Part shown: positions 1-64,000 of the stretch, in pieces
How the letters are laid out: each line of letters begins with the position of its first letter
Position numbering within the stretch: the stretch's first letter is position 1
Assembly: GCF_900100255.1 (NCBI RefSeq)
Contig: NZ_FMTS01000008.1
Coordinates: 1-64,000 of the forward strand
DNA from: Asticcacaulis taihuensis
Lineage (GTDB): Bacteria; Pseudomonadota; Alphaproteobacteria; Caulobacterales; Caulobacteraceae
DNA length: 64,000 bases
Direction: 5' to 3'
The notes under the pieces: generated by a model
The model's input: only the letters and a program-made list of their open reading frames with translations
What the model was told of the DNA's origin: nothing
Databases searched by the model: none
Translations under genes and position numbers: made by a program

Positions 1-1086
1 GAGAGCGGCGCCCTGTCCGGCTTTGCCCATGATGGCGAGATCACCACCTACACCTTCTTCGATCCTGACCTGGCGGATATCTACCGGCACGCGCTCGATA
101 CGGCGCCGGGCCAGTCCGTGCGTGTCGCTGCCATGGGCCGCGATCCGGCGCAGATGATCCTGTTCGCCCAGGGCGGTGACGATCCCGGCTCGTGGCACTA
201 TTATGACTTCGCCACCGGCAAGCGCGTCGATATCGGCAGCCAGTATCCGTCGGTGCCGGCCGAATGGGTGGCGTCGCAGCGGCAGGTCCGCTACACCGCC
301 GCCGACGGTCTGGCGATATCGGCGCAACTGACCCTGCCGCCGCAGGGCGAAGCGAAGCACCGGGCGCTGGTCGTGCTGCCGCATGATGGCCCACTGTGGC
401 ACGACGGACGCGGTTTCAACTGGCTGGCCCAGGTATTGGCGTCGCGCGGTTATGTGGTGCTGCAACCCAATTACCGCGGCTCGGAGGGCTATGGTGCGGC
501 ACTGACCGCAGCCGGCAAGGGCCAGTGGGCCGGGCGCAGCTTGAGCGACATGGCTGATGGCGTGCGCTATCTGGCGGCCCAGGGGATAATCGATCCGAAG
601 CGGGTCTGCATCGCCGGTGAGGGCTATGGCGGCTATGCGGCGCTCAAGGGTGCAGAAGGCGGGCCCTATCGCTGCGCCATCGCCATCAACGGCATCTCCG
701 ACCCGGCGGACTATCTGAAGACGGCGAAACAGAACGCCGTGGCTGACGAAATTGCCGCGCTCAGGGCCGATCCGCAAGCGCAGCGGGCCTTCATGGCTGA
801 TGCCCGTTCACCGGCGCTGGTGCAGGGCTATTACGGCAGCCAGACACCGGCGGCCATATCGGCGCCCTCGGTCAAAGCGCCGGTTTTGCTGGTCGCCAGT
901 CACTACGACAAGGCCGTGCCCGCCGACCAGAGCCGGTCTCTGCGCGATCGCCTGCAAAAGGCCGGCAAGACTGCCAGCTATACCGAACTGCCCGACTGCG
1001 GCCACGACCTCGCCACCGAAGCGTGCCGTCTGCAAACCGCGCAGGCCGTGGTCGATTTCCTCGCCGCGAATAGTCCGGCAAGGTAG
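1..1086 (+). CDS. S9 (prolyl oligopeptidase) family protein, C-terminal part, nucleophile replaced
   Basis: The reading frame is open from base 1, so the N-terminal beta-propeller part lies outside the window. What is visible is the end of the propeller and the alpha/beta-hydrolase domain of the prolyl oligopeptidase (S9) family. The acid (SHYDKAVP) and the histidine (DCGHDLATE) of the triad are present. The nucleophile elbow, normally GxSYGG, reads AGEGYGGYAA, with Gly at bases 622-624 where Ser is expected (one base change, AGC to GGC). Either this is a non-catalytic relative or the serine was lost recently. The family cleaves peptides or acts as an esterase. The stop is TAG at 1084-1086, followed by a strong palindrome. 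The family call is good; the activity is doubtful. Confidence 0.85.
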   Translation, partial: ESGALSGFAHDGEITTYTFFDPDLADIYRHALDTAPGQSVRVAAMGRDPAQMILFAQGGDDPGSWHYYDFATGKRVDIGSQYPSVPAEWVASQRQVRYTAADGLAISAQLTLPPQGEAKHRALVVLPHDGPLWHDGRGFNWLAQVLASRGYVVLQPNYRGSEGYGAALTAAGKGQWAGRSLSDMADGVRYLAAQGIIDPKRVCIAGEGYGGYAALKGAEGGPYRCAIAINGISDPADYLKTAKQNAVADEIAALRADPQAQRAFMADARSPALVQGYYGSQTPAAISAPSVKAPVLLVASHYDKAVPADQSRSLRDRLQKAGKTASYTELPDCGHDLATEACRLQTAQAVVDFLAANSPAR

Positions 1087-1103
1087 GCGACTGCGCGCCA
1101 GGC

Positions 1104-1225
1104 TAGAGCGCCGATCTGATTGCATCAGATCGGCGCTCTAATTCTTTGCTTTAACGCACTTTTTAATCCGAAACGTAGTTCGGCGAAGCCAAAAGTGCGT
1201 CACACTTTTCGGAAAGTGCTCTAAA
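1104..1225. repeat. Intergenic palindromic element with two hairpins
   Basis: Bases 1104-1140 form a perfect 16-base inverted repeat around a 5-base loop (arm TAGAGCGCCGATCTGA). A second, shorter dyad follows around the two AAAAGTG/CACTTTT blocks near 1190-1212. The layout resembles the REP-like bipartite intergenic elements common in alphaproteobacteria. It sits between the convergent S9 gene and the first DUF885 gene, where it could also end transcription from either side. No T-run follows directly, so a classical Rho-independent terminator is not certain. Confidence 0.55.
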
Positions 1226-3023
1226 TTAATCCCGCATCCTTATAGACCTGCTCCAGCACATCGAGCGGCACGGCGCCGCACAGAAGTCCGGTATCATGGA
1301 ACTTCTTGATGTCGAAACCTGCGCCCGCCTTGGTAGTGGCCGCCGCACGCAGTTTAAGCCACTGGATCTTGCCGACCATATAGCCCAGCGCCTGACCCGG
1401 CCAGACGCAATAGCGCTCGATCTCGGTCTCGTTTGAATCCCCCAGATTGGTCATCATGAAGGCCATGGCCTGTTCGCGGCTCCAGCGTTTGGCGTGCATC
1501 CCGGTATCGACCACCAGGCGGCAGGCGCGGAACATGGCGTCGCTCAGGTAACCGATATGACCAAACGGATCGGTTTCATACATGCCCATATCGGTGCCGG
1601 CCAGTTGTTCGGCATAGAGCGCCCAGCCCTCGATATAGGCGTTAAAGCCGGAAATCTTGCGCAGTTCAGGCAGGTTCTTGTTTTCCTGCTGGATGGATAT
1701 CTGCATGTGGTGGCCGGGGATCGCCTCGTGATAGGTGAGCGTCGGCAGGGTCCAGCTCGGCACTTCCTTCGTGTCGCGCAGGTTGATGTAATAGGCGCCC
1801 GGACGCTTGCCATCGAGCGAAGCCCCCTGATAATAGCCGCCCGGCGCACCCAGCTCGGTCGCCTTGGGCACGCGCTTGACCGTCACCTTCGATTTCGGCA
1901 GCACGCCAAAGAACTGCGGCAGCTTGGCGAAAACGACCTCGACCTGCCTGTTCAGGTCGGCCAGCAGCTTGTCCTTGCCAGCGTCGGTGTTTTCATACCA
2001 GAACTTCGGGTCCTTGTGCATGGCCGCCAGGCGCTCGCCGGTCGTGCCCTTCGTCATGCCCTGCGCCTTCATGATGGCGTCCATCTCGGCTGAGATTTCC
2101 TTCACCTTGTCGAGGCCGATCTGGTGGATTTCATCCGGTGTCAGCGTGGTCGAGGTATTGGCCTTGACGCCAAAGGCATAGCGCGCGTCGCCGTTCGGAA
2201 TATGCCAGACCCCGGCGTCATGCGTCGCTTTCGGCAGGGCGGCCTTCAGCGCCTCGATCTGGCGGCCGAGCGCCGGCAGGATGGCCTCCTGATAGGCTTT
2301 GGTCGCGGGCGCCGACCAGTCGCCGGCAATCGCCTTGTCCTTCGTGCGGTTGACGATCGACTGCACCAGCGGCGAGGCGTCCGCCTTGGTGCTGCTTTGA
2401 GTCTCCATCTGCCGGATCGCCTTTTGCAGGGCGAAATCGGGCGGCACTATGCCATCGGCGATGCTGGCATTGAAGCGCGCCGTTTCCTGATCCAGCAACT
2501 GGGCGTACTGGTTCAGGCGGCTGAGATAGGCGTCGGCGTCGTCCTTGGTCTCGATCGAGTGCTGGCTGTCGAGGAAGTCCGGCACCGATTGATAGCTGCC
2601 GGTAAGCTGCGTGATCGGGTACGGCCCCCAATAGGTGCCGCCGTCGCCGAACTTGAAGCTCTTGTACCCTTCGAGCGTCGTTTCCGTATCCCACAGCACG
2701 GTATCGTAATTGATGCGGTCCATGCCGGAAAGCGTCTTGCGGTCGATTGCCTTCAGGGCGGTCGCCGATTTCTCATAATAGGCGGTCAGGCGGGCGCGTT
2801 CTTCCGGCGTGGCCGGATCGAGCTTCGATTTCAGCGGAGCCAGCTTGTCCTTGTCCAACCCCAGCGAAGTGGCCAGCATCGGCGAATTGGCCACCGTCTC
2901 GTCGTACATCGACTGGAACAGCGTGTTGAGATTGGCGGCTTTCGCCACCGGCTTCGAGCAGGCGGTGACCGCCACGGCCGCCAGGGCGGAACCTCCGGCC
3001 AGCAGATTACGACGATTGATCAT
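1221..3023 (-). CDS. DUF885 family exported zinc-peptidase-like protein (copy 1)
   Basis: This 600-residue protein belongs to the DUF885 family, whose members carry an HExxxGHH signature related to gluzincin metallopeptidases. Here it reads HEAIPGHH at residues 432-439, with a downstream conserved block (EGWALYAEQL). The N-terminus MINRRNLLAGG has a twin-arginine-like signal and a possible lipobox ending in TAC, so export and perhaps lipidation are likely. I chose the ATG at 3023 because AAAGGGA lies 7 bases upstream; an ATG at 3041 has no such site. The upstream copy 2 gene stops at 3041, so the two form an operon. Substrate is unknown; peptidase activity is inferred from the motif only. Confidence 0.85.
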   Translation of the reverse strand: MINRRNLLAGGSALAAVAVTACSKPVAKAANLNTLFQSMYDETVANSPMLATSLGLDKDKLAPLKSKLDPATPEERARLTAYYEKSATALKAIDRKTLSGMDRINYDTVLWDTETTLEGYKSFKFGDGGTYWGPYPITQLTGSYQSVPDFLDSQHSIETKDDADAYLSRLNQYAQLLDQETARFNASIADGIVPPDFALQKAIRQMETQSSTKADASPLVQSIVNRTKDKAIAGDWSAPATKAYQEAILPALGRQIEALKAALPKATHDAGVWHIPNGDARYAFGVKANTSTTLTPDEIHQIGLDKVKEISAEMDAIMKAQGMTKGTTGERLAAMHKDPKFWYENTDAGKDKLLADLNRQVEVVFAKLPQFFGVLPKSKVTVKRVPKATELGAPGGYYQGASLDGKRPGAYYINLRDTKEVPSWTLPTLTYHEAIPGHHMQISIQQENKNLPELRKISGFNAYIEGWALYAEQLAGTDMGMYETDPFGHIGYLSDAMFRACRLVVDTGMHAKRWSREQAMAFMMTNLGDSNETEIERYCVWPGQALGYMVGKIQWLKLRAAATTKAGAGFDIKKFHDTGLLCGAVPLDVLEQVYKDAGLI

Positions 3024-3040
3024 GGAACTATCCCTTTTCA

Positions 3041-5041
3041 TCAGATCAGGCCCGCAGCCTTATAAACATCATCCAGCACATCCAGCGGTACGGCGCCGCA
3101 GGTCAGGCCGACATCATGGAAGCGCTTGATATCGAAGCCCGGTTTGGCCTTGGCGGCATCGCGCAGCTTCAGCCATTCCAGCTTGCCGACCATGTAGCCC
3201 AGGGCCTGGCCCGGCCAGACGCAATAGCGTTCCACCTCTGCGGTGGCCTCGCCCTGCGCCTTGCCGGCCGTATCCATCATGTAGGTGATCGCCTGCTCGC
3301 GGCTCCAGCCCGAACCATGAATGCCGGTATCGACCACCAGCCGCACCGCGCGGAACAGGGCGTCGTGCAGATAGCCGATGCGCCCCGCCGGATCGCTGTC
3401 ATACATGCCCATCTCGCCGGCCAGTTGCTCGGCATAGAGCGCCCAGCCCTCGACATAGGCATTGAAGCTGGAAAGCTTGCGCAGCATCGGCAGGCCCTTG
3501 GTCTCCTGCTGGATCGTGCCTTGCAGATGGTGGCCCGGAATGGCCTCGTGATAGGTGAGCGTGGGCAGGGTCCAGCTCGGCAACTCGGAAATATCGCGCA
3601 GATTGATGTAATACATGCCCGGCCGCGACCCATCGACCGATCCCGGACTGTAATAGCCGCCCGGCGCACCGGCCTCGATCGCCACCGGCACGCGCTTGAC
3701 CTGAACCTGGGTATTGGGCCGCACGCCAAACCATTGCGGCAGCCGGATCTGCACCGTCTTGACCTTGGTGTTCAGATCATCGAGCAGCTTCGCCTTGCCG
3801 GCGTCGTCATTGGAATAGAGATACTGCGGGTCCTTGTACATGGCCTTCATGCGGTCGGCCACGGTGCCCTGGCTGCGCCCCATCGCCCGGAAGCGCGTAT
3901 CGAGTTCGGCGGTGATCTCGCTGACCTTTTGCAGGCCCAGCTTGTGGATGTCCTTCACCGTCAGGCTGGATGAGGTATTGAGCTTGACGCACTGAGCATA
4001 ATAGGCCGCCCCATTGCTCAGGTTGAGCACGCCGGCATCGTGTTTCGCCACGCTTTGCTGTGCGGTCAGGGCATCAACCTGGCGGCCAAGCGCCGCCTTC
4101 ACCGGACCGGCAACAATGGCCACGGCCTGGGCCTGCCAGTCACCAGCTATGTTTTTAGCCGCCGTGCGCGTCACCAGCGAGGTCACCAGGCCGGAGGTCG
4201 CCGGATCGGCGTCGCGCAGGGCGGTGATGGCCGCGATCGTCTTGCTCATGATGTAATCAGGCGGCACCACGCCGCGCGCGAAATCGGCCCTGGCCCGCGC
4301 CGTTTCCTGATCGAGCACACCGGCCCAGGCCGTCAGGCGGCTGAGATAGGCTTGCGCGTCAGCGGTGCTTTCAATGGTGTGCTGGCTGTCGAGGAAGTCC
4401 GGAATATATTGCCACGAGCCCGAAAGCTGGCTGATGATGTAGGGGTTGGGGAAGCCGCCGCTCCATAGCCCGGCGCAGGGGGCTGCATCGCCAAAAGTGA
4501 AGCTGCGCGCCAGGGTCAGTTGGTTGCTGTTGTCCCACAGCACGGCGTCATAATTGACCCGGTCGGCGGCCGCCAGTTGATCACGCGGAATGGCATTCAG
4601 GCGATCGACGGCGCGTTGCAGCCGCGTGACATGCGCGGATTGCGCGGCGGCACCGCGGTCATCTACCTTCGCTTTCAGGGCGGCGAATTCGCCATATTCC
4701 GGCTTGTCGAGCCCGGCATAGGTGGCCAACACCGGCGAGGCCAGCAACATATCACGCAGGATGGCGCCAAAGGCCGAGGTCAGGGCCTGGGCCACTTCCG
4801 GCGGCGTCACCTCGGGGATCGGCGGGGGCGGCGGTTCCACCGGCTTTGGCGGCGGCGCCTTCTTTACGGTCTTTTTCGGGGCAGCCTTGCCCCTGGATTT
4901 CTTCGTCGTTTTGCTTGATTTCTTCTTGCCCGAAGTCTTCTTCGCGGCCGTTTTTTTCTTTTTGGCGGCGGCCAGGGCTTCCGTGGCGGTCAGGCCCAGC
5001 AGGGCACCCAGGGCGCCCACCAGAAAACGACGATCAATCAT
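3041..5041 (-). CDS. DUF885 family exported zinc-peptidase-like protein (copy 2)
   Basis: This 666-residue protein is a paralogue of the gene just downstream; the two share the HEAIPGHH motif and long identical stretches, so they arose by tandem duplication. It differs by its N-terminus. After a signal peptide beginning MIDRRFLVGAL there is a segment of about 45 residues made almost only of Lys, Thr, Ser and Ala, then a proline-rich stretch, before the DUF885 domain starts near residue 80. The basic linker could bind the cell wall, nucleic acid or a membrane surface, but that is inference. A promoter would lie in 5042-5223. Confidence 0.85.
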   Translation of the reverse strand: MIDRRFLVGALGALLGLTATEALAAAKKKKTAAKKTSGKKKSSKTTKKSRGKAAPKKTVKKAPPPKPVEPPPPPIPEVTPPEVAQALTSAFGAILRDMLLASPVLATYAGLDKPEYGEFAALKAKVDDRGAAAQSAHVTRLQRAVDRLNAIPRDQLAAADRVNYDAVLWDNSNQLTLARSFTFGDAAPCAGLWSGGFPNPYIISQLSGSWQYIPDFLDSQHTIESTADAQAYLSRLTAWAGVLDQETARARADFARGVVPPDYIMSKTIAAITALRDADPATSGLVTSLVTRTAAKNIAGDWQAQAVAIVAGPVKAALGRQVDALTAQQSVAKHDAGVLNLSNGAAYYAQCVKLNTSSSLTVKDIHKLGLQKVSEITAELDTRFRAMGRSQGTVADRMKAMYKDPQYLYSNDDAGKAKLLDDLNTKVKTVQIRLPQWFGVRPNTQVQVKRVPVAIEAGAPGGYYSPGSVDGSRPGMYYINLRDISELPSWTLPTLTYHEAIPGHHLQGTIQQETKGLPMLRKLSSFNAYVEGWALYAEQLAGEMGMYDSDPAGRIGYLHDALFRAVRLVVDTGIHGSGWSREQAITYMMDTAGKAQGEATAEVERYCVWPGQALGYMVGKLEWLKLRDAAKAKPGFDIKRFHDVGLTCGAVPLDVLDDVYKAAGLI

Positions 5042-5223
5042 AAGAACCCACTTTATGGTTTATTATGACGGCGAACCTATGCCGAACTTGTCTCGCCCGC
5101 AACCGCCCGCACATGAATAGTTTGTCATCTGACGATCCGCAGCCCTATTCCCTTATGGTTTCCTTATGCCGCGGATGCTACGAACGCCTTATTCAGAATT
5201 ATTCGCAAACCGGGAGCCCTCGC

Positions 5224-5763
5224 ATGATCCGTTACAGCCTCGCCGCCCTCGCCCTGATTGCCACGCCGGTGCTGGCGCAAACATCGACGCCCGCCCCGGC
5301 ACCCGCTTCGGATACCCTGACCGGCAAGCTGGCCGGCCCTGAGGGTGCCGATATGGGCAGCGTCACCATCACACCGGCGCCGAACGGCGTCATCCTGCGC
5401 GTCGAGGCCAAGGGCCTTACCCCCGGCTGGCACGCCATGCACTTCCATGAAAAAGGCGCCTGCTCGGATGAGAAATTCGCCTCTGCCGGCGGCCATGTCC
5501 ATAACATGACCCCGGTCACCCACGGCCTGCTCAATGCCGGCGCCAATGACGCCGGCGACCTGCCCAATCTCTTCGCCAATGTCGACGGCACCGCCACCGC
5601 AGAAGTCTATTCCACCTTCGTCAGCGCCCGCGAAGACGGCAAGCTGCCCGCCCTGATGGATAGCGACGGCTCTGCCGTGGTCATTCACGCCATGGCGGAT
5701 GACTACACCACCCAGCCGATCGGTGGCGCTGGCGTCCGTGTCGCCTGCGCGGCGTTACAATAA
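5224..5763 (+). CDS. sodC: Cu/Zn superoxide dismutase, periplasmic
   Basis: This 179-residue SodC-type enzyme dismutates superoxide in the periplasm. A Sec signal peptide (MIRYSLAALALIATPVLAQ) is followed by a short Pro/Ala/Thr linker. Metal-ligand motifs of the family are visible: MHFHEKG, GGHVHN, the zinc-site run ending in DAGDLPNL, and VIHAMADDY; the two cysteines expected for the disulfide are in ACSD and RVACAA. The ATG at 5224 is preceded by CGGGAG at a workable distance; an upstream in-frame start at 5065 would place the signal peptide internally and is rejected. It appears monocistronic. Confidence 0.92.
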   Translation: MIRYSLAALALIATPVLAQTSTPAPAPASDTLTGKLAGPEGADMGSVTITPAPNGVILRVEAKGLTPGWHAMHFHEKGACSDEKFASAGGHVHNMTPVTHGLLNAGANDAGDLPNLFANVDGTATAEVYSTFVSAREDGKLPALMDSDGSAVVIHAMADDYTTQPIGGAGVRVACAALQ

Positions 5764-5850
5764 TAAATCCCCTCTCCTCATGACTATGGGGAGAGGACGA
5801 GAGCCGCGCAATGCGACGGCGATCGGGTGAGGGGCCATCTTACCTGGACA
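5764..5850. repeat. Intergenic palindromic repeat (CCCCTCTCC...GGGGAGAGG type)
   Basis: Directly after sodC, CCTCTCC and GGGGAGAGG form a hairpin with a loop of about 10 bases, followed by a stretch ending in GGGTGAGGGGCC. This arrangement resembles widely dispersed intergenic repeats of GC-rich proteobacteria. It may also act as the sodC transcript end. Confidence 0.4.
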
Positions 5851-5909
5851 TTCACGCCTCCCATTTGCTAAACCAAGGGCTCCGGGGTTATTATCAATAA
5901 GGCAGCGCC

Positions 5910-6482
5910 ATGTCCCTCCCCCCGCTTGATCCCCGCACCACTGCCCTCGTCCTGATCGACCTGCAAAAGGGCATTGCCACACCCGGCCGCGCGCCCCATG
6001 ACAGTACCGACGTGGTGTCGAAAGCGAAATCCCTGGCCGAACGCTTCCGTGCCGCCGGCAGTCCGGTTTTCCTCGTCCGCGTCTACTGGGCGAAGGACTA
6101 TGCCGACGCCCTGAACCAGCCGGTCGACCAGCCGGCGCCTCTCCCCGCCGATGGCCTGCCCCCCGCTTTCTACGAATTTGTCGACGGTCTGAAGCAGGAC
6201 GGCGATATCATCATCCACAAACGCAACTGGGGCGCCTTCCACGGCACGGACCTCGACCTGCACCTGCGCCGGCGCGGCATCCAGACGATCGTACTGGCCG
6301 GTATCGCCAGCAATATCGGCGTCGAATCCACCGCGCGCGACGCCTGGGAGCGCAATTACAATCTCGTCGTGGTCGAAGACGCTTGCACCACCAATGCCGC
6401 CGAGGCCCATGCGGCATCTTTCAAGTACATTTTCCCGCGCATTTCCCGCGTGGTCAAAACGGCAGATATCACACTGGCCTAG
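5910..6482 (+). CDS. Isochorismatase-fold hydrolase, YecD-like
   Basis: This 190-residue cytoplasmic protein has the isochorismatase / cysteine hydrolase fold. The catalytic Asp17 (LVLIDLQKG) and Lys104 (IIHKRNWGAF) are present. The third position, Cys in nicotinamidase-type enzymes, is Gly137 in the run SNIGVESTARDA. This pattern matches E. coli YecD-like proteins and true isochorismatases, which also have Gly there, rather than nicotinamidases. Function is therefore not an amidase reaction; a vinyl-ether hydrolase or unknown activity is more likely. It starts at ATG 5910 after AAGGCAG and is followed by an inverted repeat element. Confidence 0.85.
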   Translation: MSLPPLDPRTTALVLIDLQKGIATPGRAPHDSTDVVSKAKSLAERFRAAGSPVFLVRVYWAKDYADALNQPVDQPAPLPADGLPPAFYEFVDGLKQDGDIIIHKRNWGAFHGTDLDLHLRRRGIQTIVLAGIASNIGVESTARDAWERNYNLVVVEDACTTNAAEAHAASFKYIFPRISRVVKTADITLA

Positions 6483-6509
6483 CCGTGATGATGTCAGCTG
6501 AAATCGTTA

Positions 6510-6660
6510 ATCCTCCCCTCTTGGAGGGGAGGTGGCGAGCAAGCGCCGACCGCAGGTCGAAGCACGTCGAGACGGAGGGGTAAGGCCACGCCCGCCTGTC
6601 TTACCCCCCTTGCGGGACCCCGGCACCGGCCGCCCGGCTCCCCGCCAAGAGGGGAGGACT
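6510..6660. repeat. Long inverted intergenic repeat, family A
   Basis: The left end reads TCCTCCCCTCTTGGAGGGGA and continues through GAGCAAGCG and CGTCGAGACGGAGGGG. The right end is a diverged inverted copy closing with CCAAGAGGGGAGGA. Each end is itself a short palindrome. The same unit recurs at 16877-17036 and 41071-41130, and related pieces occur in 11636-12030. It lies between convergent genes and may double as a bidirectional terminator. Confidence 0.6.
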
Positions 6661-6681
6661 TAGAATAAGCGAAAACCAATG

Positions 6682-7041
6682 TCATCTGGCCCCAGCCGTT
6701 TTATCATCCGCTTCGGTCACCGGCGGCTTCAGCCATTGCTTCAGACGCCGCCGGATCATCTGGCCACCGACAAACAACAGCAGGATCACCGCGGCGAGCA
6801 GCCAGAAGGACAGGCCGCGGATCAGCATTTCGTCGGAATGGGCGAAATACCAGGTCACGCCATTCCGGTAATGCGGCAGCACAAACCCGCCGGGCGCATC
6901 GGTCACATGCGGCCGCACCGCATAAAGATGGCTGATAAACAGCGGCAGGCTGACCGCCGGCACGGCCGCAAAGACAAAAACCGCCAGCAGACGCCACCAG
7001 GCGGCAGCGGAATGGGGCTTGGAAACAGGCACCTTACTCAT
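6682..7041 (-). CDS. Small two-helix inner-membrane protein, unknown function
   Basis: This 119-residue protein is not assigned to a family here. It has two hydrophobic segments (about residues 16-36 and 77-96), a predicted external loop containing several aromatic and histidine residues, and a basic C-terminal end (RRRLKQWLK). It begins MSKVPVSKPHS, with TTAGGG upstream of the ATG. It is transcribed in the same direction as the zinc-ribbon gene that ends 33 bases upstream, so both may share a transcript. No enzyme motif is visible. Confidence 0.65.
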   Translation of the reverse strand: MSKVPVSKPHSAAAWWRLLAVFVFAAVPAVSLPLFISHLYAVRPHVTDAPGGFVLPHYRNGVTWYFAHSDEMLIRGLSFWLLAAVILLLFVGGQMIRRRLKQWLKPPVTEADDKTAGAR

Positions 7042-7073
7042 GCCCGAACCCTAAGCTGCCCTGCCCTAAAAAC

Positions 7074-7466
7074 TCAATGTGGAACCAACGGCAAGGATAA
7101 CTGCCGTTTCGTCGCCGGAATGACCGGGGCGATACGCGGCCGCGGCTTGACCACCGCCTTGACCGGATAAAGTGGCCGTTCCACCCGCTTCGGCCGCGCC
7201 AATACGGAGACACGCGGGCTCACCTGCGGCACGGACGGCGCCTCACCATTAATGGCGATCCGCACCATGCCGCCGCACGCCTTATCACGGCAGCGATATT
7301 TCCATTCGAGCAGATCGACAAATTCCACGCCTAAGTGCCTGTCGATCAGCCCCTGCACGCTCTCTCCCCATTGACGCCCGCAATTCCGGCAGGTGGCGCC
7401 AATCCGGGTGTCGCGCGGCAAATCCTTCACCTGCGGCGGGCATGTATAGACTTTGCTATCCAGCAT
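7074..7466 (-). CDS. Zinc-ribbon protein, putative SOS-regulated
   Basis: This protein of about 130 residues has two cysteine pairs, CRNC near residue 26 and CRDKAC near residue 60, that look like a zinc ribbon, followed by a basic, proline-rich C-terminal tail. I know no named family for it. I chose ATG 7466 because GAGG lies 8 bases upstream; an in-frame ATG at 7475 is also possible, and a start further upstream would include the promoter. Upstream lies a promoter overlapped by a GTTC-N7-GTTC box, so LexA repression is likely. A role in the DNA-damage response is inferred from this control only. Confidence 0.65.
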   Translation of the reverse strand: MLDSKVYTCPPQVKDLPRDTRIGATCRNCGRQWGESVQGLIDRHLGVEFVDLLEWKYRCRDKACGGMVRIAINGEAPSVPQVSPRVSVLARPKRVERPLYPVKAVVKPRPRIAPVIPATKRQLSLPLVPH

Positions 7467-7499
7467 GACGAACATCCTCAAGGGAATAACATGATCAAT

Positions 7500-7534
7500 G
7501 TTCCCATTTTGTTCTATATTGTGGATAAAGTCAA
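7500..7534 (-). promoter_or_regulatory. Promoter with overlapping LexA (SOS) box
   Basis: Read on the minus strand there is a -35 element TTGACT (7529-7534), a 17-base spacer and a -10 element CAAAAT (7506-7511). The bases 7500-7514 read GTTC CCATTTT GTTC on the plus strand, an exact match to the alphaproteobacterial LexA site GTTC-N7-GTTC. It overlaps the -10 element, the usual position for LexA repression. The first gene downstream is the zinc-ribbon protein starting at 7466. Confidence 0.75.
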
Positions 7535-7596
7535 CCATGGGAACAAAAGAAAAACAAAACACCTCTTTCGAACGCTTTTGGACAGCAACCCTGAAA

Positions 7597-7639
7597 CGCA
7601 GACATCACCTGCGCCAGACCGGCGGGGGTGATGTCTGCG
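7597..7639 (-). terminator. Perfect 13-base hairpin downstream of the poly-Gly protein gene
   Basis: CGCAGACATCACC at 7597-7609 pairs perfectly with GGTGATGTCTGCG at 7627-7639, and the loop contains a further GCGCC/GGCG pairing. It lies 11 bases past the stop codon of the minus-strand gene at 7651. On that strand only TTTC follows, so it may be a weak Rho-independent terminator or an mRNA 3-prime stabiliser. Confidence 0.5.
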
Positions 7640-7650
7640 AGGCGCGCGCC

Positions 7651-8256
<606 letters not shown>

Positions 8257-8459
8257 GTCTTTCTCCTTTCATGCGTGAAAACCGCCGGTCGGCAAAATCC
8301 CGCAAACTGTGGAGGTATTTCTAATGGAAGGAAGGGCCAGCCGGTTTGACCGCAATCAACAGCGGAAACATTCATAAGCGTCGGCGTGACGCGCCTAATT
8401 TGCCCAGACTGGCGGCTTGTTGAGGGGAATGCATTCTCTCCCCGGATCAATACGGCGGG

Positions 8460-9650
8460 CTACAAATAAGCGAGCCACCAGTTTTTATGCCGCTGCTTGA
8501 TACCCAGCCACCACCGGCAGACGGGATAAAGCAACGCAATAACGATAACCCAGCAGACCCAGACCATCCATAAGGGCAGGTCTGTACCCTGCAATGCCGT
8601 CGGGTGCTTGATGGACATATAAAGGCTGTTGAATGCCCCGGTAAGCGGCTTGCCCATCGCCAGGTGCGCCACAATCGCGACCGCATGTACGATGTACAAA
8701 TGCGCGACATAGGCCATCAGAGGTACGGCGCCGAAGGTGCCAAGAATGCGCTCCAGCCTTGCCGGCAACCTTTCAAGCCACGGGGCCAGCAACAGAACCA
8801 CGCCCAGCGTCACGCACAGATACAGCAGCGAAGGCGGGTATTTCTGCACGTTCATGAAGTCCATCACCGTGTCTTCCAGGTGCGCCTGCATGGCCCACGG
8901 CCGCGGATCGCCGTAGAAATTACCGCCGCGCAGGGTCAGGAAGAGGATCAGCAATCCCGCCCCCAACAGCATCAGCCGCCTGTCCCGGTCGGGCGTCAGG
9001 AAGATGTGGCCCATGCCGTAGCCCAGCGCGATCACCCCAATCCACGCCAATACCGAATAGGACAGTGCCAGCACAGGCATCCCGCCCAGGCTGAACAGTC
9101 GCGGCTCATACAGGAAGTTCCAGACAATGCCGAACATCCCCAGTTGTGATGCATGTATGGAATCGAGCAGATTATGTCCCAGAGTGATGACCAGCCCCAC
9201 GATCAGCACCCATTTGCGCGGCAGATAAACCAATCCCGCCAGCGCGATCATGGACCAGCCAATGGCCCACAATATCCCCAGCAGCACCGGCACCGGCCAG
9301 CCGAACGACCAGCCCAGCCCCACAATGGTCACCTCCACCACCATCAGCCATACCCCCCGGCTCAACAGGAATATGGACAACCGGCGGATATCCGGCAGCC
9401 TTACATATTGCAGCCAGGCCGAAACACCGGCCAGAAACACAAAAGCCGGCGCGCACAGGTGCGCCGACCAGCGCATGGCGAAGAGAATCGGATTGCTGAC
9501 ATGAAAATCCATAGGATCGAGCGCGAAACCGCTGATATGCGTATATCTGCGCACGTGATCCAGCGCCATGATCACGATGATCAGCCCACGCAGGATATCA
9601 ATTACCGCGAGGCGTTGCCCCGCCTTTAAAGCATCCACCCCGTCCGACAT
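8460..9650 (-). CDS. DUF1624 / heparan-alpha-glucosaminide N-acetyltransferase-like membrane protein
   Basis: This 396-residue protein with about ten membrane segments belongs to the DUF1624 / HGSNAT catalytic-domain group. The signature near the N-terminus, DILRGLIIVIMALDHVRRY, contains the conserved histidine. HGSNAT transfers acetyl groups across membranes to glucosamine; bacterial members are mostly untested. I chose ATG 9650 because GGGGAG stands 7 bases upstream, whereas a GTG at 9719 lacks a ribosome site. A distant relative (NagX-like) is encoded at 54089-55201. No operon partner is evident. Confidence 0.8.
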   Translation of the reverse strand: MSDGVDALKAGQRLAVIDILRGLIIVIMALDHVRRYTHISGFALDPMDFHVSNPILFAMRWSAHLCAPAFVFLAGVSAWLQYVRLPDIRRLSIFLLSRGVWLMVVEVTIVGLGWSFGWPVPVLLGILWAIGWSMIALAGLVYLPRKWVLIVGLVITLGHNLLDSIHASQLGMFGIVWNFLYEPRLFSLGGMPVLALSYSVLAWIGVIALGYGMGHIFLTPDRDRRLMLLGAGLLILFLTLRGGNFYGDPRPWAMQAHLEDTVMDFMNVQKYPPSLLYLCVTLGVVLLLAPWLERLPARLERILGTFGAVPLMAYVAHLYIVHAVAIVAHLAMGKPLTGAFNSLYMSIKHPTALQGTDLPLWMVWVCWVIVIALLYPVCRWWLGIKQRHKNWWLAYL

Positions 9651-9742
9651 GCCGTGCTCCCCGACGACTTTGTTAACCAAAGTACGCCGAATTGCCGCTT
9701 TAGCAAGCCGGATAGTCACAGTTGCAATTTATCTACGGCAAC

Positions 9743-9770
9743 AAAAAACGGCCCCCTTTCGGAGGCCGTT
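9743..9770 (-). terminator. Rho-independent terminator of typA
   Basis: On the minus strand AACGGCCTCC-GAAA-GGGGGCCGTT is followed by a T-run (TTTTTTG), directly after the typA stop codon at 9775. This is a classical intrinsic terminator. Confidence 0.9.
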
Positions 9771-9774
9771 CTCA

Positions 9775-11613
<1,839 letters not shown>

Positions 11614-11635
11614 AAAGGGCCTTTTATTCAATATA

Positions 11636-12030
11636 CGCCTCCCCTATTCATGGGGGAGGTGGCGCGCAGCGCCGGAGGGGGCTTTATCTTCAAGCCTCCC
11701 CAACGGGTCAGGGCGGCTTTATTGTCGTTTGCACCTCCCCAACAGGTCAGGAAGGTCTTTCTATCTTGTACCTCCCCGCTATGGGCAGGCTTTCATTCTT
11801 GTACCTCCCCGCTTGTCGGGGTTTGGCGCCAGCGAAAGTATAGCTTTCGCCAGCCATGGGACCATTGGCGAAGCCAATGGTGGTGGGGGTTCTTACTTTC
11901 TCGCCTCTCCTCCTCCTCATCTGGGGAGGTGGCGCGAAGCGACGGAGGAACCCTTCCCTCCTCCCCTGTGAAACGGGGGAGGTGTCAGCGCGAGGCCCTT
12001 AAGGGCCGGTGTCGCTGACGGAGGGGGCCC
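11636..12030. repeat. Cluster of palindromic intergenic repeats upstream of typA
   Basis: About 400 bases without a gene consist of several repeat units: GGGGGAGGTGGCGCGCAGCGC near 11650, three similar CCTCCCC(N)GGTCAGG-type pieces at 11695-11800, a GTGGTGGGGGTTCTTACTTTC end near 11879-11900, and GGGGAGGTGGCGCGAAGCGACGGAGG near 11925-11948. The pieces match families seen at 16792-17036 and 21723-21881. The block appears to be nested or successive insertions of such elements between typA and the AT-rich island. Confidence 0.6.
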
Positions 12031-12056
12031 CTCAGGGCTCTCCCGCTCCGAACACC

Positions 12057-12082
12057 AAAAAAGCCTCTCGACTAGAGAGGCC
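12057..12082 (-). terminator. Orphan Rho-independent terminator, minus strand
   Basis: On the minus strand GCCTCTC-TAGTC-GAGAGGC is followed by TTTTTT. No minus-strand gene ends here: the next gene rightwards (12268) is on the plus strand and typA lies beyond the repeats. It could end a small RNA, or be the relic of a gene displaced when the neighbouring AT-rich island arrived. Confidence 0.7.
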
Positions 12083-12267
12083 GGAAGGGTTGGATCGTTT
12101 GAGATTGCGCGCTCTATAACCGAATCCGCCTCAAAAGGCCATAGCCACCGGTGGATTATTTTCGCGGGTGCGAGAGGCTGACGATTTGGAATTCACAGGC
12201 ATGACAAATTAGCTTACCATTTGATTGCGTGAGACTCAGTGCATCGCGTAATCGCGAAATCACCAGA

Positions 12268-13029
12268 ATGGCGCACAACTTGACGAGAATTGATGAAGCT
12301 GCACTTAAAGCTGCCGTAATAGACCGCTTAATTGCAACAAGACATGCCGATGATAATTCAGTCATTGTGACCGAAATGACGGTCGCAAATTGGTCGAGAC
12401 GTGCAGACGTAGTACTCGCCAATGGAAAACTGTGGGGTTTCGAGATCAAATCCGAACTCGATAGCTTGTCTCGCCTAAAAGGGCAGGTAGAGACTTTCAC
12501 AAAGTATTTTGAAAAATTTGTTTTGGTGCTGGCAGAGCGTTTTGTTGACGAGATGCTGGAATCAATTCCCGAAGGCGTTGGTCTGTGGTCTGCCGATAAG
12601 GTTGGAAATCTAACTCAAAAAATTGCCCCTAAACAAACACAACTATCTGCAGAATCTTATATTTCTTTAATGACAGCTACCGAGATAAAGAAATTACTGA
12701 CCTGTAACGGCCTGAAAACTGAAAAAGGTTGCCATCGAATGGCGCTGGTGAATGAAGCAATTAAATTACCAATAAAAGACCTCTCTTCAGCCGCTCGGGA
12801 AGCAGTAAAAAATAGATACAAGGAAAGATATCATAGATTTTTATCTGAAAAAGAAAGTAAAAAAACAATCAAAGCCCTTTCTTTCCTAACCCGAACTCCC
12901 CTTAAAATACCTAGACAGACTCATGCCCCGCCCGCAATTGTCGAAATAAAAGATATTCCCATCAGTCATGACAACCCATATTTAGTACATGCCCCCAGCG
13001 GGCCCATCTTAAAACGTAAAGTGGATTAA
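12268..13029 (+). CDS. sce7726 family protein with PD-(D/E)XK nuclease-like motif
   Basis: This 253-residue protein resembles the sce7726 family. The N-terminal half contains RRADVVLANGKLWGFEIKSE, giving Asp47, Glu59 and Lys61 in the spacing of a PD-(D/E)XK nuclease core, and then the family-typical run in which the protein is said to be compared with lookup of user keys (FEKFVLVLAERFVDEM). The C-terminal part is basic and lysine-rich. ATG 12268 lacks a clear ribosome site; GTG 12229 is an alternative. DNA here is visibly AT-rich with rare codons for this genome, indicating transfer. Its stop abuts the stop of the convergent beta-family gene. Nuclease activity is inferred from the motif only. 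Confidence 0.75.
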   Translation: MAHNLTRIDEAALKAAVIDRLIATRHADDNSVIVTEMTVANWSRRADVVLANGKLWGFEIKSELDSLSRLKGQVETFTKYFEKFVLVLAERFVDEMLESIPEGVGLWSADKVGNLTQKIAPKQTQLSAESYISLMTATEIKKLLTCNGLKTEKGCHRMALVNEAIKLPIKDLSSAAREAVKNRYKERYHRFLSEKESKKTIKALSFLTRTPLKIPRQTHAPPAIVEIKDIPISHDNPYLVHAPSGPILKRKVD

Positions 13030-14109
13030 TTACATTAAATCATCTAAATCATACGGGTCTACTGCGTCCGCTTCATCAGGGAAACTGACCGAAAGTTGAC
13101 GCTCAATATGCATGTTAACACGGGCAGCAATCCAATTGGCAGGAGCGCCAAAGCCAGAAGGAACAACTCCCGTGTTTGCAGTCTGTAGAATTATGTCCGC
13201 CCCCCAATTGGCTCGCGCAAATTCAACATCCCAATCTTCAAGGCTTACAATTCTACGAGCGCACTCCACATAACCACCATCGTCATCTCTGCGGCGAGCG
13301 TAAAACCAGCTGTACTCAGTGCAATAATCAATTCTTGGAACCCACCGACTTATCATTGGTTCAAAAGGTTCAGGATAAATTGCAGAATGATCACCATATA
13401 TTGCAACCTCATCCCCCCCCAACTGAGTGTGAAATTCTCGATCAATGATCTCCAAGCTAGCTTGGCCGTCACCATAAGCGGCTACGGATTTAGGAAAACT
13501 AGAAGACACTACGGCAATCCGAGCACTTGGCTCAGTCTCGCGTAGAGCCGTAATGACACGGCGGGCCTCAACAATTTTTGTCTCAAGCGCACCGCGGATG
13601 TACCCAAAATCTAGTACAATGAATACACTATTAACATCTGCCACAGCGGCTAATGCTGCTTTTAAAAACCCTAGATCGATTGACGGCTTTTTGGTTCGGA
13701 TCAGAACCGTATTATACTCCGCTTCTATCTCAACAACTTGCCGAATAAATGCCCTTTCCGAGCCGTCAGAATCAATAATTGCCGCGGGAGTAAGCCCTGG
13801 ATATCCACGAACTAGCTCTCTCCAATTTAAATAATGATTTTCTGGATTCGTGACTTCGGCCAAATCATCACATGACTGGTCACTAACCATATTTAAATCA
13901 ACAAAGCACCCACCAATTTTGGCTTGTATTGCTTCCAAAACCTTGGATGTTTGGGTTAATCTTCCAAATTTACCAATGGAAATAAGTGGATGAAGCGAAG
14001 CCTTTGCAATTGGAGACAGTTGCATGTACCCCTTAACTTCCGCTTGCCTTGAACGGAGGCATGGTAAGTATTTAATTGAATCAAGCAATTGCTGGCCATG
14101 CAAGTTCAT
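13030..14109 (-). CDS. Beta family protein (PF14350-like)
   Basis: This 359-residue protein resembles the beta protein family, named after a phage T4 product and related to sce7725 proteins; in Sorangium the loci sce7725 and sce7726 are neighbours, as here. The N-terminus YLPCLRSRQAEVKGYMQL is the typical opening of the family, and a TIM-barrel-like fold has been suggested by its repeating beta-alpha pattern (inference). Start ATG 14109 has an excellent GGAGG 7 bases upstream and overlaps the stop of the membrane-protein gene by four bases (ATGA). AT-rich, like the whole island. Biochemical role unknown; a defence role is plausible from context. Confidence 0.75.
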   Translation of the reverse strand: MNLHGQQLLDSIKYLPCLRSRQAEVKGYMQLSPIAKASLHPLISIGKFGRLTQTSKVLEAIQAKIGGCFVDLNMVSDQSCDDLAEVTNPENHYLNWRELVRGYPGLTPAAIIDSDGSERAFIRQVVEIEAEYNTVLIRTKKPSIDLGFLKAALAAVADVNSVFIVLDFGYIRGALETKIVEARRVITALRETEPSARIAVVSSSFPKSVAAYGDGQASLEIIDREFHTQLGGDEVAIYGDHSAIYPEPFEPMISRWVPRIDYCTEYSWFYARRRDDDGGYVECARRIVSLEDWDVEFARANWGADIILQTANTGVVPSGFGAPANWIAARVNMHIERQLSVSFPDEADAVDPYDLDDLM

Positions 14110-14528
14110 TGATTTCCTCCCTCTTCTTGCGCGGCCCCAGATTGTGCTCGAGACCTTCTCGATGGAACTCGACCTGGCAACGTTCGAGGTATTGGTTCGC
14201 GGGTTTGAATAATCTCTAATGCAACTCTCATAGATTCCGCCACGTTGTTGGCAGTTCCAGACCACTCAGATGCCTGAATTTTTGTTTCTTCAAGTTCTCC
14301 CTTTAACAAAGGAAAATCTTTGTTTATTTTTGCTCGCAAAATTCCATTAATTACCAAAAGTCCGACACTTAACGTCCAACCCGATCCAGCAACTATGGCA
14401 AGAACAACAAATTTATCATGCCAAAATATCGAAGCTATGCCTACAATAGATGCTGCTCCAGATCCAATGATCAGGAACGCACCTATTAAACTATTCTCAG
14501 AGAAATCAGGTCCTTTTCCAGACACCAT
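14106..14528 (-). CDS. Two-helix membrane protein coupled to the beta-family gene
   Basis: This 140-residue protein has two transmembrane segments (about residues 13-34 and 40-62) followed by a hydrophilic, probably helical region of about 75 residues ending in an Arg/Ser-rich and Glu-rich tail. I know no family for it. I chose ATG 14528, after GGGGG; upstream TTG is unlikely. It overlaps the next gene by ATGA, so the two products are probably made together and may interact at the inner membrane. AT-rich composition like its partners. Confidence 0.65.
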   Translation of the reverse strand: MVSGKGPDFSENSLIGAFLIIGSGAASIVGIASIFWHDKFVVLAIVAGSGWTLSVGLLVINGILRAKINKDFPLLKGELEETKIQASEWSGTANNVAESMRVALEIIQTREPIPRTLPGRVPSRRSRAQSGAAQEEGGNQ

Positions 14529-14643
14529 CGCCCCCAAAGCGCCATCACCCGCCTAAGTGGTACTTCTAAAAAATTTGATTTTCAATAGAAACCAGCGCGT
14601 AACCTAAAATCCCCTCCCCGCCATCCGGCCGCATCATATCCGG

Positions 14644-14830
14644 ATGGACACCTCAGCCGACGGGTTCGCGCCAGATCAGGGTGATGCCACGGCGCTGGCC
14701 ACGCGCCGGCTGACCCTGCGTGCCTATGCCGACCCTATCGCGCAGCCAAAATTCCCTAACCAGTCGAGGGGCTGGACCTGCCCGATACCTTTCTGGAGGC
14801 CAGACGCGCCTTCCGCCAGGATCGGCAAAT
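14644..14830 (+). pseudogene. 5-prime fragment of an unknown repeat-family gene
   Basis: Bases 14600-14830 closely match 15809-16005, including 35 bases before the start codon and the codons for MDTSADGFAPDQ and TALATRRLTLRAYAD. An insertion of about 14 bases near 14753 breaks the frame, and similarity ends near 14830 where AT-rich sequence begins. This is the front end of a destroyed copy of the gene at 15853-16784. Confidence 0.75.
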
Positions 14831-15109
14831 GTCTGATATTTTCCGTCTTTGATAAATATTTACCCGTATAATTATAGAAAATAGTCAACAATACGAGCCG
14901 CATAACAATAATTATTAATATAAACTTTTCAATAAAACCGAATTTTATTGCAATTTTTCACCCATTATGACACAATCCCCTTATTCGAAACCAGACCTTT
15001 GACTTGTCTGCACGCTCAGGCTTTCTCTCAAGCATCGCAAATTTCGGACCGTGCCGCGCATTTTCGCGCCGCATAACCGCACAATTGTGCGATTCTCAAG
15101 GAGGCCCTC
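14831..15109. other. AT-rich leader region of the cold-shock gene
   Basis: No gene is seen here. Sequence from about 14838 to 14990 is strikingly rich in A and T compared with the flanks. It presumably contains the cold-shock gene promoter and its 5-prime untranslated region, but I could not fix a -35/-10 pair with confidence. Confidence 0.4.
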
Positions 15110-15313
15110 ATGGCCAATGGTACAGTTAAATGGTTCAACCCCATCAAGGGGTTTGGCTTCATCCAGCCGGAAGACGGCAGCGGCGATGTCTTCGTCCATA
15201 TCTCGGCGGTCGAAAAGGCCGGCCTGCGCAGCCTGAACGAAGGCCAGTCCATCACTTATCAGCTCTTAAATGAGCGCGGCAAGAACGCCGCGGTTGATCT
15301 CAGCACAGTCTGA
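15110..15313 (+). CDS. Cold-shock domain protein, CspA family
   Basis: This 67-residue single cold-shock domain binds single-stranded nucleic acid and acts as an RNA chaperone. RNP1 (KGFGFI) and RNP2 (VFVHI) are intact, and the opening MANGTVKWFNPIKGFGFIQ is typical. A strong AAGGAGG lies just before the ATG, and the gene has an AT-rich upstream leader of the kind seen for cold-induced members. It sits between fragments of a broken gene family, suggesting that this segment has been rearranged. Confidence 0.95.
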   Translation: MANGTVKWFNPIKGFGFIQPEDGSGDVFVHISAVEKAGLRSLNEGQSITYQLLNERGKNAAVDLSTV

Positions 15314-15362
15314 GCGAAAGGAAGGGCCAGGTCCGGTCACGCCGGTCCCTCGCCCGCACATC

Positions 15363-15614
15363 ATGAGACAAAAATTTTCATTGGCGGCCCCGCGCTGGGA
15401 CGACATCTGGCCGACCGCCGGCGAAACCGGACTGAAGCACCAGGTCGTGCCCGTTCGCTTTTGCATCCTGCCGCGCGGCAAATCCTGGCAGGTCTCGCGT
15501 AACGCCGCCTTCTGGGGCGTTTTCCAGTCGCGCACCGAAGCCGATAACTCGGTCCGCCAGGCCATGCTGGCCATCTTCACGGCGGGCGGCGCGGCTCAGG
15601 TTCGCTTTACCTGA
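15363..15614 (+). CDS. Small hypothetical protein, possibly DUF2188-like
   Basis: This 83-residue protein contains a pattern (VPVRFCILPRGKSWQVSR, then a phenylalanine and a T-E-A-D helix) that faintly recalls DUF2188 stress-type small proteins. The match is from memory and weak. It begins 50 bases after the cold-shock gene and may be co-transcribed. No ribosome site precedes ATG 15363, and the same frame is open further upstream through the cold-shock gene end. Confidence 0.45.
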   Translation: MRQKFSLAAPRWDDIWPTAGETGLKHQVVPVRFCILPRGKSWQVSRNAAFWGVFQSRTEADNSVRQAMLAIFTAGGAAQVRFT

Positions 15615-15679
15615 CTGCACCGCGCAGGGGGAAAGGCCGGCGCGTCCTTAGATAGGCTTGGGGGTAGCGCCGGCCGATC

Positions 15680-15799
15680 TGCGCCCTATTGCAAGAGCGA
15701 TAACGATTTCTACGACATCTCGGCGCACTTTGATGAGAATGTCCTCGAGCCGCCGCCGCTTGATCCACCGCCTGCCTGGCTCGCAAGGTCCCGCCTTAA
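15680..15799 (+). pseudogene. 3-prime remnant of the same unknown gene family
   Basis: Translation of this stretch gives DNDFYDISAHFDENVL, then a proline-rich run and, after a small indel, LARKVPP and stop TAA at 15797-15799. This matches the C-terminus of the intact frame at 16146-16784 (YYSLAADFDERVL ... WLVRKVPP). It is the tail of a destroyed copy, 53 bases before the next copy starts. Confidence 0.7.
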
Positions 15800-15852
15800 A
15801 ATTCGTAAAGCAAGAAATCCCCCTCCCCGCCATCCGGCCGCATCATATCCGT

Positions 15853-16784
15853 ATGGACACCTCTGCCGATGGGTTTGCGCCAGATCAGGATGATGCCACG
15901 GCGCTGGCCACGCGCCGGCTGACCTTGCGCGCCTATGCCGACCATATCGCGCAGATAGTCGAGGGGCTGGACCTGCCCGATACCTTTCTGGAGGCCGAGC
16001 GCGCCGCGCGCGCCATCACCGCCGCCGACCGAATTATCCAGCAACTGCCTCTCACCCCCGAAGACACCGCCCCGGACACGACACCGGACAACCCTCCGGC
16101 CGCCCGCAAGGCCCGCGCCTGCGCCTGCGCGCCAGAGCCGACCGGTTGCTGGAGGTTATCGGCCTGATCCCCGATCCGGACAGCTACCTCGAAGGCGAAC
16201 GCGCAAGCCGCTGCCTGCTGGCTTCCGACCGTATGCTCTCCCAGCTTTACGAAGCGCCGCAAAGCCCCGATAGGTATAAGGCGCGCTTCCCCAAATCCCC
16301 CGCCTTTGCCGACGATCTCGATCCAGAAAACGACCCAGACGACGATCCGGAAGACACCACCGACGGGCGCGCCGAATTCCTGGCGAAGGCCGATCGCTAT
16401 GCCATCGGCTGCGCCCGCAACAGCGGCATCTGGCCGGACGGCACCGCCTTCGACAAGGACGCCCCCGCGCCGCGAAGTCCGTGGCGGCTGGCGGACAGCC
16501 TCACCATTTTCCAGTGCGAGAGCGATCCGGCGCAAAAGGACCGCTGGCCGGCCCTGCTGATGCTGAACCGCGCCAATGCGGTCATACGCGCCATGGCCCG
16601 CCGTGATGGCCGCTGGCCCGACTATTCGCCCTTTGGCGAAGACGATCCGGACTATTACAGCCTGGCGGCGGATTTTGACGAAAGGGTGCTCAATAAGCCG
16701 AAACTTGATCCGCCGCCGGACCACAAGGAACTCCCCAACACCATCGGCTTCCCTGCCTGGCTGGTGCGCAAGGTGCCGCCTTAG
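15853..16784 (+). pseudogene. Frameshifted unknown repeat-containing protein gene
   Basis: Frame 1 opens at ATG 15853 (MDTSADGFAPDQ) and continues to 16167; frame 3 carries the rest to the TAG at 16782-16784. Across the junction the protein contains two related units: LRAYADHIAQ...LEAERAARAI in frame 1 and LRARADRLLE...LEGERASRCL in frame 3. The latter begins upstream of any start codon in its frame, near 16116. A one-base indel in the GC-rich stretch 16100-16130 would join them into one protein of about 310 residues. Family unknown. Sequencing error or programmed shifting are alternatives to decay. Confidence 0.65.
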
Positions 16785-16791
16785 GTGTAGA

Positions 16792-17036
16792 AAGTAAGAA
16801 CCCCCACCACCACATCTCACGCTACGCGTTCGTGCGGTCCCCCTCCCCAGCAAGCTGGGGAGGTACAATCTTTCTTGATCCTCCCCTCTTGGAGGGGAGG
16901 TGGCGAGCAAGCGTAGACCGCAGGTCGAAGTGCGTCGAGACGGAGGGGTAAAGTCCACGCACCTCACTTGGGGTTTTACCCCTCCGCCTCGACGCGCTGC
17001 GCTTGCTCGGCACCTCCCCTCCAAGAGGGGAGGATC
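16792..17036. repeat. Two adjacent palindromic repeat elements (families B and A)
   Basis: Bases 16792-16866 hold a family B end (GTAAGAACCCCCACCACCAC followed by GCGGTCCCCCTCCCC and a GGGGAGG hairpin). Bases 16877-17036 are a near-perfect long inverted repeat beginning GATCCTCCCCTC and ending GAGGGGAGGATC, with arms of about 65 bases and a loop of about 30 bases. The element separates the convergent pseudogene and response-regulator gene. Confidence 0.7.
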
Positions 17037-17050
17037 TTTGCGTCTTACCC

Positions 17051-17458
17051 TCAATTCACCCTTTTAACCGAAACCGCCGTCACGATTTCCTCCAACTGCT
17101 CCATCAGGAACGGCTTGCACAACACCTGATCCATACCGGCCAGTTCGCACAGCCGGCGCGTGCCCATGTCCGAATGCCCGGTGATCCCCACGATCGGCAC
17201 CGGTGGCACCAGCCCCTCGCCTTCCTGGCCGCGGATCGCCTTGGTGGCCGCCAGGCCGTCCATCACCGGCATCTCGATATCCATCAGGATCAGGGCATAG
17301 GCCGAATTGGCGGACATCTCCAGCGCCTCGCGGCCATCGCGCGCGCGCTCGACGCCGAAATCCAGCAGGTCGAGCATGGATTCGATGACGAAGGCGGTCT
17401 CGTCATTGTCATCGGCCACAAGGACCAGACGGTTTGTCTTGGGGCTGAGTTCGCTCAT
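17051..17458 (-). CDS. Single-domain response regulator
   Basis: This 135-residue protein is a stand-alone receiver (REC) domain. The acidic pocket (VADDND, Asp16/17), the phosphorylation site Asp60 (LILMDIEMPVMDG), the Thr/Ser switch (ITGHS) and Lys in CKPF are intact. It has no output domain, like CheY or DivK relatives, so it acts by protein contact or phosphate relay. ATG 17458 is preceded by AAAGGG. It lies 64 bases downstream of the glucuronoyl-esterase-like gene on the same strand and could be on its transcript. Confidence 0.88.
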   Translation of the reverse strand: MSELSPKTNRLVLVADDNDETAFVIESMLDLLDFGVERARDGREALEMSANSAYALILMDIEMPVMDGLAATKAIRGQEGEGLVPPVPIVGITGHSDMGTRRLCELAGMDQVLCKPFLMEQLEEIVTAVSVKRVN

Positions 17459-17522
17459 GCCACACCCTTTTACACGTGCGCGGACCATAGCCCGACGCAT
17501 GTAAAGGATCAGTACGGGATGG

Positions 17523-18923
17523 CTATTGGCGGCCCATGTTTCGGTCGGCCCAGGTGATGAAGCTGGCGATATTCGGCGCATCCGTATGACCACCGATATG
17601 CTGCCGCCAGGCCAGTTGGCCATCCAGCAAGTCGGTCAGGGGCGGCGGCATGACGGCGGTTTTGTAGTCATTGCCGACGCCGAGATCCTTCGCGCCGAGC
17701 AGTTTCCAGACGCGGCCCGCCGCCACGGTGGCCATATAGCTGCCCTGCTGGTCCAGCCACTTGGCGTCGCCCTGTTCGGGCACGCCGTAGGAGATAAAGA
17801 CGAGACGCGGCGCCGCCAGGGCGATCAGTTCGTGGGCATCCACCGGCAGATCGCCGGCATTGAGCGGTCCGCCATATTTGAGGAAATTGCCGGCCATCCA
17901 GTGATATTCGCCGGAACCGGTGAGGCTCTCCACCGCCTCGCCGAAATTGCGCCGGTGCGGCTTGGCACCGCCTTCGCCGGACGAGCCAATCAGCCCCATG
18001 TAAAAGCGCTGGTCGAAGGCCATGGTGACCAGCGCTGCCTTACCGTAGCGCGACACGCCCTCGATGCCGATATGGGCCTTATCCACCTCCGGCCGGGTGG
18101 TGAGATAATCGAAGACCTGACCGGCGCCCCAAGCCCAGGCGCGCAAGGCGCCCCAATCGTCCGGCTTGCGCGGCTGGCCCTTGTTGACGAGGCCGATGAT
18201 GCCTTGCGTCAGGCCCGCGCCATTATCGGCCTGATAGCTGGTCGGGTTAAGGATAACCACGCCCCAGCCATCGGCCACGAGTTGGTGAATGCGATCGAGA
18301 TTGGCGGCCTGCGCCGCGGCCAGGAAGCCCGCCATGCGCGGATCGAGGTCTTTCGGCGGGGCTGGCGGCACTTTCGGCGCCGGGAACTGGGCCGGTCCCC
18401 AGTTAAACATGACCAGCACCGGGGCAGGCGCTTTCGTCTTCGCCGGCAGAATCAGCACGGCGTCGATATCAACGCTGATCGCCGGATAAGCCGAATTATC
18501 GACATGCCCCACCAGGCGCGACGCCACAATGTCCGTGCCCTGGAGGGTTTCCGCCTCGCTCTCGGCAACACGCCAGGTCACGGCGGGCACATCGGCAGGA
18601 ACGCGGCCAACCACTTCGCGCTCAAAGGCTTCGGCAATTTCCGGCCGGCGCTTCTGCCACCAGTCATTGACCGTGGTGACCTTCTGGCCGTTGCTAAGGG
18701 TCAGGATATCCGGCCAGTCGGGATAAGGATTGGCCTTGGCTTCGTCATAATTGGCATGGTCCGGCGCCTTTTCATCGCCATTCGGACCGGGCCGCAGGGT
18801 TTGGATGCCAAGCTGGTCCATCATATTCTGATGATCCTGCTCGGTCGTTAAAGCCTGCGCCGGCGCCATTTCTGGTAGCGCTAACAAACAGAGAGCCAAA
18901 ACGACGCTGACAACCGCTTTCAT
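17523..18923 (-). CDS. CE15-type glucuronoyl esterase, exported
   Basis: This 466-residue alpha/beta-hydrolase has a Sec signal peptide (first 24 residues, ending PAQA). It matches carbohydrate esterase family 15, which cleaves the ester between lignin alcohols and 4-O-methyl-glucuronic acid on xylan. The nucleophile motif is GVSRYGKAA with Ser291 (family GxSRxGK); an acid is likely in SSGEGGA, and the histidine in GGHTDAP. Together with the GH115 alpha-glucuronidase at 35449-38244 it points to glucuronoxylan-type substrates, although it is 17 kb away and not in that operon. Confidence 0.82.
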   Translation of the reverse strand: MKAVVSVVLALCLLALPEMAPAQALTTEQDHQNMMDQLGIQTLRPGPNGDEKAPDHANYDEAKANPYPDWPDILTLSNGQKVTTVNDWWQKRRPEIAEAFEREVVGRVPADVPAVTWRVAESEAETLQGTDIVASRLVGHVDNSAYPAISVDIDAVLILPAKTKAPAPVLVMFNWGPAQFPAPKVPPAPPKDLDPRMAGFLAAAQAANLDRIHQLVADGWGVVILNPTSYQADNGAGLTQGIIGLVNKGQPRKPDDWGALRAWAWGAGQVFDYLTTRPEVDKAHIGIEGVSRYGKAALVTMAFDQRFYMGLIGSSGEGGAKPHRRNFGEAVESLTGSGEYHWMAGNFLKYGGPLNAGDLPVDAHELIALAAPRLVFISYGVPEQGDAKWLDQQGSYMATVAAGRVWKLLGAKDLGVGNDYKTAVMPPPLTDLLDGQLAWRQHIGGHTDAPNIASFITWADRNMGRQ

Positions 18924-19007
18924 GATATCCTCCGGGCAAATGACGGCGTCTTTGGCGCGCCGTCTGCCCTCACCTTTTCACAAAAGGGCCCGCAGGTGAA
19001 GACGATA

Positions 19008-19037
19008 AAGGCGGAAGATGTTCCCACCTTCCGCCTT
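19008..19037 (-). terminator. Hairpin terminator after the glycine-zipper gene
   Basis: AAGGCGGAAG (19008-19017) pairs with CTTCCGCCTT (19028-19037) around a 10-base loop. On the minus strand TTTATC follows. It starts five bases after the stop codon of the gene ending at 19042. Confidence 0.65.
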
Positions 19038-19041
19038 CCTG

Positions 19042-19824
19042 TTAGTATCCGGAGCTTGAATAGCTGCTGCTCGAATAGCTGGACGATTCCTCGTGCCAGC
19101 CGCCATCACGGTCGCGCCAGCCATAGGCGACCACCTGACCGATATGCCAGCGGCCGTCATCGTCCTGCCAGCCCACGGCGCGCGGACGGCCATAGTGCCA
19201 CTGGCCCTGATCGTCGCGCCAGCCTTCATCGGCATTGTACGGACGGCTGGAACCATATTGCGAACCGGAGTTATAGCGGTCATCGACATAAGGACGATCC
19301 GATCCGTTATTGTCGTAAGGCCGGGTCTGGTAATCGCTGTTATCGCTGTAGGGGACGGTGTTATAGCCTCTGTCGTCCGACTGGCTGTAGCGGTTCGACG
19401 GCGGATCATAATAGACGTTGTCGTAATAGCCGCTTTGCGGACGGTCGCGGAAATACAGCACCTGATAGCCATCCGGCGCCGGCGGCGGCGAATAATATTG
19501 GCCTTGGCGATAGGCGTAATAAGCACCGTTGTAACACTTCACCGACGACTTGCCGACCTGATTGCCGATTACGCCGCCGAGCACCGCGCCGCCGACCGTG
19601 CCAAGGCCGCGTTCGTGCTTCGATACCTGGCTGCCGGCCAGGCCCCCCACCACGGCGCCGATGACCGCGCCATTGGTACCTGCATTGTCCTTTTTGGCAT
19701 AACAATAGCCATCATAGGATCGTGTGTCATACTGGGCATGGGCCGCGAAGGGCGTGGCCAGGGTGGCCGCCATCAGGCCGAGCACGGCCAGCGAAGGCGC
19801 CAGATATGTCTTGTGCTGTGTCAT
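19042..19824 (-). CDS. Glycine-zipper (17 kDa surface antigen-like) envelope protein
   Basis: This 260-residue exported protein has a signal peptide (ending FAAHA), then a glycine-zipper hairpin (GAVIGAVVGGLAGSQ and GGAVLGGVIGNQVG, about residues 52-90) like the Rickettsia 17 kDa antigen/SlyB group. A long Tyr/Ser/Asp/Arg-rich low-complexity region and two WxDxxGxWHxG-like repeats follow (about residues 195-250), then a Ser/Tyr tail. It is probably inserted in or attached to the outer membrane. ATG 19824 has GGAGGAG about 10 bases upstream; longer frames are rejected since they bury the signal peptide. Confidence 0.78.
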   Translation of the reverse strand: MTQHKTYLAPSLAVLGLMAATLATPFAAHAQYDTRSYDGYCYAKKDNAGTNGAVIGAVVGGLAGSQVSKHERGLGTVGGAVLGGVIGNQVGKSSVKCYNGAYYAYRQGQYYSPPPAPDGYQVLYFRDRPQSGYYDNVYYDPPSNRYSQSDDRGYNTVPYSDNSDYQTRPYDNNGSDRPYVDDRYNSGSQYGSSRPYNADEGWRDDQGQWHYGRPRAVGWQDDDGRWHIGQVVAYGWRDRDGGWHEESSSYSSSSYSSSGY

Positions 19825-19918
19825 CTCAAGGTTCTCCTCCAGGCGCAAAGCCTTTGCCTGCCAGCCTGAACCCATAAGTATAAGTATGCAATAAGGCGCG
19901 CTTGCGGCGGGAATGAGC

Positions 19919-21205
19919 CTAATCGGCCGGTATTTCCAGCGCATTGCGGTGCAGGCCATCCTTAAGCGCCGTCTTGTCCAGTTCACCTTCCCAGCGGGAG
20001 ACGACCACGCAGGCGACGCCATTGCCGATGAAATTGGTCAGTGCCCGGCATTCGCTCATGAACTTGTCGATGCCAAGCACGATGGCCATGCCGGGCACCA
20101 GAGCCGGATTGACCACGGCCAGGGTCGCTCCCAGCGTGATGAAGCCCGCGCCGGTCACACCCGACGCGCCCTTCGAGGTCAGCACGGCCACGCCCAGCAA
20201 TGTCAGTTGCTGCATCAGGCTCAGTTCGTAACCGAGCGCCTGGGCGATAAACAGAGACGCCAGGGTCATGTAGATATTGGTGCCATCGAGATTGAACGAA
20301 TAGCCGGTCGGGATCACCAGGCCCACCACCGGCTTGGAGCAGCCGAGCGCTTCCATCTTGCGCATCAGGTTCGGCAGGGCGCTTTCGGAGGACGAGGTGC
20401 CGAGCACGATCAACAGTTCGTCCCTGATATAGGCGACGAAGCGGAAGATCGAAAAGCCACACAGCCAGGCGACGATGCCGAGGACGACCACAACGAAGAG
20501 AATGGCCGTCAGGTAAAAGGTGCCGATCAACATCAGCAGCGATCCCAGCGCCGCCGCGCCGAACTTGCCAAGCGTATAGGCCATGGCCGCGCCTGCGCCG
20601 ATCGGCGCCAGTTTCATGATCATTGTGATGATGTCGAAGATGATCTGGCTGCCCTGGTCGATCAGGTTGCGGATTTCCTGCACCGGCGGCCCGATGCGCT
20701 GGAGGGCAAAGCCGGTCAGGATGGCGACCAGCAGAACTTGCAGGATATTGCCCTCGGCAAAGCCGCTCAGGAAGGTGTCCGGGATCAGGTGCAGGAAGAA
20801 ATCGACCAGATTTTCGTGGGTTTCCGGCGCGACGTATTTGGCGACCGCCGCGGCATTGCCGGCGGCGTGCATACCGGCGCCCGGCTTGATCACATGACCG
20901 ACGATCAGGCCGATGATCAGGGCGAAGGTCGAGATAATCTCGAAATAGACGATGGCCTTGACGCCGACACGCCCCACCTGTTTGGCTTCCGCCACCTGAC
21001 CGATGCCGGAAACTACCGTGCAGAAGATCAGCACGGCAATGGTCATCTTGATCAGCTTGACGAAACCATCGCCCAGCGCCTTGACCCAGGGCTGCGCGGC
21101 CACTTCCGGCCAGATCAGGCCGATGGCGGCGCCAATGACTACGCCAAACAGCACCTGCACATAGAGATGGCGGTAAAAGGGTTTCCTTATCTTATTCTCT
21201 GGCAT
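19919..21205 (-). CDS. dctA: C4-dicarboxylate / proton (cation) symporter DctA
   Basis: This 428-residue inner-membrane transporter of the dicarboxylate/amino acid:cation symporter (DAACS) family imports succinate, fumarate and malate. Family landmarks are present: the serine-rich hairpin [11 protein letters not shown], the conserved [14 protein letters not shown] motif, and [14 protein letters not shown]. The N-terminus [13 protein letters not shown] is typical of DctA. It has its own promoter region at 21206-21259, facing away from the divergent HExxH gene. No DctBD two-component genes are seen nearby. Confidence 0.93.
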
Positions 21206-21259
21206 GGCCGCCCCGTTTATTATTGGCGCACACTGTATAAGCGGTTAGGCTTCGTCACA

Positions 21260-21724
21260 ATGGTTCAAATACGCTCGCTCACTGCTGCCGAGATCAACGC
21301 CCTTCCAATGGGACTGCTGGCGGCCGTCCCCTTTGAAGCGGTCCGGCTGATCGACGGCCATCACTGGGCATCGTGGCTGGCGCGGCTGATCGGGCGCGGA
21401 CCGCAGATCGTGGTGCGCGGCCGTCGGATTTTCTGGCCACACCTGCCGGCGGATATGAGCGATAACGCGGTCGCTATGAGTCTTCTGGCCCACGAACTGG
21501 TTCATGTCTGGCAATATGAGACCGGCATGACTCTTTGGCGCTATGTGTGGCGCGAACGCGGACAGTATCATTACCGGATAGATGACCGCTCCTATACTGA
21601 TTATGGATATGAGCAGCAGGCCGCGATCATGGAGGACTGGATGCGCCTGCGCGCCGGATTGCCACCGAGATACGGCGATGTGACTATCTCAACTTTGGTA
21701 GCTATACTGCCTTTTGTGAAATAA
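21260..21724 (+). CDS. Hypothetical protein with HExxH zinc motif
   Basis: This 154-residue protein contains LLAHELVHVWQYE near residue 80, a zinc-peptidase-like HExxH site similar to those in DUF4157-type proteins. Around it are conserved-looking blocks GRRIFWPHLPADMSDN and DYGYEQQAAIMEDW. It has no signal peptide. It starts at ATG 21260, with little ribosome-site support. Whether it is a true protease is not known. The stop overlaps the start of a palindromic repeat. Confidence 0.6.
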   Translation: MVQIRSLTAAEINALPMGLLAAVPFEAVRLIDGHHWASWLARLIGRGPQIVVRGRRIFWPHLPADMSDNAVAMSLLAHELVHVWQYETGMTLWRYVWRERGQYHYRIDDRSYTDYGYEQQAAIMEDWMRLRAGLPPRYGDVTISTLVAILPFVK

Positions 21725-21881
21725 GAAACCCCACCACCACGCCTTCGGCGCGGTCCCCCTCCCCGACAAGCGGGGAGGATCAAGACGATATATAGTTCCA
21801 CTTGTGCCTCCCCGCTTGTCGGGGAGGGGGACCGCACGACGACGCGAAGCGGCTAGATGTGGTGGTGGGGGTTCTTACTTA
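21723..21881. repeat. Long inverted intergenic repeat, family B
   Basis: The left arm starts AAGAAACCCCACCACCAC and continues to GGTCCCCCTCCCCGACAAGC; the right arm is its inverted match, ending GTGGTGGTGGGGGTTCTTA. The arms are about 55 bases with a loop of about 30. The same ends occur at 16792-16866 and near 11879-11900. It directly precedes the ribosome site of the next gene. Confidence 0.7.
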
Positions 21882-21895
21882 AGGAGATGGTACAC

Positions 21896-22711
21896 TTGGA
21901 CAATTCTCCCGATCTTTGGCTCTCGAAACTGCCCGTCCTCAAGACGGACGGCAGCAAGTATGATCGCGGCCATTGCATTGTATTGGGCGGGCCTGTGGCT
22001 TCGACCGGAGCCGCGCGGCTGGCGGCGCGGGCGGCCCTGCGGATCGGTGCTGGGCTGGTCAGTGTGGCCTGTGATCCATCGAGCCTGATGGTTTATGCCA
22101 CGGCCCTCGAAGCGGTGATGACCAAGCCGGTGAAGGATGAGGCCGCCTTTGCTGCACTGATTAGCGACCCGCGTATCACATCGCTTGTTATGGGGCCGGC
22201 GGCTGGCATTAATGATCGCACCAAGGCATTTGTGCTGGCGGCTTTGCGAGCCGGCAAACCCTGCCTGCTCGATGCCGATGCCCTGACGGTTTTCAAGGAC
22301 GATCCCTCGCAGCTTTTCGATGCCATCCGCTCGCCGGTCCTGCTCACTCCGCATGAAGGCGAGTTTGCCCGTCTTTTCGGCCAGGTCACCGACCGGGCAA
22401 GCGACGCCTTACGGGCCGCGAAAACCAGCGGGGCCGTGGTGCTGCTGAAAGGCCGCGACACGGTCATCGCCGCACCGGATAGCCGCCTTGTCATCAACCG
22501 CAATGCCCCGCCAACACTTGCCACGGCCGGTTCCGGCGATATGCTGGCCGGTTTCGCTGGCGGGCTGATGGCGCAGGGCATGGAGGCTTTCGATGCTGCC
22601 TGCGCCGCCGCCTGGATACACGCCGAAGCGGCGCGCCTGTTCGGCCCCGGCCTTATCTCGGAAGACCTCAGCGAAATGGTGCCGCAAGTCCTGCGCCAGT
22701 TAACCCACTGA
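21896..22711 (+). CDS. nnrD: ADP-dependent NAD(P)H-hydrate dehydratase (YjeF C-terminal domain type)
   Basis: This protein of about 271 residues is the stand-alone dehydratase that repairs hydrated NADH/NADPH using ADP. Ribokinase-like motifs are visible: the early KYDRGHCIVLGG, the PCLLDADALTVF stretch, LTPHEGEFARL, VLLKGRDTVIA, and the catalytic GSGDMLAGF. The epimerase half (NnrE) found in many bifunctional versions is absent. AAGGAG at 21881-21886 touches ATG 21887 directly, so I prefer the in-frame TTG at 21896, 9 bases after it. The stop meets the convergent msrA stop. Confidence 0.88.
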   Translation: MDNSPDLWLSKLPVLKTDGSKYDRGHCIVLGGPVASTGAARLAARAALRIGAGLVSVACDPSSLMVYATALEAVMTKPVKDEAAFAALISDPRITSLVMGPAAGINDRTKAFVLAALRAGKPCLLDADALTVFKDDPSQLFDAIRSPVLLTPHEGEFARLFGQVTDRASDALRAAKTSGAVVLLKGRDTVIAAPDSRLVINRNAPPTLATAGSGDMLAGFAGGLMAQGMEAFDAACAAAWIHAEAARLFGPGLISEDLSEMVPQVLRQLTH

Positions 22712-23341
22712 TCAGATGGCGCAGACCGCGCCAGTGCCTTTCAGGCCGCAATAGCCCTCCGGATTTTTGGCGAGATAGCCCTGGTGATAGCCCTCGGCGA
22801 AATAGAACGGCGCCTCTGGTTCGATCTCTGTGGTTATCAGCCCCTTGCCGAGCGCATTCAGCGACTTCTGGAACGCCGCCTTGCTGCTGACGGCGGCATC
22901 ATACTGCGCCTCCGAAGTAGTGAAGATGGCCGAACGGTACTGGGTGCCGATATCGTTACCCTGGCGATAGCCCTGCGTCGGATCATGGCTTTCCCAGAAC
23001 ACTTTCAGCAATTGCTGGAAGCTGATCTTTTTCGGGTCGAAGACCACGAGCACACCTTCGGTATGACCGGTCTGGCCGGTGCAGACCTCCTTGTAGGTCG
23101 GATTGGGCGTGTAGCCACCGATATAGCCTGCGGCGGTAACATAGACGCCTTCCTGCTGCCAAAGCTTGCGCTCGACGCCCCAGAAACACCCCATGGCGAA
23201 GACGACCGTCTCCATGCCCGCCGGATAAGGCCCCTTCAGCGGCGTATGCAGCACGAAGTGAGTCTCTTCAGTCGGAATGGCTTCGCTGCGGCCCGGCAGG
23301 GCCTGGTTGGCGGAAATCATCTGGGATTTAAGGCCGAACAT
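22712..23341 (-). CDS. msrA: Peptide-methionine (S)-S-oxide reductase
   Basis: This 209-residue MsrA reduces methionine-S-sulfoxide in oxidised proteins, using thioredoxin as the usual electron source. The catalytic motif GCFWG has Cys52, and two C-terminal cysteines (Cys198 in GYCG and Cys207) are well placed as resolving residues. The [16 protein letters not shown] block is typical. It starts at ATG 23341 after AAGGAAAAC. A ~45-residue N-terminal extension before the core is common in alphaproteobacteria. Its 3-prime end abuts the convergent nnrD gene. Confidence 0.93.
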
Positions 23342-23427
23342 GGTGTTTTCCTTTTTGTTGCGCCGAATATACGCGCTTGCCGCCAATATAGTTACAAAAA
23401 AAAGCGGTGGTAAGAGGCAAACTAGGC

Positions 23428-23455
23428 TTGCTCATTCGCAAAGCATGGGTATAAA
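23428..23455 (+). promoter_or_regulatory. Promoter of tRNA-Ser
   Basis: TTGCTC (23428-23433), a 16-base spacer and TATAAA (23450-23455) precede the tRNA. The bases right after the -10 element (GGCCGCC) form a GC-rich discriminator, as expected for stable-RNA promoters under growth-rate control. Confidence 0.6.
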
Positions 23456-23498
23456 GGCCGCCTTCCGCGCACCACCGACCTGGTGCGGCTTGATGGAT

Positions 23499-23588
23499 GG
23501 ACAGATGGCGGAGTGGTCGATCGCGCACGCTTGGAAAGCGTGTGTACGTGCAAGCGTACCGAGGGTTCGAATCCCTCTCTGTCCGCCA
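23499..23588 (+). tRNA. tRNA-Ser (anticodon GGA)
   Basis: A complete class II tRNA: acceptor stem GGACAGA/TCTGTCC, anticodon loop TTGGAAA with GGA at 23533-23535, a long variable arm (GTACGTGCAAGCGTAC region), T-arm GAGGG-TTCGAAT-CCCTC and encoded CCA at the 3-prime end. It decodes UCC and UCU. Its own promoter and terminator flank it. Confidence 0.96.
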
Positions 23589-23590
23589 TT

Positions 23591-23620
23591 AAAAAAGGCT
23601 CCCGCATGGGGGCCTTTTTT
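23591..23620 (+). terminator. Rho-independent terminator of tRNA-Ser
   Basis: AAAAAAGGCTCCC-GCAT-GGGGGCCTTTTTT directly follows the tRNA CCA end. The symmetric A- and T-runs let it work on both strands. Confidence 0.9.
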
Positions 23621-23738
23621 AATGGCGGAAAACGAGGTTCAGAACCGATCGGTACTGGAAAAATGCCGGGTTTTTAAACCGAGCGCAGCGATGGTTTCGG
23701 CGAAGCTTAGCGCAGCCAATCCCTCCCCCCGCAGGTCC

Positions 23739-24410
23739 TTAACCCAAATACTTTTTGAACCAGTCCGCGGCCTGATCCGCCACGCTTTCCAGGCATCCGG
23801 GCTCTTCAAACAGGTGCGTGGCGCCGGGCACGACCGACAGTTTCGACCGGGCATTCAGGCCGCGCAGGGCCTGCTCGTTCAGTTCAAGCACCTGGGGATC
23901 ATTGCCGCCGACGATCAGGAGCACCGGCGCCCTGACCTTATCGAGGAAAGCCGCCGCCAGGTCGGGCCGGCCGCCGCGCGAAACGACCGCGCCGATCCGG
24001 TCCGGCTGGCGCGCGGCCGCAATCAAAGCAGCGCCGCCGCCGGTGCTGGCGCCGAAATATCCCAGATGAAGCCCGGAAAGCGTCGGCTGCGCACCCACCC
24101 AGCGGGCAATGTCAACAAGCCGGTCGGCCAGCAGCGGTATATCGAACCGATACTGGCGGGTCCGCTGGTCGATCTCTTCCTCCCCGCTGGTCAGAAGATC
24201 GATCAGCAGGGTCGCCAGCCCCCGCCCGTTCAATGTTTTCGCCACGCGCCGGTTGCGCACGCTCCTGCGGCTTGATCCACTGCCGTGAGCGAAGACGACC
24301 AGCCCCTTCGCGCCCTCCGGAACGGTCAGGTCTCCGGCAAGCCCGATATCGCCCGCCGACACGACGACAGGGGTGGAAAGCACTTCGGCCAAATGGGTGT
24401 GCGGTATCAT
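23739..24410 (-). CDS. Dienelactone hydrolase-like alpha/beta hydrolase
   Basis: This 223-residue cytoplasmic protein has an alpha/beta-hydrolase fold. AHGSGSSRRS supplies the oxyanion region, GASTGGGAA the nucleophile Ser122, GGNDPQVLEL the acid and GATHLFEEPG the histidine. It is the third gene of an operon (phosphoribosyltransferase, erythromycin-esterase-like, this one); the upstream stop is 12 bases before ATG 24410, which has GAGG upstream. The substrate is unknown. Such hydrolases recur in this three-gene arrangement in other proteobacteria and actinobacteria (from memory). Confidence 0.82.
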   Translation of the reverse strand: MIPHTHLAEVLSTPVVVSAGDIGLAGDLTVPEGAKGLVVFAHGSGSSRRSVRNRRVAKTLNGRGLATLLIDLLTSGEEEIDQRTRQYRFDIPLLADRLVDIARWVGAQPTLSGLHLGYFGASTGGGAALIAAARQPDRIGAVVSRGGRPDLAAAFLDKVRAPVLLIVGGNDPQVLELNEQALRGLNARSKLSVVPGATHLFEEPGCLESVADQAADWFKKYLG

Positions 24411-24421
24411 GACGAATGCCC

Positions 24422-25777
24422 TCAAAAGCCGCTGGGGTAGGTTTCAAAGACCTCGCCCTCGTGCCATGGCGCCGAAGGCTCCAGGGGACGCAGGGCGTGC
24501 GTCCGGTCAAAATGGATGATGGCGTCGAACTGTTCCGGCAATTTCGAGAAGAAATAATGGCTCTGCCGTTCCGTCTCCGGCAGGTAGAGGACGCCGATGG
24601 CGCGCTGGAGCCGGCTGATGTCCAGGCGCAGGTTCAGAGCCTCGCTGCCCTTCAGCGACAGAAGAAAATTTGGCAATCCGCTGTCATGGAAGAGGGCCTC
24701 GTAGCTTTGCGGCAAGGCCCGGCGCACGGACTTGCGTTCGGCGGGACCGTCCCACCGGGACGCGGCCGTCACCTCGCCGGAACAGGTGGAGAAGCCGAGC
24801 AGAAATGCCGTCTTGCCATGGGCCTCGCGCACGAGCTGGCCGATATTGAACTCGCCGGCCGCCCCCATTTCGGTGGCCCTCGCATCCCCGACATGCGAAT
24901 TATGCGCCCAGACGACGATCTTCGCCGGCGCCCCGGTCTGCCGGTCCAGATGTTCCGTCAGGGCGTCGAGCGTTTCCGCCATGTGCCGGTCGCGCAGGTT
25001 CCACGATGAGATACGCCCGCGGAACATGGCCCGGTAATAGGTCTCGGCATCTACAACAGTCCGGGCATTGTGGTCGGCGGAGAAATAATCCTCGGCGGCG
25101 TCGAAACCGTCCGTCGCCAGATATTGCGCGGCATTCCGGCGCAGAGTGACCAGGGTGTCTATGGCGTGACGCTCACAGCTCTCGCTGATGCCAAAAGCGG
25201 TCGAATAACCGTATTGCTGCGGGTTTCGAGCCAGTTTGTGGCCGTGGTCGAAGCAGGCGTAATAGTCCCGTGCCTGGTGGGCGGCGGGCGGATCAACCTC
25301 ATCGAGATAGGTGATCACCGCCTGGATGGAGGCGTAGAGGCTGTAGAGGTCAAGGCCATAGAAACCGGCCCGCTTTTCCGCTGGCTTGCCGGCATTGTGC
25401 CCCCTCAGCCAGTCCGCGAATTCAGCGACAACCTCATTGCGCCACATCCACGCCGGGAAGCGCTTGAAATCCGACAGGGCGTCCTCAGCCGTGATGATCC
25501 TTTCGTCACCGCGCACGAAGCGATTCACCCGGTAACAATCGGGCCAGTCGCCTTCGACCGCGACGGCCGAAAAGCCATCCTGCTCTATAAGCTGCCGGGT
25601 CAGGCCGGCACGGAAACGATAAAACTCCTCGCTGCCGTGGGTCGCCTCGCCGATCAGCACAAAGCGCGCGTTCCCGATCAGGCGGCGTACGGCGTCATAA
25701 TCCCCGGAATTTCCCTTCAGGGCGATCGCCTGGCCGGCGATCAGCCGCTCCAGGTGGCGGGCGGCGTCATGAGACAT
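24422..25777 (-). CDS. Erythromycin esterase family protein
   Basis: This 451-residue protein belongs to the EreA/EreB/succinoglycan-synthesis (SuccA) superfamily. The signature IGEATHGSEEFY holds Glu44 and His47, candidates for the active site, and AVEGDWPDCYRVN plus VVWAHNSHVGDA are further family blocks. Real EreA hydrolyses macrolide lactones, but chromosomal relatives beside phosphoribosyltransferases are probably not resistance genes. In Mycobacterium the two domains are fused (Rv2030c), supporting joint function. Its start overlaps the upstream phosphoribosyltransferase by 11 bases. Confidence 0.85.
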   Translation of the reverse strand: MSHDAARHLERLIAGQAIALKGNSGDYDAVRRLIGNARFVLIGEATHGSEEFYRFRAGLTRQLIEQDGFSAVAVEGDWPDCYRVNRFVRGDERIITAEDALSDFKRFPAWMWRNEVVAEFADWLRGHNAGKPAEKRAGFYGLDLYSLYASIQAVITYLDEVDPPAAHQARDYYACFDHGHKLARNPQQYGYSTAFGISESCERHAIDTLVTLRRNAAQYLATDGFDAAEDYFSADHNARTVVDAETYYRAMFRGRISSWNLRDRHMAETLDALTEHLDRQTGAPAKIVVWAHNSHVGDARATEMGAAGEFNIGQLVREAHGKTAFLLGFSTCSGEVTAASRWDGPAERKSVRRALPQSYEALFHDSGLPNFLLSLKGSEALNLRLDISRLQRAIGVLYLPETERQSHYFFSKLPEQFDAIIHFDRTHALRPLEPSAPWHEGEVFETYPSGF

Positions 25778-26432
25778 GGGACTGCCTTTTTGTTTCCGCC
25801 GCCCGGGCCAGCAGGCTCATGACTTCGCTGTCCTGCGTCTGTCCGAAATCGGTGTAGAAGCGGCCAACACCATAGAAGGGCTCCGGCACGGCGACGCAAA
25901 CCGCCTCGTCGGCCAGACGGCCCATCATGGCGAAGGCCGAATCGGACGCCACCGGTGCGGCGGCGATAATCCAGGCCGCCCCCCGCCGGCGCGACGCCTG
26001 AATGGCCGCTTCCATGGTGGCGCCCGTCGCGCATCCGTCATCGACCAGGATGACCGTCCGGTTTTTCAGCTCCGGCGCCGGCCGCCCCTGGCGGTAGACA
26101 CGGCTGCGGCGGTCGAGTTCGGCCCGTTCGCGCGCCGCTACCGCAGCTATGGTGTGATCACCAATGCTCAGGCTGCGCACGATATCCTCATTAATGACCT
26201 CAACCCCGCCGTCGGCGATGGCGCCCATGGCCAGTTCCTCATGTCCCGGCACGCCCAGCTTGCGCACCAGCATGAGGTCGAGCGGCAGGTGCAAAAGGCG
26301 CGCGACCTCGAACGCCACGGGTACGCCACCACGCGGCAAGGCCAGGACAAGCGCATCCGGCCTGGTTAGTCTGGGCTTCAGCACGGCCGCCAATTGGCGG
26401 CCCGCCGCTTCACGATCAGGGAAACAAATCAT
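25767..26432 (-). CDS. Phosphoribosyltransferase family protein
   Basis: This 221-residue protein has the type I phosphoribosyltransferase fold. The PRPP-binding loop is VILVDDGCATGATM (residues 127-140), and ALPRGGVPVAFEVA gives the N-terminal pyrophosphate-side loop. It is first in the operon with the erythromycin-esterase-like gene (11-base overlap). ATG 26432 has CAGGAG 9 bases upstream; a longer upstream frame has no support. The base or acceptor it uses is unknown; a link to salvage or nucleotide-like metabolite repair is speculative. Confidence 0.85.
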   Translation of the reverse strand: MICFPDREAAGRQLAAVLKPRLTRPDALVLALPRGGVPVAFEVARLLHLPLDLMLVRKLGVPGHEELAMGAIADGGVEVINEDIVRSLSIGDHTIAAVAARERAELDRRSRVYRQGRPAPELKNRTVILVDDGCATGATMEAAIQASRRRGAAWIIAAAPVASDSAFAMMGRLADEAVCVAVPEPFYGVGRFYTDFGQTQDSEVMSLLARAAETKRQSHVS

Positions 26433-26563
26433 GGTCCACACTCCTGGAACAAAGCTTTCCCAGTGTGCGGAAAAACGGATCTGACGGCTTTGACCCCAAT
26501 CAAATGAGACGGCGGCGCCTTGAGGTAAAAACAGGGTCTTCAGCGGATTTACGGGCAACAGCC

Positions 26564-27508
26564 ATGACACGGAAGACGGAACACGAGGCGCTTGCGGCCA
26601 CCTTCGATCGCCTTCTGCATCAGGAGATCAATCTCCTGATGGCCCCGGATGCCGGCCCCGGCGAGACCTCGACCGTGCATACGGTACGGGCAGGCACCAA
26701 GAAGATTCGCGCCTGCCTGCGTCTGGTCAGGGGATCACTCGACCGCATCGCGTTCGACAAGGCCAATACCCTGTTCAGGGACTGCGCGAAAAGCCTGCGG
26801 ACCTACCGCGATGATGAAGTGATATCCGAAGTCCTCGCCTATCTGAATGAAACCGGGGCGACCGACTTCGATGCCGGTGAAACGGACAGGCTGCGCGAAA
26901 TCCTGATCGCGCCCCCGCTGCCCGCTGGCCGTGATGACGCCCTGGCAACTGTGCGCAACAATATCCAGGCGAGACGGACCACGCTTCACCTGGCCGCGCT
27001 GAAAATCAAAAAATCCGATCTCACCAAAGCCATGCGGCGCACATACCGACGCAATCGCAACGCCTTTGCCAATGTCGTTCGGGAGCCTTCGGGCATCAAT
27101 CTGCACGAATGGCGCAAGCAGATAAAGGTGCTTGAATATCAGCTACATGATCTGAACACGATCTGGCCGAAGCCGATGGACGGCACCGAGGATGATGCCC
27201 GGCACCTGGCCCAGATACTGGGCCATATTCAGGATCTTGCCGTCCTCAGGAAACGATTGAAGCAAATTCGGCCGGTCCCGGAGGGCAGTCCGGCGGATCG
27301 CCTCCTCACTGCGACCAGGCGTCAGCGCCGCAAGCTGCGAAACGATGCCATCCGGCTGGGACAGGCGCTTTACGCCCGCTCGGCGGATGACTTCGCCGCG
27401 GATGTGAACCGCCACTGGAAAGGCTGGCGCCGCCCGCCACCGGCACCACCGGTTATTCCGCCGACCAAGGCCCTGGCCCGCAAGACACCGGCGGCTCATC
27501 TGCACTGA
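26564..27508 (+). CDS. CHAD domain protein
   Basis: This 314-residue protein is a CHAD (conserved histidine alpha-helical) domain, a fold known to bind polyphosphate. Characteristic blocks are HTVRAGTKKIRACLRLVR in the first half and HEWRKQIKVLEYQL in the second, giving two four-helix bundles with basic inward residues. It is divergent from the phosphoribosyltransferase operon, with 131 bases between the starts. The start at ATG 26564 is chosen by family length; ribosome-site support is weak and starts at 26504 or 26465 cannot be excluded. Confidence 0.83.
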   Translation: MTRKTEHEALAATFDRLLHQEINLLMAPDAGPGETSTVHTVRAGTKKIRACLRLVRGSLDRIAFDKANTLFRDCAKSLRTYRDDEVISEVLAYLNETGATDFDAGETDRLREILIAPPLPAGRDDALATVRNNIQARRTTLHLAALKIKKSDLTKAMRRTYRRNRNAFANVVREPSGINLHEWRKQIKVLEYQLHDLNTIWPKPMDGTEDDARHLAQILGHIQDLAVLRKRLKQIRPVPEGSPADRLLTATRRQRRKLRNDAIRLGQALYARSADDFAADVNRHWKGWRRPPPAPPVIPPTKALARKTPAAHLH

Positions 27509-27562
27509 TCGCGCCCTTTGCTGGATAAAGCATCCATATACCGCAGCAAGTAATCAATATGC

Positions 27563-27598
27563 GCACAAATTGTGCTCTATAAACATGGGCAGTATAAT
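27563..27598 (+). promoter_or_regulatory. Promoter with palindrome at -35, upstream of the histidine kinase
   Basis: TTGTGC (27570-27575), a 17-base spacer and a perfect TATAAT (27593-27598) form a strong promoter. The 13-base palindrome GCACAAATTGTGC at 27563-27575 covers the -35 element and could be a regulator site. The untranslated leader to the TTG start at 27711 would be about 105 bases. Confidence 0.65.
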
Positions 27599-27710
27599 TA
27601 TTTTCCGACAGAAACCGATTAATAAGCATTCTGTATAATTATCATACGTACCTCCGGCGACAGGGAGGACATAAAAATACAAATAGTCGCCCAAAGTATG
27701 AGAGTGCAGT

Positions 27711-29669
27711 TTGTCTAAGCGTTACAACAGGACATCAGGCGTTAAGCTTGCCAACGATATCGCCCCCACGGTTGTGGCGCATAACCTGCTGGAAGACGGC
27801 CCGCAGTCTTCGGCCTCCGACCGCAAGACGCATACCCGCCATCGCTGGCTTCACTACAGCAACCTAAAGGTCGAGGCGGCGATATTCCTCCTGATTGCCT
27901 TGACCTTCGCTGCAGTGCTTGGTCAGAAGGCCATAACCAGCCGCCACCTCGACCTCACATCGCGGGTCGGCCAGTATTATCCTTTCGTCTATGGCGACAA
28001 GGATGATGGCGGCAATTCCACCATCGATCACGACACGACCAAACCATTGACCTGGAGCTGTGATCTGCGCGAGGGCGCGAAATTCGTCTATTGCGGCTAC
28101 GGCCTACAGTTCGAAGCTCCCGGCAAGGGCAAGGGGATCGATTTTTCGAAATATAAGAATGTCACGATCCGGCTGACCTATCATGGCGTCGGCGATCATC
28201 TGCGCCTCTTGCTGCAAAGCACGGCGCCGGCGTCACTCGGCCGCAAGGTCAAGCCCGGCGAGACCATGCCCTTCGTTGCGGAGTTCCCCGTGACGCAAGG
28301 CGTAAACGAAATCCACCTGAACGCGGAGCAGTTCGCCGTCGAGCAATGGTGGCTGACAAGCCATGGCGTTACGGCCGAAGAGGCCGGCACCGACATGGAT
28401 GACATCGTGTCCCTCGCCTTTTCATCGGGCAGCCAGACGCCGCATGGACGCTTTGACGTAAAAGTCACCTCCCTTGAGTTTCACGGCGTCTCGCTGTCAA
28501 CTGATCAATGGTATCTCATTATTCTGGGCGTCTGGCTGGTCCTGACCGGCGGTTTTCTCGTCTTCCGTTTCCTTGGGATGCGCCGGCTCTATGAAGCGCG
28601 CCAGCGCCAGCAGGCCGAGGAAAGCCGTGTGCTGGCCGAGGCCCGCGCGGCCGCCGAAGCCGCCAGTTCGGCCAAGTCGCAGTTTCTCGCCAATATGAGC
28701 CATGAATTGCGCACGCCGCTCAATGCGATTCTCGGCTATGCCCAGTTTCTGAAAGCCACGAACTCAAGCGAGCGCGACCTGGCGGCCCTCCAGACGATCG
28801 AGCACAGCGGTGAGCATCTTTTGACGATGATCACCGACATTCTGGATATCGCCAAGGTGGAGGCCGGCCGGCTTGAACTGCTGCCGGGCATCTTCGATAT
28901 CCGTTTGTGCGTGCTCAGCGTGGCGCAGATGGTACGTCTGCGCGCGGAGGAAAAGGGCCTGTTATTCACGGTGGATATCGCGGATGACGTGCCCCGTCTA
29001 GTGATGGCGGATCAGAAGCGCATCCGCCAGGTGCTGATCAACCTGCTGGGCAATGCCATCAAGTTCACGCCGTCCGGCGAGGTCCGCCTTGAGGTGTCCT
29101 GCGTCACCTCCGCGACGGATGACACCGGCCTGCGCTTCTGCGTTACCGACACCGGGGTCGGCATCAGCCCGGATCAACTCCAGCGCATTTTCCAGCCGTT
29201 CGAGCAGGCCGGCAATGCCATCGACAAAAGTGGCGGCACCGGGCTTGGGCTCAGCATTACTTACCATATCGTCCAGATGATGGGCGGCGATATCCGCGTG
29301 GAAAGCGGGATCGGCAGTGGCAGCCGCTTCATTGTCGAGGCGCCGTTTGGCCGCTCGGATGAGGAAATGGCCAGGCTCGAGGCCCCGGATGCCGTGGCTG
29401 AGGCGCCAGATGACAGCGCAGCCCCCCTGCCAGAAACCGAAGCTGGCGCACCGCTGGTAGCCCCTTTCGGGCCACAACTGGACCACCTGCTTTTTCTGGC
29501 CCGCGCCGGAAACCTGCGAGCCATCCGCAAGGCCGTGCCGGCAATTATCGCGGCCGGCCCTGAGTATCGCGGCTTCGCCGAACGGCTTGATTCCCTGGCC
29601 GCCGCCTATCAATCCCCTGCCGTTTTACGCCTGATCGAAGACGCCGCCAGAGAAAGAGACGCCGCATGA
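27711..29669 (+). CDS. Membrane sensor histidine kinase
   Basis: This 652-residue protein has a cytoplasmic N-terminal stretch, a first membrane helix near residues 55-75, an extracytoplasmic domain of about 195 residues, and a second helix near residues 265-287. A coiled linker, a HisKA domain with His331 (SHELRTPLN) and an HATPase domain (LINLLGNAIKFT, DTGVGIS, GTGLGLSI) follow. A C-terminal helical tail of about 90 residues has no clear motif. The extracytoplasmic part looks like a beta-rich ligand-binding domain. Start is TTG 27711, forced by an in-frame stop at 27699. It is coupled by an ATGA overlap to the REC-GGDEF-EAL gene, its likely partner. Confidence 0.88.
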   Translation: MSKRYNRTSGVKLANDIAPTVVAHNLLEDGPQSSASDRKTHTRHRWLHYSNLKVEAAIFLLIALTFAAVLGQKAITSRHLDLTSRVGQYYPFVYGDKDDGGNSTIDHDTTKPLTWSCDLREGAKFVYCGYGLQFEAPGKGKGIDFSKYKNVTIRLTYHGVGDHLRLLLQSTAPASLGRKVKPGETMPFVAEFPVTQGVNEIHLNAEQFAVEQWWLTSHGVTAEEAGTDMDDIVSLAFSSGSQTPHGRFDVKVTSLEFHGVSLSTDQWYLIILGVWLVLTGGFLVFRFLGMRRLYEARQRQQAEESRVLAEARAAAEAASSAKSQFLANMSHELRTPLNAILGYAQFLKATNSSERDLAALQTIEHSGEHLLTMITDILDIAKVEAGRLELLPGIFDIRLCVLSVAQMVRLRAEEKGLLFTVDIADDVPRLVMADQKRIRQVLINLLGNAIKFTPSGEVRLEVSCVTSATDDTGLRFCVTDTGVGISPDQLQRIFQPFEQAGNAIDKSGGTGLGLSITYHIVQMMGGDIRVESGIGSGSRFIVEAPFGRSDEEMARLEAPDAVAEAPDDSAAPLPETEAGAPLVAPFGPQLDHLLFLARAGNLRAIRKAVPAIIAAGPEYRGFAERLDSLAAAYQSPAVLRLIEDAARERDAA

Positions 29670-31867
29670 CCCCGTTGTTACCGCACGGTCAGGACCCGTC
29701 CCCCGCCCTGCCGCAGATCCTGGTGGTGGACGATACCCCGGCCAATCTGGGCCTTCTGGTCGACCATCTGGAAGCCCGTGGTTACGAGGTTCTCGTGGCC
29801 CTGGGCGGTCAGGAAGCGCTCGACCGGCTGCGCTACGCCCAGCCCGACCTTATCCTGCTTGATGTCATGATGCCCGGCATGGACGGTTTCGAGACCTGCC
29901 GCAGGCTCAGGGCCGATGCGCAGACCCGCGACATACCGGTCATTTTCATGACCGCCCTGACCGATGTGGACAGCAAGGTATCGGCCTTTGCGGCCGGCGG
30001 TGTCGACTATGTCGCCAAGCCGTTCCAGATCGAGGAACTGATTGCCCGCGTCCGGACGCACATCGCCCTTCGCAAGGCGCGCGTCGAGCTTATGGCGCAG
30101 AAGATGTCGCTCCAGGCGGAGGTTGAGGCGCGCCACCTTGTGGAAGCCTCGCTGCGCGACTCAGAACTGCGGCATCGCCGCCTCTTTGAAACCGCCGGCG
30201 ACGGCATACTGGTCATCGATTGCGACGCGCGGACGATCCACGATCTCAACGCGCAATGCGCCCATATCCTGGCCATGCCGCTGGATGAGGTGCGCGGCCG
30301 TTATCTCGACGACCTGCCCATTTTCGCGGCCGCGGGCGATGCCCGCACGATCGTCGACACGCTGCGGCAGAGCGGCGAAATGAAATGGTCCGAATGGACC
30401 TGGGAACGCCCGGACGCGACCACGGTCAGCGTCGAGGTGCTCTGCACCACCTATCGTGTCGGCCACAGATTGCTGGCTCAATGCACCCTGCGCGATGTCA
30501 AGGCGCGAAAAGAGGCGGAAGCCCGTATCCGCTATCTCGCCATGCATGACGCCCTGACGGGCCTGCCCAACCGCACCCTGCTGATGGACCGCCTCAGCCA
30601 TGGCATTGCGCGGGCGCGCCGCGACCACACGCAGGTCGGTTTGCTTCTCCTCGATCTCGATCATTTCAAACACATCAATGACAGCCTGGGGCATTTTGTC
30701 GGCGACGCCCTGCTTGAAGAGGTGTCGAAGCGGTTGCGCAGCGTCCTGCGCGACAGTGATACCCCGGCGCGCCTGGGCGGAGATGAATTCGTTATCGCGG
30801 CCGAAGACCTGTCCGGCAGCGCCGATGCCGAGAGCCTGGCACAGCGCATCCAGGCGGCCCTGGAGCCGGACTTCCATTTCGGCAGCCACACGCTTCGCAT
30901 CGGCACCAGTATCGGCATCAGCATGTATCCGGCCGATGGAGACAGCCCCTCCGCCCTCCTCCAGGCCGCGGATACCGCCATGTACCAGGCCAAGAAGAAC
31001 GGCCGCGGCACCTACCGCCTGTTCACCAGCGACCTGACCATGGCGGCCGAACGCTGGCACACCTTGTCTAACGATCTTTACGGCGCCTGCGAACGCGGCG
31101 AATTTGCCCTTCATTACCAGCCGCAGGTATCGGTCAGCGATTCCAGCATCACGGGCCTGGAGGCGCTTCTGCGCTGGCATCACCCGACCGAGGGCCTTAT
31201 CCAGCCGGCCTTGTTCATCCCGCTGCTGGAAGAACATGGGCGCATGGTCGAGGTCGGCCGCTGGGTGCTGCGTACCGCCTGCCTGCAGAACGCCGCCTGG
31301 CAGGCCCAGGGCCTGCCTAAGGTGCGCGTTGCGGTGAACCTGTCTGCCCAGCAGTTTTATCGCGGGGATATCGTCCGGGCGGTCCGCGACGCACTGGACG
31401 AATCCGGCCTGGCCCCGGAATGGCTCGAACTCGAACTGACGGAAAGCCTGACGCTCGATGACACCGAAGTGACCGTAAGGGTCATGGAAGAACTGAAGGC
31501 CATGGGCGTCAAGCTGTCTCTTGATGATTTCGGCACCGGCTGGTCGTCTCTGGGGTATCTGCGGCGGTTTCCGCTCGACCGGATCAAGATCGACCGTTCT
31601 TTCGTGCGCGACATCGTGAATGATCACAGCACGGCCGCCATCGTCCATAGTATTCTGGGACTGGCACGAGACCTTAATCTCGATTGCGTGGCCGAAGGCG
31701 TCGAAACGGCGGAGCAACTTGAACACCTGCGCCGTGAAAACTGCGCGGAAATTCAGGGCTATCTGTTCAGCCGCCCCGTAGAGGTTGCCCAGATCGAGGA
31801 TCTTTTGCGCCAAATGCAGACGGCCGACGTCGCCACACTACCACAGAAAAAATCAGGCACCCGCTGA
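29666..31867 (+). CDS. Response regulator with PAS, GGDEF and EAL domains
   Basis: This 733-residue cytoplasmic protein sets cyclic-di-GMP levels. Order: receiver domain (residues about 10-135, phospho-acceptor Asp66 in LILLDVMMPGMDG, KPF Lys present), coiled segment, PAS domain (about 165-285), GGDEF domain with intact GGDEF at 371-375, EAL domain with EALLR at 499-503. EAL catalytic residues (NLSAQQF, ELTES, LDDFGTG, KIDRSFV, AEGVE, QGYLF) all seem present, so it may be both cyclase and phosphodiesterase. The start codon overlaps the kinase stop (ATGA), so its receiver is probably phosphorylated by that kinase. Confidence 0.92.
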   Translation: MTPLLPHGQDPSPALPQILVVDDTPANLGLLVDHLEARGYEVLVALGGQEALDRLRYAQPDLILLDVMMPGMDGFETCRRLRADAQTRDIPVIFMTALTDVDSKVSAFAAGGVDYVAKPFQIEELIARVRTHIALRKARVELMAQKMSLQAEVEARHLVEASLRDSELRHRRLFETAGDGILVIDCDARTIHDLNAQCAHILAMPLDEVRGRYLDDLPIFAAAGDARTIVDTLRQSGEMKWSEWTWERPDATTVSVEVLCTTYRVGHRLLAQCTLRDVKARKEAEARIRYLAMHDALTGLPNRTLLMDRLSHGIARARRDHTQVGLLLLDLDHFKHINDSLGHFVGDALLEEVSKRLRSVLRDSDTPARLGGDEFVIAAEDLSGSADAESLAQRIQAALEPDFHFGSHTLRIGTSIGISMYPADGDSPSALLQAADTAMYQAKKNGRGTYRLFTSDLTMAAERWHTLSNDLYGACERGEFALHYQPQVSVSDSSITGLEALLRWHHPTEGLIQPALFIPLLEEHGRMVEVGRWVLRTACLQNAAWQAQGLPKVRVAVNLSAQQFYRGDIVRAVRDALDESGLAPEWLELELTESLTLDDTEVTVRVMEELKAMGVKLSLDDFGTGWSSLGYLRRFPLDRIKIDRSFVRDIVNDHSTAAIVHSILGLARDLNLDCVAEGVETAEQLEHLRRENCAEIQGYLFSRPVEVAQIEDLLRQMQTADVATLPQKKSGTR

Positions 31868-31883
31868 CGGATTCAAATCTGTC

Positions 31884-33092
31884 TTAAGGGATAAGCGCCC
31901 GAAATTCGGCCGCTCCGCACTCGGCCTTTTTTCCGCAAAGTGGAAGAGGAATGCGGGTCGATGCCCTGCTTCCGAGTGGCGTAAGGTTCCGCATTTGATC
32001 CAGCGATGGAGAGCGGAAACGCACACGTACAAATTCCTGTCCAGCGCCATCATGCCCGAGTTCAAAAATCAGCGCACCGCCGGGCGGAGGATCATCGGCG
32101 GCAAACCCCCGGGCCTGCCAGTGTAAACCCAAGGCGCCGCCCACATAAGCGATATTGCCGTCATGACCGACGAGCAGCGTATAAGGACTGGCTGTCGGAT
32201 CAAACAGGGCCGCCTCAATCTCTTTCAAAAGCGCGGCAGACGCATAGGTCGTCACGGCCTTAGGGCGGGCAATCAGCCGGAATTCTTCGGCGTGAAGGGC
32301 CGACAAGGCGGTAATTTGCCTTTCGCTCACCTTGCCCCATCCCACCTCATTCATCGGGAAGCCATTGGCATATTCCAGCATGAGAATTTGCGACAGGCTG
32401 GAGGCGATCTTAAGGGCACCGCTCACCTTTGGATCGCGGCCACTGACATCAAGCACAGAGGGTATGTCGGTCAGGCTGCAAACCTTATCGACCTGACAGC
32501 CCGGCTGGTTTTTAAGGTTTAGAACCTCACTCAAAAGCGTGTAATCGGATTTATGAGCCTTATCAATGGAGGCCATGCCGCCCGACGGCAGCGCCTCATC
32601 GATCAAGGCTTTTCGATCCAGTGGCGGCGACACCACATCTGCGTTAAACGGCGAAAACCGCGCATCGGTATGGCCCTCGCCGGCATGTTCCACCTTAAGA
32701 TCACAGCCTTTAAATGCCGTGGCGGCATAGACCTCAGCCGTCCTTATTGTGCGCTGATCCGTATCCGCCACAATATGTACGGCGCCCGCCGGCGGGCAAG
32801 CCGGGCCCAGTAAGCCTGAATAAGTCAAGCGGTCGAATTCGGCTATGCGGGCAATGACCTGCTCGCCATGAGGGGTCAGGCTGGCCGGCGGTACAGTCCA
32901 GGCCGGCCAGGCCTGATTGGTGAGCCCTGCAGGCAGGGGCGGATCACTATTGGGCCGCTTTATGCCGTGACGCATCAGGATGACCACCCTTTCGAGGGTC
33001 AGGTTTTTATTCTTCGCATAGGCCGTTGAGTGCGGAAGGACGGCCAGGCACAGGAAAAGGGTTGCGAATGTCAGGATGCGGGAACGGGTCAT
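31884..33092 (-). CDS. Histidine acid phosphatase family protein, exported
   Basis: This 402-residue periplasmic protein (signal peptide ending AYA) belongs to the branch-2 histidine phosphatases (AppA phytase, Agp glucose-1-phosphatase). The catalytic motif is LMRHGIKRP (His42) and the proton-donor motif is VGHDGN. The linker loop contains several cysteines, as in AppA. Start ATG 33092 overlaps the GH92 stop by four bases, so phosphate removal and mannose removal are coupled, which suggests that the glycan carries phosphate or that sugar phosphates are released outside. Last gene of the GH115-GH92-phosphatase operon. Confidence 0.85.
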   Translation of the reverse strand: MTRSRILTFATLFLCLAVLPHSTAYAKNKNLTLERVVILMRHGIKRPNSDPPLPAGLTNQAWPAWTVPPASLTPHGEQVIARIAEFDRLTYSGLLGPACPPAGAVHIVADTDQRTIRTAEVYAATAFKGCDLKVEHAGEGHTDARFSPFNADVVSPPLDRKALIDEALPSGGMASIDKAHKSDYTLLSEVLNLKNQPGCQVDKVCSLTDIPSVLDVSGRDPKVSGALKIASSLSQILMLEYANGFPMNEVGWGKVSERQITALSALHAEEFRLIARPKAVTTYASAALLKEIEAALFDPTASPYTLLVGHDGNIAYVGGALGLHWQARGFAADDPPPGGALIFELGHDGAGQEFVRVRFRSPSLDQMRNLTPLGSRASTRIPLPLCGKKAECGAAEFRALIP

Positions 33093-35443
33093 TGCGGGCT
33101 GATAATGCTTGGGGGACTGGTAAACTGATTTGCCCATGTGCCGGGCACGGGCGCCATATCGAGGTCAAGCGTGCCGCCTGAGACGATTTCCTCATGGGTG
33201 AGCCAGGCGCGGCTCAACGCTTTGCCGTTCAGGCGTGCGGCGACCACATATATATTATCGGCAGAATTGTTATGGGCGCGGATGGTGAAGTTTTTGCCGC
33301 CTTCGAGATGAACGGTGCTGGCGGCAAACAGGGGGGAGCCGATATAGTAAAAGGGTTGTCCGGCATTGGGATACAGGCCGATGGCATTCCAGACAAACCA
33401 TGACGACATGGCGCCGGCGTCATCATTGCCGGGCAGGCCTGTCCGTTTCAGGCTATAGTTATCCGCCATGATCTGGCGGATTCGTTTGGCGGTCCGGTCC
33501 GGTCGACCGGCGTGAATATAGAGATAAGACGCCAGAATATCCGGCTCATTGCCCTGGGAATAATGGCCCGTGTCGAACAGGCGGTCGAGCCAGCCCGTAA
33601 AGGCTTCCGAACCGCCGACCTGGCTGATCAGGCCGGAAACATCGTGCGGCACGTAGGTTGAGTACTGCTGGCCGCTGCCCTCATAATAGGGCGCTTCCCA
33701 CCAGGGCGTGGACTTGTCCGGATAGTCATAGGTACAGCTATAATTCTCAAGCCTCTCGCCATTGGCATAGCGTGGACGGATGCAGCCCAGCTTGTCGTCC
33801 CACAGTTTTCTCCAGCCCTGAGACCGCGCCAGATAACGCGCGGCATCGTCATGTTTGCCAAGCTTGCTGGCCACCTCGGCTATGGCGAAGTCGTTATAGG
33901 CATATTCAAGGGTGCGCGAAGCCGAGCGCGGCTGGCTTAGGGACACATAGCCGAGCTTGAGATAGTCCTTCAGAACCCGGCCCTGAAGCAGCGGCTGATC
34001 GGGTTCGACCTCCCCGTCGGTCTTCAGCGCGGCATAGGCCAGATCGTAGTCAAAGCCGCCCAGATCCTTGACGATAGCATCCGCCACAACCACATCGCCG
34101 TTCGATCCGCCCTGTGTCATGCCATTGGCGCCGGCTATGCGGGCATCCGGCAGCCAGCCGGTATGCTTATAGGTGTCCAGTAAGGAGCGTATCATGTCGC
34201 GCTGCCTTTGGGGTTCTATCAGTGTCAGCAAGGGATGCAGGGTCCGGAAGGTGTCCCACAGCGTATAGAAGTCTTCGTAATGCGGCTCGATCGAGTCCCA
34301 CCAGGCATTGTCGCCGCTCAGATCGTGGGGCATGGTTTCGCTGTGATAGAGCGCCGTATAGAAGATGCGTCTTTGCGCCTCCGTGCCGCCGTCCACGGTG
34401 ATTTTTGACAGTGCCTGGTCCCAGAGCGCCTGACTGCGCAGGCGCACGGCGTCAAAATCCCAACCCGGCGCCTCGGCGGCCAGATGCGCCCTCGCCTTTT
34501 CCGCACTGATAAAAGACACTGCGACCTTCACCTGGACGACAGGGTTTTTGGCAATGTCAAATCGTGCATAGCCGCCTAACTTGTGGGCAAAGGCCTGGTC
34601 GATATCGTAATCGACCATGACGCTTTGCTTATGAGCCGGGCTCAGGCTTTGCGGAAGGCCGTTCAGACTGCCGGTACCGGGATGTGCTTCAAAGCCACCC
34701 TGGCTGGCCCTCCAGGCACCGACCTCCTGGGACGGCCTATCAAAGACGGCATAGAAATAAATCCTGTAAGGCGTCGGGTTCCAGGCGCCCTCAAAACTGG
34801 CCCAGCCGGACAGAGTATGATCGTCAATAATATCGACATGGGAAGCGGTTGCGCGCTGCCCCTTGCCACCCATTTCGACAATGGAACTGACATTCAGAAT
34901 AACATTGCCTGGCATAGAGGCCCGCTCGCCCGCAGCCGTCGGGAATGTCAGGCGCATAAAGCCGACCATGCGCGTGGCCGTCACTTCGGTCTTGATGGCT
35001 TCGTCTGGCGCATTACCCAGAACAACACTGTAATAGCCGGGCGAGGCCGTCTCCTGACTCTTGGCAAAGACCAGATGATTGGCACGCAGCAGGCCAACGG
35101 TCGGCGATATCCTGAAATTACCGTACTGACTGTCACCTCCGGTGCCGCTGACATGGGTCAGACTCAGGCCCATGATCGGGCTGGCTGAGTCATATCCATT
35201 GGTATCGCCCCTGGTGGTATCCGGGCTGAAGGTGACGAAGCCGAAGGGTATCTGCGCGCCGGGCACGGTGTTGCCGCCGACGGTTGACCCGCCATCCACG
35301 CCTACAAAGGGATCGACCAGAGCGGACAGCTCCTGCGCCTGTGCGACCGATCCGGCGGGGTCAGCCAGGGCCGTCCCGTTAAGAGCGACAGTGAACAACG
35401 CCACGAGGGGCAGAATCTGAAACCGGTACATGTGTGAATCCAT
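33089..35443 (-). CDS. GH92 family exo-alpha-mannosidase (copy 1)
   Basis: This 784-residue exported enzyme belongs to glycoside hydrolase family 92, calcium-dependent inverting exo-alpha-mannosidases. Signal peptide MYRFQILPLVALFTVALNG; family blocks include DPFVGVDGGSTVGGNTVPGA, the acid motif QGNEPD and GNDDAGAMSSWFVWNAIGLY. The second Met (35431) could also be the start. It is preceded five bases upstream by the GH115 stop and overlaps the phosphatase start. A second GH92 is encoded at 42131-44302; the two are diverged paralogues, probably with different linkage preference. Confidence 0.93.
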   Translation of the reverse strand: MDSHMYRFQILPLVALFTVALNGTALADPAGSVAQAQELSALVDPFVGVDGGSTVGGNTVPGAQIPFGFVTFSPDTTRGDTNGYDSASPIMGLSLTHVSGTGGDSQYGNFRISPTVGLLRANHLVFAKSQETASPGYYSVVLGNAPDEAIKTEVTATRMVGFMRLTFPTAAGERASMPGNVILNVSSIVEMGGKGQRATASHVDIIDDHTLSGWASFEGAWNPTPYRIYFYAVFDRPSQEVGAWRASQGGFEAHPGTGSLNGLPQSLSPAHKQSVMVDYDIDQAFAHKLGGYARFDIAKNPVVQVKVAVSFISAEKARAHLAAEAPGWDFDAVRLRSQALWDQALSKITVDGGTEAQRRIFYTALYHSETMPHDLSGDNAWWDSIEPHYEDFYTLWDTFRTLHPLLTLIEPQRQRDMIRSLLDTYKHTGWLPDARIAGANGMTQGGSNGDVVVADAIVKDLGGFDYDLAYAALKTDGEVEPDQPLLQGRVLKDYLKLGYVSLSQPRSASRTLEYAYNDFAIAEVASKLGKHDDAARYLARSQGWRKLWDDKLGCIRPRYANGERLENYSCTYDYPDKSTPWWEAPYYEGSGQQYSTYVPHDVSGLISQVGGSEAFTGWLDRLFDTGHYSQGNEPDILASYLYIHAGRPDRTAKRIRQIMADNYSLKRTGLPGNDDAGAMSSWFVWNAIGLYPNAGQPFYYIGSPLFAASTVHLEGGKNFTIRAHNNSADNIYVVAARLNGKALSRAWLTHEEIVSGGTLDLDMAPVPGTWANQFTSPPSIISPQ

Positions 35444-35448
35444 TTATC

Positions 35449-38244
35449 TCAGGGCGCATATCGCTGCGGCGCGCCGGGGAAGGTCAATTCGATACGATCC
35501 AACACAACGCCCGGATCGAGAGCATAGATTTTCACCGCATGGTCGCCGCGCGACAGGCTAACCTTTCCCGCCTGCCCCAAGGCCGTATTGCTCAGCACAT
35601 TGCGCTTCCAGGTATCGCTGCGGCCGACCGTCTTGAAATCGACCGTCTGGATGGGGCCGTCATCAACCTGAACGCCGACCTTGAGCCCGGTCTCCGGCGA
35701 TAGCGGATGGGTCGGCAGGGCAATCACGGTGAGGTCAGCCTCGCCTGCGCTGGTGGTGAAAATACTGTAGCTCAGGGGGGTGACAACCTGAGGCTGGCGA
35801 TGGCCCGGCAGATCGAGGCGCGAACGCAGGACGCGACCCTGGCTGCCGAGTTCGTCGATTGCCTCCCAGTCACCCGAAGCGGTCGACGCCGCCGGGATCG
35901 TCACCTGCCGCTCCGTCTCAACGGCATCGACCGGTGCGGAAGGCCCGTCCACCACATCAACGGGCACGTTGAAGGTCTGGGCGCCGCAGGTGATCGTCAT
36001 CCGGCCTGACTGCCCCTGCCCGTTCCAGTGGAACCCAAGACGCGACTGCCAGCGCGATGCTTCATCGAGCGTCAGGCGCGTCGTATCGGTGCTGATACCG
36101 GCGATTGGCGTGATCGTCACCGGCGTGTCTTTGGCCTCGCGGCTGTAGACCTCGATCACCTGATCGCCGGGCACGCCACGCACAAAGGTCAGGCGCGGGA
36201 AATCATGGGCATTGATCACCCGCCCGCCGGAAAAAGCCAGGTCACAGCCGGTCCGGTCCGAGGCGGCATAGTGCGGCCAGGCGGGCGGCGTAAAGACCGG
36301 CAAATCCCGCGGCCGGGCATCCATCATATGGCGCCACTTGCCGTTTTCCAGGGCGTTGTAAGCGGCGGTATCCGTATCGATGCCCGCCTGCGCTGCTTGA
36401 GCGTCCCTGACATAGCTGTTGGCGCCCGCGCGGCCATCACGCGCATAAAGCGCCGCCAGATCGAGCGACAGGATGCGCTTATTGAGATTACCGGCGCTGC
36501 GCACCGGGTAAAGCACCAGCTCGAAATAGGCGGCCTGCCTGTCCACCGGCAGGGTGGCGCCCAGCGCTTCAGCGCGCGCGGTCAGGCGGGCATAGGCCGC
36601 CAGGCGCGCCTGCGCCTCGTAACCATCCTCGCCGATAAAGCCATCGGTCTGCGGCCGCGTCACCGGCTCGACGCCGTTCCAGCCGAGAAACTCCGGCCGC
36701 CGGCTAAAGGCCAGGTCGTAATAATCCATCAGTATGGCGGCAATGTCCGTCGCCGAGCCATCATCGAACTGCGTCGCCGCCCACCGGCGCAAGGCCTCGC
36801 GCGGTGACGTACTGAAACCATCGGCGTCAAAGGCCAGATCGAGGGCATATTGCGTGAGAAACTCGGCGGGCTTGATATCACCGACATTGAAGATCCATTC
36901 GCGCCGCGACTGACGCGACCAGGCCTTGCCCATTTCCTCGGCGATCAGGCCGGGATGGGTGGTGGCCAGCCAGAGATAATCGTGCGGCTGCCCCCAATAG
37001 GACAGGTGATAATAGACGCCCGTACCGCCGGGGCGCTGGATTTCCGCCTCGGTCGGCAACTGGCGGATATAGCCGTAATTGTCGTCGGGCCACAGAAGCG
37101 TAATGTCTTCCGGCACCTTGAAGCCTGACTGGTAGGTATCGAGTACCTCCTTGTAGAGCGTCATGGTCTGCGGAATTTTGTCAGCGGGCTTGCTTAAGGT
37201 CCGGCTCAGGATATCGCGTTCGCTGTCGAGCGCGATTTGCAGTCCCTGGCGCGCCTGATCCTGGGTGTCGGCGCCTTCCATCGGGGTGTCGTGAACGCCG
37301 CGCAGGCCCACCGTATAGAGATTGTCGAAACCCTTGACCTCCGACACGCGCTTTTGCCAGTAGGCCGTCATGCGGTTGCGATTGGTGAAGATATTGAAAG
37401 CGCCATCACGCTTTTCGTTCCACTCGCCGAAATTGTTACGCATCAGCGCTTCGGAATGTGAGGTGCCCATCACAATGGCATAGTCATTGGCCAGTTTCGG
37501 ATTGGCCTTCATATCGTAGAACGGCGTCGAGACATCGTGCATGGCCGGCCACAGGGTATTGGCCTTCAGACGCCACATAAGTTCGTAAATGCGGGCATAG
37601 GTTTTCGGGCCGATATTGCCGGTCTGGGGATCGTAGGTCTTGGCTGCCCAGGGTTTGAGGCCCCAATCCTCGTCATTGAGAAAGATGCCGCGATAGGTCA
37701 CGGAAGGGGCTTTCGACGTGACGGGCGCGGCGGACACGTGCAGGCGCTCGACGCGGCGCGGCGCGACATCGGCCCACCATTCCCACGCGGACACACCCAT
37801 TTCGCGGCTCAAGTCAACCACGCCATAGATCATGCCCCTTCGATCGGCGCCGTAGATCAGCAGGATATTCTGGTGCGCAGATGTGGTGATGACTACGCGC
37901 CCGTAGCGTTCCCAGGCGCCCGAAAGGGTCGCGAGATCGATATGATGGAATTGCGCCAGTTGCTTCACCAGCGGGCTTTCCAGATCGCCGATCACGACAC
38001 AGTCGGGCCGGCACGCCGCAAGGCGGGTCGCAACGACCGGCGCCTGGCCGGTTATTTTTTGCAGATCACCGGCCAGCATTCGCGCCGCCAGGCCGGGAGT
38101 GGCGCCCTTTCCGCTGTAGACGACGCTGGCCACATGTCCGCCGTCATAAAGCGCGAAATCCGGCGACTGCGCCCAGGCGCCTCCCGCCATCATGGCAGCC
38201 ATCAGCCCCACAGCAGACACATATATTCGCCGGCTTCGCTTCAT
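35449..38244 (-). CDS. GH115 family alpha-glucuronidase
   Basis: This 931-residue exported protein (signal peptide ending GGAWAQ) belongs to GH115, which removes (4-O-methyl-)glucuronic acid from internal or terminal sites of xylan or arabinogalactan. Family blocks are RGIFLNDEDWGLKPWA, MWRLKANTLWPAMHD, GTSHSEALMRNNFGEW and DDNYGYIRQLP; a C-terminal GH115-C domain with beta structure follows. It heads an operon GH115-GH92-phosphatase. The promoter region 38245-38473 is shared with the divergent GH2 gene and holds a TTGG-N4-CCAA site. Confidence 0.93.
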   Translation of the reverse strand: MKRSRRIYVSAVGLMAAMMAGGAWAQSPDFALYDGGHVASVVYSGKGATPGLAARMLAGDLQKITGQAPVVATRLAACRPDCVVIGDLESPLVKQLAQFHHIDLATLSGAWERYGRVVITTSAHQNILLIYGADRRGMIYGVVDLSREMGVSAWEWWADVAPRRVERLHVSAAPVTSKAPSVTYRGIFLNDEDWGLKPWAAKTYDPQTGNIGPKTYARIYELMWRLKANTLWPAMHDVSTPFYDMKANPKLANDYAIVMGTSHSEALMRNNFGEWNEKRDGAFNIFTNRNRMTAYWQKRVSEVKGFDNLYTVGLRGVHDTPMEGADTQDQARQGLQIALDSERDILSRTLSKPADKIPQTMTLYKEVLDTYQSGFKVPEDITLLWPDDNYGYIRQLPTEAEIQRPGGTGVYYHLSYWGQPHDYLWLATTHPGLIAEEMGKAWSRQSRREWIFNVGDIKPAEFLTQYALDLAFDADGFSTSPREALRRWAATQFDDGSATDIAAILMDYYDLAFSRRPEFLGWNGVEPVTRPQTDGFIGEDGYEAQARLAAYARLTARAEALGATLPVDRQAAYFELVLYPVRSAGNLNKRILSLDLAALYARDGRAGANSYVRDAQAAQAGIDTDTAAYNALENGKWRHMMDARPRDLPVFTPPAWPHYAASDRTGCDLAFSGGRVINAHDFPRLTFVRGVPGDQVIEVYSREAKDTPVTITPIAGISTDTTRLTLDEASRWQSRLGFHWNGQGQSGRMTITCGAQTFNVPVDVVDGPSAPVDAVETERQVTIPAASTASGDWEAIDELGSQGRVLRSRLDLPGHRQPQVVTPLSYSIFTTSAGEADLTVIALPTHPLSPETGLKVGVQVDDGPIQTVDFKTVGRSDTWKRNVLSNTALGQAGKVSLSRGDHAVKIYALDPGVVLDRIELTFPGAPQRYAP

Positions 38245-38408
38245 TGACGCTTCCTCGTCCTGATCAGCGCTAGCTTATTTGCGACACGCTTTAAACTGAT
38301 CGACCAATTATCAAGCAGATCAGTCACGTAAACGCAAGGCAAAACCAGAGCGCTCTAAACAAATCCTGTCTAAATCACTCTATTTTCAAAGCCGGCCATG
38401 TTACGATC

Positions 38409-38437
38409 TTGATCATTTGGCCAACCAATTATAGGCT
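38409..38437 (+). promoter_or_regulatory. GH2 promoter with TTGG-N4-CCAA operator in the spacer
   Basis: TTGATC (38409-38414), a 17-base spacer and TAGGCT (38432-38437) form a plausible promoter. The spacer contains TTGGCCAACCAA (38417-38428), a match to TTGG-N4-CCAA, the form of UxuR/ExuR sites. A repressor bound there would block RNA polymerase. The same site lies upstream of the divergent GH115 gene. A half-site (ACCAATTA) is at 38303-38310. Confidence 0.65.
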
Positions 38438-38473
38438 CCCCAAAACGCTAAATCCCGCCGGAAAGGACTCATC

Positions 38474-40987
38474 GTGATACAGCACAGTCGCCGCGCCCTG
38501 CTCCAGACTGCCGCCCTCCTGACGGTGCCGCTGCCAAACTCTGTGACCGCTACGCCCGCCTGGAGCGCGCCACAAAAGGCTCAGCCCGCCGATGACCTCG
38601 CACCGCGCGAACGCATGTCGCTGGATTTCGGCTGGCGCTTTGCGCTGGGCCACGCCACCGAGGTGCATCGTGATTTCGACTTTGGCCTCGACCAGAAGAC
38701 CTTCGCCAAACAGGGCGCCAATGTCGCCACCGCCGCCGCACTCGATTTCGATGACAGCACCTGGCAGCCGGTAAACCTGCCGCACGACTGGGTGATCGAC
38801 CTGCCTTTCGCCAAAAACGACTATTTCATACCGCCGGCGAACCCCGAGGACGGTGATTCCGCCGCCGGTCATGGCTACAAGGCCGTGGGGCGCAAGTTCC
38901 CGGAAAACAGCATCGGCTGGTATCGCAAGGTGTTCACCCTCACCAAGGCCGACGAAGCCAAGCGCCTGACGATCGAGTTCGACGGCATTTTCCGCGACGC
39001 CACCATCATCTTCAACGGCTATATCCTGACGCGTCATGACAGCGGCTACTGCCCGGTGACCGTCGATATCACCAACTTCATCAATGTCGATGGCCCGAAC
39101 GTGCTTGTGGTCCGCGCCGACGCCACCCTGGGCGAAGGCTGGTTCTACGAAGGCGGCGGCATCTATCGCCACGTCTGGCTGGTCAAGACGGCGCGCACCT
39201 ATATCGATCAGTGGGGCGTATGCGTTCGCGCCGATACCTCCGGCAAGCTGTCGATCGACACCGATGTGACAAATGCCACCGATAGCGACCGCCAACTCCA
39301 GGTCGTCTCGACCGTGATGGACCAGGACGGCAAGGTGGTGACGCAACTGACCGGCGCCACCGATGTGAAAGCGCGCAAGGGCGCCACCCTCAGTCAGACC
39401 GGCGTCCTCTCGCCGGTACGACTGTGGTCGCTGGACGACCCGCACCGCTACACGGTGCTCACAGAGCTGAAGGACGGTGACACGGTCATCGACACCTGCA
39501 TCAGCCGGTTCGGCGTCCGCGATGTCCGCTTCGATGCCAAGGAAGGCTTCTTCCTCAATGGCCAGGGAATGAAGATCAAGGGCACTAACAATCACCAGGA
39601 CCATGCCGGCGTTGGCGTCGCCATTCCGGATGCCATGCAATACTGGCGCGTAAAGCAACTGAAAGACATGGGCGCAAACACCTGGCGCTGTTCGCACAAC
39701 CCGCCGACGACCGAACTGCTGGACGCCTGCGATGAGCTGGGCATGATGGTGATTGATGAGACCCGGATGATGACCTCGACGCCGACCGGGCTCGAACAAC
39801 TGGAAACCCTGATCCGCCGCGACCGCAATCATCCGAGCATTATCCTGTGGTCGATCGGCAATGAGGAAACGGCGCAACAGGGCACCGAACGGGGTTTAAA
39901 GATCGCCATGGACATGCGCCGACTGGTCAAGTCGCTCGATCCCATCCGGCCGGTCACGGCCGCCATGAACCACTATATGGGCCACGGCATCACGCCGGCG
40001 CTTGATGTGATGGGCTTCAACTATCATGAATCGGATATCGAGCCATTCCGCAAGCTCTACCCCGACATGCCGATCGTCGGCACCGAGACAGCCAGCGCAG
40101 TTTCGACACGCGGCGAATATGTCCGTGATGATGTGAAGGGCTATGTACGCGCCTATGATCTCGACGCCCCCTCCTATGCCAAGACGGCCGAGGCCTGGTG
40201 GACGCTGTATAATTCCAAACCCTATCTCTCCGGCGGGCTGGTATGGACCGGTTTCGACTATCGCGGCGAACCGACCCCCTTCAATCGCTGGCCGGAAATT
40301 TCCTCGCATTTCGGTATATTGGATACCTGCGGCTTCCCGAAAGACATCTATTATTACTACAAATCCTGGTGGCAGTCCGAGCCGGTCATGCACCTTTTCC
40401 CGCACTGGAACTGGGAGGGACAGGAAGGCCAGGATATCGCGGTCTGGGTCCATTCCAATCTCGACGCGGTAGAACTGTTCGTCAATGGCAAGAGCGCGGG
40501 CCAAAAGACGGTCGTGAAAGATCGCCACCTCGAATGGTCGGTGCCCTACGCGCCGGGATCGATCACCGCCTATGGCTACAGGAACGGCAAGGTGGTGATG
40601 AAGCAGACGCGCAAGACGGCGGGGCTGGCCTACAGCGTCACCCTGACGGCGGACCGCAGCAGCTTCAGTGCCGATGGGCGCGATGTCATCATGCTGAAGG
40701 CCGAGGTGTTCGACCGCGCCGGCGTCCCCGTGCCGCGGGCCGACAACCTGATCCACTTCGATGTCGATGGCCCGGCCCGTATCATCGGTGTCGGCAATGG
40801 CAATCCGACCAGCCATGAGGCCGATCATGCCACCTCGCGCATGGCCTTCAATGGTCTGGCTCAGGCGATCCTGCAAGGCCAGCACAAAGCCGCCGGCACC
40901 GTGACGGTGATCGCACGCAGCAATGGCCTCGTCTCCGGCCGGGTGACGCTCAAGGCAATGGACGTGCCCTTGCCGGCGGAAATTTAG
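38474..40987 (+). CDS. GH2 family beta-galactosidase-like enzyme
   Basis: This 837-residue exported protein has a twin-arginine signal (HSRRALLQTAALLT) and the GH2 layout: sugar-binding domain, Ig-like domain, TIM barrel, then DUF4982 and Big-like domains. The acid/base Glu464 is in SIGNEE and the nucleophile Glu538 in GTETAS. The DUF4982-containing branch holds mostly beta-galactosidases, but beta-glucuronidase or other activity cannot be excluded. The start is GTG 38474 with AAAGGA 7 bases upstream. It is transcribed alone, divergent from the GH115 operon, from a promoter carrying the locus operator. Confidence 0.9.
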   Translation: MIQHSRRALLQTAALLTVPLPNSVTATPAWSAPQKAQPADDLAPRERMSLDFGWRFALGHATEVHRDFDFGLDQKTFAKQGANVATAAALDFDDSTWQPVNLPHDWVIDLPFAKNDYFIPPANPEDGDSAAGHGYKAVGRKFPENSIGWYRKVFTLTKADEAKRLTIEFDGIFRDATIIFNGYILTRHDSGYCPVTVDITNFINVDGPNVLVVRADATLGEGWFYEGGGIYRHVWLVKTARTYIDQWGVCVRADTSGKLSIDTDVTNATDSDRQLQVVSTVMDQDGKVVTQLTGATDVKARKGATLSQTGVLSPVRLWSLDDPHRYTVLTELKDGDTVIDTCISRFGVRDVRFDAKEGFFLNGQGMKIKGTNNHQDHAGVGVAIPDAMQYWRVKQLKDMGANTWRCSHNPPTTELLDACDELGMMVIDETRMMTSTPTGLEQLETLIRRDRNHPSIILWSIGNEETAQQGTERGLKIAMDMRRLVKSLDPIRPVTAAMNHYMGHGITPALDVMGFNYHESDIEPFRKLYPDMPIVGTETASAVSTRGEYVRDDVKGYVRAYDLDAPSYAKTAEAWWTLYNSKPYLSGGLVWTGFDYRGEPTPFNRWPEISSHFGILDTCGFPKDIYYYYKSWWQSEPVMHLFPHWNWEGQEGQDIAVWVHSNLDAVELFVNGKSAGQKTVVKDRHLEWSVPYAPGSITAYGYRNGKVVMKQTRKTAGLAYSVTLTADRSSFSADGRDVIMLKAEVFDRAGVPVPRADNLIHFDVDGPARIIGVGNGNPTSHEADHATSRMAFNGLAQAILQGQHKAAGTVTVIARSNGLVSGRVTLKAMDVPLPAEI

Positions 40988-41070
40988 TATAAATTCGGAA
41001 AAGCAGCCAGCAGCCGGTGCCGCAAACCACGATGGGATGGAGAGGTGGCAATCATAAGCGGGCGCGTTTC

Positions 41071-41130
41071 TTACCCCTCCGTCTCGACGCGCTTCGCTTG
41101 CTCGACACCTCCCCTCCAAGAGGGGAGGAT
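41071..41130. repeat. Palindromic repeat, family A single unit
   Basis: TTACCCCTCCGTCTCGACGC, then GCTTGCTCGACACC and the hairpin CCTCCCCTCCAAGAGGGGAGG. It is one arm of the element found at 6510-6660 and 16877-17036. It separates the convergent GH2 and GH43 genes and may stop transcription from both. Confidence 0.6.
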
Positions 41131-41144
41131 AAAGAGCACGGGTT

Positions 41145-42110
41145 TTATTTTGGGCGCGTAACGGCCGGGGCAGTCGGGTGGACTTCATTGATCGTGCCGT
41201 CCGGATTATAGATCATCGGCTCTATGGCGATGGAGCGCCTGTAGTCGCCGCCGCCCGGCAGGAGGCTGTTATGATAGAACAGCCAGGACTTGCCCTGACG
41301 CTCGATGATCGCCTGGTGGTTGGTCGAGATCGGCAGGTAGTCGAGGATCACACCACGGTAGGCATACGGTCCCATCGGCGATTTTGACGTGGCATAGACG
41401 ATTTGCCCCGGCCAGCCCGTCGAGAAGCTGAAATAGTAGAGCCCGTTATGTTTATGGAAAAACGGCGCTTCACCGTACTTCTTCTTCGGATCATCCGACG
41501 GGAAGCCGGTGATGACCAGGTCCATGATCGGGCCGTCTGTATGGATCATGTCGCGCTTCAGCTTGACGATCTTGGGCACGCGCGTGCCGAAAGCCAGGTA
41601 AGCCTGGCCGTCGTCATCGATCAGCACGGTAGGGTCGATCGGCTCGGCGCCGGCATTGGCATCGCGTGCCTTGTCGATCAGCGCATCGCCCCTGGCATCG
41701 ACAAACGGCCCTTCCGGTGATTTCGACACGGCCACACCGATCTTGTCGCCGCCGACAGGCGCATAATAATAGTATTTGCCATTGCGATAGGCGGCTTCCG
41801 GCGCCCAGGCCTTGGCATCAGGACGCGCCCATTTGAACACGCTCACCGACAGGAAAGACCCATCGTCCTGCCAGTGTTCCAAGTCCCTGGAGCTGAAGAC
41901 GCGCCAGTCGGTTGAATCCCAGTACTTGCCGGAATTGTCCTGATCATTAGTGGCGTACAGATAGTAGCGGCCCTTGAAATAATGCGGCGACGGGTCGCCA
42001 TTGAAACGAGTGGATATCGGCGCGCCTACAAAGGCGTGGGCCGCCGCTGAAAAAGCCGCCAGTCCCAGGACGATGCCTATTGCCGTTTTCAATTTGCACT
42101 TGGTCTTCAT
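41145..42110 (-). CDS. GH43 family glycosidase, exported
   Basis: This 321-residue five-bladed propeller enzyme has a signal peptide (ending AAHA). The three catalytic acids of GH43 are visible: base Asp in NGDPSPHYF, pKa-modulating Asp in DPTVLIDD, acid Glu in YGEAPFFHK. GH43 enzymes are alpha-L-arabinofuranosidases, beta-xylosidases or galactan exo-hydrolases; the exact activity is not determined by these motifs. ATG 42110 with AGGAG upstream is used. It follows the GH92 copy 2 stop by 20 bases and is the last gene of the halogenase-GH92-GH43 operon. Confidence 0.9.
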   Translation of the reverse strand: MKTKCKLKTAIGIVLGLAAFSAAAHAFVGAPISTRFNGDPSPHYFKGRYYLYATNDQDNSGKYWDSTDWRVFSSRDLEHWQDDGSFLSVSVFKWARPDAKAWAPEAAYRNGKYYYYAPVGGDKIGVAVSKSPEGPFVDARGDALIDKARDANAGAEPIDPTVLIDDDGQAYLAFGTRVPKIVKLKRDMIHTDGPIMDLVITGFPSDDPKKKYGEAPFFHKHNGLYYFSFSTGWPGQIVYATSKSPMGPYAYRGVILDYLPISTNHQAIIERQGKSWLFYHNSLLPGGGDYRRSIAIEPMIYNPDGTINEVHPTAPAVTRPK

Positions 42111-42130
42111 AGTCTTGTGACTCCTGACGG

Positions 42131-44302
42131 TTATGGTTTCATCGCCCAACGGCCGGGCTGGCTGCCTAGCGTCAGTTCAAGGGTGCCGCCTGTCATGATT
42201 TCGGCCTGCGAAATCCAGGGTGTATTCAGCGGTCGGCCGTTCAGAGTGGCTGTCTGGATGTAGATCTGGTCCGGGCCGGCATTGCGCGCGATGAGGGTAA
42301 AGGTCTTGCCGCTTTCCAGATGGATGACGGTTTTGGGCTGATGCGGCCCGTGCAGATAGAACAGGTCGGTGCCGAGCTTCGGGAACAGGCCGATACGGTT
42401 AAAGACATAGTGCGAACTCATGGCGCCATTGTCTTCATCACCCGGATAAGCGTCGGCGGAAAACTTCTTGAAAATCTCATTGGCCCAGTAGGTACTCAGG
42501 TCGGGCCGCCCGACATTGCTGAACAGCCAGGGCGTTGCGAAGGATGGCTCGTTGGTGATATCGATCAGGCCCGATGACAGGGCATGCTGGAGACGCCTGA
42601 TGAACATATCGCGGCCGCCCATGGCGGTGACCATGCCGGGGATATCGTGCAGCATGTCGTAGGAATAGATCCACGCCGTGCCTTCGTAGAAACCGACATT
42701 GTTGTAGGTCTTGCCGTCCCAGCCCAGTTTCGGATCGATGTCCTGGAAGGCGCCATCAACCTGTTTCGGCAGGATGAAGCCGGTATAGCCGTCGCTTTCC
42801 GTTTTCGCATTCCAGACATTACGCCACATCTTCGCGCGCGAGGCCAACACCGCCGCCTCGTTTGTGTGGCCGGTGCCTTCTGCCAGCTTGCCGGCATAGA
42901 AGTCATTGAGCGCGAAGCCGATGGTGGATGACCCCGACCGGGCACGCTGGTTATCCGGCTCCGGGCTCTGGTCGCCGACCGCGAAATAGAGCTGGCTCAG
43001 GTAGCGCGGGCTGCGGCGCTGGAAGGCGTTGAAATGGGTGACGCGATAGGCGTTCTGCCAGTTGACACCGGGCACGCCGCGGATCAGCCCCTCTCCGATG
43101 ACATTATCGACCTCGTCACCGCCTTGGCCCACATGGTAGTTCCGACCCGCGATAAAGGCGGTATCGAAGGCGCCGAAGCGATCAAAGGCATGGACGATGG
43201 AAGCGATATTGCCGGCATAGTCATGCGGGCGGATCAGCGACATAAGCGGAAATTCTGTGCGGTAAGTATCCCACAGGGTATAGTAGTCGTCCCAATGGGG
43301 CGTGCCGAGATCGGCGTCGGCCTGGTCGAGCGAGCGGTCGCGCGGCTGGATGGCGGTGTGGTAAAGCGCCGTATAGAAGCGCTTCAGGTTGGCTTCCGAC
43401 ACACCGGAAATTTCGATCTGGCTGAGCGAGGTGTTCCAGGCCGCTTGCGCCGCCTGACGGACGCCGTCGAAATCCCAGCCGGGGATGTCATGATCCAGAA
43501 GGGCCTCGGCCTTCTCGGCGGAAGTGAAGGAGACGGCAATCTTCATCAGCACCGGCTTCCCGCCTTGCGCATCGAATGACCACCAGGCGCCGAGCCTTTG
43601 ATCGGCGGGGGTGGCGCCCGAGGTCGCGCCGGCAAGGGTTTCGCCGCCTTTGAATACGCCCCAGGCCTTGGGCTTCTGGTCGACCTTGGCGCAGAACCAG
43701 ATATCGACCAGGGCCGGGTTCCAGTAGCCCTTGGCCTTCACATGGCCGATGATCTTGCCTTCCGCCGGATAGAGCGTCACATCCGCCTGATCAGAGGCCA
43801 CCAGTCCCTTGATCTTGCGTGTAATGTCGAAGACGAGCTGCGCCTGATCCGTCTGCGGGAAGCTGACGCGATAGATGGCGGCATAGTGCGAGGGCGTCAC
43901 CTCGACGCGCGTCTGGTAGCGATCAAGCGTCACAGCATACAGATCGGCCGCCGCCTGCTCGCCGGACTTCTCGGAAAGGTGCGCCGCCTCATCGAACACC
44001 GGCGCACCGACCTGCGGCGATACCAGGAAGGTGCCATAGGTCGTCACCCCGCCGGAGCCTTGCGTATGCAACTGGCCAAAACCGCTGATCGGCGCCGCTG
44101 GATCATAACCGGCATTGCTGCCGGTCAGGGTTTCCGGACTGGGATGAATAGAGCCCGACGGCAGGGCCGGCCCCGGCACTGTATCGCCCTGATTGTCATT
44201 CCCCACCCCAACCATCGGATTGACGTAAGTGTAGAGCGGTACCTGAGCGTAGGCCGGAAGCGTCCATAAACAGGCGACGGCGCATAACAGGATGGTTTTC
44301 AT
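42131..44302 (-). CDS. GH92 family exo-alpha-mannosidase (copy 2)
   Basis: This 723-residue exported protein has a signal peptide (MKTILLCAVACLWTLPAYAQ) and GH92 blocks: YVNPMVGVGNDNQGDTVPGP, LWDTYRTEFPLMSLI, the acid-site motif DITNEPS, and GDEDNGAMSSHYVFNRIG. The usual GNEP acid motif reads TNEPS and the loop after it differs from copy 1, so specificity probably differs. It starts 16 bases after the halogenase-like stop and precedes GH43, forming one transcript. Confidence 0.92.
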   Translation of the reverse strand: MKTILLCAVACLWTLPAYAQVPLYTYVNPMVGVGNDNQGDTVPGPALPSGSIHPSPETLTGSNAGYDPAAPISGFGQLHTQGSGGVTTYGTFLVSPQVGAPVFDEAAHLSEKSGEQAAADLYAVTLDRYQTRVEVTPSHYAAIYRVSFPQTDQAQLVFDITRKIKGLVASDQADVTLYPAEGKIIGHVKAKGYWNPALVDIWFCAKVDQKPKAWGVFKGGETLAGATSGATPADQRLGAWWSFDAQGGKPVLMKIAVSFTSAEKAEALLDHDIPGWDFDGVRQAAQAAWNTSLSQIEISGVSEANLKRFYTALYHTAIQPRDRSLDQADADLGTPHWDDYYTLWDTYRTEFPLMSLIRPHDYAGNIASIVHAFDRFGAFDTAFIAGRNYHVGQGGDEVDNVIGEGLIRGVPGVNWQNAYRVTHFNAFQRRSPRYLSQLYFAVGDQSPEPDNQRARSGSSTIGFALNDFYAGKLAEGTGHTNEAAVLASRAKMWRNVWNAKTESDGYTGFILPKQVDGAFQDIDPKLGWDGKTYNNVGFYEGTAWIYSYDMLHDIPGMVTAMGGRDMFIRRLQHALSSGLIDITNEPSFATPWLFSNVGRPDLSTYWANEIFKKFSADAYPGDEDNGAMSSHYVFNRIGLFPKLGTDLFYLHGPHQPKTVIHLESGKTFTLIARNAGPDQIYIQTATLNGRPLNTPWISQAEIMTGGTLELTLGSQPGRWAMKP

Positions 44303-44318
44303 ACGTCTTTCCGCTTCA

Positions 44319-45830
44319 TCATTCAGGCACGGTCAGGTTGGCCGCGCAATGTTGGGCAATGAAGTCGCTATGGCTCGGCATGTAGTCGCAGCACCGGGCA
44401 ATGACATCGCGCATTTCCGCCAGCCACTTATTCAAGGCTGCCTCGTCAAGTGTCATGGCCAGGGGATCAGGCGCCGCGGGCCGAAGGCCCTGCCCCCACA
44501 TCACCGCCAGCCAGCTCTGAATGCGGAACTGTTCTCCGGGAATTTCCTGAATACGCCCGCGCGACTGGAAGAGATCTATCCTGTTTTGCAGGCTGTCGGG
44601 AATGGACATGGACGCGCAGTAACGCCAGAAATCAGAGTCCCTGCGCTCGCCGGCGCGATAGTGCAGGATGAGAAAATCGCGCACGACCTCATATTCGCGC
44701 CCCATATCGGCATTGTAGAGGTCGCGGTCCGCATCGGAAAATCCCTTGTCCGGGAAGAGATATTGCAGATAGGCGATGGCCTTCTGGATCAGCATGATGG
44801 CGGTCGATTCCAGCGGCTCCAGGAAACCGGCGGCCAGGCCGATAGCAACGCAGTTTTTTTCCCAGACCTTTTTTCGCCGGCCGGTCCGGAAGCGGATCAG
44901 GCGCGGATCGGCCAGGGGCGGCCCTTCGAGATTGGCCACCAACTGATCGACGGCCTGCGCCTCGTTCATGAAAGCGCTGGCGAAAACCAGGCCATTGCCA
45001 TCGCGGTGCTGCAACGGGATGCGCCACTGCCAGCCCGAAGCACGCGCCGTAGACCGCGTGAAGGGCAGCGGCGCGCCATCGCGGGCGGTCGGGACGGCCC
45101 AGGCGCGATCGCATGGCAGCCAGTGCGACCAGTCCTCGAACCCGACACCCAGGGCCTCGCCCAGAAGCAGCGACCGGAAGCCTGTGCAGTCGATAAAGAT
45201 ATCGCCATCAACGGACCGCCCCTCGTTCAGGGACAGACCTTCGATCGAACCGTCCGCCGTCAGCCGAACCTGCTCGATCCGGCCCTCAATACGCTGGACG
45301 CCGGCAGCTTCCGAAATCTGGCGCAAATACCTGGCGTAAAGGCTGGCGTCGAAATGGAAGGCATAGGTGAGGTCCGCCAGAGGCGAATTGGCCCCGGAAG
45401 GTCGCATGAATTTGCCGTGCCGGGCAGCCAGGCTTTGCAGATTATAGGCTTCCAGGGTGTCAGACGGATTGGCAAGCGCGTGCCGCAGCCAGACACTGTG
45501 AAATGGCAAGGGGCCGTAATCCCGGCCAGGCGCCCCAAAGGGATGGTGGTAGGCCCGTCCGGCTCCACCCCAGTTGACGAACTCGATACCGAACTTGAAC
45601 GTCCCTCTGGTGAATCGCAGAAAGTCGTCTTCGTCGATGCCCATGACCTGATTAAACACATGCAGGTAGGGGGTTGTCGCCTCCCCTACCCCGACAATGC
45701 CGATCTCATCGCTTTCCACCAGAACGATCTCAACCGGCGTCCCGTGCAACAGCCGGGCGAACCAGGCGGCCGTCATCCAGCCGGCCGTGCCACCGCCGGC
45801 GACGACAATTTTTCGGATAGGTTCAGGCAT
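44319..45830 (-). CDS. Tryptophan halogenase-like flavoprotein
   Basis: This 503-residue protein belongs to the flavin-dependent tryptophan halogenase family (PrnA, RebH). The FAD motif GGGTAGW is at residues 12-18, the essential lysine aligns at Lys79 (TFKFGIEF), the halogenase WxWxIP motif is present as WQWRIP, and Glu341 in EPLEST matches the second catalytic acid. It is first in an operon with GH92 and GH43, directly downstream of a TonB-dependent receptor. Members in Caulobacter-Xanthomonas glycan loci have no known substrate; a halide reaction on a glycan-derived aromatic or a flavin hydroxylation is speculative. Confidence 0.88.
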   Translation of the reverse strand: MPEPIRKIVVAGGGTAGWMTAAWFARLLHGTPVEIVLVESDEIGIVGVGEATTPYLHVFNQVMGIDEDDFLRFTRGTFKFGIEFVNWGGAGRAYHHPFGAPGRDYGPLPFHSVWLRHALANPSDTLEAYNLQSLAARHGKFMRPSGANSPLADLTYAFHFDASLYARYLRQISEAAGVQRIEGRIEQVRLTADGSIEGLSLNEGRSVDGDIFIDCTGFRSLLLGEALGVGFEDWSHWLPCDRAWAVPTARDGAPLPFTRSTARASGWQWRIPLQHRDGNGLVFASAFMNEAQAVDQLVANLEGPPLADPRLIRFRTGRRKKVWEKNCVAIGLAAGFLEPLESTAIMLIQKAIAYLQYLFPDKGFSDADRDLYNADMGREYEVVRDFLILHYRAGERRDSDFWRYCASMSIPDSLQNRIDLFQSRGRIQEIPGEQFRIQSWLAVMWGQGLRPAAPDPLAMTLDEAALNKWLAEMRDVIARCCDYMPSHSDFIAQHCAANLTVPE

Positions 45831-45893
45831 TCAGGCTCCTGTGATTTCCCGCCCCCTTCCCCATCCAACGACAAAGGACGACGAAAAGCGACT

Positions 45894-45934
45894 CCAAAAA
45901 AAGAGCCTGGCCCCTGGGGAAGGGAGCCAGGCTT
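45894..45934 (-). terminator. Rho-independent terminator of the TonB receptor gene
   Basis: On the minus strand AGCCTGGCTCCC and GGGGCCAGGCT pair around a short loop and are followed by CTTTTTTTGG. It lies about 100 bases after the receptor stop codon and before the halogenase-like gene, so the receptor and halogenase operons are likely separate, or joined by readthrough. Confidence 0.85.
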
Positions 45935-46036
45935 CTGGGAAGGTGGGCGTCAATCAGGGAGATAGGGCAGATTGACGCCTGGAGGTCCCAAATGTGCGGG
46001 CAGTAGGGAAAAGCCACCCGCACGGTAAGCAGAGGA

Positions 46037-49000
46037 CTAGAAGTTCGCCTTGACGGTCAGGGTATAGGTGCTGCCATCGTAGTCGATCCAGCGAACCAGC
46101 TTGTAGTCGTTTTCGTATTCAAAACGCTTCGAGTTCGTCATGTTGTACGCATCCAGGGATACGGTAACCCGGTCATTGACATTGTATGACGCGGAGAGAT
46201 CGAGCTGGCCACGAGCCTTGACCGAACGGGCGCTGCCGCTGTAGGTGCCGTTCGCGTTAAGCGGATAATCCGAACGCCAGTTGTAGGTGGCGCGAACGCC
46301 CCACTTTGTGGTCTCGTAATAACCGATGACATTATAGGTGTGTTTCGAGATGCCTGGGAACGGCGCCAGCGACGGGCTCTTTGCCTGTGTGAAGGCGTAG
46401 TTGAAGTTGCCGCCAAAGTTCTTCCAGAAGCCCGGCAGGAAGTCCAGGTTCTGCTGGATGTTGAACTCAAGGCCATGCACATAGGTCGGCTTGTCCAGAT
46501 TGTAGCTGCCGGAAGCGTAGATGTAGACGGTCTTCGTGCTGCTGCTCAGGCTGGTGGCGATACAGTTCGTGCCGTTCCAGTTGAGCGCACCATAACCCCA
46601 GTTGGAACCATCCGCCGGGCACAGAATGGCCGGATCGCTGGTGCCGGCAATGCGTCCCGTGATCTTCTTGTCGAAATAGGCCAGGGAGATCAGGCTGTTC
46701 GGACGATTGTACCATTCCAGGGACAGGTCGTAAGAGTCAGCCAGATAGGGATGGAGCTGGTTATTCCCGATCGTGACAGACGCCGTGTCAATTTCCATGG
46801 ACGGAGTCGATGAGCTGCCGTCACGCAAAACTTGCCCGAAGATGGAGACCGGCGAATACTGACGCGCCTGCGGACGGACATAGGTCTTGTAGTAGGCGCC
46901 ACGAAGAACCAGATTTTCCTGGATATCGGCGGCGAAAATGGCCGACGGCAACCAGTAATGATACTTGTTCTTGATTTCATGCAGGCTGAAATTGGACAGC
47001 GAGCCTACGCCGTCAGCAAACGCAGAGGTCTGGTCAAGCGTTTGTATCGTGTTGGCCGTGTCTTCATAGCGCACGCCGAAGTTACCGCGGACACGATGCC
47101 CGATGATCTGGGTGTCGTACTTGGCCTGGATATAAGCTTCGGTGAGGTCGTTGCTGTTGGTGTAGTTGTAATTGGCAAAGGCGCCATCGGCATAGAGGAT
47201 ATTCAGACCGACGCTGGACAGACCGCCGCCATTATAAGCGGTGACCGGCGTCACGGCGGACAGGAACTTCTCAGGGTCGATAACTTGCCAGTTCTTGGAG
47301 ATCGCCGCGTTGCCGTCCATGAAGTCATCGACGGACGGGGCTGTGACGAGCATATCGGCGGTCAGGTTTTGCAACTGAAGCCCGTAAGCCATGTTACGGA
47401 AGCCCTTGGACTTGAAGCGGTTTTGCTCAAGGCGCACGCCGCCCTGGATGCTGGTGATAGGGCCGAACTCCACAAAGCGTTCAAGATCGAACTGAGCCGA
47501 ATTGACCTGGTTGTAGGCATAGCTCTCAGAACCTGACACGTTGAGGTTATAGGCGCCATCCGCCGTGTACCAGTTCTCAGGATCGCTCGCTGACCAGACC
47601 GTCCAGTCGTGCATCAAGGAGTTCTGAGGCGTCGGTGTGACGGCATAGCTGAAGTCGCTCAGGCTGCCCAGGCCGGTGTTGAAATTGGCGGTAATGCCAT
47701 TCGTTCCGCCCGAATAGTTCGGATTGGTCTGCAGATCGAGTTCAGTTTCAAGCGACGAACTCAGGCCGTTTGAGATCGACAGAACGGCTGCGGCGCGCCA
47801 CTTTTCATTGCGCCAGTCGGCATTGGCGACGAGGCCCTTGGATTGCTGGTGCTGCGAATACAGGCGCGTCGATGACTTGGCCGGGAAATTGGTCATCGTG
47901 ATGTCAGGATAGAGGTAGCGTCCGTCTGAAGTCGCCACCGGGTCGCCATTCGTGGCCACAGTGCCCGCGCCATCCCACATCGAGTTGATCAGGAAATACT
48001 GCGTCGTCTTCGGCAGGTTACGATCCGTATAGAAGCCGACGATACCGAGCTTGGTTTCGTCATTGGGCTTCCATTCAAGGCCGGCGGAACCGGTCCACAG
48101 GTCGCCCTCGTTGACGCGGGTGTACTGACGCAGGGCGCTGTCATACCAGGCGCCGGCCGTGCCCTTGGAACCCGTCGTGCTGTCCACATAGGCCGCCGCT
48201 TGAGCATCGGTCATGTTCAGAGCGCTGCCCAGGGAGCGACAGAAGGCCGTCCCAGAGCTGGTGCAGGCCGTCGGGGAATAGAAGGCGCCGTATTTTGATG
48301 CAAAATCGCTGGCGGAAAGGCCAGTCCCCTGAGCGGTGAGGACACTGTAGGTGTTGAAGCGCAGGGTATCGCGGCGGAAGTTTTCGTGCTTGTAGGCAAG
48401 CGTTCCGAAAACGGCGAGCGTCGGGCTGATATGCTTGTTGTAGCCGAGGGTAAAGGCCGGCGACGACAGCTTACCAAGCGTATTATATTCGTAAGCTGCC
48501 TTGGCGAAGCCGCCATCCTTTCGCGACAGGGCGGGCGCAATCTGCATGTCGACATTGCCCGAAAGGCCGCCCGACTGGGCATTGGCCATGGGCGACTTCT
48601 CGATCATGAAGGCGCTGAAGATATCCGAATTGAAGGCGCCCAGCGGACCGGAGGAATCGTTGCTCAGGGAGGGCGGATCAGCAAACGCCTGACCATTCAG
48701 AGTGGTGCGGGCATAAGAACCTGGCATACCGCGCAGGTTGATGGTGGCGTTGCGGCCCTCGGCTTCGCGGTTGATCTGGACGCCCGGCACGCGCTGCAGG
48801 GCTTCACCCACGTTCAGATCCGGAAAACGCCCCAGACCGTCCGAAGAGATACCGTCGGTAATTTCAATATTGTTACGCTTGGATTTTACTGCGTCCGCAT
48901 AGCTTTTGCGGAAACCCGTTACTACGACTTCGGTCGTATCTGACGGGGATGCCTGAGCTGCCGCATCCGCTGTGCCTGAAGCCGTTTGCGCAAAGGCCGA

Positions 49001-49060
49001 CGAGCCGATCAGCAAGGCCGCTGTCGCCGCCCCCGCCAGGATAATGTGTTTTTTTTGCAT
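46037..49060 (-). CDS. TonB-dependent receptor (copy 1)
   Basis: This 1007-residue outer-membrane receptor has a signal peptide (ending SSAFAQ), a plug domain opening with EVVVTGFRKSYADAVKSKR and the EALQRVPGVQINREAEGRN block, and a 22-strand barrel ending in YTLTVKANF (terminal Phe). It is of the large type found in Caulobacterales and Xanthomonads for import of oligosaccharides by TonB-ExbBD. It lies between the halogenase operon and a divergent FadR-type regulator. Start ATG 49060 follows AAAGGGAAC. A 5-prime leader of about 300 bases contains a strong hairpin. Confidence 0.95.
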   Translation of the reverse strand: MQKKHIILAGAATAALLIGSSAFAQTASGTADAAAQASPSDTTEVVVTGFRKSYADAVKSKRNNIEITDGISSDGLGRFPDLNVGEALQRVPGVQINREAEGRNATINLRGMPGSYARTTLNGQAFADPPSLSNDSSGPLGAFNSDIFSAFMIEKSPMANAQSGGLSGNVDMQIAPALSRKDGGFAKAAYEYNTLGKLSSPAFTLGYNKHISPTLAVFGTLAYKHENFRRDTLRFNTYSVLTAQGTGLSASDFASKYGAFYSPTACTSSGTAFCRSLGSALNMTDAQAAAYVDSTTGSKGTAGAWYDSALRQYTRVNEGDLWTGSAGLEWKPNDETKLGIVGFYTDRNLPKTTQYFLINSMWDGAGTVATNGDPVATSDGRYLYPDITMTNFPAKSSTRLYSQHQQSKGLVANADWRNEKWRAAAVLSISNGLSSSLETELDLQTNPNYSGGTNGITANFNTGLGSLSDFSYAVTPTPQNSLMHDWTVWSASDPENWYTADGAYNLNVSGSESYAYNQVNSAQFDLERFVEFGPITSIQGGVRLEQNRFKSKGFRNMAYGLQLQNLTADMLVTAPSVDDFMDGNAAISKNWQVIDPEKFLSAVTPVTAYNGGGLSSVGLNILYADGAFANYNYTNSNDLTEAYIQAKYDTQIIGHRVRGNFGVRYEDTANTIQTLDQTSAFADGVGSLSNFSLHEIKNKYHYWLPSAIFAADIQENLVLRGAYYKTYVRPQARQYSPVSIFGQVLRDGSSSTPSMEIDTASVTIGNNQLHPYLADSYDLSLEWYNRPNSLISLAYFDKKITGRIAGTSDPAILCPADGSNWGYGALNWNGTNCIATSLSSSTKTVYIYASGSYNLDKPTYVHGLEFNIQQNLDFLPGFWKNFGGNFNYAFTQAKSPSLAPFPGISKHTYNVIGYYETTKWGVRATYNWRSDYPLNANGTYSGSARSVKARGQLDLSASYNVNDRVTVSLDAYNMTNSKRFEYENDYKLVRWIDYDGSTYTLTVKANF

Positions 49061-49087
49061 TTTTTGTTCCCTTTATTCTTGATTATT

Positions 49088-49121
49088 CTGAATTCTGCGC
49101 GGCAAGCCCCGCAGAATTCAG
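49088..49121 (-). other. 12-base perfect hairpin in the TonB receptor leader
   Basis: CTGAATTCTGCG (49088-49099) and CGCAGAATTCAG (49110-49121) pair perfectly around a 10-base loop that can extend the stem by GGC/GCC. It lies 28 bases before the receptor start codon, within the likely mRNA leader. It could stabilise the message or control translation; no T-run follows it. Confidence 0.6.
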
Positions 49122-49369
49122 GTTGAGCCAATACGCACGCCCGCCGCAGTCGCGATGGACCTTATTACCGCCCCCGCAATTGCAGCCGGCAGATCACACT
49201 AGAAAACTGAATTCATCGCACGCGACACATCAACCAATTTCGATGGTTTCGCATTTCACTTCTGCATGTGGTACGGATACCCGCCGACCGATCATGCCAT
49301 TTACCAACTAGCCTGACTCACTGATAAGCATTTTGGCGAACCCTGTTTGGTTTATATCTTTTGTCACAC

Positions 49370-49397
49370 AATATACGCTTTTAGCAAAATAGATCAA
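49370..49397 (-). promoter_or_regulatory. Likely promoter of TonB receptor copy 1
   Basis: Minus strand: TTGATC (49392-49397), a 16-base spacer and TATATT (49370-49375). A half-site TTGG lies directly upstream and a full TTGG-N4-CCAA site about 40 bases upstream. The transcript start would be near 49363. Confidence 0.45.
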
Positions 49398-49434
49398 CCA
49401 ATATTTCTTGATCTCGCACATCATTTTCTTCAAA

Positions 49435-49446
49435 TTGGTTGGCCAA
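49435..49446. promoter_or_regulatory. TTGG-N4-CCAA operator, site 1 of the receptor-regulator gap
   Basis: TTGGTTGGCCAA, flanked by AA on both sides. It has the form of E. coli UxuR/ExuR sites (TTGG-N4-CCAA) and equals, on the other strand, the sites at 38417 and 60753. It sits in the divergent region between TonB receptor copy 1 and the FadR-type regulator gene. Confidence 0.65.
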
Positions 49447-49531
49447 AAAATATTTTTCTGTATTAATTCAGCATATTAACGCATTTATTGCCGCTTCAAA
49501 AAATTGACACATACTTGACGAATTTCACAAA

Positions 49532-49543
49532 TTGGTTATCCAA
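49532..49543. promoter_or_regulatory. TTGG-N4-CCAA operator, site 2, near the regulator promoter
   Basis: TTGGTTATCCAA. Upstream, TTGACA (49504-49509) and a 17-base spacer place a weak -10 (ACAAAT) at 49527-49532, overlapping the site, so the regulator gene may repress itself. Confidence 0.6.
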
Positions 49544-49789
49544 ATACCCCACGCCGTTGAGTTGCAGACCAATGTGAGCGATAACAGTTTGTACAAAAGC
49601 AGGATGGACCGCTAAGACGCCACACCGCGTCATTCAGCTTGCGGCCGTTAAACAGGGCGAAATTGGATGACCGATTCGAAGAGAAAGCCATTGTACATAT
49701 CGGGGGGACACGTCATATTGCCGGCGTCTCGCGGGACCGATACAAATGCGCGCACAACCAAGCCCGCCTTAAATCCGAAAAAGGCCAAA

Positions 49790-50533
49790 ATGATCACATC
49801 GCCAGATAAGGAACCGCGCTTTTACCAGGCCGTGGGCCAGGATCTGATCGAGCGCATCATGTCCGGCGAGTTCAAGGCCGTGGAACGCCTGCCCAGCGAA
49901 CGCGAACTGGCGGCGGCCTACGATGTCGGCCGGGCGGTCATTCGGGACGCGCTGGTCATGCTTGAGGTCAAGGGGCTTGTCGAGGTCCGGCAGGGCTCAG
50001 GCATCTACGTCACACGCCGCGCCTGGGAGGCGCAGGCCCTGAAACTGAACGACATTCCGGCCAGCCAGATGCCGGAGGCCCTGCCCGCCGCCGGTCCATT
50101 CGAATTGCTCCAGGCCCGGCAATGGCTGGAAAGCCATATCGCCCGCCTGGCCGCCACCTATGCCACAGATTTCGACCTGAAGGCCATTTCCGAAGCCTAT
50201 GAAGATCATCAGCGCGCCCCCTATGGGGAGGTCAAGGAAGCCATGGATATCCGCTTCCACCTGACGATCGCCCGCGCCACGCAGAACATGGAACTGGTGG
50301 CGGTCGTACAGCAACTGCGCAATCGCCGGGAAAACAATCCGCTGTGGGCGCGCCTGAGCGAGCGTATCCGCGACCCAAACTACCGCGATCGCTGGGTTAT
50401 GGACCACAATGAACTGGTAGACGCCCTGCTGCGCCGCGATCCGGAAGGGGCCTATGTCGCCATGTGGCGTCACATTGAAAATGTCCGCAAGTTCCTGGAA
50501 TCCCAGATGAATGACGGCAGCGAAGCCGGCTGA
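49790..50533 (+). CDS. FadR-type GntR transcriptional regulator (copy 1)
   Basis: This 247-residue regulator has an N-terminal winged helix (LPSERELAAAYDVGRAVIRD, then VEVRQGSGIYVTR) and a C-terminal FCD domain whose metal-ligand His residues appear in IRFHLTIARATQN and AMWRHIENV. FCD regulators sense sugar acids such as glucuronate. The DNA-recognition helix is nearly identical to copy 2 at 60949-61779. I prefer ATG 49790 (AAAAAGG upstream); ATG 49667 would add 41 residues without clear homology. It is divergent from TonB receptor copy 1, with operator sites between, and probably represses the locus until a uronate-type inducer appears. Confidence 0.88.
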   Translation: MITSPDKEPRFYQAVGQDLIERIMSGEFKAVERLPSERELAAAYDVGRAVIRDALVMLEVKGLVEVRQGSGIYVTRRAWEAQALKLNDIPASQMPEALPAAGPFELLQARQWLESHIARLAATYATDFDLKAISEAYEDHQRAPYGEVKEAMDIRFHLTIARATQNMELVAVVQQLRNRRENNPLWARLSERIRDPNYRDRWVMDHNELVDALLRRDPEGAYVAMWRHIENVRKFLESQMNDGSEAG

Positions 50534-50551
50534 GGCCAGGGGAATAGATAC

Positions 50552-50583
50552 GCGGCGGGCCGCCAGACACGACCCGCCGCACC
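50552..50583. terminator. Hairpin between convergent regulator and GH51 genes
   Basis: GCGGCGGG and CCCGCCGC pair perfectly around a 15-base loop, 20 bases after the regulator stop and just before the GH51 stop. No T-run on either strand, so termination is uncertain. Confidence 0.45.
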
Positions 50584-50589
50584 TCTGGA

Positions 50590-52155
50590 CTAGTTTAACT
50601 GGACGACAACAACAGACTTCGACGGAATGTCGAGGGTCAATTGGTTGCCCTTGATCTTGCCGCCCTTGTAGTCGACGGGCGCGACCAGCGCCTTTTCGCC
50701 CGGCAGGTTGGCGGCGTCCATCTTGTCCGCCGTCAGCACCTGGCCGCCGACCTTTGTCACCTTCAAGCCGCTGACATCGACCGACAGGACGATATTATCC
50801 GCCGGGTCCATATTGGCGATACCGATATAGACGTGACCATCCTTGCCGCGCGCCGCCGAGGCGTTGAAGGCTGGAATGGTGTTGCCGCCGGCGCTGTATT
50901 GCGGCGCGGTGAAGGTTAGCGGCAGGGCCGTGGCATCCTGGAAGGGCACATACATCTTGAAAGCGTAATAGGTCGGCGTCAGCTCGATCTTGTCCTTATC
51001 GGTCAGGATCATGGCCTGCAGGACGTTGATCGTCTGGGCAATGCTGGTCATCTTCACGCGGTCGACATGGTGATGGAAGATGTTGAAATTGGCGGCGGCC
51101 AGCACGGCATCGCGCAGGGTGTTCTTCTGGTACAGAAAGCCGGGATTGGTGCCCTTTTCGACGTCGTACCAGGTGCCCCATTCATCAACAAACAGACCGA
51201 CGCGCTTTTGCGGATCGTACTTGTCCATGATGGCTTCGTGCTTGGTGATGATCTCTTCCATCTTGAGCGTACGGGCGAAGGTGCTGACCCACTGGTCGGT
51301 GCCGAAACCCGTCGCTGCCCCCTTGGCGTTCCAGTCACCGGTCGGCAGGGTGTAATAATGCAGGGAAATGCCATCCATCTCCCCGCCCGCCATCTTCATC
51401 AGGGTATCGGTCCATTCATACTGCTCGGCATTGGCGCCCGAAGCGATCTTCAGCCCCTGATTGGTGGCGCTCTTGTGAAAGAAGGCCTGGAAGCGACGAT
51501 ATTCGTCGGCATAATATTCCGGACGCATCTGGCCACCGCAACCCCAGCTTTCGTTGCCAATGCCCCAGAAGGCGACCTTCCACGGCGCGTCACGGCCATT
51601 CTTGCGGCGTTCATTGGCCAGGGTATCGTTGCCCGGCGAGGTCATGTACTCCACCCACTCGCGCATATCCTTCGGCGAGGAAGACCCGACATTGACCGAG
51701 AGATAGGCTTCCGAGCCGATCTGGTCGATGAAGTCCATGAATTCATGGGTGCCGAACTGGTTGGTTTCCGGCGCATCGCCCCACCAGTTGTTCTTGCGTA
51801 CCGGGCGCTGGTCACGCGGACCGATGCCATCACGCCAGTCATATTCATCGGCGAAGCAGCCACCTGGCCAGCGCACGACCGGCACATGCAGATCCTTCAG
51901 CGCCGCCACAACATCGCTGCGGATACCGCGGACATTAGGAATCTTGGAGTCGGGTCCGACCCAGATACCGTCATAGATACCGCCGCCCAAGTGTTCGGAA
52001 AATTGTCCGTAAATATAGCGGCTGATCGTGCCACCGTTTTCGTCCGCTTTCAGCGCCGCATCAGCGCGCAGGGTATCGGCATTGGCAGCCTGAAAAGCGC
52101 CCGCCGCCAAAGCCAGCGACAGACAGGCCGTGGAGACCAGGGATCTGATTTTCAT
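50590..52155 (-). CDS. GH51 family alpha-L-arabinofuranosidase, exported
   Basis: This 521-residue enzyme removes terminal arabinofuranose from arabinoxylan or arabinan. Signal peptide MKIRSLVSTACLSLALAAGA precedes the GH51 barrel. The acid/base Glu202 is in GIGNES and the nucleophile Glu325 in FVDEWGTW; the C-terminal beta domain is complete. Many GH51 enzymes are cytoplasmic; a signal peptide here places it in the periplasm. Transcribed alone, toward the convergent regulator. A degenerate operator (TTGGTTATCCCG) and a promoter candidate lie upstream. Confidence 0.94.
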   Translation of the reverse strand: MKIRSLVSTACLSLALAAGAFQAANADTLRADAALKADENGGTISRYIYGQFSEHLGGGIYDGIWVGPDSKIPNVRGIRSDVVAALKDLHVPVVRWPGGCFADEYDWRDGIGPRDQRPVRKNNWWGDAPETNQFGTHEFMDFIDQIGSEAYLSVNVGSSSPKDMREWVEYMTSPGNDTLANERRKNGRDAPWKVAFWGIGNESWGCGGQMRPEYYADEYRRFQAFFHKSATNQGLKIASGANAEQYEWTDTLMKMAGGEMDGISLHYYTLPTGDWNAKGAATGFGTDQWVSTFARTLKMEEIITKHEAIMDKYDPQKRVGLFVDEWGTWYDVEKGTNPGFLYQKNTLRDAVLAAANFNIFHHHVDRVKMTSIAQTINVLQAMILTDKDKIELTPTYYAFKMYVPFQDATALPLTFTAPQYSAGGNTIPAFNASAARGKDGHVYIGIANMDPADNIVLSVDVSGLKVTKVGGQVLTADKMDAANLPGEKALVAPVDYKGGKIKGNQLTLDIPSKSVVVVQLN

Positions 52156-52176
52156 ATCACATTTCCTCTATTATGT

Positions 52177-52230
52177 ATTATAGTCAGACAATTTAGCCGA
52201 AAGCTATAACAGGCGCAATTGGTTATCCCG
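52177..52230 (-). promoter_or_regulatory. GH51 promoter candidate with degenerate operator
   Basis: Minus strand: TTGCGC (52213-52218), a 17-base spacer and TAAATT (52190-52195). A TATAAT (52177-52182) lies further downstream with a poor -35. TTGGTTATCCCG at 52219-52230 keeps the left half and the CC of the locus operator. Confidence 0.45.
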
Positions 52231-52268
52231 CGCCTATACTTGATTAATTTTACTCCTGAGCCACAGGA

Positions 52269-52305
52269 TAAAAAAAGCGCCTTCGCCGTTAGCCGGCGAA
52301 GGCGC
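52269..52305 (-). terminator. Rho-independent terminator of the GlcNAc operon
   Basis: Minus strand: GCGCCTTCGCC and GGCGAAGGCGC pair perfectly (11 bases) around a 7-base loop, followed by TTTTTTTATCC. It lies about 100 bases after the stop of the last operon gene at 52412. Confidence 0.9.
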
Positions 52306-52411
52306 CCAAGGGCCGGTCATCCCAGAAACCCACCCGGCCGGAACCGGAGGGGTAAACGCTTCCGACAGGATGATCAGCGGCAGTTTCGCAAATATGTGTG
52401 CTTACTTTTCA

Positions 52412-53188
52412 TCATTGCTGGCTCAGTTCCGCGACCACATCATAGGCATCGCCGCGATAATAAGAATGGCTGAGTTCGCAGGTCCGGCCATCGGCCAGGA
52501 ACCCGCGCCGCTCGATGAACAGGCCGGCCTCACCCGGCGCCACCTCAAGCTTTTCTGCCTGTTCCGCCGCCAGGGACACCGCTCTCAGGCGCTGCAGGGC
52601 GCGCACCGGACGATGCCCCGTCAGGTCGAGGGCAGCGTAAAGCGAGGACGTGATCAGCCCGAGCGGCGGCAGGCAGAAGGCGGGAATGGTGGTATATTCA
52701 AGTGCCATCAGCGTATTATCGGCATAACGCAGGCGCACGAACCGGCAGACCTCCGAACCGGGCGACAGACCCAGGGAAAGCGATTCTTCGGGCGTGACCG
52801 TGCCGCGCGCCTTACTCAGCCATTCCGAGCGTGGCGTACTGCCGCGCGCCAGCATGTCCTCGCTGAAGGAGGACAGTTTGGCGAAATTCTTCTCCAGACG
52901 GCGAATGACAAATGTGCCGGCGCCCCGGCGCCGCGCGATCAGGCCCTCCGCGGCCAGCCCTTCGATGGCCTTACGGACCGTGATCCGCGCAATGTCGAAA
53001 TCCTCGGCGATCTGCCGTTCGGCGGGCAGAACATCATTGACGGCCAGGGCGCCGGTATGGATGGCGCGGCGCAGGTTGTTCTGCAACTGAATATACAAAG
53101 GTGCGGGATCTTCGCTTGTCAGGTCTCCCAGCGTATCACGCAAGGACAACCGACCAGTCAGGTTGGAATGGGGGACCGATGTATTCAT
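52412..53188 (-). CDS. HutC/NagR-type GntR regulator with UTRA domain
   Basis: This 258-residue regulator has a GntR winged helix (LPAERQIAEDFDIARITVRKAIEGL, shortened: LPAERQIAEDF ... RITVRKAIEG) and a UTRA effector domain (about residues 100-250). NagR/DasR relatives bind glucosamine- or GlcNAc-6-phosphate. It is the last gene of the operon GH89-NagX-kinase-regulator and overlaps the kinase stop (ATGA), which supports control by a product of GlcNAc phosphorylation. Target sites were not identified. Confidence 0.85.
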   Translation of the reverse strand: MNTSVPHSNLTGRLSLRDTLGDLTSEDPAPLYIQLQNNLRRAIHTGALAVNDVLPAERQIAEDFDIARITVRKAIEGLAAEGLIARRRGAGTFVIRRLEKNFAKLSSFSEDMLARGSTPRSEWLSKARGTVTPEESLSLGLSPGSEVCRFVRLRYADNTLMALEYTTIPAFCLPPLGLITSSLYAALDLTGHRPVRALQRLRAVSLAAEQAEKLEVAPGEAGLFIERRGFLADGRTCELSHSYYRGDAYDVVAELSQQ

Positions 53189-54078
53189 CTGTTCAGACCA
53201 TTATCGGCGCCGTGGGCCAGCAGCAGCGCCCCTTCCACGGCATCCTGTTCGGCCGGCGTCAGAAGGCGTCTCGCGTCCTCATCCAGCCAAGGCAGGATAG
53301 GTTCTGCCAGACCACCGACCAGGGCGATGCGTGACGCGCCGATATCACGCAGACGGGCAATATAGCGGCCAATATCATCGGCCACGTCCCGTACAAGTCC
53401 GGTAGCGATCGGGTCGCCGGCATCCGCGGCTTCCATGATCATGGGGGCGAGCGTGCCGAAATCGCTGGGCGTGGCCGTGGTGACGAAAGCGATCACATCG
53501 GCCGGATTGCCGCCGAAGGAGGCGATGACTTCGCGCGTAAAGGCGCTGGACGGCGCGACCTGGTCATGACCGCGCAGAGCCGCACGCAGGGCCGCACGTC
53601 CCAGACCGGCGGCGGAGCCATCATCTCCCACCTCGAAGCCCCAGCCACCGACGGCGTGGCCCACACCATCCACAAAGGCATAGCCGGCACTGCCCGTGCC
53701 GGCAATCAGTATGGCGCCGTCGCGTCCGGAAAAGGCCCCCAGACAGGCGGCGTGGGCATCGCTCGCCGCGAAAATACTGCCAAAGTCTGGCCCGGAATCG
53801 ATCGTCACCTGGGCATTCATCTCGGTGGTAATGCCAGCCAGTCCCATGCCAATGTGGATATCCGGCAAATCGGCGTGGGAAAGCTGGGCCTGCGCCAGGG
53901 CTTCGTCGACGGCGACCATAATATTCTGCCAGACCGTGACAAGGCCCAGACGGATATTGGAGGCGCCGCCAAGTCCCTCGCCCAGGATTTTTCCGGCACG
54001 GTTTTTCAGGCGTGCGCGGCATTTGGTGCCGCCGCCATCGATGCCGATATAATAGAGAGGGGTATTAGCCTGTAACAT
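53185..54078 (-). CDS. N-acetylglucosamine kinase, BadF/BcrA ATPase family
   Basis: This 297-residue ASKHA-fold kinase phosphorylates GlcNAc to GlcNAc-6-phosphate. Motifs: phosphate 1 IGIDGGGTKCRARL, adenosine/phosphate 2 ILIAGTGSAGYAF, and GGWGFEVGDDGSAAGLGRAAL. It is the usual partner of NagX and NagR in proteobacteria that import free GlcNAc. Its stop overlaps the next gene start, and its start is 11 bases after the NagX-like stop. NagA and NagB are not in this window. Confidence 0.88.
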   Translation of the reverse strand: MLQANTPLYYIGIDGGGTKCRARLKNRAGKILGEGLGGASNIRLGLVTVWQNIMVAVDEALAQAQLSHADLPDIHIGMGLAGITTEMNAQVTIDSGPDFGSIFAASDAHAACLGAFSGRDGAILIAGTGSAGYAFVDGVGHAVGGWGFEVGDDGSAAGLGRAALRAALRGHDQVAPSSAFTREVIASFGGNPADVIAFVTTATPSDFGTLAPMIMEAADAGDPIATGLVRDVADDIGRYIARLRDIGASRIALVGGLAEPILPWLDEDARRLLTPAEQDAVEGALLLAHGADNGLNR

Positions 54079-54088
54079 GATCGTAAAC

Positions 54089-55201
54089 TCAAATCTTGAT
54101 AATGATATTCTTGCGGTCGAGCAGGAAGCCTAAGCCCCAGCAGACCAGCATATAGACGATGGCGCAGATCAGCGAACCGAGCGCACCGGGAATAACCGCC
54201 TGGAACAGGTGAATACCGATCCAGTCATAGAGGCCCTCCCCGTTCACCTTGATCAACTGGAGCACGGTGACGAACAGTTCGGAGAACAGGTAGATGGCAA
54301 GCGGATTTCGCCCGAAGATTTCAAAGAATTTAGTGCCGCGCGTTTGTCCGGCGATCTCGACATAGCTGATCAGGCCACCCAGGATCACCAGGTCTATACC
54401 GATGGTCAGCAGCACGAAGGAGCTGGTCCAGATACGTTTGGCCAGCGGGAAACCCAGGCTCCACAGCAGGCCTGCCGCGACGAACACCGCACCACCGATC
54501 AGCAGGTTGCGCACCAGAAGCGACTTGTTTTCACTGCGGCTGATATAGCGGCCCGCCAGATAGCCGGCGATCACATTGACGATGGCAGGCAAGGTGCTGA
54601 GCAGGCCCTCCGGATCGTAACCATGCCCTTTGCGATACATATGGTTGATGCCGAGCACGGCCTGATCGAGCAAGGCCCCGGCATTGCCAAGCGGCGTCAG
54701 TTGCTGGCCGGGCACGCCGAACATCATCAGGATCGACCAGTAACCGACCAGAAGCAAAACGCACAGCGCAATCAGATATTTGACCGACAAATAGCGGCAG
54801 GCAATGGCGGCAATGCCAAAGCACAGGGCGATGCGTTGCAGCACGCCCATAATGCGGGTCTCGCCGATCGGATTGAACGCCCAGCTACCATCGCCCTGCT
54901 GATGCACGAACGGGAACCAGTACATCAGGTAGCCGAGCAGGAAGATGATCCCCGTGCGCTTCAACACCTTCAGCAGATAGTCCTGGTGGCTGACGCCGGG
55001 CTTCATGGCGAAGCTCATGGCGTTGCCGACCGCGAACAGGAAGGAGGGGAAAACAACATCGGCCAGGGTGAAACCGAACCACTGGGCGTGCTGCAGGGTG
55101 GCGAAAGGCTCCGCTCCGGCGCCGGCCGTATTGACCACGATCATGATGCAGACGGTCAGGCCGCGGAAGACATCCAGGGATTTATAGCGCGCGGGCTTCA
55201 T
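54089..55201 (-). CDS. nagX: NagX-like acyltransferase-family membrane protein (DUF5009)
   Basis: This 370-residue protein with about ten membrane helices belongs to COG4299. The opening RYKSLDVFRGLTVCIMIVVN is diagnostic for NagX/DUF5009 proteins of nag operons (Xanthomonas, Shewanella) and distantly matches HGSNAT. Its function in GlcNAc use is untested; transport or acetylation of amino sugar at the inner membrane are proposals. ATG 55201 overlaps the GH89 stop (ATGA), and the GlcNAc kinase follows by 11 bases, so it works on the GH89 product. Confidence 0.85.
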   Translation of the reverse strand: MKPARYKSLDVFRGLTVCIMIVVNTAGAGAEPFATLQHAQWFGFTLADVVFPSFLFAVGNAMSFAMKPGVSHQDYLLKVLKRTGIIFLLGYLMYWFPFVHQQGDGSWAFNPIGETRIMGVLQRIALCFGIAAIACRYLSVKYLIALCVLLLVGYWSILMMFGVPGQQLTPLGNAGALLDQAVLGINHMYRKGHGYDPEGLLSTLPAIVNVIAGYLAGRYISRSENKSLLVRNLLIGGAVFVAAGLLWSLGFPLAKRIWTSSFVLLTIGIDLVILGGLISYVEIAGQTRGTKFFEIFGRNPLAIYLFSELFVTVLQLIKVNGEGLYDWIGIHLFQAVIPGALGSLICAIVYMLVCWGLGFLLDRKNIIIKI

Positions 55202-57480
55202 GCGCAAAGCTCCAGCAGGGTTTTGATATCGGCCAGCGGATCGGCGGGCACATGGCGGGTGTAGGCGGTATCGGCCTTGACCCACTCATGTTCCCAGTCG
55301 GTAATGGCGGCCGTAAAAGCGGTCTGGTCGAAGGGTGTTTGCGCGATCACAGACTGGCGCAAGCTTGCTAGGAACTGCGTCCAGCGCGGCAGGTAGAAAT
55401 CGGCGTAAAGCCCCTGCCAGGCCTTCGACGCATAGTCGTTGAGATTGCCCTTGCCGCCCCACACCGTCACCTGCGCCTTTGCGTTCTCGACATAGTAGGC
55501 GCTTTCGGCCGGCGTGTCGCCATAGGCGCGAGCGTCGTCAATCCAGCTCGACAGGGTTTCCTGCTGCGCGCCCAGAAGGGCATCAACGCGACGGGCCAAG
55601 TCGCTCAGATGCTTGACGGCCGCATCGCCGCCCGCCAGATCGCCGGCCTTATAAGCACCGATCGCCGCCTGCAGGCTGGCGTCGATCTCGAAACCGGCCA
55701 GATGGCGCGCGGCATCGATGATATCGTTGCGGAACAGCTTCGAGCCACCAAGCTCAGTACCAAGTGCCAGAAGCTGCGCCAGCGCCTGTTTCAGCAGCAA
55801 GGGATTGCCTGGCAGGGGCGGAAATTCCGTTGCATCGATTGTTGGGCGCTTGAAGAACAGATAGGCACCTGCCCGGCTTTTCCACCAGCGCGGCGTCCAG
55901 TAGCGCGTCTGATAGATGGCGGTTTGCAGATTACCCCAGGCCGCCAGCAGGGCTGGCGAGGTCTGGCCGTAGCGGGCGCGGGTGTAGACCTTCAGCCAAT
56001 CGGCAGGCGCCGCATCTTCCCAGGCCAGGTCGTAGAGATATTCATAAACGACGCTGTTGCTGTGCAGGCCCTCGGGAAAAACGCCGAAGCCTTTGAGATT
56101 GCGCGTCTTGTCGCTGGCCCTGATGGCCGCCAGGTCGGTGCGGTAGAAATCGAGATCGCCATAGACCGGGTTTGAGCCACCGTAATTATGGACATAGCCG
56201 TAGATCCACGACTTTCCCTTGAAGGCGTCGGCGCGGGTCCAGACATCCGGGTAACGGTCGTTACCGATATCGAGCACCATCAGCTTGTCATCGGGGACGT
56301 GGCTCAGGAAGGCGCCGATGGCATCGCTCGACCAGAAATCACGGTCGGCGCCGAAGAGCCAGCCCTGCATCACCCATACAGCATCGGGCCGCGCCTGGCG
56401 AATGGACTGATAGATGGCGGCGCCGTAATCTGCCAGCCGCGCAGCCTTGACCGCCGGATCGACGGCCTCGGCGGCTTTCACGTTGGCCGTGGCGTCGCCA
56501 TAGCTGGCCTTAGCGGCATCGGAACCATCCGCAGAAATCGGCGGGAGCATTTCATTGAAAGAGTCGGCGAGGTAATATTGCCCTTCGCCATAGGTTTCGG
56601 TGTAAAGCGCGATGAAGCGCCCCGCCAGTTTGGCGAACAGGGGATCGGCCGGATCGAGCCAGTAGGTTTCGTGGAAGCCTTCCCAGGCGCGCATCTTGTA
56701 AATCCGCGCGTCGGGATGTTTTTCGGCGAAGGCCTTGGGCACATAGCCGCCGAAAGCCGGCAGGATCGGCATCATGCCCAGTTCGCGCATCCGGCTAAGA
56801 ATACGGCGTTGCAGGTCGCGTTTCTTGACGATCCATGCCTGCGGTACTGGCGTGTCATAGCCTTCGATATTGCCCATGCGCTGCCAGGGCGTAAAGGCGG
56901 GCCCCGAGAAATAGGCGGCCAGTTCGGCGTCGCTCAGGCCATTTTCACGCCATAGCGCCTGCCAGACAAATTCCTGGCCTTCCATGGCCAGCGGCATATC
57001 AATGCCATGCAGGGCCATCCAGTCAATCTCGCGCTCCCAGCGCGGCCAGCCCCACCAGGGCGTGGTATAGCCGAAAGTGCAGGTATTCATATAGACGCGA
57101 TGGCGGAAGGGCGTTTCGACCCGGCGCTCCGCCGTGGCCGGCCATTGGTCCGGCACCGCAATACGGTCACCCTCCCAACTCACTTCGGCCAGGCCATTGT
57201 TTTTGAGATAGCTGTAGATGCCGCGTGTCAGCGCCACAGGACTTGAACCGGTCACCATCAGCTTGCCGCCACGCGTGGCCACACTGTACCAGGGTCGTGG
57301 GCCGGACATAGGAGACAGTTTGAAAATAACCGATTTTGCCGTCCCGCCAATCAGTCGCGTCAGTACTCCACTGGCGGCCGTCGCCTCACCGGCCTGCGCA
57401 GCTTCCCCCGGAAGCAGCGCCAAGCCGGCCAGGCCGAGGGACTGCAGGAGCGCCTGGCGACGTGAGAGCGGGTAAGGCAT
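55198..57480 (-). CDS. GH89 family alpha-N-acetylglucosaminidase, exported
   Basis: This 760-residue enzyme is related to human NAGLU and releases terminal alpha-linked GlcNAc, as on mucin-type or heparan-like glycans. A twin-arginine signal (SRRQALLQSLGLAGLALLPG) precedes the N-terminal domain, the TIM-barrel with catalytic block LADSFNEMLPP and GFGVFPEGLHSN, and a helical C-terminal domain. I use ATG 57480; ATG 57501 adds seven residues with no better ribosome site. It heads the operon with NagX, GlcNAc kinase and regulator. Confidence 0.92.
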   Translation of the reverse strand: MPYPLSRRQALLQSLGLAGLALLPGEAAQAGEATAASGVLTRLIGGTAKSVIFKLSPMSGPRPWYSVATRGGKLMVTGSSPVALTRGIYSYLKNNGLAEVSWEGDRIAVPDQWPATAERRVETPFRHRVYMNTCTFGYTTPWWGWPRWEREIDWMALHGIDMPLAMEGQEFVWQALWRENGLSDAELAAYFSGPAFTPWQRMGNIEGYDTPVPQAWIVKKRDLQRRILSRMRELGMMPILPAFGGYVPKAFAEKHPDARIYKMRAWEGFHETYWLDPADPLFAKLAGRFIALYTETYGEGQYYLADSFNEMLPPISADGSDAAKASYGDATANVKAAEAVDPAVKAARLADYGAAIYQSIRQARPDAVWVMQGWLFGADRDFWSSDAIGAFLSHVPDDKLMVLDIGNDRYPDVWTRADAFKGKSWIYGYVHNYGGSNPVYGDLDFYRTDLAAIRASDKTRNLKGFGVFPEGLHSNSVVYEYLYDLAWEDAAPADWLKVYTRARYGQTSPALLAAWGNLQTAIYQTRYWTPRWWKSRAGAYLFFKRPTIDATEFPPLPGNPLLLKQALAQLLALGTELGGSKLFRNDIIDAARHLAGFEIDASLQAAIGAYKAGDLAGGDAAVKHLSDLARRVDALLGAQQETLSSWIDDARAYGDTPAESAYYVENAKAQVTVWGGKGNLNDYASKAWQGLYADFYLPRWTQFLASLRQSVIAQTPFDQTAFTAAITDWEHEWVKADTAYTRHVPADPLADIKTLLELCA

Positions 57481-57664
57481 AGGCGAAATCCCAAAATCCA
57501 TTCAGTATAGACAGAAAGTCCGGACAGCGTAATGGCACACATTACACTGTCCGGGTTTGACCCGTGGAGGGAAGCAGGGGGAGGAAATACTTTAAACCTC
57601 TCCCAACGGGCCATGCAGGACGAAAGCGCAGGGCTTAGATGGCGACCTCACCCCGCGCGCTCGC

Positions 57665-60325
57665 CTACATCTTGTATTGAAGGCTGATATAATAAGAGGA
57701 ACCGGTGACGCTGGTCATCTGCCAGCGGCTCGCGATGTCCTTATACGCTTCTTCCTTTTCATTGGTGATGTTGAGCGCACCGAAGGACGCGCTGAGGCGA
57801 CTGTTGATATTATAACCGAGTGTCAGGTCGTAGAGGGTGCGGCCGCGGATCGTGTGGCCTTCACGTGCGAAGAAGCTTTCCGCACTGGTCTGTGTGTAGG
57901 CGCTGCGATAATTGGCAGACAGACGGGCGCTGAAGGTCTTGTTTTCCCAATAACCTGTCGCGTTAAATGTGTTTTCCGACAGATTGGCGAGATGGAAACC
58001 GGATGTGCCCTTGCTGGACGGCTCGACGTGCGTATAGTTGCTGGTTACACCGAAGCCCTTAACGGGAAGCCAGTGGTCGAACGATTGCTGCCAGTTAATT
58101 TCGAAGCCCTTGATCTTGACGACCGAGGTATCGTTCTTTGTTTCAGTTATGTCGTAGATCGCGCCCGTCGTGGAGACACAGTCGCCGTCACTGTTGGTCG
58201 AAAGCGCCGTTCCATCGAACGATGCCGGACAAACCAGGGACGAATAGGTGCCGTTCTTGACGTCTTTCAAGAAGCCTGAAAGGCTCAACCCGTTGCCATC
58301 ACCATAGTACCACTCAATACCGAGATCGAACTGGTTGGCCGTCAGAGGTTTCAGGGTGGCTGCACCCAGCGCAATGGTATTGACCGTTACACCGTCCGAA
58401 TTCGTACCGGTGCTGATCGTCGTCGCCAGATTGGAATTGGTGTCGAGAATCGGCCGGACCAGAACCTTGGCCGCTGCCGCACGGATAAGCAGGTCAGGCG
58501 TCAGGTTGAAAACAAAGTTGGCCGACGGCAGGACGTTGTCGTAATCGGTTGGCGTCGAATAGGTGCCCGTTACCAGCGAGACATTCGAATTCACTGGATT
58601 GGAACCCGACGCCAGATAGCCGTTCACCAACTGCTTGGTGTCCTCGTAGCGGATACCGAGATTGCCGTGGAATGGCACGTTGAAAACATCGCCCTTCAGA
58701 TTGGCCATTGCGTAGACCGACGAGATGTTACGGCTGACGCTGTAGCTGCCTGTTGGATCGAAGACGGTCGGCACATCGATGCCCGATGCGGCCAAAGCTG
58801 CCCGGTAAGCGATGATATCCGGCACCGCCCAGGTCCGGTCAACCGTATCCGCACCATCCAGGAAGTTGTCTACGATCGTGGTGGATACCGGGCTGGCCGG
58901 CGTATTGGCGGCCGACAGGCTTCCATCTAGGTCACGGCGGGTCGAATAACGCGACAGGGTATCGCGCTTGACCTTGCCGCCAAACGACACCGAGCTCAAT
59001 ATGCCCATGTCGATCCAGCGCGTGGCATCGAACTGGGCAGCGACCTCATCGGAGATATTGGCGTGCTGGGCGCCGTCCGGATATTCGTTACGCGTCAGTA
59101 GGGCGCTGTCATAGGACGCCGCATCGGACAGATCGTTCGAAGTGGTGAATTTGATATCGTTCGGGTCGCTCATATCAAGGGTCGACGAGGCGATATTGAT
59201 GCCGAGAATGGCGGCCTCTTCGGTCAGGTAGGCCTTGCCCTGCGTATAGTGCAGCACACCCTTGAGGGTCCAGTTGTCGAAGCCGGTCCACTTGACAGTG
59301 CCGGTCAGGGCCTCGCTCGACAGATTGCGGGTTTCCAGTTGACGGTTATTTTCCGCGGTATAGTTGGTCTGGGTTGTCTTGAGGGCGGTGAGGCCGTCAC
59401 TGTCCTGGGTCGTGATATTGCTCTGACTGAACAGGAAAACCTGTTGAATGGTATCATAACGGGTATTATCTTTTGAATGGATCGCCGAAAGGCCAAGTTC
59501 CAGGCCGGCAACCGGCCGGTACTGAACGGCAACATTGAACTGCTGACGCAGAGTGTCACGATCAATGCGGCGATAGCGGATACGGCGAGGCGTATAGAGT
59601 GTCGTTCCGTCGGTATTGGCGGAAGTAAACCAACGGTCCATAAACAGATAGTCGGCGCGGTCACTCAGTTCCTGATAATTGGCGCCGAGGAATACACCGA
59701 GCTTCCCGCCGTCAAATTGGTCAACATAAGAAATGCTGGCTTTTGGGGTTATTCCGCCCTTGGCATTGTTCGACTTCTGCCCCTTAACCGAGACAACCAG
59801 TTCGCGGCCCTTCTTGTCGAGCGGGTGAACGGTCTCGATATTTACAGTGCCGGCCAGACCGCCGGCGTCCATATCTGCGGTTGGGGATTTGTAAACCTGA
59901 ATGCTGCTGGCCAGTTCGGTTTGAATGATGTCGTAACGGAAGCCGTCGTTAAAATCGGCGCTTGCGAAACTTTGGCCGTTGACGGTCGTCATGGCATACT
60001 GCGGACCAAGCCCACGAATACTGATCGTCGCACCGCGACCATTGACGTTCGCCATTTGCACGCCCGGAATGCGCTGAATCGCTTCGGCAATGTTTTCGCT
60101 GGGGAACTTGCCAAGGTCTTCAGATGAAATACCATCAGAAACCCGCGTGTCATTCTTCTTGTTCTTCAGAGCCGAGGCGAGGCTCTTGCGAAAGCCGGTC
60201 ACGACCACTTCGGTGGCATCATCGGCGGGCGCTGCGGGCGAGGCCGCTTCCTGGGCCATGGCCGAAGACACCGTGAGCAGGCCCGCGAGAGCCGTGCTGA
60301 GCAAGGCGTAGTTCTTGAACGTCAT
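57665..60325 (-). CDS. TonB-dependent receptor (copy 2)
   Basis: This 886-residue outer-membrane receptor starts with a signal peptide (ending SSAMAQ), has the plug motif EVVVTGFRKSLASALKNKK, the EAIQRIPGVQMANVNGRG block, and ends in YYISLQYKM. It has the same plug type as copy 1 and differs by 120 residues in length. It lies upstream of the GH89 operon on the same strand (GH89 starts 164 bases after its stop), so it may import alpha-GlcNAc-containing glycans. Its upstream region has several locus operators. Confidence 0.95.
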   Translation of the reverse strand: MTFKNYALLSTALAGLLTVSSAMAQEAASPAAPADDATEVVVTGFRKSLASALKNKKNDTRVSDGISSEDLGKFPSENIAEAIQRIPGVQMANVNGRGATISIRGLGPQYAMTTVNGQSFASADFNDGFRYDIIQTELASSIQVYKSPTADMDAGGLAGTVNIETVHPLDKKGRELVVSVKGQKSNNAKGGITPKASISYVDQFDGGKLGVFLGANYQELSDRADYLFMDRWFTSANTDGTTLYTPRRIRYRRIDRDTLRQQFNVAVQYRPVAGLELGLSAIHSKDNTRYDTIQQVFLFSQSNITTQDSDGLTALKTTQTNYTAENNRQLETRNLSSEALTGTVKWTGFDNWTLKGVLHYTQGKAYLTEEAAILGINIASSTLDMSDPNDIKFTTSNDLSDAASYDSALLTRNEYPDGAQHANISDEVAAQFDATRWIDMGILSSVSFGGKVKRDTLSRYSTRRDLDGSLSAANTPASPVSTTIVDNFLDGADTVDRTWAVPDIIAYRAALAASGIDVPTVFDPTGSYSVSRNISSVYAMANLKGDVFNVPFHGNLGIRYEDTKQLVNGYLASGSNPVNSNVSLVTGTYSTPTDYDNVLPSANFVFNLTPDLLIRAAAAKVLVRPILDTNSNLATTISTGTNSDGVTVNTIALGAATLKPLTANQFDLGIEWYYGDGNGLSLSGFLKDVKNGTYSSLVCPASFDGTALSTNSDGDCVSTTGAIYDITETKNDTSVVKIKGFEINWQQSFDHWLPVKGFGVTSNYTHVEPSSKGTSGFHLANLSENTFNATGYWENKTFSARLSANYRSAYTQTSAESFFAREGHTIRGRTLYDLTLGYNINSRLSASFGALNITNEKEEAYKDIASRWQMTSVTGSSYYISLQYKM

Positions 60326-60461
60326 AGTCTATCCCCTTTTAGATTAAAGTCACGAACAGCCGGCGTTTAGGTATGCGTGGCCGGTCTGCTTCTGACGTGA
60401 CAGGTGTCATGTTTTCAGCCTTCAAACCAATTTGGCGGGAGACGATACCATTAGGACCGTA

Positions 60462-60513
60462 TTGGAGCGCCAATTGTGAAATTGAGACTATGGCTGCCAA
60501 ATTGGCCTGTCAA
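60462..60513 (-). promoter_or_regulatory. Promoter and operator cluster of TonB receptor copy 2
   Basis: Minus strand: TTGACA (60508-60513), a 17-base spacer and TAGTCT (60485-60490). The spacer contains the palindrome CCAAATTGG (60497-60505). TTGGAGCGCCAA (60462-60473), an exact TTGG-N4-CCAA site, covers the region just after the expected transcript start. Near-match TTGGCCTGTCAA overlaps the -35. Confidence 0.6.
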
Positions 60514-60735
60514 TTTCATTATTGGCAGCATGACAACTTTTTGTCGAAGCTCTACAAATTTCAAATTTGTTTAACAGTGAGATGTTTTCCGAGTTTTCCG
60601 GATTTAATATTAAATTTTAGATATTTATGTGCATTTAAATGAGAAATTCGCCCAATTTCCCGCCCACATATTGGTCAACCTCTGTGATAAAAATACTATA
60701 TTCATCGACCAGATGGGCAAGAAATCACACCAAAA

Positions 60736-60764
60736 TTGGTTTGCCAAATACATTGGCCAACCAA
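60736..60764. promoter_or_regulatory. Two adjacent TTGG-N4-CCAA operators
   Basis: TTGGTTTGCCAA (60736-60747) and TTGGCCAACCAA (60753-60764) stand 17 bases apart centre to centre, on nearly the same face of the helix. They lie about 220 bases upstream of the proposed receptor promoter and just beyond the 3-prime end of the regulator gene. The rest of 60514-60948 is AT-rich and has no gene I would support. Confidence 0.6.
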
Positions 60765-60948
60765 TAATGCCAGCCAGACCGAAAGTTGGGCATAGAACCA
60801 CCCGATTTTTTCCTCGTCAGAGAGACCTGCGGGGCGCGACCTGGCAACCGCCGCATCGGGGGTCATGAGACAGATGAGAATGATACCCTATCCGGCTCTG
60901 ATGCAGCAGGCCAATGCTCTAAATGCACCTTTCAGAAAGGGCTCTAAG

Positions 60949-61779
60949 TCAGACGCTGACCTTCAGCCTGCGACGACCGGCGCGGCCACGGCCACCCGCT
61001 TTTTCCGCGCCGCCCTCAGCCACACTAAAACCTTCGCCACCGGCGAGCAGTTGTTTCACGGCGTCCATATGCTGCCACATCGCGACATAGGCGCCATCTC
61101 CATCACGGCTGCGGATGGCGCTTGCCAGGCGGGCATGATCTTCAACCCATCGGTCACGATTCTGGGCGCTGTGCAATCTTGGACCAGCCGCTTTCCAGAA
61201 CGGGTCGTTATCCCGTCGCATCCATAATTGTCCAACCATGATGGTCAGTTCTGCGTTCTGCGTGGCGGCGGCAATCGCCATATGCACCTGCAGCTCAAGC
61301 TTTTCCCTGACATCCGCAAAGTCGGCCCGGCCATAATCATCGCATGCCTGCTGGATATGAAGAATATCGTCTTCGGTAACCTGGGTGGCGGCCAGGCGGG
61401 CGATATGGCTTTCAAACCACTGGTGTGCCTGTATCAGCTCGAAAGGTCCGCCGGCAGGCAGTAGCTCCCAGGCCGGACGTGACTTGATCTCGACGACCTC
61501 AACAGGCTGTATTTCGTAGGCCTTGCGGGTGATGTAGATTCCGGAGCCCTGTCGGGATTGTACGAGCCCCTTCACTTCGAGCATGACCAGAGCGTCACGA
61601 ATCACGGCCCGCCCGACGCCATAAACCTCAGCCAGTTCACGCTCGGTCGGCAATTTTCCGGAGGCCCGGAATTCACCGGTGCGAATGCGTTGCAGCAGGG
61701 AATTCCCCACGCTCTGGTAAGCGCGGACCTCCTTGTCTGCCTCAGTCTTTGCCGTCAGAATATCACCCGACTCCGTCAT
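60949..61779 (-). CDS. FadR-type GntR transcriptional regulator (copy 2)
   Basis: This 276-residue regulator is a paralogue of copy 1 (49790-50533). Winged helix LPTERELAEVYGVGRAVIRD and QSRQGSGIYITR, FCD domain with LQVHMAIAAATQN and AMWQHMDAV; the recognition helix (GRAVIRDALVMLEVKGLV) is the same in both, so both should bind the same operators. A short basic C-terminal tail (RGRAGRRRLKVSV) is unique to this copy. Start ATG 61779. It is transcribed toward the second TonB receptor; an imperfect operator lies upstream at 61863-61880. Confidence 0.87.
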   Translation of the reverse strand: MTESGDILTAKTEADKEVRAYQSVGNSLLQRIRTGEFRASGKLPTERELAEVYGVGRAVIRDALVMLEVKGLVQSRQGSGIYITRKAYEIQPVEVVEIKSRPAWELLPAGGPFELIQAHQWFESHIARLAATQVTEDDILHIQQACDDYGRADFADVREKLELQVHMAIAAATQNAELTIMVGQLWMRRDNDPFWKAAGPRLHSAQNRDRWVEDHARLASAIRSRDGDGAYVAMWQHMDAVKQLLAGGEGFSVAEGGAEKAGGRGRAGRRRLKVSV

Positions 61780-61862
61780 GCCTGTTCGCCCCTGTCGCAA
61801 ACTCTGCCTAAATATCCTGCATCCCCGCCGGGGCACTTGTATCTCAATTCTACACTATATCG

Positions 61863-61880
61863 AAATTGGTTAAACAATTT
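61863..61880. promoter_or_regulatory. Imperfect operator upstream of regulator copy 2
   Basis: AAATTGGTTAAACAATTT is an 18-base imperfect palindrome with TTGG-N4-ACAA at its core, one base off the locus operator. Its place 84 bases before the start codon suggests autoregulation. Confidence 0.5.
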
Positions 61881-63251
61881 CAAGCAGAGATGATCTCGGC
61901 ACCCAATACAGCCCAACTGAATAGATCTCTGATTCCCTAGTTGCAAAAAGGCCAATCGATGTTGGGCGCTCTTACCAGACGTTACCCGTATCCATAAGGG
62001 CGCCCTACGCTCCGGTTTATCTTGACGCGTTCGCTATAATTCCCCGTCCTTTCCGGATAGCTAAACAGGCACGCAGTCCATTTCTATTTATCGACGCAGA
62101 AGGCGACGTGACGTTTCAGGATGAGCTACAGCCACAGCTGGGGCTTTCGCGCCGGAGAAGCGTCTGCCGTCTTCGCGCGCTCTGACATTGCAACTGTGCC
62201 TATCCCGGAATACCGTGCTCCTGGCGTATCAGAAGCTGATAGTGAGGGCCTGTTTATCCGCCGCGAGCCCAACGGTCTTTACGTCAATCCAGTCCTTTTA
62301 AAAGATCGTGTGACGGCCAATCAGGTGGTGGGTCTGACACGAACAAGTTTTTACCGTACGGACGAAAAGTGGCCCGGCGTTCGGTATGGTCAAACCGCTT
62401 CAAAAACCGCATCACCTCGGAGAAACAGGGGCACGGCGCTTGCCGCATTGACGCCAATATCCCTATCCTTTTATCGACGGCCTTTTTGATGGAATCACTG
62501 TTCCCGGTTCACGAATGGCAGAATTTGATGAAAAGCGCTCAGGCGGTAATCGAAATCAATGTCTGGTCAGTCGACGACGGCGATGCGGATGATGCTATCC
62601 TGATACAGGAAATCCGCACCAAAGTATTGCCACGACGTGGTATCTCCGCACGAGCGGATGAAATAGGGGAAACCCATGTGTTGGATTGTGCTTAGGAGTA
62701 ACAAGAGTTACCAGCGGCGAACAAATCAATGTCATAGTCGCAAAAGCGCGCAACAGGAAGCGAACTCGTACATCGACATTTATCATTTGCACCAAAGACC
62801 TTCTCACCCTGCATGTCCCGAGGCCTTCGCTAACATGGTACAAAAATACCACAACTCATGATTGCAATCTGATCCTTAAACTATTCGTGAAGTTTTCGCT
62901 TAAACAAAAGGTTAGCGACAAACGGAGGCGTATTTGCGCCCCAAAGGAGACGCGGAACGATCTGCGTCACGGTTTGCAATTTTTCGCTCCGAGGCGGACA
63001 TAGCCCCTTTATTCCAAAGCTAACCAGGCGGCTATGCACACGGGTATGCCAGTCTGAGCTTTAGCGATGGTTGAAGAACAGTCATTTGACAAACGTCCCA
63101 CGCCTTCATAGTGTCTCCCTAGCGCGCCAGTGGAGCGCCGCCTGTCCGCGGCAAGGGAGAACGCTCCCATCCATCCCGAACCTGATATCTTACGAACCTG
63201 TCCCTCCAGCCTTTCGTAAGCGGACGTCTGGCTATGGAAGGAAGGTTTTCC
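61881..63251. other. Gene-poor region with weak frames only
   Basis: No gene here can be supported well. Frames at 62121-62489 and 62489-62695 on the plus strand lack ribosome sites and any familiar motif; a frame at 62686-63003 has unusual composition. Codon use is less biased than in neighbouring genes, and base composition is more even. The region may hold decayed genes or an unrecognised small RNA. A promoter for the ankyrin-repeat gene should lie near its right end. Confidence 0.4.
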
Positions 63252-64000
63252 ATGTCCCGGGTCATTACCCCTAGAACCGCACTCGACACGCTCAAAAAAG
63301 ACGCCAAGCGCTGGCTGAAAGCGATCCGCGCCGATGACGCCGAGGCGCGTGAGCGCCTTATCACGGCTTGGCCACAGGCGCCGGATGCGCCAGCCTTGCG
63401 CGACATTCAGCATGCCGTGGCGCGTGAATACGGCCACACCAGTTGGATGGCGCTCAGGGCTGCGCTCGATGACCTTGCCCTCGACCGCACCGATCGTGCC
63501 GAACGCATCGAGTTGGTACTTGCGCACGCCTGGGAAGGTGACGTCGGCGTCGCCCACCGCATCCTCGCCCGCGACCCGTCAATAGCCACCGAAAACCTGT
63601 TCACCGCGGCGATATGCGGCGACGTCGACGCCGTCGATCGTTTCCTCGCCCGCGACTCGAAAGCCGCCACACGCACCGACGGCCGGCGGCAATGGACGGC
63701 ACTAGCCTACGTCACCTACGGCCGGCTTGACGGCGTCTATGCGGTCACAATCGCGCAAAAACTACTCGAAGCGGGGGCGGACCCTAACTTCCAGTTCGAT
63801 GACGGCTGGGGCACGCCGTTCAAGGTCTTGACCGGCGCCATCCGTCTCGGCGAAGGCGCCCGCCCCAGCCACCCTCAAGTGCACGCCCTTCTTGACCTGC
63901 TAATCGCTTCGGGCGCGGACGCCTACGATTCCCAGTCGCTCTACAATGTCTCGATCGTCGGCGTCGACACCCACTGGTACGACAACCTATGGAGCTATGC
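63252..64000 (+). CDS. Ankyrin-repeat protein, N-terminal part
   Basis: The frame starts at ATG 63252, with AAGGAAGG 8 bases upstream, and stays open to the window end (249 codons seen). The first 70 residues are helical (HAVAREYGHTSWMALRAAL), a segment often found before ankyrin repeats in bacterial proteins. Repeat-like units follow: LFTAAICGDVDAVDRFLARD, WTALAYVTYGRLDG...LLEAGADPN, and LLDLLIASGADAYD. Ankyrin repeats bind proteins; partner and function are unknown. Frames on the opposite strand here are shadows. Confidence 0.85.
   Translation, partial: MSRVITPRTALDTLKKDAKRWLKAIRADDAEARERLITAWPQAPDAPALRDIQHAVAREYGHTSWMALRAALDDLALDRTDRAERIELVLAHAWEGDVGVAHRILARDPSIATENLFTAAICGDVDAVDRFLARDSKAATRTDGRRQWTALAYVTYGRLDGVYAVTIAQKLLEAGADPNFQFDDGWGTPFKVLTGAIRLGEGARPSHPQVHALLDLLIASGADAYDSQSLYNVSIVGVDTHWYDNLWSY

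Follow-up and report, generated by a model that had tools for sequence, protein, structure and literature searches.

A glycan-use locus of Asticcacaulis taihuensis is probably controlled by repressors of its own. As judged by sequence comparison, the sister GntR/FCD proteins R1 and R2 would act as dedicated regulators of the locus on the palindrome ATTGGYNNRCCAAT. The locus was analysed within a stretch of 64,000 nucleotides, here called the window, and its predicted operators and genes are collected in Table 1. The predicted sites recur at orthologous genes throughout the genus, even after relocation of gene sets.

Predicted operator sites in the window and the genome

The initial annotation had listed six exact TTGG-N4-CCAA sites, at 38417, 49435, 49532, 60462, 60736 and 60753, and had assigned them to promoter regions. 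All six were present and all six lie outside the genes of the locus. Shuffled windows contained 1.22 such sites on average and 4 at most. The five site-bearing intergenic stretches, picked because they bear sites, were shuffled 5000 times with a Markov model; the mean was 0.07 and the maximum 3, compared with the 6 observed. In the same stretches TTGG-Nk-CCAA did not occur at k=1-3 and 5-10, and the three matches at k=0 were all nested in N4 sites.

Counted over the whole genome, the bare core showed no excess, whereas the A/T-flanked form was concentrated in the locus. TTGG-N4-CCAA had 27 matches and its backward control 33, so the core is not enriched across the genome as a whole; this locus holds 6 of the 27. 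Outside it, 18 of 21 fall within open reading frames of 100 aa or longer (one measuring just 103 aa) and 3 do not. Judged by eye, A/T occupied both flanking pairs in 5 of the 6 locus sites and in 2 of the 21 others. The extended form AATTGG-N4-CCAATT, with at most one mismatch, was found at 9 places, 7 of them inside this 30-kb locus; the other two are both on contig C8 and within open reading frames. A chance origin of the sites was rejected on the strength of the shuffles, the N4-only spacing and the clustering in the genome.

One-mismatch matches to TTGG-N4-CCAA numbered 27 in the window against 26.86 expected by chance, so degenerate sites were counted only with flanks or conservation. Two had been proposed before. 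The one placed at 61863 exists with one mismatch but starts at 61866 (TTGGTTAAACAA), and the one at 52219 is present but weak. O1 and the site over the R1 start codon, both A/T-flanked with one mismatch, had been overlooked.

Table 1. Predicted operators and genes of the locus, by position in the window
Feature	Position	Strand	Basis or remark
O1, predicted operator AATTGACAGGCCAATT	60500..60515	-	one mismatch, A/T flanks, conservation; promoter of TBDR2 and GH89 genes
O2, predicted operator TATTGGAGCGCCAATT	60460..60475		exact site; ~14 bp downstream of -10-like box
O3a, predicted operator TTGGTTTGCCAA	60736..60747		exact site; 234 bp upstream of O1
O3b, predicted operator TTGGCCAACCAA	60753..60764		exact site; 251 bp upstream of O1
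R2 promoter, predicted operator AATTGGTTAAACAATT	61864..61879		overlaps TTGAAA-18-TATAGT
TBDR1-R1 intergenic, predicted operator TTGGTTGGCCAA	49435..49446		exact site
TBDR1-R1 intergenic, predicted operator AATTGGTTATCCAAAT	49530..49545		exact site
Operator-like AATTGGATGACCGATT	49661..49676		one mismatch, A/T flanks; covers R1 start codon
GH115/GH2 intergenic (divergent genes), predicted operator ATTTGGCCAACCAATT	38415..38430		exact site
Weak site TTGGTTATCCCG	52219..52230		two mismatches; upstream of GH51-type gene
R1, GntR HTH + FCD, recognition helix GRAVIRD	49667..50533	+	Pfam, family models
R2, GntR HTH + FCD, recognition helix GRAVIRD	60949..61836	-	Pfam, family models
TBDR1, TonB-dependent receptor (TIGR01782)	46037..49060	-	family model
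TBDR2, TonB-dependent receptor (TIGR01782)	57665..60325	-	family model
GH89 alpha-N-acetylglucosaminidase (NAGLU)	55198..57501	-	domain, solved-structure match
NagX/HGSNAT-like transmembrane acetyltransferase	54089..55285	-	family models
NagK-like N-acetylglucosamine kinase	53185..54078	-	family models
GH51-type alpha-L-arabinofuranosidase	50590..52155	-	domain
Tryptophan-halogenase-like flavoprotein	44319..45830	-	kept beside TBDR1 in relatives
GH92 alpha-mannosidase b	42131..44302	-	domain
GH43	41145..42149	-	domain
GH2 beta-galactosidase	38474..40987	+	GalA equivalog, above cut-off
GH115, BtGH115A-like	35449..38244	-	domain, closest relative
GH92 alpha-mannosidase a	33089..35443	-	domain
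AppA/Agp-like histidine acid phosphatase (phytase family)	31884..33137	-	family models

O1 includes a -35-like box, TTGACA (60508-60513), and a -10-like CATAGT lies at 60487-60492. Their spacing is 15, which makes the -10 of this promoter uncertain, and the pair was missing from the output of the promoter scan. Both regulator genes carry a site at their own 5' end in the window. The site over the R1 start codon was also found in the relative G109, where R1 is 95% identical, so this recurrence counts for little as conservation.

Conservation across the genus

Elsewhere in the genus, 23 loci drawn from 18 genomes contained TTGG-N4-CCAA 38 times between genes and 5 times in coding DNA. Spacings of N1-3 and N5-8 gave 0-1 intergenic matches each; N0 gave 13, a form that is nested within some N4 sites.

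There are 21 copies of the exact O1 15-mer, spread over 15 of 25 genomes of the genus, and none of its backward control. Nineteen copies are at GH89 or TBDR loci; the other two lie 5' of an lptC-type gene in G145 and between genes of like size in G133. GH89 is present in 19 of the 25 genomes, and O1 was absent from all six without it; the exact O1 is also missing from four GH89-bearing genomes. O1 is more conserved than the remaining sites. An exact counterpart of O2, 40-42 bp from the TTGACA box, was seen in 10 of 18 O1 promoters and not in 8, and a counterpart of O3 at -226 to -251 in 13, leaving five without.

The site accompanied relocated genes: GH92a and the phosphatase in G114, the GH51-type genes in G133 and G099, where an exact site is at the 5' end of the gene, and TBDR2, located elsewhere in G145. 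In G080 and G124 the mannonate dehydratase gene ManD bears the operator sequence. The pattern WATTGGN4CCAATW (WATTGGNNNNCCAATW) was found at 34 places in the 25 genomes against 13 for the backward control, which means that single sites also arise by chance. Among the 29 of these 34 contexts that were examined, 27 have a receptor, R-type regulator, glycosidase or ManD gene next to them and two have none (G137:C15 and G089:C1:3245985). The relatives are not independent. The regulator served to select the comparison loci, so its co-occurrence with the operator is partly built in.

Genes of the locus and candidate substrates

The enzyme set comprises GH89, GH115, GH92, GH2, GH51/43 and a phytase-like phosphatase. 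Families for Ara, Gal, Man, alpha-GlcNAc, alpha-GlcA and inositol phosphate are thus all present, with predicted activities and linkages. The best solved match of GH89 is the alpha-N-acetylglucosaminidase 4xwh, which we take to be the human enzyme. The NagX and NagK proteins match their families but score under both equivalog cut-offs. In humans, NAGLU and HGSNAT belong to the heparan pathway, and the locus resembles it in having GH89 beside an HGSNAT_cat protein. It differs in being bacterial, in its alpha-glucuronidase-family enzyme, in the inositol genes of some relatives and in that no sulfatase was found among the locus proteins scanned. It likewise recalls bacterial NagX-NagK GlcNAc salvage, whereas here these genes are joined with GH89, GH115, GH92 and a UxuR-type operator.

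The make-up of the set, together with inositol-catabolism neighbours in some relatives, suggests as food the sugar head of plant glycosyl-inositol-phosphoryl-ceramides (GIPC), which are inositol sphingolipids. We tentatively propose that the regulon serves to consume this head, or inositol-phosphate glycans released from GIPC, a reading that the gene content makes quite possible. When the enzymes were compared with the head-group structure in the available text of PMC8099651, each unit would be served by GH51/43, GH2, GH92, GH89, GH115 or the AppA-like phosphatase. The NagX/HGSNAT-like protein could re-acetylate GlcN and let GH89 cut, and R1 and R2 would sense glucuronate from the head. On this reading, inositol alpha-1,2-glucuronosidases would make up the BtGH115A-like clade of GH115, and the puzzling activity on arabinogalactan that is reported for BtGH115A would find its explanation. 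Inositol uptake and catabolism genes are contiguous with the regulon in 5 of 19 GH89-bearing genomes (G145, G141, G080, G124, G150), and in G080, G124 and G141 a near-operator stands at the binding-protein gene.

The same regulon may instead serve an arabinogalactan protein or a cell-wall glycan mixture and no inositol glycolipid, which we regard as a possible but somewhat doubtful alternative. GH2, GH43, GH51 and a BtGH115A-like GH115 would fit it, BtGH115A is reported in the available part of PMC9063842 to act on arabinogalactan, and the loci of relatives also contain genes of fucosidase and galactosidase type. The stretches examined of the own genome (including contig C18 to base 144,000) and of 13 further GH89-bearing genomes yielded no inositol genes. 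On the other hand, GH89, NagX, NagK, the two GH92 enzymes, the phosphatase and the contiguous inositol-catabolism genes of the five relatives would be left unexplained, and the glucuronate of arabinogalactan is beta-linked according to the same portion of PMC9063842.

The regulators R1 and R2

The two FadR-type regulators that had been claimed are borne out: R1 and R2 exceed both Pfam cut-offs, for the GntR HTH and for FCD. Their highest family-model scores were those of UxuR/ExuR, known from E. coli and other gammaproteobacteria, yet they stayed far under the NCBIfam equivalog cut-offs of 442 bits (UxuR; R1 193.5, R2 162.4) and 396 bits (ExuR; R1 192.9, R2 169.4). In a tree, 24 Asticcacaulis rows formed one clade (98/100), with long branches and an open fork to UxuR, ExuR and others. 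The C-terminal motif MWxHxENV is common to UxuR and R1 and has diverged in some R2-type proteins. The recognition helix reads TRTVVRE in UxuR instead of GRAVIRD, and the targets here are glycan receptors and glycosidases.

The sites had been equated in form with those of E. coli, but only the spacing matches. UxuR-group sites have the same GT-N2-AC spacing in the available text of PMC4494728, whereas in ATTGGYNNRCCAAT the inner T/A is relaxed to Y/R. Across 35 distinct intergenic sites (window and 28 loci), inner T occupies 25 of 70 half-sites, and two sites combine T with A. The two E. coli MG1655 stretches examined contained no TTGGN4CCAA; the sequences closest to it, upstream of uxuA, uxuR and exuR, retain the inner T/A. 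That the recognition helix changed from T to A in step with the relaxation of the operator was considered and is unproven. G080 and G124 are counter-cases that weaken the link, having ATTGGTCGGCCAAT sites while the regulator found at E<=1e-30 is T-type only; in addition, the near-operator of G141, with an A-type regulator, keeps the inner T..A, and the T-type sites were chosen by a score that rewards inner T.

A second, hexuronate-type palindrome, with N3 spacing (ATTGGTATGACCAAT), lies at C9:29197 before the ManD gene of this genome (C9:29336), and palindromes of this type occur in the family loci L052-L062. The type shares ATTGGT-like half-sites and nearby FCD regulators with the operators described here, but has one extra central base, a spacing that scores highest in 9 of the 11 family loci, and goes with the helix SRPSLRE or SRPTVRE. 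No site was found in the 30 kb examined near uxaC, which follows a LacI-type regulator gene, and a general UxuR regulon over the hexuronate genes was rejected for uxaC on this ground. PF03786 had no match in this genome.

R1-type orthologues in relatives are adjacent to or one gene away from GH115, or beside uxuA (G014, G137). Together with the ManD operator of two relatives, this makes a uronate a plausible inducer. Glucuronate released by the GH115 of the locus had been named as inducer; this enzyme cannot be the sole source, because five GH89 loci without GH115 in the 20 kb examined (G068, G089, G085, G060, G052) retain the operator.

R1 and R2 would bind ATTGGYNNRCCAAT. Within the TBDR2-GH89 promoter the -35 box is part of O1, and O2, 40 bp further, would cover the transcript start, so that a dimer bound there should keep RNA polymerase out. 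The operators 234-251 bp upstream may allow DNA looping by two dimers. The site at the R2 promoter would let R2 control its own synthesis, as may the start-codon site for R1. The repressors would probably be released by a uronate or by some uronic-acid product derived from the imported glycan, after which the cell would make the two outer-membrane receptors, the exo-glycosidases (GH89, GH115, GH92, GH2, GH51/43), the phosphatase and the GlcNAc-handling proteins.

It is improbable that a different transcription factor uses the operator, or that O1 is mainly a conserved promoter, with R1 and R2 as mere neighbours. The TTGACA box in O1, its higher conservation, its two copies away from these loci and the selection of loci through the regulator would agree with this. 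Against it, the exact N4 spacing also holds in palindromic sites that lack a -35 box, and these travel with genes to other contigs, both regulator genes carry sites at their 5' ends, and the spacing is that of UxuR-group sites in the accessible text of PMC4494728.

The initial annotation had favoured classical UxuR orthologues controlling glucuronoxylan use. The family scores of R1 and R2, the GH115 gene and a CE15-like esterase ~17 kb off speak for it, but we know of no role of GH89, GH92 or NagK in xylan use. This proposal is very unlikely, since the regulators reach only 162-194 bits against 442 and 396, uxaC lacks a site in the 30 kb, the xylan-type GH115 paralogue on contig C10 has no site nearby, and the regulon GH115 is closest to BtGH115A, for which the available text of PMC9063842 gives no activity on xylan.

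The predicted regulon joins enzyme families rarely linked to one substrate, and its motif thereby becomes a substrate hypothesis. Because this genome has two UxuR-type paralogues as well as an N3-spaced hexuronate-type palindrome, it could serve to test how closely related regulators keep their operators distinct through a one-base difference in spacing. GIPCs of plants make up to 40% of total sphingolipids according to the available part of PMC8099651, and no title among the literature matches listed concerned their use by bacteria. If GIPC is the substrate, the locus would encode a bacterial pathway that dismantles a major lipid class of the plant plasma membrane, and the BtGH115A clade of GH115 would gain a natural alpha-linked substrate.

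Predicted operator sites and regulators of the glycan locus

The six exact TTGG-N4-CCAA sites of the glycan locus were found where the initial annotation had placed them. All six were extragenic, lying in the spacers GH115/GH2, TBDR1/R1 and TBDR2/R2, where TBDR1 and TBDR2 are the TonB-dependent receptors and R1 and R2 the regulators of the locus. In the genome-wide count that it had proposed, the total of 27 places in 3,967,832 bases was lower than the 33 of a backward control, so the motif is uncommon in the genome. It is concentrated: 6 of the 27 fall in the locus, and the other 21 are mostly coding (18 inside ORFs that reach 100 aa or more, the shortest named being just 103 aa long). With up to one mismatch, AATTGGN4CCAATT occurred 9 times; seven copies lie between 38415 and 61879, and two on another contig (C8) within ORFs 269 and 1001 aa long. 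Seven of nine places within 0.76% of the genome give a binomial probability of about 5e-14, which is a guide only since the site form was picked after looking. Two further sites, among them the operator O1, are listed in the table; the TTGACA of O1 is a −35 box directed toward TBDR2 and GH89.

The two FadR-type regulators proposed earlier were confirmed by the domains of R1 and R2; the genome search found 12 FCD proteins, these two among them. UxuR and ExuR were the top NCBIfam models for both, with scores of 162-194 bits where the cut-offs are 442 and 396, which leaves R1 and R2 outside these equivalogs. The 24 Asticcacaulis rows of a 49-row tree formed a single clade (98/100), whose placement next to UxuR or ExuR is tentative. 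Judged by sequence, the regulon is well supported and would work like UxuR, but its regulators do not qualify as UxuR/ExuR equivalogs.

Coordinates of features in the window and in stretches of relatives (L handles)
Feature	Coordinates	Strand	Remark
Operator O1, AATTGACAGGCCAATT	60500-60515	minus	absent from initial annotation; contains TTGACA
Operator-like site over R1 start codon	49661-49676		absent from initial annotation
R1	49667-50533		GntR and FCD domains
R2	60949-61836		GntR and FCD domains
Tryptophan-halogenase-like flavoprotein (PF04820)	44319-45830		adjoins TBDR1 in regulon; pairing kept in several relatives
Second HGSNAT-domain membrane protein	8460-9719		outside the locus
Glucuronyl-esterase-like protein (PF22244)	17523-18923		no exact TTGG-N4-CCAA nearby in window scan
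PF14350 'Beta protein' family member	13030-14265
Pair of neighbouring DUF885 proteins	1221-5041
Extra glycosidase genes of relatives	L071 1880-3541; L073 7730-9652; L087 7343-9721

Conservation and promoter anatomy in Asticcacaulis

The R1 search matched 46 of 149 family genomes, including 21 of 23 assigned to the genus with the window's own genome counted; the relatives given here by G handles were matched to Asticcacaulis species. In 23 loci taken from 18 further Asticcacaulis genomes, N4-spaced sites numbered 38 in 47,725 bases of intergenic DNA versus 5 in 376,725 coding bases; these loci were chosen around the regulator, include the close relative G109 and are not independent. Other intergenic spacings in the same loci gave 0-1 sites (N1-3 and N5-8), and N0 gave 13, a form nested within TTGGTTGGCCAA.

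The exact O1 15-mer was present 21 times, distributed over 15 of the 25 genus genomes, with no copy in the control, and 19 copies were at GH89 or TBDR loci. The two copies away from any glycan locus (L147 9905 and L148 9020) are in G145, with an exonuclease gene on one side and an lptC-type gene on the other, and in G133, with flanking genes of like size, known by size alone. GH89 (PF05089) was present in 19 of the 25 genomes. Exact O1 was absent from all six genomes without GH89 and from four with it (G080, G141, G124, G150). WATTGGNNNNCCAATW occurred at 34 places versus 13 in the control across the 25 genomes, and 27 of the 29 contexts read adjoined a receptor, R-type regulator, glycosidase or ManD gene (two did not); several of these glycosidases are LacZ-type GH2 enzymes, just 23-24% identical to the window GH2. 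Relocated genes also carried sites: a phosphatase and GH92a in G114, which share 75 and 90% identity with their window counterparts and lie on a separate contig, GH51-type genes in G133 and G099, and TBDR2 in G145. Mannonate dehydratase genes with a site were found in G080 and G124.

Promoters were compared in the window and 19 loci, which gave 18 O1 promoters from 14 genomes. All 18 had TTGACAGGCCAATT in common, and after it came an element of the type [CT]ATAGT. Ten of them had a second exact site 40-42 bp from the start of TTGACA, and 13 had a further exact site 226-251 bp upstream. This distance was kept whether R2 was transcribed toward (window, G068, G089) or away (G085, G029), and therefore the upstream site probably serves the receptor promoter; the upstream operators might act by DNA looping. 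A promoter scan found an R2 promoter, TTGAAA-18-TATAGT, that overlaps the site at 61864, and did not report the O1 −35/−10 pair.

Recognition helix and operator bases

Base contacts in E. coli FadR are made by Thr-44, Arg-45 and Thr-46 (PMC4494728, table). At the base-contact positions of FadR, E. coli UxuR has TRTVVRE. Among the 24 Asticcacaulis rows, the helix was GRTVIRD in 7 R1-type rows and GRAVIRD or GRAVVRD in the window R1 and R2 and 15 others. Sites near T-type regulators kept TGGT..ACCA, or nearly, under a search score that favoured that T. The inner bases of 35 distinct intergenic sites (window and 28 loci, excluding L069, L070 and L079-L082) were C 37, T 25, A 8 and G 0. This tally includes relaxed ATTGGTCGGCCAAT sites in G080 and G124, where a T-type regulator alone was found at E<=1e-30. 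These two genomes argue against a simple helix-operator link, which appears weaker than first thought. Our confidence that R1 and R2 are paired with the predicted operator sites is slightly reduced because of this, and the pairing is still likely. The window R1 fell outside the clade that holds both helix types, at a weakly supported fork (88/31); a parallel helix change in this R1 is possible. The ManD promoter of the same genome (contig C9) had ATTGGTATGACCAAT, one base longer, near the FCD protein L005. Outside the genus, 11 loci with homologues in the family were compared, and in 9 the top-scoring palindrome was N3-spaced.

Inducer, inositol genes and candidate substrate

Glucuronate had been suggested earlier as the inducer, and the gene neighbourhoods agree in part. 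R1-type orthologues adjoin GH115 in G133, G145 and G114 and are one gene off in G080 and G124; the window and G109 have both genes in one locus. In G014 the orthologue lies within a cluster of uxuA, beta-glucuronidase-like and transporter-like genes, and in G137 beside a UxuA gene and a transporter-like gene. Since R1-type genes stand near GH115 or uxuA genes, this favours glucuronate or one of its products as the predicted inducer. A simple GH115-derived inducer is opposed by the GH89 loci of G068, G089, G085, G060 and G052, where no GH115 was found within the 20 kb read. GH115 was present somewhere in all 25 genus genomes.

Inositol genes were linked to the locus in 5 of the 19 GH89-bearing genomes. 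In G145, a series of iolG, C, D, E and B homologues borders R1-GH115-TBDR1-R2-GH89 and ends about 700 bp from R1. G141 has iolB, E, D, C and G, each above an equivalog cut-off, between GH115-TBDR1 and GH43-NagX-GH89-R2, and iol genes come after GH89-TBDR1 in G080, G124 and G150. For the other 14, the window's own genome included, the stretches that were read showed no iol genes. Some of the five may have one ancestral arrangement in common. Beside GH115, G080, G124 and G141 encode an iolA-type methylmalonate-semialdehyde dehydrogenase and a sugar-binding protein whose best solved relative is 4irx, the Caulobacter inositol-binding protein. Upstream of the sugar-binding-protein gene, all three have a GGAA-N6-TTCC box of the IolR type described in Caulobacter (PMC2597717). 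A one-mismatch operator is close to such a box at L081 3559, L082 16561 and L151 9410; in G080 this DNA falls inside the over-long start of a predicted ORF. Dual control of this gene by UxuR-type and IolR-type regulators is possible.

The window GH115 was nearest to BtGH115A (5by3). A second GH115 of the genome (contig C10) was nearest to 4zmh, 4c90 and a further two chains that bear the name xylan alpha-1,2-glucuronidase; BtGH115A ranked last, and the genome-wide TTGG-N4-CCAA count gave no site near it. According to PMC9063842, BtGH115A is inactive on xylan, and its reported arabinogalactan activity is odd because the GlcA of arabinogalactan is beta-linked. The regulon GH89 was nearest to 4xwh. 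The other families of the regulon are an HGSNAT-domain NagX-like protein, a NagK-like kinase, two GH92, GH2, GH43, a GH51-type enzyme and a phosphatase of the AppA/phytase family. Loci of relatives carried extra alpha-fucosidase (PF01120), alpha-galactosidase-type (PF16499) and GH95 genes, which suggests that side sugars may vary between species.

Plant studies give the core of glycosyl-inositol-phosphoryl-ceramide (GIPC) as GlcNAc(alpha1-4)GlcA(alpha1-2)inositol-phosphoryl-ceramide, beyond which come Man, Gal and Ara (PMC8099651), mention a GlcN form (PMC9113257) and describe that Botrytis infection frees GIPC inositol phosphate glycans, most likely via fungal phospholipase C (PMC11496612). 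No title among the matches listed concerned bacterial GIPC use, in a search with most subscription journals outside its coverage. Our reading of the GIPC head group as the substrate is a hypothesis, and the regulon makes it testable.
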